Source: Ianthella basta (Eukaryota > Porifera > Demospongiae > Verongiida > Ianthellidae). From it: a DNA stretch of 64,000 nucleotides. Below the pieces are notes generated by a model. It was not told the DNA's origin. It worked only from the letters and a program-made list of their open reading frames with translations, and did not search any database. Shown one piece after another: positions 1 to 64,000 of the stretch (positions are counted from its first letter, which is position 1; each line of letters opens with the position of its first letter). The stretch covers positions 4,435,813-4,499,812 of the forward strand of contig OZ025880.1 of NCBI GenBank assembly GCA_964019415.1. The letters are read 5' to 3'. The translations under genes and the position numbers were made by a program.

Positions 1-41
1 TAGTTGATCCACACTAACTGTATGGTAAAGTTTAAGCTCAC

Positions 42-3000
42 TTTCTTTTTCTGGGTTGGGTTGTGGAAGATGTAGAATACCCTCCAATTCTTCAGCAGCA
101 GAGGTACAAAGAACAAGGTGGCCCCAATGTTCCATCCCCAATGTCTGATCTGCTCAGTAGCATGCACATGTACGTGGAGAAGTGCAGGTGACTTCAGTGA
201 ATTTAATTTGTAGGTTATCCCTTGGGCACATGGCAGAGATGTGTATATGTACAAAATTATTATCAGGGGTCACTTGGGGTTGTTCAATAAGTGTAAGATA
301 TTATATATGGCTATCTAATATATTTGTGCTTATATGCAAATTTAAAAAATGGGAGTGAAATAGCTAAATGCTGTAGCATTTTGCCCGCGAATGACATACA
401 ACACAATATTATATTATGACTTGTACTGCAGCTGTAGAATAAGAATTATTATGTCTACTCACCTCAGCTAAAACTGTAGCCACTTTGAGATCAGTTGTTG
501 GAAAGCCAGTTACTGTCGCAGTTGTAAACCATATAATGCCACCCACTGCTATTACCATATTCAGTCTAGGACTTGTCAACTTCATTTCTCTGTATAAAGT
601 CATACATGGAAGAACAATATTCATGGTTGTGCTTAATATGTAAGTAACACTATGCTTTAGCTATATACTAATGTCACTGAGTATAGTTCACAAACTACTT
701 TTGGAACTTGTCACACTCTGTATTAAGTTATCTGGTAGAACATGGCAAATATATTTCTGTGGGGCTGTTGGGTCCTTGAAACAAGCTAAATACTGTAGAA
801 CCAGAGGATAATTATAGGATGTCAGCAGTTCATACCTGTCAGAATGAAATGCTGCATGCAAGCATGATATGAATCCAATGTATGCCATTGATTACCTTCT
901 GTTCCAAAGTACCAGCATCATCACTATGCACACAACAGCAAGGACAATTCCCAAAATACAGCAGAAAAGGATAAATCCAAAGGCAACCCATGGTACAACT
1001 CGAATGACTGTATGGGGTGGGTTTGGTACTCCATCTGTAGAAATATAATTATAGAAGGCCTGATTGACACATGTTGTGAATTTACTGATTTTATATGTAA
1101 ACATATATTTAACTGCTTCCATCTCTAGCACTTTACAAGAAACAGTGCTATCAACATAAGGCTTAGCACCATTTTTATGTATCATAGAGGTCTGTGCATA
1201 TCTGTCAGATATGACACTTAAGAACAACTTCTTTGCAATGATCACATGACATTCTTTGAGTAGTCATTGAAATCATAACCTTAAAATTTCTTTTGATAAA
1301 ATTCATTTCCATATCTATAATATACAACTGACATTTGTCTATAAGCAGGATGTATGCACATGCTGCAGTAGCACAGGTAACTGACTTGGAAACATTGTGT
1401 TCAAGCTGCGCCCATCCATGAACTGAATACTTGCATTTGGCTTCGAATTCATGGGATCAAGAGTGATGTTGGCTATTGGCATTAAAGTTAGTTTGCCACC
1501 TGAAGAATTAAAGTGGTTACGCACAGCAAAGAGGACATGAGGAAGTGTGTGATGAGTTAAACTAATAATGCCCTTTTAACTAACGTTATGACATACAGCT
1601 TACTTGGCAAAAGCTGATACTGGAGTGCTACAAACCGTTCTGCACTTCGAGAAGTGTTGTCAAACTGGATACTTCCCTGTGCACAGTGGAAGAAGGAAGT
1701 AGACATGTAAGTAACACTATACAAGTAATTGCTGCATGGCATTACTGTAATACACCAAACCAGCCTGTTACACTGTAGAGCAGACTAGTTTGGATAATGT
1801 GCATAAAGTCCATGGAGGTGAATGTAAACTTAAGCATTATAAGTATGCATACATAATAACTATAATAGCCCAACTATTATTGATGGTATAGTAGCAGTGC
1901 TATACTTACAAACATGCATATATACCACCACACCTGTTACAGCAAAATTTGCTACCACCTCACTGTAAGTCCACGCAAAGTGCAGTTTTCCACTGCACTC
2001 TGAATGACATCTTTCAAGGCACGACTTTGTTGGGAAGAGTTCAGAGTAAGGTTCCTATCACTCAGCATTGGTAGAGACAAATTCAGAACTTCCGCAGTTA
2101 GCCACACAGCATCATATATCAGAGGTTCATGTACATTAAGGTATCTTCTGTTCATGTTTTGCAAGTTATTGTATGCTTCAGCAAACTGAGTGAACAGAGA
2201 ATAGGAGCAACACACTTACCCACACATTGTACAACATGCAATTAAAACTAAATATATGTACATCCCCATAACATGCACATAGCTACAGACCTAGGCACTA
2301 ATATGCATTGTACACTTGCATTCATTAATTGCTCTTACTATTACATAATATATACTGTACACCATTGTACCCTAAAACGTTTATCCAAAGTATATTATAG
2401 CACATTTTATATGTTTGCACACAGGTTACGTATATACACAACATCCCCATGATGAATAGAGTGCACTCTCACATTCTGTGTAGTTGGTGCGCTTCCCTTC
2501 ATTTCACCATCAAACAAGGGTACAATAGTGATGGCCTTGTCCAAGAACTTCTTCACTTCTTCATTGCTGCATTCAGTTGGAGTATCTAGCTCCCACTCCC
2601 ACCATGCACCTCCCTCCATCCCATAGAGCACCCACAACTTGTTGGGGTACACAGCACCATGCTTCACAGCCTGCAAACAACCAGACATTCTTGCAGTTTA
2701 CAATCAAAATCAAGAGGACAGCAACTAAAAATTAAGAGATATTATGCGTGGGATTTTCATGCAGTTCAATAACCTCTTTCAAATACACGTTGTTGCTAAC
2801 ATACGGCAATGCAGCAAGTCAACCGGCTACTCAACATTCTATGTGTATTTTCATAGTTTGCATGTACACAGTAATCATTCTACTCACCTGACAAGCAGTT
2901 TCCTTCATTATTCTTGCATGTGCCTCCACAAAGTACACCGTTTCTGATGCATTTATCTGCCAAATGTATAAAGTTGATAGTTCTCTAAGTGAAGCAGATC

Positions 3001-4818
3001 TGAGATGTGCCCTGATAAATATCACTCATCATACTGTATATACTTTGTATTTCGAAATAATAATAATTATTATTATTATTGACTGTAAAGCTTACATTAT
3101 ATGATTTGCACAAGAGCCTGACATTGGTAGCTAAGTTATTTATATGCCAGACCATTCGCAGGACATCAATATTATGCAAAAGTAAATGATTGGAAGTGGG
3201 TCTGGGCTACGTCAGACTAGACATATGTGCATATTGGATACAATTGTAACTTGGCAACAGCAGCAGCAGGTTATATAATAGTACACCCTGTTACAAGCTA
3301 ACAAACGTAATGACCATCTGAGAATCCCCAAGTACTATGGCATGTCCTGCTCATACTAGTAACAGTTTCTGTGAATTCCATAGTCTATAGTTATATACAC
3401 AGAAACACCCTTCCTAATTCTGTTGTTCTCTTTCCTTCTCCCTCACATTGTCCCATTCACATTACCTTATACTGCATCAATGCACCCCACACTTTCATGG
3501 GCAACCCATACACATTCACCAACACCTTTGTTTGTAAACAAACAAAGCTTGTACAAACATTTGAACTCTGAATCAGTACTAGTTGGTACATCAAGTAAGC
3601 AGGTACTGAGTGGTTGATGTTTGTGATGTGATTCACTCTGAATTAAAGCTTACAGTATTGTGGAAATGTACCATTTGCAACAGATTTGAAATGCTGACTA
3701 TCAACTTCCCATAACATACCAAGCTAGCCTGTACTCCAATTTCTTCACACAAACCAATAGCACAGAGTAAATACACATCTGTCCCCAAAGCCTGCCAGGT
3801 AAGGTACATACAGTTGCAATGACATAATTTGCATGGAACAAACTTATTTCTATACTATTACAGTCATACTCAACACAGAGTTATGCATACTTCATGTTTG
3901 CTGTAGTATGCTGAAAAGTGAATAGCTATACACTAACCCAATTTGGTACACCCTGCTGTGGCAGAGGGTAGTCTGTGAACTCTTTCACGTGTTCCTGAAA
4001 CCATGTTAACTGCCGGACTCCAATGGCATCCAGGAAGCTGAGTATTGCCATATGGTTGGAACCCAGCGAGGGCATTATATGAAAGACTGCCTCTTGGCGT
4101 AATAGCCTAGGCTGGCTGTAGTCAATCTGTACAGAAAGAAATGAGAAGTCAGTGCATTTCATGAATAATTATGTCAAAAATGCATGCTCCAGGTTTATAT
4201 GATAAAATATACCTGCAGTGAATAGAGATACTTTGCTAGCTTTGCTACCCCTTCTGTTCTCTCTGGGCATCCACCTCCAACGATGAAAACAGATGCTCCT
4301 TCGGAACTGGTCGTTTCAGAATTCTGCACTGAGGTGTTGTACAAGTTGAAGAAAGTGAGTGCGTCCCGAGTGGCGGTGTCGACAGTACACTGCATGTGGA
4401 GAAACGTACAGCGTATGACCCAACCTTTATAGTCAGATCCAGAAGTATTATTCTGTCAACGCCGACCCTCTTCTCTCTTATCGGACACAATTCAAGGCAT
4501 ATTGATACGCACAGAGGTAGACATGAACTCTTACGTGCACATCTATTTACAAAGCAAACGCTCGTCATGATCACTTACCTTTGAGGAGAATACTCTCTGC
4601 TGAAGACAGTATCCCGGGAGCATGTTGGTGTCGTCGTTGATCTGCTGAATGGCAAGTTCCGCCGCTGGGAGGGAGTCGGCCGTACGCGGTACGTCACTGC
4701 TGGAGAATAGACCTATCGGCAATACCACCCTCCCGTCGCTACCACACTCGGAGGAAGCGAGGGTAAGCGAAATGACGAGGACGAGAGGGAACAGCACCAT
4801 TCCACAAAACTGTGCCAT
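42..4818 (-). CDS. GABA-B-like class C G-protein-coupled receptor A (3' end outside window)
   Basis: Twelve exons read on the minus strand: 4818-4579, 4389-4213, 4126-3938, 3791-3720, 2956-2888, 2670-2473, 2185-1964, 1676-1604, 1499-1386, 1034-896, 589-463 and 149-42. All have GT-AG borders and compatible phases, giving 576 codons before the edge. I chose the ATG at 4818 over the one at 4833 because the paralogue starts at the equivalent codon. Order of parts: signal peptide, then a Venus-flytrap ligand domain (ELAIQQIN near residue 55, a GGGC turn, EAHARIMKETACQ, then a Trp-rich strand, LIYDAVW), then the first membrane helix (exon 1034-896), the second (KLTSPRLN start, as in GABA-B receptors) and the third (IRHWGWNIG to KNWRVFYIFHNP). 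These match metabotropic GABA receptor order. Helices 4-7 must lie left of position 1. The ligand is not predictable. Expected at the plasma membrane, signalling through G proteins. Confidence 0.86.
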
Positions 4819-6139
4819 TTTAATTTGACACATCCGTACTGCCAGTTCGAGGCGCTATGATATAATTATTCCAGTGAAGTGTTGAAACGGAGACTGAGTG
4901 CATGTGTTCCGTTGTAGCTATAATTATTCATATACCCATGGAGCTAGGTGTTGCCATGCTCGTGCACGCATTCTGAAATCTCATTTTAGACATCAATGCA
5001 ACTGAAATTGAATGCATGCCCACAATACTCATTTCTGTTCAAGATTATAAGCATGCTCCTGGTGCATGTACAAGTGGACTCTCAATAGTGCCCCTCTCAC
5101 TTCTTCTGCATACATTTACTGCACCTTATTTGTCATTCTTTTCATCCATTTCTATAATTGCGCATGCCTTTTCCTCACAATGCATCCACCACTATTTACA
5201 CACACTACTATTGATACTCCCTTTCACGCCTAAAAACACACATCAAACATCCAAACTTTATTAATCTGCATTAATTTTATATGTATGTGTGCACACAATA
5301 TGTAATTATGTCAACAAATTGCATTCATGCTTAGGAGAACATTCCTGCATGAGCTCCATACTAAGAAATGTGCAGTTGATGCATGCGATAATCTACAAAA
5401 TTATGCACTCAAAAGCTATTAGGAGTCTTAGATAGACTAACACAAACAAAATTACTCGAGTTTCTCTCATTGTCTTAAGTTTGTCGCTCTCTCTTCAGCA
5501 GTCCTCAGTCTGTAGAGCAATTGCAACTCCATTGCAGTTGTTTACTGTTTTACTGCCAGCTGACTGCAAGGAATCAAGCGCAGAGAGAAATGTAAAAAAG
5601 TAAAATAGCACTATACTTAATGGCAAATTTTGTGCATACGTTAACCAGTAGTAATATTTAAATTCTGAATACTAAGGAGTGACTTAAGGTGGCCCTCACT
5701 ATTCATCTCACAGTGAGCTCATCTTTGCACAACTCCTCGATCTCTGTTTCCTATTTATCATTCAGCTTATCAATGTTTCATAAGTCAGTCATCATTCATT
5801 GTACACGTACAGCTATGTTGCCTCAGTTCTCAACATTGATAAACATTTAGCTGCATCCATTTCAATAACAGAACTCACTATGCTATATGACTTTCTGTTG
5901 CTGTATAGCTACACTATCCAGAAATCAACATGTCATATTATAATTATAACTAATGAGTATAAACATGTCTTCAGGGGCCTACCCGCTAGAGTTTTGTCAT
6001 GATGCATTGGCTTATAAGCTCCGTAAAATTATATTGAAGCTTTTAAACATGTCATTTAAGCTACGGTTGCACACTAAAATAGACATTCAGGAGTCATGCA
6101 TAATAAATGACTTGCTACATGTAGAGGTTCATTTCTGTG
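4819..6139. other. Intergenic region upstream of receptor A
   Basis: AT-rich sequence between the start of receptor A and a foldback element. It should contain the promoter of receptor A. I see no convincing coding exon: the short reading frames lack motifs and splice context. No TATA box or other element can be assigned with confidence. Confidence 0.5.
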
Positions 6140-6501
6140 TAGTATTGATAAGGGGAAAATACTGGAGCAGATCACAGCAGAAATCATTCAATAGAACAAG
6201 ACGTCTCGATCCGTAGATCTTCATTATTTGCATACAAATTATAGGTGAGATGCGACTATTTATAAGGCAATATGGCCAGAAATATGTGTGAAAAGGCCTA
6301 GGGTGGCATAGGGTCACCGAACCTTATGGTCACCCTATGTCACCCTTTCCACACATATTTCCTGCCATATTGCCTTATAAATAGTCGCGTCTCACCTATG
6401 TTTTGCATACTACTGATGAAGATCTATGGATTGAAACGTCTTGTTCTATATATTGAATATTTCCTGCTGTGATCTGCTCCAGTAATTCCCCCTTATCACT
6501 A
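6140..6501. mobile_element. Foldback MITE of about 360 bp
   Basis: Two long inverted arms (about 6147-6305 and 6330-6498) meet at a short centre near 6318. The outer ends read GATAAGGGG and its reverse complement. Inner blocks such as CAATATGGC, GACTATTTATAAGG and GAACAAGACGT appear on both arms in opposite orientation. There is no coding capacity, which fits a non-autonomous DNA transposon. The superfamily is not assigned because no clear target duplication is visible. Confidence 0.75.
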
Positions 6502-6685
6502 AATGACTTGTGAATAATAAACGTCATTCATCCTTGTTACAATACACGTTACTCAAAAGTGACAGATTATTGCTGAGGAATTCCTGACTTGAAGATTATG
6601 AATAATTACACAATGCTCACTGCACTGTATTAATACTATATAGCCTTGATGAAAACAATACTGTTCATAGGTATGTTACAGAAGT

Positions 6686-9600
6686 CTATACCTTTTGGTA
6701 CTTTTTGAGCTCCAACTTCAGAGCCTCAATCTCCCTTTGCATAGCAGCAAGTGTGCATCTCTGCAGAGTCTCTATGCCACTGCTCATTGTTGTTGACAGG
6801 TCTGACTCAGTGTTCCCGCTTGTATCACTTTGGTTTGTTCCACCCTTAATAGCCCTGTAGATCTGAAAAAGATAGGAGAAAGTTATTTAATTCGCAGACA
6901 TCAGTGGCAAGGGTGTTTTAATACCTACAATTGTATTATTGGCGTAATAATTATACATGGAACTATGCAAATGCGCATGTAATGTGCTCTTCTCTAAATC
7001 AGGTATAGCTACATGCATTAGTCTGATGTGTGCATGCATGCAAACACATTTGCATGTGGTGCATTTATTTAATGATTCAAATAATGAGCATGCAGTTGTG
7101 AGTTTGTATATAGTTGCCTGTAGTCAATATAATAATTATTACACTTCCGTTTGATGCATGCACTAAACAGACACAGATGCACAACCTAAAGATTTAACAG
7201 CAAACCTTTGGCACAAAGAGGATCAGAAGAAAGAGGGTTGCTGCCAACTGCATCTCCAGAGAGACTAATATTGCTCTTATCACACTGTTCTGCACTGCAA
7301 AAACAATGGCCACTTCAAATACTACTGTGAAGAGGAAGGCGTACGTGGCCAGGCCAACCTGCCTGGACTCTCTCAGCTCTGGTATGTTAACATTCCTGTT
7401 TTGAAAGGCCAAGACACAGCCAATGATGCACAAGATTGTCCTGTATCCTGCCAAGATGCCGAAGGCAATGTAGGATGCATTACTGTAACAATCAAGCTGT
7501 TTTTCAAATGGACCAAACTAGACAGGGAACAGGGCCGCAAGTGAACACATGACTTGAACACATTATGCATAATAGGTTTGTATGAAATTAAGAATAATGG
7601 TCTATACTTCTGTAAGCTTTAAAATGTGCGCTGATGCTGATAATTAAAATGAATGCCTGGGCACCAATTAAGGCAGGAAGTGTCCAGCAGTGGATGCTGT
7701 ATGCAATTGCACTGTTGATGGGGACCTGTTGCTGTCAGTCATTTGAATATTACATTGATCTATACAGCATTAGCTGTCAATGTACATAGAACATGTCACT
7801 AGGGTGGCTGGGCCTCTTTCAGACTGTACCATAATGCTACAGGACTTTAACTTTACATGACAAAATGCATGAATTGTGTGGAAGGAACTAATCATGATCA
7901 TAATCACAGTAAGTGTCCAAATGGAATGGACTACACAACCAGTAAATAATGGAACATGACAGTCATGTGACCTGATAACAGATCACCAGAGTTTCACCAT
8001 TATTATGTATCTGGCTATAGGACTAGGATGGAACAGTAGCTTCTCTCAACTATATTCCATGAGCATGGACCAATAGCTTTGAAGCAAATATTCTCTGCAG
8101 ACAGATAGTTCTGTTCATTACTCTACATTTCACTCGTTAAATGTAGCATTCAAATTGGGAGTTGGACTTTGCTTTAGACTCTAATCCACACAAGCATCAA
8201 AATGTAAATAATTGACAAACATAATAATGTGAAAGAATCAGACATTTGCAGCAGATGTGCACACCCCTTACAGATTCCAGTTGACCAGTCAAGCGAGTAG
8301 CTGGTATTGATGTGAAGATGGTGAGTAGTGTGACATCCACAATAAGAAATATTACAAGAGCCAACAACAGCTTCCAATCCTTAAGAACCTGAGAATTAGA
8401 TATTATAGCGACAGTTACATTCTTACTCACAGTATATCAATCAATCAATCAATCAATGAATCATTATTTAAGTACACCATGCCCATTGGCACAAGGGCAC
8501 AGATTGGCCCCATGCAGCACTTACACATAACAGGCAAAATGAATACTCATGAACCTGCAGTAGTGTTACCCAAACCTTGCATGCCACATACATACAATGA
8601 TAGATAGCAGTTCATAGTTGTGGCATGCAGCAGACAGCAGGGACGCAGTGGGATCCTGGGTACTGCCCTTGTCACTGTGTCGTCTCATCCAGGCTTCCAA
8701 TAGTCCTCGTTAGGATTTCCAAGCTTCGCACCTCATCAACTAATGATCTACATCTTCCACTTCACCACTGTCACATTCCTTACACACTCTCTCCTGTCTG
8801 GTCACCCCCCTCCATCTTCCTGTCTCAATTTGAAAACCTGCCGTGCCTCCCCTCAGTTTCATCATCAACCTCCTGTCTGCCCTTCTCACCGCTCTTGCAC
8901 ACTCCAACCACTCTCCCAACCTTACAATCCTCTTATATTGTAGTATACGGTAAAAACACGTGAGGCCATTTGCAACAAGCAACACCAAATTGAAACACAA
9001 AGCTAGAGCCAAAAACAGCATTGTAGCCAGCAAAGATACACATTCAGCTCCAAACTATGGCAAATTCAAAAGCTCACTATCTTTCGTTTGGTTGGGTTGT
9101 GGAAGATGTAGTATACCCTCCAATTCTTCAGCAGCAGAGGCACAAAGAACAGGGTGGCACCAATGTTCCATCCCCATTGTCTGATCTGTTCATATAAATA
9201 GACAGAAATGTGAGCAGTTGGTCATATAAATGATCAGCATGACTTGCATAATTATGTGCATGTGTAGATATAGTGCATTGGACACTGCATTGGCTGTCAT
9301 CAGCTAGCCCCTCACCTCACACAGCACAGTGACCACATCAAGTGCACTGTTTGGGACAGTGATTACTGACGCAGACGTGTACCACACAATGCCACCAATG
9401 GCTATTGCCAAGTTAAGTCTTGGACTGGACATCTTCATTTCTCTGCAGAAAAAACATGATTGGGTGCACTGTTATGTAAGTTGCAGTACTAGTTAGTTAA
9501 CTAAATGCATGTTATTTATATAATGTATATGTTACGCGCATACCTCCAACTATTGCCCAAGTATATATTGTAGTGTTGAGCATAAATGTACATTATCAGT

Positions 9601-12600
9601 GTTACAGTACTGTAGCTAGCAGAACACTATGCAACATGCGCAGTTCTAAATAGCTATAATAATTTTGTTACATCCATGGACATAATATATATATATATAT
9701 TCACAAACTACATTGGCAGCATTCAGCTCTATATAAGACCACCTACTTTTAAAGTACTAGTGTGTATACTTCCTGCACTGATGTGCACATGCAATTTATA
9801 AAGCATTGTGCTCAGAAAAGCTTCAGGAGCACTGCAGGAAGGTATTCATTCGCTAACTAAATAACTCTACAATACAAACTAAGTTTACTCTATGGAGCGA
9901 GCCATTGCTTGCACATCAATAGGAAAGTATGCATTGTTTACCGCATTCATTAGCACTGCTATAGTTCTGCCAACAATACAGAGACGAATACCTCATTAGC
10001 TAATGCCTATTGAAGTTACAGTGTCGGTAGGTGAAGTGTGTTTAACTGAATTAGCTACTATGTTATTCCAGCTACCAATGGTTACCTTCTATTCCAAAGC
10101 ACTAGTACCATCACTATGCAGATGCTGGCAAAGACAACTCCGGAGACACTAAGAAAAAGGATTAATCCAAAGGCAATCCATGGTACAACACGGATGATTG
10201 TTTGGGGCGGCTTTGGTACTCCATCTGAAAACATTTAATATAACATGAGCAGCATGTTACAGAAGAATACACATAACTATACATAAGGGAAGCCAATGTG
10301 TGGCTGGCAATGTCACTGGTCAGTACTAACTGCTGCATGATAACTGCTCGCTCCAGCTTGCCTATATACATCAAGGTATTCACTAACCTGGAAACAAGGC
10401 AACCAAATTGTATCCTCCCAAGAACTCAATATTTGCATGTGGACTTGCAGGATCAAGAGTCAAGTTAGCTACTGGGACCAAAGTCAATTCTCCACCTGTG
10501 CATGCATGCAGGACCAGGAAGTCATGAGTTAGAACTATATAACCATGCATGTAACTGCTTGTGCACATGCAAACATAATTATATTATGCAATTGTGAATT
10601 GTATACGCATGCTGTGGACTTACTTGGCAATAGCTGATACTGGAGTACCTTAAATCGCTCTGCACTTCGGAAGCTGTCAATGAATTCAATGCTCCCCTAG
10701 GCATAGTTACAAGGGGAGCGGTATATATTTATGCACGACGTTATGCATACGACATGCATAATGGCCATAGAATGACTCCGTGAATATATGCACATGTGTA
10801 CTGTATCTAATGACAAGCAACAAAACTTGCAAATAGTGCAGAGCCTAGCTCACAGTCAATCCACTGAAGATACTGCTATTCAATGTATTCTGAACAACTT
10901 CCTTCACAGCTTGATTCTGCTGGGATGAGTTCAGAGTGAGGTTGCTGTCATTCAGTATTGGCAAAGACCTTTCGAGAGCCTCTGCTGTTAGCCAGACAGC
11001 ATCATAAATGAGAGGTTCGTGCACGTAAAGGAGTCTTCTGCTCATGTTCTGCAAGTTCTGGTATGCTTTAGTCAACTGCATCATGAGAGACACAGAAGAA
11101 TTTAATAACAATTCCCCTTGTCCTACAGAAGAATTTGTATTAAAATCTAGGGACTTATAATTATAGAGCACAATTAATATACATTATATGTATACCCACT
11201 TCACTGCAAACACACAATATCATACAGATTCAATCTCAATACAAAAAGCATAATGATTTGGCTGATTATGTCATGAGCACTATAACAACAGTATACCAAC
11301 AGTACACAACCAATTTGTACAGTACATATAGCCATTTCTGTGAATACAGAGCATATATGTACATCATATAGTATTGCATACACACACACAGCCCTAGGCT
11401 TACATAGCACATCCCTGCATGTACATTACTATGCCACACATTCATCCCCTCTTCAATGGCAACTCCCATTAACATTCTGGGCAATGAACATGCAATGCTT
11501 AGATGAGTGATTTATGGCAACAATTAACCTAAGGTAAAACGTACATTTTACATGTGAATTACTGTACCTCTTCCCCTACAGTTGGTGCGCTTCCCTTCAT
11601 TTCACCATCAAACAAGGGCACAATAGTGATGGCCTTGTCCAAGAACTTCTTCACTTCTTCATTGCTGCATTCAGTTGGAGTATCTAGCTCCCACTCCCAC
11701 CATGCACCTCCCTCCATCCCATGGAGCACCCACAACTTGTTGGGATACACTGCACCATGCTTCACAGCCTGCATGTGTATAAGCATGCAGTCACACATAC
11801 AGCAGTGGCAAATGAAACACATGCAGTGTATAGCTATAGGAGACAACTATATATGCGATCAACACAGACAGTAGCCATGCTATGAGCACATGCATATAAT
11901 GGTATTAATAGTCAGTCAATCAATGCATGCACATGCAAGAATTATACAGAATGATTGAAATACACACTATAATAATACTTTGTGATGACAATGGATTGGG
12001 GCCCTGCAGCTTGTCAATGCTCACCTGACAAGCAGTTTCCCGCATGATATCTGCATGTGCCTCCAGAAAGTACACTGTTTCAGACACATTCATCTACCAA
12101 GTGCAGTAGATGACAGTTACGTATGCACATGCAAGAATGAGTGCTCATTGCTTGTTAAACCATGTGCATTAACTTCTCTTAATCTTCTACAGTTATTTCA
12201 GCTAATGAAGAATGTGGGTACGCAAATATATTTATAAGACCTGCATGTACAATAAGAGCTTACAATTTAAAATTTAGGCATTTCTATCTGGGATTTATTA
12301 TATAGAAGCATGCACCTCCATATAGTCCATGTGATTGGTTTGTAATATAGATACAGAACACAAGGGCATCCTAAAAAACTAGACCACAGATAATGCATGC
12401 ATTATGCATGAGCTCTCCAACAGGCCAGAATCATTGGATCCATCATACATGTGCATGCATGTGATCTAAGGCCTTACCAAATGTGTCTGTACTCCAATCT
12501 CATCATGACACAAGTCCAAAGGACAAAGTATGATTCCCTCGACATGATCATCAATCTAAAGACAATGAAAACAACAAATCAAATTCTATTTTAGCACCTT

Positions 12601-13958
12601 AGTACACCTATAACATAATTGCTCTACGTAATATAAATGCTTGCCTTGTATACATACCCAATGTGAAATATCCCACAGTTGATGTGGGTCATCATATTCT
12701 GTAAACTCTTCCGCATATTCCACAAACCATGTAAAGTGTCTGGCTCCAATAGTGTCCATGAAGTTGATGGTTGCCAAGAAGCTGTAGCCCAACAAGGGCA
12801 TGAGATGGTAAACAGACTCACGGTGGTCTTCTCTTGGCGGGGTATAGTCAATCTACATTAATAATAATTATAACAATTGCATTACATACTGGTATAAAAT
12901 TTACAGTAAGAAATGTAGCATCATTTGCTCTATCGGCCAAATTGAATGAGAATTGTGCAGAAGGAACCTGTAGTATTATCTGAACTGCATGCATGCTATA
13001 AGGTAAACAGCACATTGACAAAGTTCTGTGTAACTGAGTTCTAATGTGAATGAAGATTTACAGTCAAAGTCCATAACAGTTTTGTGTGTATATCTGTGTT
13101 GTTTAATCAGTTGAACTAGCTATCAAGCTATAGCTGTAATTGGTTATATATTGGCAACAATAGTACTAATGGAGCTCCTCTCGTAAGTTACTGCTATCAC
13201 CCATGCACACATAATAATGTCACTGTCACCCACTATAAACCCTATAGGCCATTACCACTGAAGAAGGCAGCAGTCAGCTGCCAAAAACATGTGGTAAAGA
13301 ATCAAATCTTTGGCTATACTGACTTTTGAGAGCAGTACCAGTGATGCAATCTAGCTGGACAAGCTTCTTCAATCAATATTTCTAATGAACGTTTACGTAC
13401 ATCAAGCAGAAGTGCATACCTCTAAAGGGAATAGAAATTCTGTTACCACTGCAACCCCCACTGTCCTGTCTGGGCAGCCACCTCCAACAATGAAGAGAGA
13501 CGCTCCTTCAGAAGTGCTAACGTTGGAACTGTGCGCTGTGGTGCTGTCCAAGTTGAGGAAAGTGAATGTGTCGTGAGCGGCAGATTCGATGGTGCACTGT
13601 GGATCGGTGAAAACACGAGCAGGACACCGTATTTAATTTAGCCAATTCGCTTGAGACACTATGATGATATTAAACATGCACTCGATTCACCGTCACTGCG
13701 CGCGTGCATCTCACTTACCTCTGAGGAGAATACTCTCTGCTGAAGGCAGTATCCCGGGAGTATGTTGTTGTCGTCGTTGATCTGCTGAATGGCAAGTTCC
13801 GCCGCTGGGAGGGAGTCGGCCGTACGCAGAACGTCGCTGCTGGCGAATAAACCAATCGGCAAGACCATCCTCCCGTCGGTACCACACTCGGACGAAGCAA
13901 GGGAAATGACGATCACCGGGACGAGAGAGAACAGCACCTGTCCACAATAATGTGCCAT
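6686..13958 (-). CDS. GABA-B-like class C G-protein-coupled receptor B (complete)
   Basis: Fifteen exons: 13958-13719, 13596-13420, 12852-12658, 12555-12478, 12093-12025, 11768-11568, 11075-10854, 10696-10624, 10495-10388, 10224-10086, 9442-9316, 9185-9078, 8388-8272, 7517-7206 and 6862-6686. All junction phases agree, giving 780 codons and a stop at 6686-6688. Parts: signal peptide (residues 1-22), Venus-flytrap domain (to about residue 420), seven membrane helices and a short cytoplasmic tail. The block FQNRNVNIPELRES before helix 6 and the ending LFVPK match the GABA-B family pattern of WETRNVSIP and VFVPK. The last exon encodes a likely coiled coil (ETLQRCTLAAMQREIEALKL). Exon number and phase match receptor A, so the two are tandem duplicates. 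At 780 residues it is shorter than vertebrate GABA-B subunits, mainly in the tail. One alternative is that the last exon continues through a weak GTATAG donor instead of stopping. Confidence 0.9.
8432..8945 (-). mobile_element. LINE 3' fragment in an intron of receptor B
   Basis: On the minus strand this reads like the C-terminus of a LINE polyprotein: the phrase KLRGGTAGFQIETGRW and then a zinc-knuckle-like CKECDSGEVEDVDH. It ends in a tail of tetranucleotide repeats (TTGA units, plus strand about 8435-8460). A second copy of the same family lies at 14165-14885. It is 5'-truncated and sits in the intron between the helix-3 and helix-4 exons. Confidence 0.7.
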
Positions 13959-14164
13959 TTTGGGTAACTAGATTGAACGCGGCCTTCTTTTGCTACTTAT
14001 ATAATGATCAGCGTTTTCCTAAATTTATAGCGAAATGTGCAGTGGCGGTTAATTGTATGACAGTTCCGGAGTTAATTCACTTTGTTCGACCTGCTTACCT
14101 ATTCATGCATGCAGTATATCTGTTACGCGCATACCTCCAACCTGCGCAAACCTCCAACTATTGC

Positions 14165-14885
14165 CCACGTGACCTATCAATATCAATATCAATAAATATT
14201 TAAGTGCATCGTACCCATAGGTACTAGGACACCACGTGGTCCGATGCAGCACTGCACAAATCAAAAAGGATAGGGATAATAATAGTAAGTGGCGTCATAG
14301 TGAAAGAGATAGGCTAGTTAGAATGTACAGGGGACTAATAGAACCTAACTGACCACATAGAGTTAATGATAGACAAAATATGATGGTTCCTACATGCAAG
14401 TGATGACACCAAGGCTGCTACATCTCCATTGCTCTTTCCTGAGAGGTCTTCTTTTGCTTCGCCCATGGCTTTCAAGAGAGGCTGTCTGTGATGATCCCAT
14501 GCAGAGCACTGCAATAGCCAATGACACACATCCTCAACCTCCCCACTGTCACACTCCTTGCCTATCCTGTCCTCCCTCTTCACCCCATGTCATCTTCCCA
14601 TCTCAATCTGAAAAGCAGCAGTTCCACCTCTCAACTTCAACATCATCCTCCTTTCCGCCTTTGACTTCATGATCAGTGACGCACAGCTTGACTTAACCTC
14701 ACAATCCAATATCAGCTTCATCATTGATAACTTGGGCTTCTCATGCATTTCCTTCCTCCATTCATCTCTTACATTCCTCCAAGCGACACTTGACAACATA
14801 TCTTTCACATCCACCTCAGACAACTCCCTGATCACACCAATATTCACGTCCTGCCACCCAAATTTCTCTATATTAATGATCGTTC
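14165..14885 (-). mobile_element. LINE 3' fragment, second copy
   Basis: Minus-strand frames encode a helical segment, then MMLKLRGGTAAFQIEMGRW, then CDSGEVEDVCHWLLQCSAW. That is the Cys/His signature at the C-terminus of several LINE clades. It ends with a TATCAA-type repeat tail near 14168. Two adjacent frames are used, so at least one frameshift separates the parts. It is the same family as the copy at 8432-8945. Confidence 0.72.
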
Positions 14886-14952
14886 ATGAGTAATTTTACA
14901 CTAGTGCAGGACACATGTAAACACATGCACCCGCAATTGCCTGTTTCTCACA

Positions 14953-15018
14953 TCCTCGTCGTACGCGTGTGTGGAGTGACAAGTGCCGCGCGTGTGGAGT
15001 GACAAGTGCCACGCGTGT
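14953..15018. repeat. Short tandem repeat, about 24-bp unit
   Basis: The unit GTGTGGAGTGACAAGTGCC occurs twice, separated by CGCGC-type spacers that are G+C-rich relative to the surroundings. No coding or structural role is visible. Confidence 0.6.
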
Positions 15019-15691
15019 ACCCATTCTGACAAGTTTGGAATCAAAATTTATACATCAGAATGGATCAGATAAATAAATGATTAAATTACACTGAGGTTGA
15101 AAGGGGGTGGGGTCAATGCATTACACAGCATCCACAAGCACTTTCTTCCTCAGCTCTTCCTTGTAAGAGAGGATATCTCCCTTCCGACTGGTGATTGTCT
15201 GACTCTCACACACCCAAATCTCCTTCGCAACCTGAAATGCAATACATAAGCAGTGAGTAAAGCATGCACAAAATGACAGTGGTTTGAATTAGTACTGTTG
15301 ACTGTTATGAAAATAACAGGGTGGTACAGTATCCAAGTTATTCTAGTTCAAACGGTTGAACCTTCCCCCATTGAACTCCAGCTGAGGCATTTCTTACCAC
15401 TTCCTAACCACAAGTGCTGAATACATGCTAAAGTGGGGTGAGTCCAAAGAACATCTAATGAACAAGGGAGTGTACAGCTCTATCCCCTTTCATACAAGCT
15501 GTGGAGTGTGCTATTGTTCACAAAAATATAACGGAACAAGTGTCAACACAATAGTTTGGTATTCAAATGGAACACACCAGGAAGAAGGGCCTTCCCTGCC
15601 CTGTATTCTGCTTCCACAAACATTTGGTACAATTTGAACAAGTTAGTGGGTTCCTCTAGCTGACTCATAAGGCAATGGAAATGGTACATAG

Positions 15692-15868
15692 CAGTGGTGG
15701 ATCTAGGATTTCCAAAAGGGGGTTCTAAAGCAGTAAGATGCACACACAGTGCCCCTGATAAATGGCCATCATGCCTCTTTTTGATCTAAAAACTGCCTAA
15801 AATCCTACTTATGAATAGCAAAAAGGGGTTCCTTTGCACCCTTGGATCCCCCTCTAGATCCGCCACTG
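15692..15868. mobile_element. hAT-like MITE, 177 bp, with its empty site in the other duplicate
   Basis: The terminal inverted repeats start CAGTGGTGGATCTAGG and end CTAGATCCGCCACTG, a hAT-type pattern. The 5-bp sequence CATAG flanks both ends (15687-15691 and 15869-15873). The duplicated ABCF2 locus has the unoccupied site with a single CATAG at 58296-58300. The insertion therefore happened after the segmental duplication, or was absent from the copied allele. No coding capacity. Confidence 0.88.
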
Positions 15869-16535
15869 CATAGCTACGTATGAAATGACTATCATGAGTT
15901 AAGAGAAAGGGGGAGGGAGAACCACAAATGCAGATGGTGACTCAACATACTCAGATTATCAGCAAAATGTGCTATAGGCAACTAGCAGGGGATACAGCAA
16001 TGAATATGCACAATTTTCCCCACTAGTATTGTATATTTCCTGATATAGACTTACGTACCTGGCTGATGAGTCTAAAGTCATGACTGACCAGGATCACTCC
16101 ACCATCAAAGTCATTGATGGCATCAGCCAGTGAGTCAATAGTCTCAATGTCCAGGTGGTTGGTGGGCTCGTCCAGCAACAAGAGGTGGGGACTGCGGAAT
16201 GCCAACCATGCAAACACCACCCGACAGCGCTGGCCATCAGATAGGTTCTTAATGGGACAGACCTAAGGTACAGATGTGAGGTGAAAGAGGTGGCATGGAA
16301 TATGTACTTGTGCTTCACGACCACAGTGGTGCATTGACAGTGATTGTTCATAAAGTACACTAATACATTCACAAACATTAATGCATGGTTCAAGTGTTTC
16401 TGCAAACTTTGATGCACACACTAACATGGACGTACTGCAGCACACCCACACCCACACGCCCACACATAAACACACCCACCCACCCACCCACACGCACACA
16501 ATACCACTCTCTCATGTACGTACATACAGCAAAAT

Positions 16536-16536
<1 letters not shown>

Positions 16537-16604
<68 letters not shown>
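16537..16604. repeat. (CA)n microsatellite next to the exon 9 donor of the partial ABCF2 copy
   Basis: About 34 CA units. On the transcribed minus strand they form a (GT)n tract that begins at the splice donor (exon end 16608, then GTTTGTGTG). Confidence 0.95.
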
Positions 16605-16607
<3 letters not shown>

Positions 16608-16822
16608 CTGCTGTTGCCCAGTAAGGCTGTAGCGTCCAAGTACCCTTCTCATCTGCTCCTCCTCCTTCTCCTCTGGGTAGCATTTCATCATGTACGTCAG
16701 GGCAGACTGGTCCAGTGGCAGGTGGTCTTTCAAGTGCTGTGAAGTGGGCAGGGGGACCTTAGGAAACATGCTCTACTTGCATCAGATACACAAACAGAAA
16801 CAGTGACCATGAATTGACACTG

Positions 16823-16904
16823 CACACACACACACACACACACGCACACACACACGCATGCACGCACACACACACACACACACACGCACACACACACACG
16901 CATG

Positions 16905-16937
<33 letters not shown>

Positions 16938-16994
16938 CACACACTGCCCACACACACACACACACAAACACACACACATGTGCACATACACACA

Positions 16995-17034
<40 letters not shown>

Positions 17035-17095
17035 ACACACTGCCCACACACACACACACAAACACACATGCGTAAACACACATGCGCACACACAT

Positions 17096-17157
<62 letters not shown>

Positions 17158-17169
17158 CACACACTGCCC

Positions 17170-17201
<32 letters not shown>

Positions 17202-17231
17202 ATGCGCAAACACACATGCGCACACACACAT

Positions 17232-17301
<70 letters not shown>

Positions 17302-17324
17302 ACACGCACACACACACACACACA
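16823..17324. repeat. Compound (CA)n array with an embedded minisatellite motif
   Basis: About 500 bp of CA repeats, interrupted by GCACAC and ATGCGCAC variants. The motif ACCACACACTGCCCACAC recurs at about 16936, 17033 and 17158. It occupies most of the intron between exons 8 and 9 of the partial ABCF2 copy. The many long frames of alternating His/Thr or Cys/Val here are repeat artefacts. Confidence 0.95.
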
Positions 17325-18117
17325 AAGCCCAGACCACTAGCTCCATAGCAAACAAGCCACATCACGTTAACACCCAGGACAGCTAGCTCACTAACCACTT
17401 CACTCCAACACATAAGTAGCACTGATCACCTGTTAGACATATACATACACACGTACATACACACACATGTACATACACACACCTGGTGGTAGCGACCAAT
17501 CCGTAAATGAGCATGCTTCCTTATTAGCCCATCAGTAGGAACAATCTAGTAGCAGTGCAGAAAAAGAAACAACCACGAGAAATGTGGAACATGAAGGAGT
17601 TGTGCAGTATCCTTAAACAGAGGGAGGGAACGAAGACACAAACGTAATGTACACGCTGACACCTTATATTCTTAAGTGTCTTTCAAGTGAAGATAGATAT
17701 ACTTTGCACTGTGGTGCTTTCTGCATTGATTCATGGTATCCATGGAAACCAATACTCACCTCACCGTCCAGAAGCTTGAGTAGGGTAGACTTTCCGGCAC
17801 CATTTGGTCCCACCAGAGCCACCCGTGTCTCCAGGTCAATCCCAAAGTCAAGGTTCTTATACACCAGAGGCTGAACACACACATGAACACACATACACAG
17901 TCAGGACGTTACACAGCTACACACACACTTCACAAACACTTCACACACATCACAGCAAGCAGCAGCAGCACAATCAAACTTAAACCAACTGCACAGGCAG
18001 GTACATAACTGCAACACAAGGCAGTGACTACTGTTATCATTGTACGTATACTGTGCTACACACGTAATACATTCCCGTACACAGCAGTGACAACTGATTG
18101 CAAGGACAATTTCATGT

Positions 18118-18499
18118 TAGTCTCGCGTAGCCAGACCACTTTCCAGGGGAAAGGGTCTGGTACATTGCCTATGCACCACTTGTGCAGAGCCCCCCCCCCC
18201 CGGAACTTGGGGGCAATAATTGCATTTTATGCCTATGCGTTACCAGGCAACGAAGGCCACAACTTGATCGGCGTGTAGCAGGCTGCTATAAAAAGGCTTT
18301 GCCTAGCGAAATCGCTCGAACTGTGAAGGCTAAAAACTCGGCACCGAGCGAATCACGGCCTTCATTGCCACGGCTTGTGCAACACCGGTAGTTGTGAGCG
18401 GGCGGTTGCCTGGTAACGCGTGGGCGTAGACTGCAATTATCACCCCCTAGTTCCGGGGGGTCTCTGCACAAGCATGTATAGGCAATGTACCAGACCCTT
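18118..18499. mobile_element. Foldback MITE with TAGTCT terminus, in ABCF2 intron 6 (left copy)
   Basis: It begins TAGTCTCGCGTAGCCAGACC, followed by a small hairpin of the AGACC/GGTCT type. Two arms of about 95 bp (about 18153-18252 and 18402-18499) are reverse complements, starting GGGTCTGGTACATTGCC and ending GGCAATGTACCAGACCC. The same element sits at the same place in the right-hand ABCF2 gene, so it predates the duplication. It belongs to a TAGTCT family also seen at 28751 and 30517. Confidence 0.8.
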
Positions 18500-19138
18500 C
18501 TCCCCGACCGATGGCGTCATAATATAATATGCCTCCGTTGCTATCCAGTTGGGCACACATACACAAGCTGCTATGAACACACATCACAACTCTCACAATC
18601 ACTAACATACAACATACCATAATTATAAACTATGATGGCATTGCATTTCCTAAGTACGTATGTAAGTAGTTATCTCTTCACCCCCATGCACTGAACATTA
18701 CATTTCACCCTAGCATCTCCATCAAACCAGTACCATAACATAAATATAGCAAATACGAAATAATGTTATAAGGGTGACATTTCGAGCACAAGTGAGGAAT
18801 ACAGACCCATGTCCTCAACACGCAGTACATTAGTCCTAGAATGCTAGCACTCACAGCACATGTTGGGTAGACGGACTTACCATGTCTGGAGCATACTTGA
18901 AGTCTACATGCTGCACCATGACGACAGGAGGGGGGAGCCCCCCGCAGTCAGGAAAGGAGAAGGTCACCACCTACAGAAGGAGTTATGAGGAGAAGGGGGG
19001 AAGGACGCAGGGAGGGTGGTGTTGTTGGTACTGTGAGCTGGCTGTAATATGGTCTTACCCTGCTGCATGTGTGAGGTGTGTGTTGCTTTGATAATACGTA
19101 CACACACATTGCACCACTCAAACACCTACACACATACA

Positions 19139-19140
19139 CC

Positions 19141-19192
<52 letters not shown>
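19139..19192. repeat. (CA)n microsatellite at the segmental duplication breakpoint
   Basis: About 25 CA units. Left of it the sequence matches the ABCF2 intron 5 flank at 61.14-61.30 kb. Right of it the sequence matches the first-exon cassette also found at 42.8 and 49.1 kb. The junction lies inside the repeat. Confidence 0.9.
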
Positions 19193-19193
<1 letters not shown>

Positions 19194-19214
19194 GCAAACA
19201 TACATATGTACATA

Positions 19215-19848
19215 CTCTCTCAAAGACATGGACGAGAGAAGAGGGACATGGATGGAGGGCACAAGTGCTTTACAGCACACCCGTAGTCATTGCAGCGGCT
19301 AGGGTTCTGTTGTGGCAGAAGGTAGTTCGCTCGACAGCACTACGCGCACCATCTGGAGAAAATTTCGAAGGGTGGCTGTGCGCGCTTTAAGCTTTAAATG
19401 CTATAGACCGTTAACAAAAGTTAGCGTGCAAAATTCGTGGGGCTCACCAAGTTCTACGTCGCTCCTGTCACTTCTCTGAGACAGGGAACTGAAGTCCTTG
19501 AACCATGATTGAAAGCGTCGTGTGAAATAAGTCGCTGAACTGCTGGGTGCTATCCCGCTGCTTCCTATACGTCTTCAGACCGTTTAAAGCTTAAGCGCCT
19601 AATTTTTCTCCAGATGGTGCGCGTAGTGCGGTCGATGAACTGCCTTCTGGCACGTGGCGTGGTTGCCTGTTCTACAACTTTCGAAGGCAGAAGACGCCTA
19701 TGCTCCGCGCGGAGTGACGTTTGGAAGCCGGTTCAATCCTTCCCTCGGTCCTTCCGGCGTAAGAGAGGCAAACAAAATGGCCGACAATATAAATTTCCTA
19801 TCTTCAATACTTCCGTCATAACATTATTATATAAATGTAAGCACAGTT
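19215..19848 (-). pseudogene. First-exon/promoter cassette, copy A
   Basis: G+C-richer block with relatives at about 42855-43260 and 49055-49570. On the minus strand it contains an ATG (19504-19506), a short exon and a donor at 19448/19447 (CTTG then GTGAGC). On the plus strand it contains a divergent ATG with the start AAAATGGCCGACAATATAAA near 19775. The minus-strand exon of copy A does not keep the same frame as copies B and C, so it is probably dead. It reads like a bidirectional promoter plus first exon of an unidentified gene family. Confidence 0.55.
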
Positions 19849-22749
19849 TTTAATATAATTATATATAATCAATCATGAAACAGGCACACATGCGCACTGC
19901 CTATGATATACGAAACATACATGAATGAATTGGAATGTTTCAATTTAATACAGGAAGCACGTTTAGTCATCAGTATGTCCAAGAATCACACATAGCCCAT
20001 CTTGCCCTCAGATGAGGCAAGGGGGATGTTGCTGGATGTAAGGACTGCGTCCGAACGAGAAGCGCCATTCGCACTAACAACGTGACTGAACTTCAATAAT
20101 AGCAGCAACAACAATACAATAGCTGCAAGGACTTATATATATAGGACTGTTACACAGCTGCAACACCACTAATGGTTCACTAGTACACAGTTCAGAGTCA
20201 TACAGACTTACACATAGCAACACACACAATGTCAAGTAAACAGATGACACCAGTTCATCACACCGGAGAATTCACACGATCTTTTTGATCTGGATCCTCT
20301 GATGGCCATGATTGCAGATCTGATCAATGTGAATGAGGTCCTACGTCTGAGCCAACCCATCACTTGGGAGTAGTGGAGTTTTCTTCTCTCTGCAATGGTG
20401 TCGGCAACCCCTTGAAAACGGTGTACTCTTTCGCCATGCCCCCCGTAGTTGACAGGACTAGGGGCGTAAACACTCCTCGTTCACCTTCCCTATTTGCAGT
20501 GCATGGCTGAAAGTGCTCACCATCAGGTTGTAGCCTAGGCTCCACTAAGACGTTGGGGCACACTTCCCTCAGCAGCTCTGCTACTAGGTCACAAGTCTCA
20601 TTGTAACTCAGGGTAGGTAGACCACTCTTGTGGCATGACATTGCATGATCAACTGAGAAAGGAGTGCCACATGCACATGTTGAACTCACATTATGTATGT
20701 TCCAGCCATAACGCAAACTAATGGCATCCCTAAAGGCACCCTGCTGAGGCAGAAACTGTGCGCATCAATGGGAGAGTGGAAATCCATGATGAGGCACCTG
20801 TCTCGCTAGCACAGTCAAGCAATCTACATGCTGCTGGTTGGAGCTGCTCGTGGCCTTTCTTTGACTCCTCCATTTGCCTTTCACTCTTCACCCTTATCAC
20901 TGCAGCCTTGGCCTGTTTTTTTTTGCCATAGGGTCCATTTTGAAGGTACTTTCCTGTGTGTAGATTGAATTCACCAGAGGGGCTGTTACCTGTTTTGATG
21001 CCTCATACTCATAGTCACACACTGCGACTGGGTTCACAATACCCATTCCTCCCAGTCTTACCGGGAAGGCCAGTAGTGCTCTCTCCACATCCGAGCAAGG
21101 TGATCATCCAGTCAATGCAGGGATTATCTTTTGGTGGATGACATCCTCCAGAGGCTGGAGGTAGGGACCACACTGTGGAATGGTTCTAAGGAGGTAGGTT
21201 CATTTGTTCCTACTTCCATGCACAGAAGCTGCATGCGCTGCTTGGGGCTGACTGACAGCAACAATGGCTAACTTCTCCACTTCCTCCATCCATTCATTGA
21301 CTTTCCCATGTACATACTTTTCTGCAAAGGCGCTCGAAGCTATAGCCGCCCCTAGGTGCCTCCTGCCATGAGTGATGATTATGATGCCAGTGTCTGAAAA
21401 TACGGATTTGGCTGTGTGTTCATGCTCATCCTTCACAACAAGTATGGTCTTGGTTGCATTTGGAGAGTAGCCAAAGTGAGGCCCAAAGATTGACAGCGCA
21501 TCCCACCACTGTTTTAGCCGTTCACAGGACACGGCTACAGTGGCATCGTCTGCAAACCAAACCTGATAGACCGCTTGACACACCTCTATTAGCTTGAGTA
21601 TGAGAGGAACAATGGTGAGCACAAACATTGCCATACCTAGCGGATCTCCTTGCATTGTTCCTTCTTTTGAAAGAATTTCCTCTCCACTGGATACAACAGT
21701 CGTATTGGTGATTGATAGCAGTTTGCCAACACGGTTTTAAGAGCAGGACAAACATATTTCATGTTCTGGAGGGCCACATTTCGGTTCAAAGCATTAAAAG
21801 CATTTGTGGCATCAACCAGATGAGCACCTTCCACCTCAGATTCATCAAAGACTTCCCTTGTAGCATGCACTGCTGCCTCGCAGCCACTCCCAATACCAGA
21901 ACACGCCTGTAATGGGCCAGCTGTCATCATGTCTTTCCTCACTACAGACAATACCTCAGGCCACCTCCCCAACCCTGATGGGGTGAACACCTGGGTTCTT
22001 GTTCAGTGGGACAAGACAGCATGCAAGCAGGGCACTTAGACCTGATGGAGATACAGGTTGGATGCAAATGCACTTGGCAACTCCAGCGATGGCATCACAT
22101 AGGCCACTTGATGTTTCTCTAAAAGAGGAGCACATATGGCTCCATGCACGGGCATCTACTCCTGATGGGCAGCAGAGCCTTTGCAGTGTAGGGCCGTGCT
22201 CTTAATCATGGTCCCATCAATGGCTTCAAAGATGGCGGGGTCTGCTGGAAAGGCATTGGGCAAGGTGCTGGACAGAAGTGCTTCATTGGACAGAGGCTTT
22301 CCTTCTGGGTGCAGTAGCTCCAGGATGTTCAGAACAGATTCGGTGGTACCCCCATTGGTTTAAATGACATCTGAAAGTTAAAGAAGCAAACCAGATGTGC
22401 TTCGTGACAGAAAGTTGAGAGCACCGTGTACATTTCCAAGGAACATCATCCTACTAAATGCCCATGAAACTGCTTCAATAGCCATTTGAGTGTCATTGGT
22501 AGGGAGATGAGATTGGATGCACTGGCCCTCTGCCACCAGGACTTCAATTTCCCCCTTCTTCCAGATCTCTAGACGCCTCTGTAAGCAAGTGACATGGTCC
22601 TTCGCCTTGCTGGTCTTGGAAGGTTTTTGTAGAAGCAGTGCTTGCATGAAAAAGCAGGCTTTGACCGCAATACTCTCGAGGCTTGAATTCTCAGCATATG
22701 CTTGGAAAAGGTTGGCCATTTCCTGGACGAATGACTTCCCTACCTTCCC
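19849..22749 (-). mobile_element. LINE-like retrotransposon with 15-bp target duplication, degraded
   Basis: Flanked by AATGTAAGCACAGTT at 19834-19848 and 22750-22764. This supports target-primed insertion. Minus-strand frames give, in order: an N-terminal helical region (22719-22378), reverse transcriptase blocks with DATNAFNALNRNVAL, GDPLGMAMF and FADDATVA (about 21990-21200), a linker with PVRLGGMGIVNP (about 21050), and a C-terminal Cys/His motif CACGTPFSVDHAMSCHKSG (about 20670). The parts lie in several frames, so it is a degraded copy. The duplication length and the Cys/His ending argue for a non-LTR element; a tyrosine-recombinase retroelement is the alternative. It inserted into cassette A, whose flank resumes at 22765. 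Confidence 0.8.
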
Positions 22750-22764
22750 AATGTAAGCACAGTT

Positions 22765-23111
22765 ATACTACTGCAGTATACATATTATATTGTGGTAATC
22801 TGATTGGTCCAATGGAGGTGTTCTAAATCTAATCTAGCTAATACCACCACTGATTCAACTTATACCACCTCTGGTAGCTTCTGGCGCTTTAAGGCAAACT
22901 TTCGACAACATAGCTGTGGCAAGCTTGGAGTGAAATTAACTTTAGCAACGTTCTGAGGTACTTCACAGCAGCTGGGCCTCGCAGAGTTGTTTCCGTGCAG
23001 TTTACGCTGCCGTTTGACTGCTCGGCTATCTTTTTGTCGTCATTCCTCGGTAGAACTGGCCAGCGTGGTCCTTCCCCGTATTGACGCTGGTTGCTATCAT
23101 AGTCTAAACAA
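22765..23111. other. Spacer downstream of the LINE-like element
   Basis: Continuation of the cassette A flank after the insertion, then unassigned sequence. No coding exon or RNA gene was recognised. Confidence 0.4.
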
Positions 23112-23259
23112 CTTATACCGAGCTCCTTCGGTGTCTACGAGATTTAGAACACCTTGGAAACCAATAAAGAGGCCCTTGCGCTTCGAGCGTGGGCCTCCAT
23201 AGTAATCGGTTTCCCATGGTGTTCTAAATTCCATAGACACCTCGGATTTCGGTATAACC
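23112..23259. mobile_element. Short foldback element, about 150 bp
   Basis: Arms of about 50 bp (23112-23162 and 23208-23259) are imperfect reverse complements. The left begins TTATACCGAG and the right ends TTCGGTATAACC, with GTGTTCTAAA and TTTAGAACAC as inner blocks. Non-coding, MITE-like. Confidence 0.65.
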
Positions 23260-24599
23260 TATATACATACATACATACATATATACCACCAGAAGTGTGA
23301 CACGAAGCCAAAGATGTCAAAACAAAAACAATATAGGGGGCCGCCGCCTAAAAACTTAAGAAAGGTGCATTGGGCCATTAGTCATGTGAGGAGTGGCTAG
23401 CCAATGGCTAGGTGTGGGGTGTCACCTTCCTGTATGTGCAAAGTGCAGTAGCTGACTACAGGGATATGTAGCTTCATGACACAGTGTGCAATGCATGCAA
23501 ATACTATATATTGCTCACACTCCATGACTAGTGCTACCTACTAATGAGGGTACAGTGACATGTTCAAAGCCTCAAAGAGGGTTCTCAGGGAGCAATAAGG
23601 ATTCTATACCCTTCAAAAACAGCCTAGCAAGAACACTGACAAGAAGATTGATGGACATAATAAGCAAAATAGACACCCTGCGCTTTCAAGACTCACACAT
23701 AAAGACATCTCTATTGCTGTGGAAAGGGGAAAGAAAGATGCATAGGAGAATATTGATCACGAGGCCCTAAGGATGGCAACCTTACTCAAGGAAAACAAAT
23801 GTTGGGATTATCCACCAATCCTGCAAGACAAGACCGCAAGCAAGACTGTAAGTGCAGCAAAATGTTGCTAGATGTAGGGATGGTGCAAATGTATTCAAAG
23901 TCAGTGAATGTTAATGACTTGCATGGGTTTTGCGTGGACAGGCTGGTCCCACTCTTTGCATGGACTGGCCCTCCTCCTTGTTCCTATGTTTTTTTCGCCA
24001 GGTGGTTTGCCATGCCCTTAAGAGACACACTGCACCATCCCTACATCTGCCCTTGTTTGTGCACCTTTGTTTCTCGACTTTTTATGGAATGCAAATTGCA
24101 CATGGACAACGGCTGATGTACTTGAAAGGCTTCCAAACAACAGTGGCAACAAATGAATGCATGGCAGGATGTGCAGCACATTGTGGGATGTGGCTGGGTG
24201 GGCAACCTAGGGTAGGCTGTGGTGGGTGGGTGCAAGATTTATTACATCTGCTTGGCTAGCCTATCATTTTGCGGAGTTAGTTGTGCTCTAGGCTAGGATG
24301 GCAGAAAAGGAGGGCTAGGGGGCTGTAGCCCTCCCCCCCCCTCCCCAACCCCAAGAATTACTTATCTAGGAAGTCGTGGTGGTAGGCAAGACTGGCTTGG
24401 TCATGGAGTAACTCCCACAATTCCAATCATATTTTGCTGCCACTCTGACTCACTGTCTGGAGTGATATTGGCTATAGCTACGTATTTGCCCATACCACAG
24501 GCGGTCTAGAGGTACGGCCCCTACATGCACACAAAAGAGCTGCACTATACCTACACCCCTGAATGCAGGATGATTGTGGAGAGGAACCAGAAGTGACAG

Positions 24600-25100
24600 C
24601 TAGCTCTCATCGCCAAGCGAACGCGGAAATGACGGCCGGAAGCAACGGCGCAGTAAGAGAAAATGGCACGGCCGCGGATAACCTCTGAAACGGTGCGCTG
24701 GCGAATGTCGGGCGAAGCATCTCCTGTATGCGCCCTAGAACAGTCATCTCGCCGCGTTGTGGAGCTATTGAATCGCAACTGAAAGAGGATTAGACGATCA
24801 AGAGTGTCCGAACGTGTAGTTACGTCAGCGTAAAATGGCGTCTTTCTCCCAGGGGCCTCCCCGAGGTCTAGTAACCTCCGTTTGTGGACTGGCTCGCGGA
24901 GTCATCAAACCTACAAAAGGCACTTACCTGGCGAAGGTGCTGTAAAATTGTGGATAAATCACTCCCTTACTCATTATCGTTCGTGAGTTACAGCTGACGG
25001 AGAAGAAGAATACGAAAAAGAAGAATAAGACGAAACACGGCAAAAGAAGTCGACGCTTTCTACACAACGACGCGCGCGCGTGAAAGTAAGGTTAGCTCTG
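24600..25100. promoter_or_regulatory. CpG-rich patch, possible orphan promoter
   Basis: Locally enriched in CG dinucleotides (for example CGACGCGCGCGCG near 25070) against an AT-rich background. Short frames diverge from it on both strands. The promoter role is an inference. Confidence 0.3.
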
Positions 25101-25707
25101 CATACTGTACAGCCTCCCTTCCTTGTAGGCGGTTTCTTGTGTCGGTTCTCACTACTGTTCAGGAGTAGCGCGACTTTAAATTTCCGTTTGTATTACAGCA
25201 TACAAACAACCACCACCATCCCTACATAGACAACACTACTGCACGGCACGCCAGCGCCTGTCTGCCGATGCCCGCATGTTGTGTGACTGTGCATTGATGT
25301 CAGCTGGGCAGTATGCTGGCATCTGCAACGTCATTTGTGCACGGCATGTGAGTATGCAAGGGGGAGCATTAAGCAGATTGTACCATTATATAGCATGCAG
25401 TGCCAGCAAGTGGAGCACATGCCAGTGCACATAGTAAGGGACAATGCTATGCCTTCAAATTAGTGTATGTAATTAATGGATCATGTGAAACATACTGGCT
25501 AAAGGCATGCATGTGCATGGTGGTGATTCATGTATGTACTGAGGATGAGGCTGTGCACCGATATGGCATATAGCTATGTAGATTGTCTGTCTGAAAGAGC
25601 ATTTGAAATTCCTTAAAATAGTCACATTGGCATGCACTGACACCAATAGGAAGTGACGTCACTTTCTTGCGGCAGAATAAAATACTGTACATTGTCAAGG
25701 GCTGCAA

Positions 25708-25998
25708 GAGTGGTCAAAAATGGCGTCTCTGCCCGACGAAAAAAGGAAGCGCTCTCTTTGGCTGCAGGGCAGCTAGGTGGCCAGCACCCCTCTAAGCTCG
25801 AGTCCCTCCGCTCCCTTAACTGGCATGGCATCAAGTCCGCCAATGACTGGTAGTGGAAGAGCTGGTTGATGATTGTAAAAATGGCGTGTTGGCCCGCGGA
25901 GTATAGATGAAGGACATCTTGCTTTTCGGCCGCAAGGCAGCTAGATGAACGGCACCCCACTAAGAACCTGGCCCCCTAGTACCTGAACTGGCACGGAG
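25708..25998 (+). repeat. Diverged tandem duplication, about 120-bp unit
   Basis: Two copies (about 25708-25832 and 25876-25998) share AAAAATGGCGT near the start, then GGCAGCTAG, GGCACCCC-type and AACTGGCA blocks in the same order. Each starts with an ATG in an AAAATGGCG context. It could be a duplicated 5' exon or a repeat unit; no protein family was recognised. Confidence 0.5.
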
Positions 25999-28271
25999 CA
26001 TCTGGAGCCAATTCCTTGTAAGGCGCCGATTTTATGTGGTAACAAACAAACATAAAAATCTGAGATTCGCTGCATTATAGTAAGATATCCCAACCAAATC
26101 GCCAGCAACCGCGTCAGTGTAGGGCTCACTCAGGCTCGCCCGAATTAAGGGTCATGCACGTTCCTATTGTCCAGTGGTATTGTATAATTATATGCACCCC
26201 ACCACACGCTTGTTTCACAGTGCTGGGAGGAAACAAGTTTCAAATTGGTGTCCTTGGAAATGACAACACTTCAGCCAGCCTTGCCACAGCCCAGCATTTG
26301 ACTCTAACAGCCAACTGAATGTCATATATTGAAGATAGGAAGTGCTGCGAAATAAGCATGCCTCAGATGTTATTAGTATAGGTAATAATGACAGCCACAT
26401 ACATTGTAAGCAACCACCCCAAGAACATTGGGTACATCAAGGTAGCATTGCACTATCTATACAGCAAGGATTGGCAATACATCTTAAGCGGAAAGGAACT
26501 CAATGACTTACTCAATGACTTACATGAATGCCTTTCAGATGCTTTTGAAGAAATAGTTTGAGCATGTTGGTAGGTTGCAGAATACACTAATGCAACAGAC
26601 CTTCCCACTTCAAGTCCAAGATGTAATATGTCATTCATGTGTGCAATCCACACTGGGCAGCACTTTAAATGACTGGACGCACATGCAGTATCACCATATG
26701 ATTCAGCATACACCACAATAAGCAAGGATACCATTTAGGTAATTGCTCACCTTGTTCGGTGTAAGGACATAGCCATCACCATTAACGTCATGAATGTCGT
26801 CAAGCAGGCTAACAGTAGTGACTGTGCATTGTTTGCACTGGCCTATGTGACTTAATTGCCTGGCTTTGGGTGTCGACCCAGCCACTAGCAGTGGTGTTCG
26901 ACCAGCAACAACTCAGATCACTTTGTTAATACTCTTGAAACTGGACATGCTACAGCCTCCCTGTAGTAAAGAAGCGCGGACCAACCACTAAAGTGAACAG
27001 GTGGAGACCTGCTTAGTTTATTGTTACTGTATGTTACGTGATAATGGAGAAACAGTGAAATGCTGTGACTTGCGTGAGGAATGGTATCACTACAACCGCG
27101 TTCAGGACCAAGCCATCAGACACCTATTCCTAGTTCTGTGACAAATATGCATATGAAGTAGTTTGAAGTATCAAGATAATTGCTTTCTTCCTTTCTTCTA
27201 TTATGCATGGATCAATTATTCAACCGTAATTGAATTAGCTTAGCTAGTAGCCAGAAAATTACAATGACCATTGTATATTGTGATAGCTAGCTATGGCTAT
27301 CATGTCACTTCATTTGTGTAAAGCATGAGTTTCATTATACTGCTAGTGTGTGGAGCAGCATGCGCATGATTCACCCCCAAATTGGGCAAATGTCCATTGT
27401 ACTGCCACAATCAGCAAAAGGTACGTAGCTAGCTATATTAAATTAAGTAACACCTAACTGGGGTAAACAATCACTACCTTCACATTCACCATCACTGCAA
27501 ACCACTTATCTAAGCTCTGCCTCTGTGTCTGACAGCACCTCAGACAGCACACCCGTGGCTGTGGATGTCAATGGTCATCAAATTACCCAAGATATTACCC
27601 AGAGACGTACAGAAACACGGCAGCTGGGAAGTGATGGCTGAGGTCTGGGCGAGGGTCTGGGCTACGTACTTTTGGTGGGTACTAGACTAGTTAAAGCGAA
27701 GTGCGCAAAGTATCACAGACGCTCGTTGCTAAGATTGGCCCAAATTGGATTATAATGTACGGGAGTCACTATGTTCACCAACGTTGAAGTATGGAAATAA
27801 TTTTAGGATGCACATGACATGCCTATTATTATACCGTCCAATGGCCTACTGTCACAATGTAGATTAAGCACGCGCGGGATGCAGAAACCAGGGTGGGCAG
27901 AGTTACTGGAACAGAAAGGGGTATACTACGAAGGGATAGTCAATGACCCAGACCGTTTAGTGGAGAAACTGACAGCAGATACTGTCACTACCTTTGGAAC
28001 AAGGCGCTCAAGGCAGATACAAAGTCCCCAAGGCAAAGAGAACCAAACTGAAGTGAGATGCATCTGCTCCTGATAACTATTAAAACAATGTACATAGTAA
28101 AAGCCAATAATTAAGGGTGTATGTGTAGTGTTTTTGTTTTTCTATAGGGCCAGACATTTAAAAAAGAAATGGTGGAAAGATCCACGGACCAGTCTGGTCC
28201 ATTTTCCCCACACCGTTTTCTATCGCGGCTCTTCTGCGTTTGCTCCAAAACTGTCCACTGCAACAGAGTTA

Positions 28272-29546
28272 CCATATTTGTCCGTATAGAGGCCGGGGCT
28301 CGAATAATGGCCAGGGTTCAGGAGTCCAGTTCATTAATAGAGGCCGGGTCTGAATAGTGGCCGGGTCCCAATAGTGGCCTGGTCCCGAATAGTGGCCGAG
28401 TTTGCCACAATCGACACGGAATGCCTCTCGATTGACACTTTTGTGCTCCTTAGCAATTGCAAGTCACTTGTCACACTTCACAGTTGCCAAGGAACATCAG
28501 AGTTGCAAGAACAATGTCTAAGAGAAAGTCGTAAGATGTCTCCTTCAAGTTGAAAGCCATATTGAGTGTGCAGAGAAGATGACCAAAGAAGCCGCTGCTA
28601 CCTTATACACGTGGTGGCCTCTAACAACGCTCTCTTTCATGACAGAACTTGTCGCGTGCGAATCTTGACTTGCAGTCACTCTCCCCCATGCATGGAGACA
28701 TAATACTATACACCACTGATTTTCTATTGGAAACAAGGCCAAGTATTAGGTAGTCTCACGTAGCCCAGACCCTTTCCTTTCCGGTTATTGTGCAATAACC
28801 GGGTGGAAAGGGTCTGGGAGTTTTCTCAAGTGTAACTGTTCAATGTCCGTGGGAACCCGGACAAGGTGTGAATCTAACAACTCTTTGATGTGGTACCACA
28901 AGTTGTCATAAGCGAGTCAGCGAAAATGGCGGCGAGTGTTTGTGCGAGCGAAGACGAACTGGAACGAGACCGTAATTACCGCGATAGTACGTGTGGCACC
29001 AGCCGAAGCAGGGTTCCAAGATCTAAAGCCAGAGCAGATGCAAGGCATCTTAGAATTTATCGACGGTCGTGATATCTTCGTGTCGCTTCCTACTGGCTAT
29101 GGTAAATCTCTTTTTTATGGATTGCTGCCCTTGTCATCAAGCGAGACCCGAAAATACATCTGCCGCCGTTTGCAGTAGCTTACAGAAGTAGCAGTTCGCC
29201 ATCTCAGTCTTCGACGCTATATAATTACACAGACGTGCACGTGTATCTCCGGTGTAACACCTAATCAACACCTCTGAATTATCGTCCCACAATGGTGTGA
29301 AGTAAACAGTGGCTGTGCGTGGGTGGAACAGCTTGTGTTTAGGAAAACTGCCAGACCCTTTCCTCCCTATTACGCAACAGCGGAAATGGAGGAAAGGGTC
29401 TGGGCTACGCAAGACTAAGTATTAGGAAAAATATATAACAATTTTAATAGAAGCCGGCCTCAAATAGAAGCCGGGCTCAAATAGAGGCCGGGTCAAAACT
29501 CCCGGGAAAGAAATAGAGGCCTGAGCCTCTGTTCGGACAAATACGG
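28272..29546 (+). mobile_element. pogo-like (Tc1/mariner superfamily) remnant with a nested insertion
   Basis: The ends are CCATATTTGTCCG (from 28272) and CGGACAAATACGG (to 29546), flanked by TA on both sides. Inside both ends lie repeated GAGGCCGGG/AATAGTGGCC blocks. From about 28514, plus-strand frames MSKRKS, DVSFKLKA and IECAEKMTKEAAAT resemble the helix-turn-helix DNA-binding start of pogo/Brinker-type transposases. A stop and a frameshift interrupt them. No catalytic DDE domain remains. A second transposon (28751-29417) is inserted in the middle. Confidence 0.65.
28751..29417. mobile_element. Nested TAGTCT-family transposon carrying a RecQ-like helicase fragment
   Basis: Terminal repeats TAGTCTCACGTAGCCCAGAC and its reverse complement with one or two changes. 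A perfect 9-bp duplication AGTATTAGG flanks it (28742-28750 and 29418-29426). Each end carries a subterminal hairpin. Inside, a plus-strand frame (28936-29178) reads FQDLKPEQMQGILEFIDGR and then FVSLPTGYGKSLFYGLLP. That is the Q-motif/Walker A start of a RecQ-like DEAD-type helicase, cut off after motif I. No transposase is present, so it is non-autonomous and looks like a gene-capture element. Confidence 0.75.
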
Positions 29547-29659
29547 TAGCTACCTACGAAAGGCGAATTTCTTGGACATTGTTAGCTACCTCAGCCTGGA
29601 CTCCAGTCACACCACCTTCAATCATACCTAAGACATGCAAGTTCAGACCAGAAGATAAT

Positions 29660-30515
29660 CATAGCTAATTGGAAACTTTGTGGCTTGCTGGTCCAACAAA
29701 ATAAAGTGAAACAACATGTTTTTCGCTGAGTTGGCTCAAGGGAAGTACAGTCTCAGAGTTTAATGATTTCACTGAGTTGACTCAAGGGGAAGACAGCCTA
29801 GGATTCTAATGATAATCATAGCTAATATTTGGGAACTTTGTGGCTTGCCATTTCAGCAAAATAAAGTGAAACAACATGTTTTTCACTGAGTTGGCTCAAG
29901 GGGAAGACAGCCTCGGATTTGGTGGGGGGTGGGGGGTGGGACCACTTACCAACCAAATGATATTGTACAAGTGGCACATAATGATATGATATAAAGCAGA
30001 CCTCAGACTCAGGGTTTAAAACACACACATAACATAGAAAGGGAGTTATGCACATGGTGACTGTGACCTGGAAAGGTAAGAGTGAAGATAAATCTGCTAG
30101 TGTAGCTAGCAAATACATGTGCGCATAGCTATGTGAATCACTAGTAAACATTTCAGCAAGCTGTATAGATCACTCACTAGGTTATCATTTACGAAGCTCC
30201 AATCAACTGGGGGACTTTCCACTTCATGAAGGATGAGCTCTGTTTCAGGGAAGAGTGCGGCTCCTGATTCGGGTAGGGGTCTCCCGCCGCCATTTTCCAT
30301 GTTGATTTCCATGCTAATAGTATTTGGAACCATAGTTGGAACTTTGTGGCTTGCCTGTTCAACAAAATAATGTGAAACAGCAGGTATTTCGCTGAGTTGG
30401 CTTCAGGGGAATACATCCTTGGCCGCATTAACAATAATCATATTTGGGAACTTTGTGGTTTGCAGTATAAAGTTCAAATAAACGCTGAGTTTTGGCTCCG
30501 GAGAATATACGTCCT
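29660..30515 (+). repeat. Diverged tandem array upstream of the kinase-GTPase gene
   Basis: At least four imperfect units at about 29668, 29830, 30335 and 30445. They share GGGAACTTTGTGGCTTGC, then CAACAAAATAA/GTGAAACA, then GCTGAGTTGGCT and GGGGAA blocks. The array ends just upstream of the presumed transcription start of the kinase gene. A regulatory role is possible but unproven. Confidence 0.6.
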
Positions 30516-30516
30516 C

Positions 30517-30630
30517 TAGTCTCGTTCCCAGACCAACCTCCGCCGTTCCGCTAGTTATATTCAGAACGGGGTCGCCCCCCTTCTAAATATAAATAGCGGA
30601 ACGGCGGAGGTGGGTCTGAGAACGAGACTA
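30517..30630. mobile_element. TAGTCT-family MITE, 114 bp
   Basis: Nearly perfect hairpin starting TAGTCTCGTTCCCAGACC and ending GGTCTGAGAACGAGACTA, with inner arms CTCCGCCGTTCCGCTA and its complement. Flanks TACGTCCTC (30508-30516) and CACATCCTC (30631-30639) look like an aged 9-bp target duplication. It lies about 95 bp upstream of the kinase start codon. Confidence 0.8.
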
Positions 30631-30725
30631 CACATCCTCGTGGACTGTCGAGAATATACAAGCAGTTACAGTTTGGTTTCCCTGCTACGATAGATTATTA
30701 CGTCGCAGAAGCTCGGAGCACAGCA

Positions 30726-31589
30726 ATGGATGTGCCTGCAAGAGTTCAGCTTTCGCAATACTTTGGTACTCCCCCGAGCACTTTTCATTTCCAGGACAAG
30801 GAACCAGAGATTGGAAGTGGCGCCTATGGTTGCGTTTACCCCGGTGAGCTCAATGGACGCCCTGTGGCGGTAAAGAGAATCCACTCTCTACTGTTGGAAG
30901 CATGCGAGACCCACGTCTCCCGTTCTAAACTAGTGAAGTCATTCGAGAACGAATGTCATCAAATGGAGAGGCTGAACCACCCTCGCTTAGTTGCATTCCT
31001 TGGCGCGTATCGGGATGCAAAAGGCCCGTTCTTGGTAATGGACAGACTGGTGCAGGACCTCCGCCGCTTTCTAATTCGGAATAAGGGAAAGCTGAGCCTA
31101 AGGAAGCAATTTCAGCTCTGTTTAGACATTGCCAGTGGCCTACATTACTTACATTCACAGAAGCCTCCACTTATTCACCGCGACCTCACCGACAAAAACA
31201 TCCTTATTGACAAAGATGGGAAAGCAAGCATCGCAGACCTGGGACAATCCAAGCTCAAGATTCACCCGTATCAGTACTTCAACACAATGGCACCCGGAGC
31301 TGCAGTGTTCATGCCACCAGAAGCACTGAGACGAAATGCACACTACAATGAAAAAGTGGACATCTTCTCCCTTGGGGTGCTAATCCTGGAGATTACCACA
31401 CAGCTGGAACCATCGCCAGGGTTGCTGGCCATTGATGTGGTTGATGAAACAGAGCGTCGCAAAGAAGAACTTGATCGCTTGCCAGATGCTCACCCTCTGA
31501 GGCAGTTAATTTTGAGCTGCTTAAACAATGACTATCACAAGAGGCCATGTATCAGTCAGCTGTATGAAACTCTTCAGCAGCTTGCCGAG
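30726..31589 (+). other. Kinase domain exon of the fusion gene
   Basis: A single 288-codon exon encodes a full bilobal kinase. Visible parts: glycine loop GSGAYGCV (30-37), catalytic lysine in VAVK (50), C-helix glutamate in FENE, catalytic loop HRDLTDKN (151-158), a DLG variant of the metal-binding DFG (171-173), PPE in place of APE (197-199), DIFSLGVLILEI in helix F and a conserved RP near 273. All catalytic residues are present, so it should be active. HRDLTDKN sits between tyrosine-kinase and tyrosine-kinase-like patterns; I favour the TKL group. The frame continues past the donor GAG/GTATGG to a stop at 31758-31760, which would give an unspliced short form. Confidence 0.88.
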
Positions 31590-34500
31590 GTATGGGGCAG
31601 TTACACATGTACATACCTGTATGTTCATGCATTTACAGTACATGCTTCAATCCCATTATATGTGTCTTTCTACTCATTGGTAACATTTGTGATACACTGT
31701 TCTGGGTCAGTTTTGACCATCTTTCTCATGTGTGGGCAGGAGAATAGGTCATGCACATGACACTAGCTATGAACTAATTACGTCTAATTGAATAGTCTAA
31801 TATTTTCTCTATCATTCGCCTTTGTTACCTTTGTAACTTCAAAAGCAAAGTTATTCACTAAAAGTGCTTTTAACGCCAAAAGTGTCTAGATAGTATCTTA
31901 CCAGCAAATATGATCGAGTTAAGAACCCACAGTTTCTTAATAAACACCTGGACACAATGACCCTATGTTCTTTAGGTCTCTGATGTACAGTTTGCCATAC
32001 ATGCCAATGGTTATGCAATAGACAGTGGTAATTTTCTTTCATGGAGTTAAAGGGTGACAATGTTAAAGCATTTTTTTCTAGAAATGCACATTCACAAGTT
32101 GTTTTGGGTTAATTTTCACATTGAAGGAAGGTTCTTCCATTTGGTAGGTCTTTTGTGTAAAGAACCTTAAAATTTCAGGTAGTTTCCCATGTGCGCACAT
32201 GTTTTTTGCAGTGGCACATATAGTGACATCCCAACTTCTGTCCTTGTTGTGTGGGATGCATTGTTACAACCCTTAGTAAGCAGCATTTGTTGTCAGTGTG
32301 GCTAAATCATAATTAAAGTTTTTATTTAGTTATCTAACCATTCACAAGTAAATGCAATATGATGCTTTTCACAAATAGGCATGGTATTCAAGGCTAGGAG
32401 GTACAGTAGTTATATTATATGTACATATATGTGTACACTATCCTATCAGGATTCAGGGTCGGCTACAAGTGGGAATATCATTTCTTTGCTGTTGTCAGTT
32501 ATTTCAAGATTTATTCATGCACTGAATAAATATAATTATTAGAAATTGCACAACCTTTATCATCCCTAAATGCTACCACATTCTTCGATGGGGGGCGGGG
32601 GAAGGAGGTAGTGAAACTGTGCAGGCATTATTCTGAAGTTCGTGCACTCACCTTTGTCAACACAAGACTGTATTATGAAGAAGTAGTCATGCCAGGTATT
32701 GTTTTTGTGTTAATTGGGTCGAGCCCGAGCGAGCTCCACAGTTAGGCAATCAACGGCGACTTTGTCTGTTTGTAATTGTACGTCTTACCGTATAGTTCTA
32801 TTTGCGAACCGCATATTTACTAGCCACTTTTGGCTTCACAAACACTGTGATTGCACTATCGTGCATGTACAAACAATTATACATACCCTGCATACTGCAC
32901 AATGTACAGTACTAGTAATAATACCAATTAAGCTTCATAGCTATACATGTGCAGAAAGAGGTTGCAGACAACCATGGAGCTAGTTTCACTACACAGTATT
33001 ACAAATAGCAAATAATTTGAGGAATTCAATGCAATGAAGATAACTACAGTATTGTTGTCTAAAATGTTATGTATTGCTAAAGCAAGTATTAATGTGTTCT
33101 TCTTCCATGGTATTAAAGCCAGCAGAATTATTCAAACAAGCAAAAGAGTCACTCCAAGCTGCTGTCATCCTGCTGGATGCTGCACTATGCAAGATTACTG
33201 CCCTTGCCAGGGAATCAGAAACTATCTCAGATTCGCTGGAGGAGGCAAAAGCCAGAATGATTGTAGCCAAAACGATTGCTGATCGTAGTGAGAGGAAAGT
33301 GGTCTTCTTTGGTCGTACCAGCAATGGGAAGAGCACTCTCATCAATGCTCTCCTTCAATGCGACATCTTGTTCACTGGATATGGTGCTGTTACAAGTTAC
33401 TTTTGCCTCATTAAGGGCCAGAGTGAGTCTACTGGTGGATATGTAAAGCTGGAAAGCTCCGAGAAGCTCCCTATGGAGGTATATGCCACATGGCCTCTCT
33501 TGTGTATATACGTACCTGTTGGCATATAACTGTATCTACAGTACCTATGTAATGCTTATCTCATTCAGGATACGTCCCAATTCAAAGAGTACATCGAAGA
33601 GAGGGCCCAACCCACTGATTCCACCCTGAAGTTATATTGGTCCACTGCACAGTGCCCTATACTCAGTGGAGATATTGCTCTAGTGGATAGGTAAATAAGC
33701 TTTATCAAACACCACAGTAGTGCTGTCTATGTATGCAGGAATGGTGGTGGTTGTTTGCATGCTGTTACCTTAATACCACCAAAAAGTGTAGTATAATATG
33801 TTATTGAAAGACATTACCTGCAGTATTACTAGCTGTATTTCTACTCACCATCATGTCACTACCAGCATTCTCATTATTTGAGTGTGAGCTGGCTGATTTT
33901 TTAATTTTAATAGAGTGTTTATTTGTGTTTTCAGCACCACTGAAGTGAAATGTTTTAGTGGACACTTCAATGAAAAAAATTCCCAATTTTGATTGCCTAT
34001 CCCAAGTGGCTCCTTCATACCATTTTCATTCATACACTTTTTCTTGGTACCCACCATCAAAAATGGAGGCAGTGCCACACATTCCGTGACAGTACTATGT
34101 TTAAAAATACTCAATTCAGTACATAATCATAATGTATTATCATTATTAAAGTTCATTGCTATTTTATTCATCATGTATCCCCAAGGCAAGTAAATTTTAG
34201 CAGATGCATGCAGAATCAATCACATATAACTGCAGTTTGTGTGTCCTCATAGGCTTCATTTTGTCTTAAACTTACGATGGGGTGTGGAGCTGAAATGTCC
34301 TGAAATATCGTTCTTGCTATGCATTTACATAATTACCGTATGGCCAGAAATTTTGGCAGGGAATTTTTGGTGGATTGGCAGTTTTGAGTGCACTCTTCCA
34401 ATACGTTTTCCGCCAAAATTTGTGCAATCATATAGTTTTTCTGTTTAACAAGGCTGGATGTGCCATGCCTATAGATTAATTGTCAGCATGAAATTCACAA

Positions 34501-37500
34501 CTGACAGCAGCGCAAGGACGTTACGTTCCCAAGCAGTTTTGGACACTGGAGGTGGAAGAAGAGCGCAAGGAAGCCAAATAAAGGCAAACCGAACATCATC
34601 GTATATGCGGTCGCCGTGAAGACTGACGTTGAGATCATTGTCGGTAACTTGCTTCAGCAGATTTTGGCAGCTTGTTCTCTGTTTCTGCGTTGGAGGGTAC
34701 AATTGTGTGCGAGGTCACAGGCTGCAAGTGAGCGTCAGCAGATCTATCAAAAGGAGGCTTGAAAGCTTTTGTATGTTGCACCATTTGTGGGAAAAGCTAT
34801 AGAAGGATTGGAACAAAAATAGTCCAAATATGGTCAAACAATAGCACGTGTACTCCTCAGAGATGCTTTAGTAACCTTCTGTTCGTCCAGATTAATTGAT
34901 TAGCCATTTTGCTATGAATATCATTATGGCATCATTGTGCCAAACCGCCGAAGTAAATTCTACCAAATACAGAAATTTCAGCAATCTGCCAAAATAAATT
35001 CACGCCAAAATTTCCAGCCATACGGTATTAATTTTTCTTTTATTGCCAAATATAATTTTTTGTTTGGACTTGCTTTCTATTACTACAGCTTTGTATTATA
35101 TCAGCTACCATCCTTATGAACAGCATAAATTTAATAAGTACATATTACAATCATATAATTCATACATGAATAATATATTTCTGCTGACTGCATCACATGT
35201 TGAGAATTGCATCATCTATACTTGCAGCCCTGGGTTAAGTGCAAGAAATGGCACTGACGCTAAAGTGATTGAGCACTGTGTAGATGCTGACGTACTTGTA
35301 TATGTGTGTGATGGAAAGGCTACATTTGAAACTGGGGTAAGCACATTTGTGGAGTTGCCTGTATACCCAGTGGCTATTGCTTTGACTGTGTATCCATGCA
35401 GGAACAGGCTTTGTTTGAGAAAGTGAAGCTGAGTGTGTCCAATCCGTGCAACACCTTCATTGTTTTCAACCAATGGGACGTAGTGGAGAAAAAGAGAGGA
35501 GCTGATCGGGTGAAACAGCAACACCTTGAGAGGGTGAATGAGATCTTAGTTGAAAACCTTCATATTTACAATACAGAAATGGCTCAGAAGAGGACTTTCT
35601 TTCTGTCTGCTGAGGAGGCTTTAACCATGTGTGATATGCAGCATCAGACATCACCAAATGCGCAATCTGGAGGTAAGGCTCAACAAGTATTTTTGGTTAC
35701 AAATTCATGGGGCTCCGGCCTGAACTGGAACTACTTGCTAGCAATTTCCCCTCATATGCTCAATAGTTGAGATAGTTGGAATGGAGCAATGCTGATGGCC
35801 TGAAAGTTATACATTAATGTTAAATGCCCTACTGTGGCTAGACAGTTGGTTAGCAAGGGTTTCAAGTCTTCAGATCAGCCAGAGCAATCATTCAGTGAAA
35901 GCACCTCTACCAAAATGACAATATACTTCGCTGACTGCTATTTTGATTGACAAAACAATTTGAATGAGGATGTACATGTACTTTGAGCCTGATGGAGGAT
36001 TATCCTGGCTACACAGGCTACTCTAGATGGTTATGCAATTGATTCGCACGTCTCCGCCATTGTTAGCAAATGAGTCTTTCGACTTCCGTGTATTTGGGGC
36101 TGTATCTGGCAGCATGTCAATAAGCTTCTTACCATTGTATTATTATTTGAACCTGTTCCATTAACACTTCACATTCTTGAATACACAGCCAAATAGGAAG
36201 AAAGATTGTTGCATGCCTAGCAAACAGAAGAGCCATTTACAATGCCCGGCATACGTTTGTGGTAATAATTGAGGCTATATCTCTCAGAAGAATCCTTCGA
36301 TAGGCTTCTTGTTAGTATCACTCTATTAAAACATGCCTATGAACATATTTTATTCAAATAGAAGAAGGAAAAATAGCAATAAAGATGAGTGTTCTAAAGC
36401 AGTACCCCAATATTGACATAGCCCGTCTTGCAGTTCACAGAGAGTTATCCATCCACTTCCACTTTTTCCCTCACGGACAACTGCCATTTTCTAATTCTCG
36501 TTCCCAATGACTTCTGGTTTTGACCAGACTTGATTCACTGTCATCACACGGTCGAATTTAAACATAAATCAACACACCAGATATTATTTATCTTTAGCCT
36601 GCAGCATAAGACTAGCTGTAGCAGTATCATGATTGCTGAGGGCATCGGGGACAGGCTGGTTGGGTGTCGTATGAGCATAATCATGAAATATTCAATAATT
36701 ACTATGTTCAACATACATTATATGAATAACAGAACTACATCTGAAATGTCAACAGAAACACAATTACACAAATTCATGCACTTACTAGCTGCACTTTTGA
36801 AGACCCTGTTCCCATGAGATGTTAATGTTTGCAGACATAAACCACTCACCAAAGCGGAAAGCTCTCTGTTGCTCAAGCTCTCCTTGAATATGACCTAGCT
36901 GCCACACAGCTACAGAATCTGCCACAACAATTCAGCACTCTGATGAATGAGAAGGAAAGATGTTGTTCAAGGACCTATTTTATAGTGGATTTGGCTAACA
37001 GGAAGTGTGGGCACTACACAATTTGAAGAACTGGATGAAGAGACAACACATGGCAATAACAATGAGTTAGTCTCAGAGGATCTTTTTGTCTTACCCAGGT
37101 TCTGAGGCAGTCTGGTAGTGGCTGTGTCTCTTTCTGCAAGGCACCAAAAGAGAACGGCCTAAAATGGCATAAAGCTGTCTGCCAGGTCTCTCCAAGACAG
37201 TATAACAATGTTTCTAAGATTGTGAATTGTTTTCTTCCGCTGACAGTAGCTTATTTATGGTTTACAGGTGCTTTAGATGCACCAAAAGCAATGAAAAGCA
37301 TTAAAAGGTGGCAAATGTTTAAACCTAATCCAGCCAATTGGATTCAAGGATTGCTGGAGAACCACTTGATGATATCGTCCTGATGATGCAACTATAGCAC
37401 TCTACTCATAACACAACCTTCACCTTGTGCTGCATCAGCAATTTGACCTCACCCCGTGTACCATAAATTCCATAAGGGACTCCTAACCAACTTTAGGTAG

Positions 37501-40500
37501 TACATTTACATGTATAATTAGACGAATGTAAAGCATTGTGGGGGCGAGCGGGAGTATATATGCATGCAGGGGCATGTTGGTAAGTAATGACGGAGACAGC
37601 AGGATTTGCATTAAGGTGTGCCTTGCAGTGTCAGACTGCGCAACTGCAAGTGCACAATGTGTACAATTAAGAAATAGACAGATGCAAAGTTAACTTCGGC
37701 TACAGCAAGCAAGGCTGAGTAAGAGAAGGTAGCTAAATGGTAGCAAAGCTGCAGCACACTTCGAACCCAGCCCGTGCAGTCTTTGTAGAGGCAAGTGGTC
37801 CAGTGCACCCTCACTCACGATCCTGACAGGCGCTGCCCAGTGGGATTGTAAGAATGTGAAGCTGTACCGGGCAGATGCAACTTTCCGCCACAACAAGCAA
37901 GGGAACCATCAAACTACAGCACACTTCCCCCCTGACCCACTCAGTCCCTGTGTAGGCAGTGAGCCCATGCCCACGTCCAGTTCCCCATCCCCATCCTGCC
38001 AGTTGCCTCATCCAGCGGAGTCTCTACAGCTAGTAGGCAAAACACTAAAAGACAGCGGCATCGATAATGCAGCCCGCCGCCGCTGCTAGATCAACTCCCT
38101 GCAGTGTCTTGTCCTAATTGCAGAAGCCCCCAGTGAGGGTCAGTGAGAACAAATGTTGACTTGGCATTTGTTTGGTCAGTGCAAATTAATCTGCCAGGCA
38201 GCTTTCTGCTTCAGTCCTTCCCAGCGCATCACGACACATTGTCCACAGTAGGAAGTCCTTTACATATGTTGAACACATTTCATTCCTCCTGGAATGGAAC
38301 ACTTTCAGCCTTTGGGCTAGCATTTAATTGTAGCAGCACCAAACTGAAATGTTTGTTCATCCAAAAAATCAATATGATGATAAAGGTATTGGAGCTTCAA
38401 AATTTTCATTCCAGTTGCAACAAACCTGTTATACCATGGCTACTCGAGCACTCAACTCTTTTATAGCCCTCATGGCCATTACTTTTATATACTTGTATGT
38501 ATACATAGTAACATCATAATATATATTATATATCACGTTTGTCACTTTCTGTGTTCATGTAGAGTTGAAGCGTCAACAGGAGTTCCAGAAATTTCGGAGA
38601 CTGATGCAGGTATGCATTTACAACATGCTGCAGCAATGGTTTCAACTGCATGGAGTCTTGTCTAGCCAGCCCACTTTCTCCCCTCCTTTTACGACATTAT
38701 CGCCTTGTTTATACAGTGCAAGTAAAAATATACACCACTAATCTAAAGTAAATAATATAATGTAATATAATATAATATAATATAATATAGCATGATATAA
38801 TATAATATAATATAATATGTATTAGTTATAACACCTCCTTGAGAGATGTCACTGATTTCTAAGCACGAGCCCTGAGGGCGCAAAGTGCCCGATTGAAGGG
38901 GAGTGCTTATATAGCAACGACATCCTGACATACTCTATATTATTTATTTGCCAAACAAAAGTAAGCGTGGGCGAATGTTAATTGGTTTCTTACCAAATAA
39001 GGAAAGCATTAGTGCGGGCAAATCCAATGCATTATCATTCTTTAGGCTAGCGAGGAGCCTAGTGAACCAGGCAGAAATGCCCGTACGCTGCCTCTCCGGA
39101 AACCTCTTCATCTACAAAGGAGATGTCTTGCCCCACTTCTGCAACACGGTCGGAGGCGCCAACAAGACTTTGCTGGTGAATCTTGTGTCAGTGGAAGGTG
39201 CGCCCGATAGCAGTGGAGGCAGAGAGAGCCAAGCTGGCTCAGAGGAATCTAACGGTGCTTCATTCGGTAGCTAGCTAGCTACCTGAGATGTCTTTTGGAC
39301 CCGGTCCTCTCGTGTGTAAGAATGGGCCACCATCAACGCACAAATTTTGACAGCTGTAGTATGGCAGTAGTAGTATGGCAGTAATCAGTTTGCTCAGTGC
39401 TTCCAATAGGATGAAGCTTTTTGCGCCGTTTACTAGGACTGAAACTACAGTGGCACCATTGATATTCAAAACCCAACCATATAAATGGTAGGGTAGTGTA
39501 GAGTTACTGTATGCTTCATTGGACTGTTTTTGTTTGATCTTAAAGCAAGCACTTACATGTGAAGTGTTATTGCTATTGATTGAATCACACTGAACCCGAT
39601 TAGATATTCTTGCTCTCCAATAAGATATACAATCACTGTCTGATAAGACATTGTCACCTCTCACTGCAAGTAGCACTTTATAGTCACTCACTAAATATGT
39701 CAACCACCTAGCAACGGCAAATGAAATATAACATAATATAATGTCTGGGGATTTGGAGGCTCCCATGAGCATGTGCTATGTAAGACAGTATGGGAGACTT
39801 TAAGAGTTTTCAATTATACAGAATTTTTTTGATTAGGGCTTTGACTTTGTACAAGGAGCCTGGAAACTTGTAATACAAATGCGCATAAGATAAAACTTTA
39901 TGTATAACAAATATTAGTATAAATATAGTCAGAACCAGGAACATTAGCGTTGGGAGGTGCCATAATTCACAAATTGTTCCCGCATAGATACCTTGCATTG
40001 TTAACCCATATCCATCCAATCCATATGTCACAGTTTTTGGAGCACTGAATGCACGTCTATATTGTTGTCCGATTTAGGTATTCGTATGGCTTCATGTTCG
40101 TAATCATGTAAGCTTCTGTCATTGCAAATGGCGGCGCTCACGTCTTTCTTTGCAAAGCTTGAAATAATCTCTAATGCATAGCATTTCACTGTCTCTCAAT
40201 CGAACGAAATGTGTTCTTGAACATGTGTTAATAGAGTGATACTCATAAAATGCTTAACAAAAGACTCTTCTGTGAGATACAGCTCCAACTATCACGGATG
40301 GAGATTGTAAAATGGCCGCGTTTGACGCTCTCTGTTTCTTTGACTGAAAGTCATTTTTCTTCGTATTTCGCTGTGTATCCAAAAGAATGAAAAGTCTTTC
40401 TAGAACACGTTTAAGTAATATTGTTGTAGTAGAAAGCTTACCTAACTATTTCCCTGCAAGGTACAGCCCCAAATGCAGCAGAGGTCGAAAAACTCATTGG

Positions 40501-43500
40501 CTTATGAGAGACAATCGAATCATGGCATTGCCACTTAGGATAGCCTTTTTAGCCAGCACACTTCTGCAGGATCCAAGTACATAACATGTACATCCTCATT
40601 CAGAATCTTCAGGCTACTAGCAATGCTGCATCCTCAACTATCAGAGCTATTGTACACAGGGAAGTTGTTAGCAGGTAGTTTGTTAACTCGAAATATTGTT
40701 GTTCAAAAAATGTGATGCCGTTAATGCCAAATGACACATTTAGATGTTATAGCCAAAGAGGATTTAAGAGCATTTCTTCTCTGGCTGCAACTATGCCACA
40801 CCAACATTTGTTTGCATGACATGTACTAGTGGCAGAGCCTTCTCAGCAGGCCTACCTTGTCTTCTGGATGAACAAGCTGCATACAAGGAACTGCTATATT
40901 TAAGTGAAATTGTGCAACGTCTGCCTTGTCTGTTTTTCAATCCCAAACACTTGCAAAGTGTCATGAATCTGAGAAAGAAGGACTCTGCATCTTCCTGTGC
41001 TAAACGTGTATTATACATGAGAAGGAAAGGATCATAAGCATAAACACAGCAAGGCCCGATGGAAGAAGCTACGTCCAAAGACAAAGCCGATGGAAGGAGC
41101 TACGGTCCGAAGACCTTAAGGCAACCTGTCGAAACAAGTCACGATCGGCGTCAATACTGTCCGTAGATCTTTGAAACGACTTTGGGCTGCAAAGAAAGTG
41201 GCGCCACCCGGAATCAAACCCAGAACATCTGGCTTTAGCTGCCAATGCTCTAGCCACTGAGCTACGACACCCCGCCGGCAACCACTCGCTTTGCAGCCCA
41301 TATAAACCATGCTTGAGGTGATTATTGCTAGATTAAAGGATAATTGCTGCGTAGAAATAGCTGAGAAGGAAAGGATCATAAGCGTAAACACAGCAAGGCC
41401 CGATGGAAGAAGTTACGTCCGAAGACAAAGCCAATGGAAGGAGCTACGGTCCGAAGACCTTAAGGCAACCTGTCGAAACAAGTCACAATCTTCCATTGGG
41501 CCTTGCTGTGTTTACGCTTATGATCCTTTCCTTCTGAGCTATTTCTATGCAGCAATTATCATTTAAATAGTGTATTATACATATTGCTCAAAGGAAACAT
41601 GTCTTCACATGAAGAGCCCAAATAAACATTGGGGCCAAAAGGCTGTCTGCCATTCTGGACTATATGGTTAAACAGAAAGTTCCTCTTGCATTGTCATTTG
41701 GGTAAACAATAACATGAAAGTGCAAAAACATGGTGCATCAATTCCTCATACATATATACAGCTATCGGATTATTATTTTAACAAAAGATAAATTGGCTGC
41801 ATGGCACGATGTTAAAACTGTGTTTGTAATGGCCTACATTGGACCTGTGATTCTAGCAAATTCCGGGCAACCCGGCACCTGCAATTGCTGATGACCACCA
41901 TTTATTAGTTCATGCCTACAACTGGAACAACATGCTATTAAATAAGTCTGTTCTATAAGTATATGCTAGTGTGTACATTTGGTTGATCCTAATTGCATGT
42001 GATGCAGGAATGCAGATCGAGTGAAATTTACACAAATGAGGTGTGTCACCGGGTCGAGTTACTACCACTACCTAAATTTTTGTCAGGCCATTTCTAAATC
42101 CCTTGTAAGATATTGGAAACTAATGCTTATTGATTTATATTCATTAGCTCTAATTTCACCTTACTGAAAACAATCAGCTGTAGTGTTGTATAATACACAT
42201 GCTTATTTCAATTTATGTAGGAATGTCTTGACGAGGCTACAATTGCTACTAAGATTGGTAGACACCACTCTGCCTGTGTGAAGACCGTTGAGGATGTGAT
42301 GGTTACTCTTAATAGAATGGAAGATCAATTGAAAGATAAGCAGTACGAAATACAAATGACACATTTAGTCCCTAATTGATTGAAACTACAGTAGAGCCTG
42401 TGTCAGTGGTCACCTAAGTTAGCAGTCATCTAGCATAAGCCTAGGCCTGTCAGTAGAACAAGTATGTCGAGTTAAAAAATACTCGTGGGGCTGCCACCCC
42501 AACTCGAAATACTTGCTCCCTATGGTTGCTGCTGTCAATATAGTAGCTAGTGCAACTAATTTTGTGTAACTCATCAGTACACTTGTGAACACACTTCATA
42601 GGCAAGAATGAACACAAATGATTGAAGCGGACATGAATAGAGTCAAAATATTTGACACACATTTGCACAACGGCACAGTACATTAACCGACATATCTTGT
42701 ACACAGTTTGCACATTCTCAGAGTTGCCAAAACACAATCAAGTATATACACGCACAGACACACAAACAAACAACCCCTCCACCCCCACCCACCCCCACCC
42801 ACCCACACACATACGCATGTAGCTAAACACACATGCAAACTTACGTACATGCTTTCTAAAAGACATGGATGAGAGGAGAGGGACATGGATGAAGGGCACA
42901 CATAACTGCAAATGCTTTACAGCACACCCGCAGTCATTGCAGCAGCTAGGGTTCTAGTGTGGCAAAAGGCAGTTCGCTCTACCACACTACGTGCACCATC
43001 TGGAGGAAATTTCGAAGGGTAACTTGTGCGCGCTTAAGCTTTAAACGCCATAGACCGTTAGCAAATGTTTGCATACTGAATTTGTGGGGCTCGCCAAGTT
43101 CTACATCGTTCCTGTCACTTCTCTGAGACAGGGAACTGAAGTCCTTCAACGGGGCCATGATTGAAAGCATAGTGTGAACCAAGTTGCCAAACTGCTGGGT
43201 GTTATCCCTCTGTTTTCAGTACATCTTCAGACTAGAGGTGATGTAGTTGCCTGTTCAAAAAAACAGCAGCATTTCACCCTTTTATAGGCTTCATCAGCCA
43301 CTTCTGGTTGAAGCCTGTATCAGATGAAACATTGTATTAAAGTTGAATATAATAGCAAGATGGAACTCTACTAGTGTGTTTGATTGTCCAAATGAACTAA
43401 CATTCAACTACCTAGAGTTGTCAAATATAATTTTCATAACATACTAAGAATTAGTCTGTAGTTACCAGAACAGTCCTGGCAATGCAATTATTATTATGAC

Positions 43501-46500
43501 CCTTGCCTATTATTTGGGTTCAGCAGCAATTGTATATAACAATCCCAGCATGTGCTTTTTTCATGCAGGAGTGAATTGGAAAGAGAGAAAGCATCCAAAA
43601 CATCCATACTTAGGAAGATTGTTGCTGATAAAGAGACACTTGAAGAAATATCTGAAGAGCATGTACAAAGTGCATTGAAAATACTTGATGCATTGGTATG
43701 TTGAAGGTAGAAATTCTGTCAAGCATGTTCTCAATTATACTTTACTTGCTGCATACTGTTGTCCACACACCCTAGGCCAGCTCAAAATTCATCCTATTTC
43801 TCCGTCAGTACCACATAATCATCTATAAATTTATGCCCTCAATCCGTCTCTATGAATCCTAGCTATGACCATAACTCTTTCCACTGCATGCGAACCCCCT
43901 CTTTTGTATGGGTAGGTATGAACTGCTCTTTAGTACTAGCCTTTCACCAGAACTTTACTGCTTCCTTTCTGACTCTGTGAAAGGTTGGGAATGATATAGA
44001 AAAGGATATGTAAGGAGTGGAGGAATATTTAACTTGAACTACGTATGTAAGATAATCGTGTTAACTATTATCAAAATTTTCTACTCACATTTGGGATGTG
44101 TCTCAATTTTCTGGATTCAATGCTGATTCCCCGTGCTTTCCAATGCAGATTGCATTTGAGTACATCAACATTCATGTGAAACTAAAGCTACGCTTGTGCA
44201 AACTCTTCTCAACAACTGCATCCTAGACAGAGAATTGCTGCTACAGTTAGCTATATAGCAACCTAAAACCACAAAATGTCAATATGGAACAGATAGAAAG
44301 GCAGCAAGCAACACATGAGCACAGAATGGTACACAAACACACATCTTTCATGTTGTGCCGCAACTCATCTGTTCATCTGTTCATGTGTTGGTGAAAACTG
44401 CATTCCTTCCAGGTCTAGAAGTGGGTCTTTGCAGTGTATCTCATGAATAGTTTCACAGATCAACAGAGGCTACACTGAACTGCTCAAGCACGAGTCTGTG
44501 TACCATTCTGTATTCTCTGATTTTCACAACGGGCTATGCTGTCATCGGCATGCATTTCCCCATCTATAGGAAGCTGTAGCTGCATATGATTGTTTCAGAC
44601 CAGTGGGAAACACAAGGATTTAGCTGCAGGTTTACACAAAGTAGCTTACTTTCTCTCTGTGTGATCTGTAGTAGAAGTGGAGGAAAAATGGAGTGTGCCA
44701 AAACGTCAGTCACACAAAAAGATTATACTGCTACAGGACATGTACAACAACCAGGACACTGCATCCGCACTGCATTCACGCCTGAGGGCAAGTGAAATAA
44801 GAAGCATATAGTCTGCAACGTAGTGTACTATAATTGTAATTGCAAACTATTGTTTTTAAAAAGTTAGGCCATAGTAATTAAATTTCTGTTTCTCATCCTA
44901 CCCGTTGCCTTCAAAGTCAGGTGGGCGGACAGGCAAATTACAAGCAAAGGAAATAATTACATAGCTTTTTATATTGCAGAAACCTGTGTTAGGCTGCATG
45001 TGAGAAATTTGCAATGGTGTGTGTTTTTCAAGGCTTGAAAAGGCAATATCCAATGCGGACTTAGTATATATTAATACATTGTGTTTTTGCCAGCTCCTCT
45101 GTCAGTAGGTGTATGAGGAAGGGGATGAAAAGAGGAAAATTTAATTGCTGTGGCCTTAAGAAGAATGTACATTGCTGATTCACTGAACCCTCGAATGTTT
45201 CATAGGTAAACATGTAGGAGATCAGAAGGAATGAATCTACAAGATATCACGATTCTTTTGTAGAAGCACTGCTCATGTTGTCACCGTGGCCAGAGGAACT
45301 TAGTAACTACATAGCTACTTAGACTGCAATGAGGCCTATGCAAAGAGTGTTACAGCATAGTAACACCGCAGTTTCAATGTGTTTGGTCTCTGAAGATATT
45401 CTATGGGATACAGGTGCACAGTTGGTATAGTGACATATGCCAGGCCTTATCAAGTTTGGACTGCTTGCAGAAAATAACATCTGAATTTACTGTAGCTACA
45501 ATATGGAGACGGGGCAGGGCAGTCACTTTGAAAGAATAAAGAAGGCGCCACTTGTACGGGTCGGAACGTTTTAGCTTGCAGTTGTTACAGTGCAGTGTGG
45601 CAGTGGAAGCCTGTTGTATTCAGTAGAGAAAGGACAATTTCAGTTGTGCCAAAGACACTTCATGCTTAATGTTTGCATCTTCATTCATCCATCCTTGGAT
45701 GAACATGGCATGCACACAAGCAAGTCATGCACAATCATGGGATGAAATGAGCATACACTGTCAAAACACGACAAGGTGGCGCATGCACATGTTGCAAGAA
45801 AGTGACACATGCAATGTGAACAGCAGCTGCACAGCAAGAAAGGTGTGAAAAATGAACGACAATCTTGAAATAAAATAAACTTCATACATTAAGCTGATTG
45901 GCTAAAATGAGAGCTCAGAGTTCTCCGGGCAATTAATAACCCAGCTAGCTTGGTTATATACGATTTATAGTCTTTTGGTCTAGTCTTTTGGTTTGATGTC
46001 TCTGGCATTGCCTTGGCAACCAATAATGAATTATTCTTATTGTGTGCAGTTTGATGACATGCATGAGAAGATCAAGAAGACTCTGCTAGGAGAAATAGCA
46101 GTGTATCGTCCCAAGTCAGATAAAGAAAAATGGGCAGACTACCAAGCAGGAATGATAGAACACTTGGATGAGGCAAGGAAGGAAGTGATGGAGTCATCTG
46201 AGGAACTAATGAGCACATTTGTCATTGACAGGATGGCATCTCTGCAAGGTACAGTCAACCTAATTACATTGCATACAGTTCTACATAATTGTCCACAGCA
46301 CTGTGTGCACATGTAAGTGCACATGCTACTCATTTGCAGCTGCAATTGAAGAAGCACAGGCAAAGATTGATCAACACAGGTATGCATTAATGATTCACCC
46401 TTGCTAGGAATTTGAACATTGTATTGTGTATGCACACAATGCATGAATTGAACAAATTGCCATGATTTGATGTTATTGGCATTCAAATTATTATAGCCAC

Positions 46501-48789
46501 GTTTTACATGGAAACGTTTCTAAGTGCAGAGATGTTATCACAGAGGGAATATCACTTCTGTTTTTGCCATGTTTACATGGAAAGACCAAGGTGCTACCCA
46601 ACAGCCTTGTTCAGCTATTGTGAGAAGATGGCTTCTTTCTATTTTCGGGCAGTGACCAACTTAAGAGGATCTACCAACGAAGAGGAATGAGTGTGTGGCA
46701 AAGGAAAGGACTGGTTAGGTGAAGGATGGTACGATGAATAAACACAGTCCAATATGATGCACACAAAGGAGTAGACGTTTGTTTCGACTAATGAAGACGT
46801 GGAACTAATCGGCAGAGCTATGCATGCTATGATTTGAGGTACCAGGAAACAAATCCAGCTTCTATCTTTGCCAACAGGAATGAATGGTTTTGTCTTTAAT
46901 TTGCTTCCAAAAATTCTGTTTTTGCCCGTTTACATGGCAACATTACGGCTACCTTTTCTAAGCCTTCCACCTTGGAATGTATCATTGAAAACCATCGTTG
47001 TCCAAATCATTTTCAGTATTTTTGTGTAAATGGAAAGTCCAAACGCAACCAAACACATTATGGATATAAATTATACAGGCAAAACCATTTCCATGACCTA
47101 ATACAGAAGTTAGAGAGTTAAAGAGTGATAGCATATAGCAACTGGACTCACAACAATCAAACTTCAATCCATGGATCTTTCTCAACTGGTGTAAAACTGA
47201 AATGACTTAAGAGAAACTAGTTCTGTAAATTTGTTGGTGGGTGTGGCAGTGGATGATGTGTGAATATATAGAATAGCATGCATGACATTAGAATGTAATT
47301 AGTGAACATTAGAATATAATGAATGGGCAATGGTAGTTGGTTGGGGAGGCATTGCAGCAGGTCCCAGATAGGTCTGAAGATGTGGCCATGGTCAAGGTTG
47401 GAGGTTATGACTCGAAAAGTCTAGATATTAGTTTGATTCTTGTGAATTCCAGTGGCTGCTCTATCACTCATTAAGTCTCTAACCTCAGTTATTCATGCAG
47501 CAATGAGCCTCTATCAAATCATTATATCAATGCAGTTTGAGTTTGGAGCAACCAGCTTGTGTTGACCTGGCTAGAGGATATCGTGCTAGACCAAAGTTTA
47601 CACGATTTGTGAGAGATTCATCGGTAAGTCATTCATTATGAAGTCAATCATCGGCAAGTAGTGTGCACAATATTGGGCTGAAGTTGGTAGATTGTGGGTA
47701 AGTGTACGTACAGTTCCACCCTTGGCTTCTGAGGTATTGCGGCTACATTACATCTACTATGTTGTGAAGTATAATGATCTGAGACTCTGAGGTTAGTGAA
47801 TTTTTCTGTTTAGAAGCTATGCTCTTATGAAGCACCTGCAGCTAATGGGAGCACCAATTAGGGTTCAATCTACTGCATGGGGGGGGGGATCATACACAAG
47901 CACTCCAGCTTTCTCCCAAAGTGCTTGCCAATTGCAGGTAGTAAAATTACAGTAAAGTGAATTTTAACTCTCAGAAAGCCATTCTCAAAGGGCCTAAATC
48001 CAAAACTTCTTAGCCTCTGGAACTCTGAAGCTATATGTCCAACTTCTGCAAAGGGTGGCAGTTGCTAATCAGCTTAATTGGTAATGCTGTAATGGTGCAC
48101 ACGATGGTTGCTATAGGCTGGCAAGCATCAACCAAATAATGCAATATGTTGGAGGACAATGCAGTGTAATAAACTTAAATTAGTGCACTAAGTCTTGCCT
48201 ATCTCTTTGCTTGCCCACACTTGTGCATGGGGTGGGGCTGGGGTCAGTGGTTTTAATGTATAGACGTTGTCTGTCCTTGCAGCATTCATTTCTGAAAGAC
48301 GTGCGGTCTGCTTGGAAAACGAACCCCCATGCTGACAGCAGTTTTGAATTCATTACTTTGAATGGTTTAGAATGTAAGGTGCCGAAGTGGTTTAAGCACA
48401 GCGCTGGAAGTGATTTTTGGGAAGTATTCTTCTGGGTAAGTATGATGTGTGGATAGTACAAATCACAATTTCTTTCATACTGTTGACTTTCCTGCCAATC
48501 TGTGTGCCACAAGCATTCCGTCTTGCATGCATGCTCACCCACAGGAAGCATGCAGAAGCAATAGATTGAATGGTAATCATTGGATATTATGCCAAACCTA
48601 ACAAGTATTTCGAGTTAAAAAAACTCGTGGGGCTGCCGCCCCAACTCGAAATACTTGCTCCCTTCGGTCGCTGCTCTGTCACTCATGATTGGTAACACAT
48701 GACATTGTGTCATACACCTCAGTGACAGTACACATACACCACTAGTCACCAAACATAGCTACATGACACACACACACACATACACATGT

Positions 48790-48827
<38 letters not shown>

Positions 48828-48868
48828 GCACGCACGCACACATACACATGTGCAAACACACAGACACA

Positions 48869-48925
<57 letters not shown>

Positions 48926-49590
48926 CACACACCACACACGCACACACCACACATGCACAGAGAAATCTCCAGCAAAGACAGACACATGACTGCTTACAGC
49001 ACATGCATTTACCGTGAATATTCACAGAAATATAATGTACCAAGGAACCCACAGTCGCCAGAGTAGCTAGTGGTCTGTGATGGCAAAAGCTACGTACGTT
49101 TGCTACAGCGCAGTACGCGTGGGCCAGGTTCTGAAGAGCATTTAGAAGGGCAACCGTGCGAGCTAAGCTTTTCAACGCTAGAAATGGTTGAAGAATGTTA
49201 GCGTCAACATATCACGGCGCTCACCAGTTTCTACGTTACTCCTGTCATGTGTTCCAGGCGGTGGAGTGAAGTCCTCCGAGGCGGGCGCGGCCATTATCGA
49301 AGAAGGCGCGGGCGAAGTCGATGACCTGTTGGGCGCTGTCTAGAAGCTGTCTCTTTGTCCGTCGACCAGAAGTGCTGTAGGAGTCTGTTCCAGGGTCAGA
49401 GGCGGAAGAGAACGTCCAAAGTTCGCTAAGACGTCGTTTCGAAGCCGGTTTTCAAAGTCCCTTGGCCTTGCACACGGTCTACTTCCGGCCGAATAAAATG
49501 GCCGACAATATAAATTCCCTATACCCAATACTTCGCCCAATACATTCGATATAAATGTAAGCATTGACGCACAACCGTAGGTTGGCGTAT

Positions 49591-49621
<31 letters not shown>

Positions 49622-50810
49622 AACATGAAGCCATATGAAAACGTCAATTTGAAAACAATATAGGGGCTGCCTGCGGCAGCCCCTAAAAACTACACCAGTA
49701 TTGGTGTCCCAGTTGGTAGGGGGGCACGAAGCCCTATTTAATTGGCAACCAGTGATCACCTCCCCCAATCATCCCACAAAGACAGAAGAGCCATAGACAG
49801 CTGTTTTGCCCTGATTGAGACTCATCCATGTGGCATACTGATAGTTGATGTTGGATGACTGGCTGCTTCCGTATCCACCACCAGTTAAATACTTGTGGTG
49901 CATATGTGGTGAATATCTGGGTCTATTTCAACAACGCCTCAGTCGTGATGACTGTAGCCTTCCTTATCTGTTTCTGTTGAATCCACAAGTGTTTAACTTG
50001 TGGTCGATACAGAAGCAGCAGTCATCCAACATCAACCATCAGTACACTACACCGATGAACCCCAATCAGAGCTAAACAGCTGTCTGTGGCTCTTCTGTCT
50101 CTGTTGGATGACTGGGGGAGGCGATCACTGGTAGCCAACTCAATAGGGCTTTGTGCTCCCTACCAACTGAGACACCAATACTAGTGTAGTTGGTAGGCTG
50201 GGCATTATATTCAGTGATTACCATTCAATCTATTGCCTCTGCAGTGGCTAACTACAAGCAACACCGTTTTCAAGCATGCAGAAGCCAATTGCATTGGCAG
50301 TTTGAGTGCAAGTTAAGTGTGGTGGCCAGTGAAGGTGGTACCTTCTTGCTTGTCATAGGTATAGCAAAGCGGATTGGCTTACTGACCAATTGCAGCTTAT
50401 GAATGTTCATGTTCAGGATATCTCCTAAAGTGTTTGAGGAATGGGGCACCAGATTTGGTAGGAAATCAGACAAGGTTTGATTTAAAGTTATCCGGCCAGA
50501 CTTCTTGCATCTTTTACGGAAATGTGGTATCCTAGAAATAGGATAATGATAGTAATTTGGTTGAACACTAACTCCTCCTTCAGTTTTCTACCAATTTGCA
50601 TGAAATGAAAAGGGGAAAGTGTAGTGGCGCACAATTATACATAGTTATGCTAGGAAATGATCGATTCTAATGCATCAAGGGACTGGAAAGTGGTAAAGCT
50701 TCTTTCAAGTAATGGAGCAAGTAGTTTCTCGTTCAGAGGCTTCTCCATTAATTTGCTGTACAAGTGGAATGACGTCATGTTCAATTAATACAGATCCCCT
50801 GCACGAATGT

Positions 50811-50854
<44 letters not shown>

Positions 50855-53800
50855 AAGCACTTTTGCGTTACAAACTGTTACTAAGCGCAAATGCATGCAC
50901 TATAGCTAAATATACCACGTTGCCATGGCAACCGTGCGAATATATATCGCGTAAACAAGCCAGTCAGGATATAACAGGAGCTAAGAAGCATATATATGCA
51001 CAGGGGCGCTTAAATCCTGTTATATCCCAGCCCAAATATGGAAGGTGTGAAAGTGAACAAGGAATTGTTATTGATAACAACGAAGGTGTCAAATCATACC
51101 AAAGCACAAACGCACAAATGCAGCAACTTGCAGTCAGCTTCAACTTTGCATGGCTTTGGGAGAGTCCGCAAAGCATTAAAAAGGAGAATACCTCCCTCCA
51201 CCACGATGCAACCAATGCACGCAAGCCAACAACGTAAAGCGCTTCGTAGCCAAGCTAGATAAAACATGTACGGGACCTGCACAGTGCACAAACGAGAAAC
51301 AGCAAGCTCGTGCGCTAATTCGTACGCAAGGGCACTCAAACTCACTGCAGCAGTGGGAACGCACTGTTTCATGGAGAACAGAAAGTCGAGCAGCGAGCGC
51401 AAATAACCCTCGAAGGCCGAGAACGTCACAGAAGCCTCACCAATCACTTCACTGGCTTCTTAGAGTGTTGCTTTAGTGGTTTAATTTCAGGCAAAAACTT
51501 CACAGCACTTGTGAATTCAACAAAACTTGACAGCCGCTTTTCAGAGCTGCCATCCTGGAAGAAGCCTGCCTTTCGAATAAGAGCCTAGATGCGCTAGGCA
51601 GGGTATATATCACTTATACCATGGCGCTTCGGTGTATGTAAATTTTAGACGCACTAGAGTCCACATCATCTGCATAAGCAATGTCCAAGGGCAGGTCTAT
51701 GTCTGTTTGAGGATGCTGTGGTAGCATCTGTCATAGGTCACGTAGGGCTGCTTCTAGGTACACAATGAATAGAGCAGGTGACAGGCTATCTCCTTGAGGG
51801 GTGCCAATAGTAGTGTTAAATGCTGCACACCTCCCTTTCGCCAGCCATGGTTCCAGAGTTGTATTTGCTAACAATAGGCAGATCATACGTAGCTCTGAGT
51901 CATCCAGAAATGTCTCCAGGAGCTGCATCAATCTGTCACGCCTGATGGTGTCAAATGCTCTGCTCACATCCATTCCCAGTATTTCCATGGCCTCCTAACA
52001 TCTTTGAGACTTAGCTGCCATCCAGCAGTATCCAAACACACCATCAGCAGTGCTTCTGCCATGCTAGAATCCACTCTGTCCTGCTGAAATACTGGAATTG
52101 ACTTTATTGGAAATTTGTGACAATACCACCAATGACAGCACCTTACAAAGGGTAGTAAGTAAAACTATTGGTCTCAGGCTTGACAGTGCTCCAATTGCAT
52201 GGCTTTCCAGGCATCTGCTACAGTATTCCAGTATTCCACGACCCAGCTCAAGTGGTTGACCGTGTTCCAGCGCTTGATTGAATATTGCTGCCAATGATGC
52301 ATCCAGTTGGTTTGCAGCATACTTCAGTAACTCACCGGGCAGTGAGTCGTATCCACATGCACGGGCATTGTTAAGCTTCTTCATTGGGCTATTCACCTCA
52401 CTCGTTTCAATTGGCTGCTGCAGAGGTTGATTGACACTCTTGAATGCTGGAAGCCCAACTGTCACATCATCTCAAAACGGATGACCGAAGTATTCAGTAA
52501 TGCATTTGCCTACTTCTACTGGATCTTCAACAGTGTGACCGTGCTCATTGTGCATCGATCACTGCATGTAGGTATGGTCTGCAACAGAGAAAGCAGACTG
52601 CACGAAACATCCGAACTCCCATCGTGCAATCTTTCCACTTCTGCTGCACATTCATTAAGTGCTGCTGATGCATTAGTAAGTGCCTTCCTTCTCAAGGCAT
52701 GAAGTACACTGTTGCATTGTCGTTTGAGTTGTTGTCGTTGTTGGTCATCAGTGGTGGTGTTGATGCACAGGCATAGGTCTCTTTGCTTAGTGGACATCTT
52801 TGCCAGCTCCGGACAGAACAGACGTTTATGGCATTGAGTTGGAGGGACAGTAGCAATTGTAGATTCTGCAGCGTAGTGTATGGCATCTGCAGTACTTTGC
52901 CATTGTTCTTGTGCAGATTTGCCTTTAAGCGGTAGGTCTGCAACACTTTGAGCAAGATGTAGTTGGTATTCAAGGCACACTATAGGCTTGGCTAATTGTT
53001 GAGTGGCATAGTTAGTAGACTTGGTAGTGGTGTGAGCACACTTGCCCCATATACCAACGATACGGGAAATATTGGCACGTGCAACCACTAGACGATGGTC
53101 ACTAGACATTTTGGTGCCAGCATATGACTTTGCATCTTGCAGAAGAGATTTGTGGGACTGATGACGTAGAACAGAATGAATCATGTTGTAGACAGGCACT
53201 ACTTGGTTAGTTACAATATCTCTGCGTTGTCCTTGCCATGTTGTTTTATGACATGCTGGATGATCAAAGGCAGTGTTACATGCAAACAGTCCATGCATGT
53301 CTAAAAATGTGCTAGCGCAGACCCATTGGCATTCCTGCAACCACGAGAATGTCTCCCCATGAAGTTTTCTTGTTCATGACGTATTGGAGTTGAAGTCACC
53401 AGCAATGTAAAAGAGTGTGCTGGCTCTGTAGGCTGAAATAACTGTGACTAAGTCACAAAAGAACTCTTCCTGTTCCCCAATGTTGGCACCGACATGCACA
53501 GCAGTAGGGCCATACGCATTGATTACTGTCATGATTGATTTCCCAGACAAACTAAACTGAATAACTGCCAATCTGTCAGATACTGACCAAAACGGGTGAT
53601 CCACTTCACCAGCCAATCAGTTACTGCATAACCCAGTCCATACTGTCGTGTTTCTGATGGCAATGCTAACAGTCGGTAACTTCCACGGAGTTCATCAAAA
53701 ATATTCGCACACTTCGTCTCTTGTAAACAGCAGACTGTGATCTGGTGACTCGAAAGGTCCGCAACTAATTGATCACTCTTAGTGCCTGAAGTAAGGCCTC

Positions 53801-56800
53801 AAACATTGAACGAACCAATGAACAACAACCGTATAAAGATGTGCCACCTCTGTGAGCCGTTTGTCTGCTCAGAGACATGGCAGGATGTCAGTCTGCCATT
53901 TTAAGGTGCCATTTTGCATGAATGTATGGAGCTGGATATATGGGTTGAAATGGAAAGGGAATAGCGTGTGACTCCATGAATATACATAGATAGAGATACA
54001 TACACCAGCTAGGCATGCGTAAAAAATGCATAGTAATTATGTATCTCAGAGCCATGAGATAACTAGTGTCATACAGTTTGTTACTAAAGGTGAATTCTCT
54101 GTTTCACTGTACCTTATTCAGATTGGTGCGAGCACTATTGCTGCTCCTTTGGGTGCAGCATCCCTTTCTGTATTGGGGTATAAATGGTTAACTGACAAAG
54201 ATAATGAGCACCTGGACCAGGTCAAGGGAAAGGTAAGCTACGTATATATACTACCTATACTTGCAATCATTACGTTAGGTTACCAGTGTACGTTGTGTAA
54301 GGTGGCTGCAAGACGTGTAAGCATGGCAGCAAATGAAAGTTTGGTATCCTGCATGTATATGTGTGGCAAAATACATTTGGAAGACTGCATGTCACTCGAG
54401 TGGTATGATCCACCAGTGTTTGCCATATCCTTTATTGTATGTGGTCAATCACTTGACCTTCCTACCAGCTTGTTAGGCCAGTATTGATGTTTCAGTAAAG
54501 AGGGGGGGGGAAGTACGATTGAGGGCGACTAGTGATTAGTTGAAAGGTTTATACTTTTAAGTGTTCAGTGTCCAAAATGCAGTGATTAACTTTCAATCGT
54601 TCAACCCAGCTTGTCCTGTCCATTGTGGTGGCCAAATGCAAAGCACTGACCTTGCAATAGCTTCACAATGCTGTGAATAAAGTCAAAAAAGTACCCTTTC
54701 AGAAATTGATGTATCGTTATAACTGTCCTCCTCTGCCTTGCAGATCAATGACCACTTGAATAGTGACCTGGATGCCTGGAAAGAGGACATCAAGAGCAAG
54801 CACCTGAAAAGCCTTAGAGGTTCATTTCAGTCTCAGGTTGAATGCCTCAGCAAAGGCCTAGCAGACAAAGAGAAGGTTCTTAACCAAGATTTGGGAGATC
54901 TGGAGCAGAGGATTGCTCACTACCCTGCATGGATAGATCAAGTAAATGATTATCGGTAAGTTCTACCAGTAGGTCATTCATTCTACCTATTAATGAACCA
55001 TTACCGTTGGATGAGGTTGTATGTAACCCCAAACCCAATAATTGCTATATTGCTTATCCTCCGCTTCATGTACACATTTCCATTTTAGCAGTTGGATAGT
55101 GCATTTGAAGGCCTTTTGAATGATACCAAACTTGGTTTTGTTTCCTTACCCTTTTTGACAAGTTATGGCCAGATAAATTATGCCCTTCAAAGTAGTTATA
55201 GGTAGTCATTGGGCAAGACAGTTATATGGAAGAGGACAGCTCAGATGATGAGTATCCACACATAAAAATGCCCTGCCAAGTGCTGAAGATAGTACCTTGT
55301 TACCTCTCATGATTGTCGCTACTTCCAACAACTTTAGAAGGTATATCCCACCTTGTGAATGGGATTCACTTCTTGTACTCAATGGAGATTGGGAAAATGA
55401 TCGAGTTCAATAGCTACTCACTGACACAGAAGATTTTGCTGAAGTCAGATTTGGCAATGGTATATAAAAGTATGCTGAGCAAGAGGAAGTTGAAGTCAGC
55501 AGAATCAGCCGAAGAAGAATAGTACTAGTGTGACTTGAATGGTGAGGGAGGTGTTGAGTCAATTACTGTAGCATTCATTCCAATACGAGCAATTATACAA
55601 CTGTTCACTCAGGAAGCTTGACACCTTCAACCACATGTACAGCTACATGTACTCTCCTGAATGGACCAGGTACAGGAGGGCAGATCCAGAAGGAGAGGCA
55701 GAGGGGGAGGCAAAGGTAGAGGGGGAAATGCAACATCACCTGCAGAGAGAGGTGGGTGGATGAGAAGGGGAGGAATGAGCAGAACAGAAGCAGAGAAAGG
55801 GAACAAGTGGAGGAAGAGGGAGAAGCAGAGTTAGTTCACATGACAGCTGGTGAACTTGCAACAGAGTAAAGTACTATCTTTCAGTCTTCTAACTTCCCAC
55901 TGGCGCTCCATGCATTCATCGAGACAACGATCTGTTTTGTGAAGACTCCAGTGTACTTGACAATATATCAATGGATACCACTGATCCAATGGACTCGAGC
56001 TCCTATGCTTTAATTTGTCCTTTGACACTGGTATCTATGTACCATTGACACTCTGCATGGTAGATAACACCACTACGTATGAATATTGTCTGCACAGAGT
56101 TGCTGAACAAGTACCCTGCCATTGCACCATGCATGCTTTCGTTGCAACATTGATTGCCATGGGAGTTGTTCAACTGCCAATTTTACATCTCCAAAGATTA
56201 CTAATCAATGCAATTAATTTTGGAGTAGCCATTATTCTGTCAAGTCTTTGTATGAGATTGATTATAGTCAACTTCCAATTTATCAGCCTATGATGACAAG
56301 CTATTCATAGTCAGACCAGAAATAGTCCACCAGGGTATTTCAGAATAGTCAGGAGCACATTAATGAGAAAAGAATGGAGGGGGTAAAGCAAGAAGCACAC
56401 ATGAAAATAGTTGTATCTGTGATGTTTTGCCACTTTCGAGGCATTACTATTCTTGGAACAGTGTGTATGTACAGGCTGGGTGCAGTGGAATCATCTTCTG
56501 CCATTCAAAGTGCACTGATCAATATGTACGTACATGGCTTGGATTACACTACCATAATGGAAAACATCATCTGACTGCAAATAATGTGGGTTCTGGCTGA
56601 TACAGGCATATATCAGTCAATATTTACTCTACACTATAGACAGGATAACTATTTATTATCAGTCAAAAGGCTTCCAAAGCAAATGAAACTACCACACCTA
56701 CCAACTATTCTGACAAAATATCACAAGTTTGTTCATTGTAGCAACATTATGAAAGATAGTCTAAGTATGCTTCACAACAGCTGACTAGGCGAATTATATC

Positions 56801-57263
56801 CATTTTATCAATGCTCATGCATGTATCAGTCAATCATTTATTCATTGCAGTTGCAGTTGCAGCTAGCAAGAACAATACAGAAACACAGTTATTGCAGTCT
56901 ACACTCAGTCATCAGCATTGGCAAATGCCCAATTGATCCAGTCAACTGTTGCTACGGTAACAGATGTGGATGGTGAATTGTAAGAGTATGACCTCTCAGT
57001 ACTAGTAACCCACAGTAACTGATAGATTTAACCCTCCATATGTATGTCCCATATCTGGGCATTCAGCTATATAGGCTGCGAGGAAGTTTGGCAAAAATAA
57101 ATGGGTCAACGTAGCAACTAATTAAGTTGTTAAAATACCGAGGAATTTAAAATAGCCATGCCTAACAAGCTACTTCTCTTCTATCTCATGTAGGAAAGAA
57201 CTGCTGGAATTGCAACGTCGCCTTGATGATTTCTGCAGTGTATACCTTCAAGGAGAATGCTGA
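30726..57263 (+). CDS. Protein kinase-mitofusin fusion protein, 964 aa, 15 exons
   Basis: Exons: 30726-31589, 33119-33478, 33569-33690, 35228-35336, 35402-35672, 38563-38609, 42221-42342, 43569-43695, 46050-46248, 46340-46379, 47536-47623, 48283-48435, 54122-54232, 54744-54955 and 57194-57263. Every junction has GT-AG borders and matching phase (0,0,2,0,1,0,2,0,1,2,0,0,0,2), giving one frame to TGA. Residues 1-288 are a kinase. Residues 289-964 align along the whole mitofusin family: P-loop GRTSNGKST (353-361), G3 DSPG (448-451, split across an intron), G4 NQWD (508-511), heptad-repeat helices, a hydrophobic segment IGASTIAAPLGAASLSVLGY (from 835) and a C-terminal coiled coil of about 107 residues, close to human MFN2. 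Mitofusins tether and fuse mitochondrial outer membranes. Here a kinase replaces the usual short N-terminus. The alternative is two genes, with the GTPase starting at ATG 33107; the open donor and phase match argue against it. Confidence 0.85.
31590..33118. other. Intron 1 of the kinase-mitofusin gene
   Basis: 1.5 kb joining the kinase exon to the first GTPase exon, both in phase 0. The acceptor has a pyrimidine run TGTTCTTCTTCC about 10 bases before the AG. No promoter, polyadenylation signal cluster or other exon stands out, but none can be excluded by eye. Confidence 0.5.
34336..35025. mobile_element. MITE, 690 bp, TA-flanked
   Basis: The ends CCGTATGGCCAGAAATTTTG and its imperfect complement (CCGTATGGCTGGAAATTTTG on the other strand) are flanked by TA (34334-34335 and 35026-35027). 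Non-coding interior. Fits a Tc1/mariner-type non-autonomous element in the intron that splits the G3 motif codon. Confidence 0.7.
35673..38562. other. Intron 5 of the kinase-mitofusin gene
   Basis: 2.9 kb. It holds a purine/pyrimidine-mixed stretch and a frame at 37856-38089 rich in Ser and Pro, without recognised domains or splice sites. Possibly decayed transposon sequence. No host exon supported. Confidence 0.4.
38748..38822. repeat. AT-rich microsatellite, TAATA units
   Basis: Repeats of TAATA with one GC-containing interruption (AGCATGA). Lies in intron 6 of the kinase-mitofusin gene. Confidence 0.85.
39275..40031 (-). other. Antisense intronic reading frames, unrecognised
   Basis: Two minus-strand frames, 40031-39810 (73 codons, one hydrophobic helix LMFLVLTIFILIFVIHKVL) and 39772-39275 (165 codons, second hydrophobic stretch). 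Together they could be a small membrane protein or a chance pair. They lie antisense within intron 6. No family, start context or splice sites settle it. Confidence 0.2.
41010..41280 (-). mobile_element. tRNA-derived SINE
   Basis: On the minus strand the head (41271-41201) has tRNA-like A box TAGCTCAGTGGCTAGAGC, B box GGTTTGATTCC and pairable ends GGTGTCG/TGGCGCC. The anticodon-like loop AGCTAAA lacks the universal T before the anticodon. A body of about 190 bp follows, ending near CTTATGATCCTTTCCTTCTC. The body alone recurs in the same orientation at about 41360-41490 and inverted at about 41491-41560, which makes a palindrome. It is a Pol III-type retroelement, not a working tRNA. Confidence 0.75.
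42470..42540. repeat. Short dispersed repeat, copy 1
   Basis: The block around ACTCGTGGGGCTGCC, then CCCCAACTCGAAATACTTGC, is repeated nearly exactly at about 48607-48675. Both copies lie in introns of the kinase-mitofusin gene, in the same orientation. Origin unknown. Confidence 0.7.
42772..43260 (-). pseudogene. First-exon/promoter cassette, copy B, with (CA)-rich tract
   Basis: Closely similar to copy A (19215-19585). The minus-strand ATG is at 43158-43156, followed by 21 codons beginning MAPLKDFSSLSQRSDRNDVEL and a GC-type donor (43095/43094, CTTG then GCGAGC). A CA/CCACCC-rich tract lies on its intron side (42772-42812), as in the other copies. It is antisense in an intron of the kinase-mitofusin gene. 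Probably a fragment. Confidence 0.5.
43696..46049. other. Intron 8 of the kinase-mitofusin gene
   Basis: 2.35 kb without a recognised exon, RNA gene or well-bounded element. Short frames present look random. Confidence 0.4.
48607..48675. repeat. Short dispersed repeat, copy 2
   Basis: Second copy of the block at 42470-42540, sharing ACTCGTGGGGCTGCCGCC and CAACTCGAAATACTTGCTCC. Confidence 0.7.
48765..49570 (-). other. First-exon/promoter cassette, copy C, with (CA)n tract
   Basis: The most coding-like of three copies. Minus-strand ATG at 49294-49292 in an ATAATGGCC context, then 23 codons (MAAPASEDFTPPPGTHDRS, then NVET), ending in phase 1 at a good donor (49225/49224, ACTG then GTGAGC). On the plus strand, AAAATGGCCGACAATATAAA near 49494 matches copy A, suggesting a bidirectional promoter. 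The (CA)n array 48765-48937 lies in the presumed first intron. No later exon was found on the minus strand to the left, so the parent gene is unknown. It may be a transposed 5' end. Confidence 0.45.
49690..50190. mobile_element. Large foldback element, about 500 bp
   Basis: Arms of roughly 140 bp (about 49690-49830 and 50050-50190) are reverse complements. The left starts CTACACCAGTATTGGTGTC and the right ends GACACCAATACTAGTGTAG; inner blocks include AACAGCTGTCT and AGACAGCTGTT. Preceded by a (TA)n run at about 49590-49616. Non-coding. Confidence 0.75.
50811..50854. repeat. (ATC)n microsatellite
   Basis: About 14 uninterrupted ATC/CAT units in intron 12 of the kinase-mitofusin gene. Confidence 0.95.
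51094..51447 (-). other. Unrecognised antisense frame
   Basis: A 117-codon frame with several hydrophobic stretches and many Leu, Ala and Cys. The opposite strand is also open over much of it, so coding status is unclear. It may belong to a decayed transposon adjoining the LINE at 51.6 kb. Confidence 0.15.
51630..53890 (-). mobile_element. Antisense LINE with APE-type endonuclease and reverse transcriptase, truncated
   Basis: Minus-strand order: AP-endonuclease start (about 53850-53640, with QETKC), YGPT and FYIAGDFNSN (53616-53374), then SDHRLV and a linker (53340-52516), then RT fingers/palm with ACGYDSLPGELLKY (52465-52064), DVSRAFDTIRRDRL and GTPQGDSLSPALF (51988-51731), and AYADDVD just after in another frame (about 51690-51670). 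Frames change several times (at least three shifts) and the part after YADD is missing. It is a dead copy, different from the elements at 8.4, 14.2 and 20 kb. It sits in intron 12 of the kinase-mitofusin gene. Confidence 0.85.
54956..57193. other. Last intron of the kinase-mitofusin gene
   Basis: 2.2 kb. It includes a purine-rich stretch (about 55670-55830, GGAGGCAGAGG-type units) and a possible transposase remnant at 56380-56784. No host exon supported. Confidence 0.45.
56380..56784 (+). mobile_element. Possible piggyBac-like transposase remnant
   Basis: The frame at 56584-56784 begins MWVLADTGIYQSIFTLHYRQDN and later has YHKFVHCSNIMKDSLSML. This resembles the order of KVWVLAD, YTGKQDN and VYCDNFFTS in piggyBac transposases. 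The similarity is short and no ends or TTAA sites were established. Confidence 0.25.
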
Positions 57264-57542
57264 TGTGGACATTGCCTGCATGCACTGGCATGGATAATTC
57301 TGTCTTTATACATACGTCATTGTCATAGTTAATTAGATTGAGTAAACAATTTGGCTAACTAAGCAAAACCATACACATTTTTGTATCACACTTATGTGCT
57401 TCACTCTTATAATAGTAATTTACGAGCTTGACACAAAATCTGCAATTAAGTACAGCATGTACTTGTGCAAAAAGCTAGTTCACCCATAGATAATTGATTA
57501 TCTATGGTTCACCCATCGATGTCCTGCATTCACAAAAATGCA
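57264..57542. other. 3' flank of the kinase-mitofusin gene
   Basis: Short region between convergent genes. It contains AT-rich sequence that should hold the polyadenylation signal. A small palindrome lies at about 57485-57515 (AGATAATTGATTATCT). Confidence 0.4.
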
Positions 57543-57642
57543 TCACCATCAAACAAGGGTACAATAGTGATGGCCTTGTTCAAGAACTTCTTCACTTCTT
57601 CATTGCTGCATTCAGTTGGAGTATCTAGCTCCCACTCCCACC
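57543..57642 (-). pseudogene. 100-bp fragment of a GABA-B-like receptor exon
   Basis: Matches positions 2504-2603 (exon 6 of receptor A) with about one difference, and receptor B exon 6 slightly less well (it shares GGGTACAATAG with A, where B has GGGCACAATAG). It begins and ends inside the exon, so it is neither a spliced nor a whole-exon copy. It stops 13-20 bp before the left boundary of the ABCF2 segmental duplication. Confidence 0.92.
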
Positions 57643-57723
57643 TTTCAATTTATACAACAGAATGGATCAGATAAATAAATGATTAAATTACACTGAGGGT
57701 TGAAAGGGGGTGGGGTCAATGCA

Positions 57724-58879
57724 TTACACAACATCCACAAGCACTTTCTTCCTCAGTTCTTCCTTGTAAGAGAGGATATCTCCCTTCCAACTGGTGATTG
57801 TCTGACCCTCACACACCCAAATCTCCTTCGCAACCTGAAATGCAATACATAAGCAGTGAGTAATGCACAGGATCACAGTGTGTTGAATTAGTACCGTCAA
57901 CTGCTACTGTATGAAACGCACAGCAGCAAGTGTGGTAAGGTATCCAACTCCTTACTAGTTTGAACAGTTGAACCTTCCCCCATTGAACTCCAGCTGAAGC
58001 ATTTCTTACCACTTCCTAACCACGAGTGCAGAATACACGCTAAAGTGGAGTGCACCCAAATAACATCTAATGAACAAGGGAGTGTACAGCTCTACCCCTT
58101 TCATACAGGCTGTGGAGTGTGCTATTGTCAACACAGACACCACAGTCCAAGCATCAACACAATAGTTTGGTACTAAACTGGAACACACCAGGAAGGGACC
58201 TTCCCCGCCCTGTATCATACTTACACAAAGATTTTGGTACAAGTTAACAAATTAGTGGATTCCTCCAGCTAATTCATAATGCAATGAAAATAGTACATAG
58301 CTACATATGAAGTGACTATCATCAGTTGAGAGAAAGGGAGTGGGAGATCCACAAATGCAGAAGGGGATTCAACATACTTAGACTATCAGCAAGATGTGCC
58401 AAAGGCAACTAGCGGGGGATAACCTGATTCATAGGCAGGCTTGCCTGCAACACATCTTGGTAAATCAAACATCAATTCAACACAGAACAACTAGTGTCAA
58501 TCACAAACCCATACAGCAATTAATATGCACAATTTTCCCCACTGTATTACTTCCTGCTATAGGCTTACCTGGCTGATGAGTCTGAAGTCATGGCTGACCA
58601 GGATCACTCCACCATCAAAGTCATTGATGGCATCAGCCAGTGAGTCAATAGTCTCAATGTCCAGGTGGTTGGTGGGCTCGTCCAGCAACAAGAGGTGGGG
58701 ACTGCGGAATGCCAACCATGCAAACACTACCCGACAGCGCTGGCCATCAGATAGGTTCTTAATGGGACAGACCTAAGGTACAGATGTGAGGTGAAAGAGG
58801 TGGCATGGAATATGTACTTGTGCTTCACGACCACAGTGCTGCATCAGCAAAATGCACACACATCCACACACGCAAACAT

Positions 58880-58947
<68 letters not shown>

Positions 58948-59179
58948 GCTGTTGCCCAGTAAGGCTGTAGCGTCCAAGTACCCTTCTCATCTGCTCCTCC
59001 TCCTTCTCCTCTGGGTAGCATTTCATCATGTACGTCAGGGCAGACTGGTCCAGTGGCAGGTGGTCTTTCAAGTGCTGTGAAGTGGGCAGGGGACCTTAGG
59101 AAACATGCTCTACTTGCATCAGAGACACAAACAGAAACAGTGACCATGAATTGACACTGTACACACACACACACACATG

Positions 59180-59211
<32 letters not shown>

Positions 59212-59285
59212 CACACACACACACCACACACTGCCCACACATACACACACACTGCCCACACATGCGCACACACACACACACACGT

Positions 59286-59328
<43 letters not shown>

Positions 59329-61300
59329 ACACACTGCCCACACACACACACACTCAAACACACATGTGCACACACACATGCATACACACACACACACACA
59401 CACACACTCACACACACACACACACGCACACACACACTCACACACACACACACACACTCACACACACTCACACACACACGCACACACACACACACAAAGC
59501 CCAGACCACTAGCTCCATAGCAAACAAGCCACATCACGTTAACACCCAGGACAGCTAGCTCACTAACCACTTCACTCCAACACATAAGTAGCACTGATCA
59601 CCTGTTAGACATATACATACACACATACATACACACACCTGGTGGTAGCGACCAATCCGTAAATGAGCATGCTTCCTTATCAGCCCATCAGTAGGAACAA
59701 TCTAGTAGCAGTGCAGAAAAAGAAACAACCACAAGAAATGTTGCACATGAAGGAGCTGTGCAGTATCCTTAAACAGAGGGAGGGAACGAAGACACAAACG
59801 TAATGTACACGCTGACACCTTATATTCTTAAGTGTCTTTCAAGTGAAGATAGATATACTTTGCACTGTGGTGCTTTCTGCATTGATTCATGGTATCCATG
59901 GAAACCATTACTCACCTCACCGTCCAGAAGCTTGAGTAGGGTAGACTTTCCGGCACCATTTGGTCCCACCAGAGCCACCCGTGTCTCCAGGTCAATCCCA
60001 AAGTCAAGGTTCTTATACACCAGAGGCTGAACACACACATACGAACACACATACACAGTCAGGACGTTACACAGCTACACACACACTTCACAAACACTTC
60101 ACACACATCACAGCAAGCAGCAGCAGCACAATCAAACTTAAACCAACTGCACAGGCAGGTACGTAACTGCAACACAAGGCAGTGACTACTGTTATCATCG
60201 TACGTATACTGTGCTACACACGTAATACATTCCCGTACACAGCAGTGACAACTGATGGCGAGGACAATTGCCTATTTTCATGTTAGTCTCGCGTAGCCAG
60301 ACCACTTTCCAGGGGAAAGGGTCTGGTACATTGCCTATGCACCACTTGTGCAGAGCCCCCCCCGGAACTTGGGGGTGATAATTGCATTCTATGCCTATGC
60401 GTTACCAGGCAACGAAGGCCACAACTTGATCGGCATGTAGCAGGCTGCTATGAAAAGGCTTTGCCTAGCGAAATCGCTCGAACTGCGAAGGCTAAAAACT
60501 CAGCACCGAGCGAATCATGGCCTTCATTGCCACGGCTTGTGCAACACCAGTAGTTGTGGGCGGGCAGTTGCCTGGTAACGCGTGGGCATAGAATGCAATT
60601 ATCACCCCCTAGTTCCGGGGGGTCTCTGCACAAGCATGTATAGGCAATGTACCAGACCCTTCTCCCCGACCGATGGCATCATAATATAATATGCCTCCGT
60701 TGCTATCCAGTTGGGCACACATACACAAGCTGCTATGAACACACATCACAACTCTCACAATCACTAACATACAACATACCATAATTATAAACTATGATGG
60801 CATTGTATTTCCTAAGTACGTATGTAAGTAGTTATCTCTTCACCCCCATGCACTGAACATAACATTTCACCCTAGCATCTCCCTCAAACCAGTACCATAA
60901 CATAAATACAGCAAATATGGAATAATGTTAAAGGGTGACATTTTGAGCACAAGTGAGGAATACAGACCCATGTCCTCAACACGCAGTACATTAGTCCTAG
61001 AATGCTACCACTCACAGCACATGTTGGGTAGGTGGACTTACCATGTCTGGAGCATACTTGAAGTCTACATGCTGCACCATGACGACAGGAGGGGGGAGCC
61101 CCCCGCAGTCAGGAAAGGAGAAGGTCACCACCTACAGAAGGAGTTATAAGGAGAAGGGGGAGGGAGGCAGGGAGGGCGGTGTCATTGGTACTGTGAGCTG
61201 GCTGTAATATGGTCTTGCCCTGCTGCATGTGTGAGGTGTGTGTTGCTTTGATAATACGTACACACACATTGCACCACTCAAACACCTACACACATACATC

Positions 61301-61347
<47 letters not shown>

Positions 61348-62154
61348 CACACACACACAACCTATCTCCACACCACAGCACACACCCAAAAGGAATACAT
61401 ACCACTGACCCCACTGCATTGCAATGCACTAGTCTCCCATGCTCACTTTATCACTGACAACCTTCTCTGTGAGTCCACCAGCCACCATCTTGGAGAGGAC
61501 CTTCTCCTTGCTCTGGGCTTGGCGGGCAAGCTTCCGAGTACCATGGCCAAACCTTGCAATGTAGTCCTGCACATGGTGGGGGAGGGGAGATGAAGCACAA
61601 CACGTACCACAGGCCAACTAGAGTCAGTTAGTAGTAGTTGTAGTACTCTTGGGAGAAGAGGATAGACCCCAGCAGCAGACATTTCAAGCTACATACATTC
61701 GTCATTTCATCACTTCTTCAATGGAACAATTAGGGTCAGAGACTTATCCTAACACAAATATAGTCAAATGCTTCAATTCAAATGCAGGTTAGCTGTAACC
61801 TTGGTATTAAGCATAGCTAGCAAGCATTAAGGCCTTCCTATCTATGGACTTGTATTACTCAAAGTGCAACTAGCTTTGACTGTGGCATACCAAAGTACTG
61901 ATCATTCGGGACCAGTACTGTGTCAAAGGATCGTTTGTTTCTTTCACTACCACACAGCCAGCATGCTTCCTAATGTGTTCACCTTCATGCCTTTCCATCC
62001 CCCACTCTCCCGCTAGGACTTGCCTTCATGTGCTTCATCTGGTCCTGCTCCCACTGATACTTCTTCATCTGGTTCTCCTCCAATTCTGCTCTCACTCTAA
62101 CATAAGCATCATAATTACCCTACACCAACAACAAGGTGGATAGTTACACATAAG

Positions 62155-62187
<33 letters not shown>

Positions 62188-62201
62188 CACACACACACAC
62201 A

Positions 62202-62284
<83 letters not shown>

Positions 62285-62343
62285 ACACACACACACACAC
62301 ACGCACACACGCACACACGCACAAACACACAAACACACGCACA

Positions 62344-62426
<83 letters not shown>

Positions 62427-63989
62427 CATAGTTGCGCAGTCCATTCATGTGGAAGTGTATAATGTTGGTACACACTCTATTGAGAAAGTCCTGCGAGTGT
62501 GAAACAAGCACCAGAATCCTCTTGTACTTGCACAACTGCTCCTCAAGGTACACACACGCGTCCAGGTCAAGGTGGTTGGTGGGCTCGTCCAGCAGAAGCA
62601 GGGTTGGTTGGAGGAAGAGGGCTCGGGCCAGAGACACTCGCATGCGCCAACCACCAGAAAAATCACTGCATTTCTTCTGTTGCATTTCTGTAGACACAAA
62701 ATCAGTGAAGGGAAATGTAATGTGCAAGAGCTAAGGACTTAGAAAAAGGAGGCAGTGAACTGGGCAGTGTCAGCATGCTTTCAACACATTCAAGGCTGCT
62801 CTGTGCTCCAACAAAGAGCTGCATCACTCTGTACTGTGCCATGAAACTCAGCTACTACCACAAACTGTTCTACGTAGCTGGTAGATTTCAGTCTCTCTGC
62901 TTAAGCATCTGATAAAAACACATCACATCCACACACCAGGCCCAACCCCATCCATACAGTAGCTACCACAATACTACCCACACCCACTGTCCTCCCCCCT
63001 CTCCACACACATGTACATTCACCCATAGATTCCCTCTATCCATGATTCACCTTTACTGAAGCCCAGTCCATGTAGTATCTTTGCTGCTTTAGACTCTGCC
63101 ATTGATGACTCGAGCTCGTCTAATCGCTCATAAATGTCCATCAACCTATCACTCTCTGAGTCTCCCTCCTCCACCAGCTGAGCGGCCTCTGCCTCAAGTC
63201 TCACACGTTCTGACTCCACCTCCAGCACACACTGCAGTGGCGTCCGATCAGAGGCAGCAATCTCCTCTGAGAGGTGGTAGATGTCAATGTGCTCTGGGAT
63301 GGGAACCTCTCGGCTGGCGAGGGCCTCCAGTAGGGTGGACTTGCCTACAGGCAGAGGGAAGGGAGGGGAGTAGGGGCGAGAGTGAGGGGAAGTAGAGGAA
63401 GGGTGGAGAGGAGGAAGGAGAGGGGAGGGATAGAGGAGGAGGGAAAGGGGAGGAGGAGGGAGGAGAGGGGAGGGAGAGAGGAGAAGGGGAAAGGGGGAGG
63501 AGTAGGGAAAGGGGTAAGAGTAGGGGAAGAGGGAGAATGAGAGGAGCAGCGAGAATCAGATAGGGATGGATGGACAGTCGCCCACTAACATCTACTATCA
63601 CCCACCACAGCAACTCACACAAAATGTAATAGGAAAAAACTGTCGGAACACACATGTACCTAGGTCCTATGTATCAGAATGGATAAAGGCCACTAGTTTG
63701 AGGTAATGTGACACCACACCAACACACAACACAGCACGTATCTTGCGAGCATCTCCTTCCACACACACCAGTACACATAAATACTGGTAGCTTCTCTATG
63801 ATAAAATGGAATTGTTCACTCACCACAGCCATTGGGCCCAATCAGTCCGTACCGCCTGCCGTAATTCAGCTCAACCTTGGCGTCGCTAAGTAGTTCGATG
63901 CCATGGAAGGTAATGGTAAAGTTGTGGATGTGAAGGTCCCGAGAGGCGGGATGTGACGCGAGAACGCCGGTCACCGACAAATGGGCCAT
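57724..63989 (-). CDS. ABCF2: ATP-binding cassette sub-family F member 2 (ABCF2), 11 exons
   Basis: Exons: 63989-63824, 63344-63051, 62687-62425, 62119-62024, 61566-61447, 61131-61042, 60026-59916, 59701-59639, 59074-58946, 58772-58569 and 57834-57724. All phases fit, giving 548 codons and TAA. Two ATP-binding cassettes with no membrane segment. First: Walker A GPNGCGKS across exons 1-2, signature SGGW, Walker [13 protein letters not shown]. Second: [31 protein letters not shown]. The linker [20 protein letters not shown] is diagnostic of ABCF2. ABCF proteins act on ribosomes in the cytosol. Human ABCF2 has about 75 more N-terminal residues, so the ATG at 63989 may be internal and an upstream exon may lie past the right edge. 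Intron 4 uses a GC donor (AAG/GCAAGT at 62024/62023). Confidence 0.93.
58881..58944. repeat. (CA)n microsatellite fused to the exon 9 donor of ABCF2
   Basis: About 32 CA units. On the transcribed strand exon 9 ends CAG and the intron starts directly with (GT)n, so the donor is part of the repeat. Confidence 0.95.
59160..59495. repeat. Compound (CA)n array, right copy
   Basis: About 335 bp, with CACACTGCCCACACA motifs near 59226, 59250 and 59330. Shorter than the 500-bp array at 16823-17324, so it has changed length since the duplication. Confidence 0.95.
60284..60661. mobile_element. TAGTCT-family foldback MITE in ABCF2 intron 6 (right copy)
   Basis: Same element and position as 18118-18499. 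The inverted arms begin GGGTCTGGTACATTGCC and end GGCAATGTACCAGACCC. The C-run near its left arm is shorter here (7 versus 10). Confidence 0.8.
61301..61346. repeat. (CA)n microsatellite in ABCF2 intron 5
   Basis: Right-hand equivalent of the tract at 19139-19192, and the place where the two loci stop being alike. Confidence 0.92.
62154..62424. repeat. (CA)n array filling ABCF2 intron 3
   Basis: About 270 bp of CA with a few GCAC and AAAC variants. It makes up nearly the whole 305-bp intron 3. The donor of exon 3 reads GGG then GTGTGTGT, so it lies in the repeat. Confidence 0.95.
63351..63545. repeat. Polypurine tract in ABCF2 intron 1
   Basis: About 190 bp of almost pure A/G on the plus strand, with many GGG/GGGG runs (for example GGGGAGGAGGAGGGAGGAGA). 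Could form G-quadruplex or triplex DNA. The long Leu/Pro/Ser frame on the opposite strand is an artefact of this composition. Confidence 0.85.
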
Positions 63990-64000
63990 TTTAGCGTCAA

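Follow-up and report, generated by a model that had tools for sequence, protein, structure and literature searches.

A single gene of the sponge Ianthella basta is predicted, with high confidence on sequence grounds, to encode one protein in which a TKL-like kinase is followed by a mitofusin-type GTPase, a heptad region, a hydrophobic segment and a coiled coil. The gene lies in a stretch of 64,000 nucleotides (hereafter the window), which is part of contig C13 in a 209-Mb genome. When the spliced model was rebuilt, it comprised 15 exons (30726–57263, + strand), all of them open, with GT-AG introns throughout and consistent phases, and yielded a protein of 964 aa whose stop codon ends at 57263. 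The first-pass annotation had joined 15 exons in one 964-codon frame without phase conflict, and the rebuilt model agreed. A Pfam search of the protein assigned PK_Tyr_Ser-Thr to residues 27–283 (1.5e-40) and Dynamin_N to residues 349–507 (3e-21); the weakest parts of the model are exons 10 and 12. Across the genome we counted 13 kinase–GTPase pairs, namely the window gene and twelve pairs in a tandem array on contig C16. The window gene is thus one of thirteen and not unique, which corrects the first-pass annotation. Taken together, the data are probably best explained by a family of fused kinase/mitofusin-like GTPases with GTP-driven clustering and signalling.

A genome search with exon 2 returned 16 matches, of which 15 were located on C16 and the window copy was the sole GTPase match on C13, while a kinase search gave at least 135 scored matches of 850 candidates. 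Each of the 12 kinase matches on C16 has a related GTPase exon after it, in the same orientation. The 15 GTPase exons of this contig were made up of 12 kinase-linked copies, one canonical mitofusin and two near-identical pieces (909467 and 938031). The conventional mitofusin sits beside the array (C16:740–747 kb), exhibits an Fzo_mitofusin match at 740.9 kb and carries a Met of its own some 58 residues ahead of the shared part, within the P-loop exon. The two pieces (L023 and L024, ~909.5 and ~938.0 kb, inside the array) were without a kinase match and were rejected as fused copies; by eye, they represented near-identical canonical mitofusin first exons, with the N-terminus of the canonical mitofusin and with switch I residues missing. 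Among the fused copies, L043 could be assembled into 15 exons and 973 residues (39% identity overall) with a phase equal to that of the window gene at all 14 introns; since its exons were sought under the condition of the window phases, this agreement means that fitting splice sites exist and is not a blind prediction. Under the same condition, 12 of the 13 exons sought in L044 were found, exon 6 being unmatched by the search motif used. The closest paralogue (C16, from ~780.9 kb downwards) shares 69% identity in the kinase and 57% in exon 2, and contains, in order, counterparts of exons 1–7, 9, 11, 12 and 13. Neither exon 8 nor exon 10 was recovered there, and no counterparts of exons 14–15 were found in order within 1.6 kb beyond exon 13; one exon 14 match (E 0.014) was out of order. 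The array also holds near-identical copies, and one of its kinases (C16:892294–893118) carries one in-frame TAA.

Exon 1 (30726..31589, +) encodes a complete TKL-like protein kinase of 288 aa with its own ATG and ends in a phase-0 donor (GAG/gtatgg). It matched PF07714 at 1.3e-41, and its best solved relatives were CTR1 (3.7e-33) and TNNI3K, both of which we take to be TKL kinases; EGFR, roco4 and FERONIA were also present among 14 distinct solved sequences. The window kinase keeps K50, E76, D153, N158, D171 and E199 (K, E, HRD-D, N, DLG-D and PPE-E), whose catalytic roles we presume from their motifs. All six residues were found in 16/16 kinases examined (12 GTPase-linked and 4 others). The first glycine of the glycine loop is present in the window kinase and missing in many array copies. 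Comparison with the closest paralogue gave a dN/dS of 0.211/0.989 for the kinase and of 0.328/1.012 for GTPase exon 2, and these low values support the assumption that kinase and GTPase are joined in one gene. The Pfam match and the retained catalytic residues are well in agreement with the earlier description of residues 1–288 as a TKL-like, apparently active kinase, and we predict that both enzymes, kinase and GTPase, are quite likely to be active.

The GTPase begins in exon 2 (33119..33478, +; Dynamin_N 8e-10), which encodes an N-terminal helix, the P-loop GRTSNGKST and switch I, and continues through exon 3 (33569..33690, +), exon 4 (35228..35336, +) and exon 5 (35402..35672, +), with DSPG (G3) across the exon 3/4 junction and NQWD (G4) in exon 5. 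The three motifs GRTSNGKST, DSPG and NQWD aligned with MFN1, and GxTSNGKS was kept in all 12 GTPase copies examined. Seven of ten solved-structure matches of the GTPase part corresponded to MFN1/MFN2 (8e-47 to 1.2e-44; best Mitofusin-1), the remaining three being 2.2e-4 or weaker. Furthermore, the MFN1 alignment runs on through exons 6 and 7, that is, through the heptad region 1 that follows the GTPase. Exon 6 (38563..38609, +) has counterparts in L043 and the closest paralogue; exon 7 (42221..42342, +; ECLDEATIATKIGRHH) is present in paralogues. The break at DSPG is common to the window gene and this genome's own mitofusin (BLAST). Pfam Fzo_mitofusin (PF04799) gave no match in the window protein at E 0.1, and in L043 it appeared at E 0.0012, below the cut-off. 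In a GTPase tree, the four fused copies sampled grouped as a single clade (100/100) with a long branch, and the tree program warned of long branches meeting. As far as sequence comparison goes, this GTPase lineage is divergent relative to ordinary mitofusins, and we therefore named it mitofusin-like.

The remainder of the protein is assembled from exons of uneven strength. Exon 8 (43569..43695, +) encodes a coiled coil and exhibited a weak match in L043 (E 0.005), whereas exon 9 (46050..46248, +), a helical region, was recovered in the closest paralogue at E 4e-14. Exon 10 (46340..46379, +), of 40 nt, is the weakest, its support consisting of splice sites, place and phase. Exon 11 (47536..47623, +) and exon 12 (48283..48435, +) were matched in the closest paralogue at E 2.6e-5 and, weakly but with the ends aligned, at E 0.003, respectively. 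Exon 13 (54122..54232, +; closest paralogue E 6e-7) contributes the hydrophobic segment. The C-terminal coiled coil is encoded by exon 14 (54744..54955, +), whose length and phase are as in L043, and ends together with the stop codon in exon 15 (57194..57263, +), which also has an L043 counterpart. The stretch at residue 831 showed a hydropathy of 1.57 over 19 aa, compared with 1.41–1.55 in three animal mitofusins, and spans the exon 12/13 join, where the end of exon 12 is uncertain. The exon 2 helix at residue 300 is more hydrophobic (1.78) than this proposed membrane segment. While exon 12 of L043 represents a Gly/Ala hydrophobic stretch, that of the window gene is non-hydrophobic, a form weakly supported by the closest paralogue match mentioned above; a search of the window for a hydrophobic exon 12 of the L043 type revealed none that was convincing. 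Membrane anchoring via the hydrophobic segment is thus considered putative. The initial statement that all mitofusin parts were present held for the GTPase motifs and heptad region 1, but was worded slightly too strongly, as Fzo_mitofusin was unmatched.

We propose, tentatively and as a quite possible mechanism, that the GTPase drives clustering of the kinase. The GTPase would self-associate in a GTP-dependent manner on an intracellular membrane, self-association would gather the kinase domains and lead to trans-autophosphorylation and signalling, and the GTPase could itself be regulated by phosphorylation. If both enzymes share one chain, the coupling to phosphorylation would be direct and testable, and the window protein would be a naturally occurring example of a tie between membrane tethering and phosphorylation. 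The suggestion in the first-pass annotation that a built-in kinase would tie a phosphorylation signal to membrane tethering or fusion, or direct the GTPase to another membrane, is plausible. In our opinion, a specialised role in sensing or signalling, perhaps in stress or immunity, is likelier than general mitochondrial fusion, because a conventional mitofusin has been kept and the tandem array contains near-identical copies and one stop-bearing copy. An alternative is that the fused gene acts in mitochondrial fusion at the outer membrane like any ordinary mitofusin, its kinase being an added regulator; this would accord with a GTPase nearest MFN1/MFN2 and with a hydrophobic segment followed, as expected, by a coiled coil. 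Phosphorylation of MFN1 and MFN2 would point in the same direction; one published account describes it for external kinases such as PINK1, ERK and JNK (PMC10906720). Nevertheless, with a conventional mitofusin kept in the genome and the fused lineage both diverged and tandemly expanded, we regard such a function as unlikely. It is very unlikely that the window gene is a decaying or non-functional chimera left from duplication: the lone position of its GTPase on C13, its long introns with a retroelement-like stretch in intron 12 (by eye) and the stop in one array kinase might suggest decay, but 15/15 exons are open, dN/dS values of 0.21 and 0.32 were obtained against the closest paralogue, and the catalytic residues are retained.

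The fusion junction corresponds to intron 1 (31590..33118, +, phase 0). Phase 0 was observed on both the kinase and the GTPase side in the window gene and in the 11 C16 pairs examined out of 12 (the twelfth being 975922/972544), ten of which were read by script and the eleventh from combined results. Among 12 GTPase exons (window and 11 C16 copies), nine had no in-frame Met upstream of the acceptor, and seven of these nine showed an in-frame stop directly at the acceptor; in all nine, the first internal Met occurred at exon residue 27–57. The exceptions were the window gene, L043 and L044, in which an in-frame ATG follows the upstream stop and precedes the exon 2 acceptor, in the window by 12 nt. 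The pairing on C16 (12/12), the phases of L043 and the nine exons without an upstream start indicate a fused gene family and not neighbouring genes. We are therefore confident, as far as gene structure can tell, that a single fused gene is present rather than two, and the phase-0 junction, the shared exon structure and the low dN/dS bear out the original claim that kinase and mitofusin-type GTPase are parts of one gene. Two neighbouring genes, namely a kinase of one exon whose end is near 31760 and an independent mitofusin-like gene whose start is near 33107, would fit a kinase frame that continues past the donor to a stop at 31760, the ATG upstream of exon 2, the AATAAA/ATTAAA motifs within intron 1 (31939, 32312, 32525 and 33112) and a weak alignment of about 20 residues between the window read-through and the closest paralogue, but are extremely unlikely given that the read-through alignment with L043 and L044 stops at the donor, that the tails beyond the donor differ among subgroups of copies, that nine of the 12 GTPase exons examined lack an upstream start, and that order and strand are the same in every C16 pair.

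The first-pass annotation knew of no described animal protein with this layout. In searches of public proteins (8000 candidates scored each), no protein combining a kinase with Dynamin_N was found among the matches listed (21, 25 and the best 120 of 399). This is in line with the earlier statement, but the public kinases among these matches were at most ~39% identical, indicating that the database lacks close relatives and that the absence is weak evidence. Likewise, the listed titles and opening lines of abstracts on mitofusin fusions and their evolution, sponge kinases and mitofusin phosphorylation did not describe a kinase–mitofusin protein. The top match, P0022 (E 1.2e-91), was considered as a candidate fusion and rejected, its sequence containing three kinase stretches instead. 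Like P0022, P0044–P0046 are long, and kinase makes up most of the Pfam domains listed for these four proteins.

Compared with the mitofusins MFN1, MFN2, Marf and Fzo, the window protein shares an order in which GTPase motifs are followed by a heptad region, a putative membrane segment and a C-terminal coil, but differs in its N-terminal kinase, its diverged long branch and the unmatched Fzo_mitofusin. LRRK2/Roco proteins combine a GTPase and a TKL-type kinase in one chain. They thus resemble the window protein in the coupling of a TKL-type kinase to a GTPase, with roco4 among the solved kinase relatives; however, the GTPase of the window protein is of the dynamin/mitofusin type and its kinase is N-terminal. 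No Pfam match to a Roc domain was obtained in the window protein at E 0.1. LRRK2/Roco is the closest working analogy, which is not meant as a family assignment. The public protein P0043 displays a related kinase followed by a GTPase and, by eye, a Gly-rich hydrophobic C-terminal stretch, but its GTPase belongs to the AIG1 family rather than to the mitofusins, and its kinase is 34% identical. Related kinases are also fused elsewhere, to Kelch in P0027, P0029, P0030, P0031 and P0034 and to SH2 in P0025 (Dysidea avara), although these proteins have no GTPase domain listed and their kinases are 34–37% identical.

As for the origin of the fusion, a mitofusin may have been duplicated and its short N-terminus replaced by an intronless kinase first exon. 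In a kinase tree, the 16 kinases sampled from the genome formed one clade (99/95); resolution was poor, and GTPase-linked kinases were mixed with those beside other domains and were not resolved as a single group. Four kinase exons sampled on other contigs (L048, L050, L051 and L049) all exhibited similar phase-0 donors (by eye). Downstream of them, we found Kelch (C8 and C3), PARP (C9) and, on C11, an unmatched P-loop-like frame of 753 aa. The latter, about 5.7 kb 3′ of its kinase, appeared Roc-like by eye, an assignment that was dropped when searches of Pfam (E 0.01) and of solved chains (E 0.5) yielded no match. We hypothesise that the kinase exon is a shuffled first-exon module. A broader proposal, which we judge somewhat unlikely, would be a modular system in which an intronless TKL first exon with a phase-0 donor was joined repeatedly to unrelated effectors by exon shuffling, giving a large, turning-over repertoire of cytosolic sensor kinases, perhaps immune, with the membrane GTPase as a trigger. 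Together with the tandem array, reuse of the kinase exon, if real, would make a clear-cut example of how domains were shuffled in an early animal lineage.

Elsewhere in the window, two reverse-transcriptase-like frames were recognised by eye on the minus strand (20360–22767 and 51731–53798), the second being located inside intron 12. Pieces resembling an ABC-F ATPase (by eye) were seen at 58557–63555 (−), with one motif occurring twice and CA repeats interrupting them. CA/TG repeat arrays occur, among other places, at 16.7–17.4, 48.7–49.0, 58.8–59.6 and 62.1–62.5 kb.
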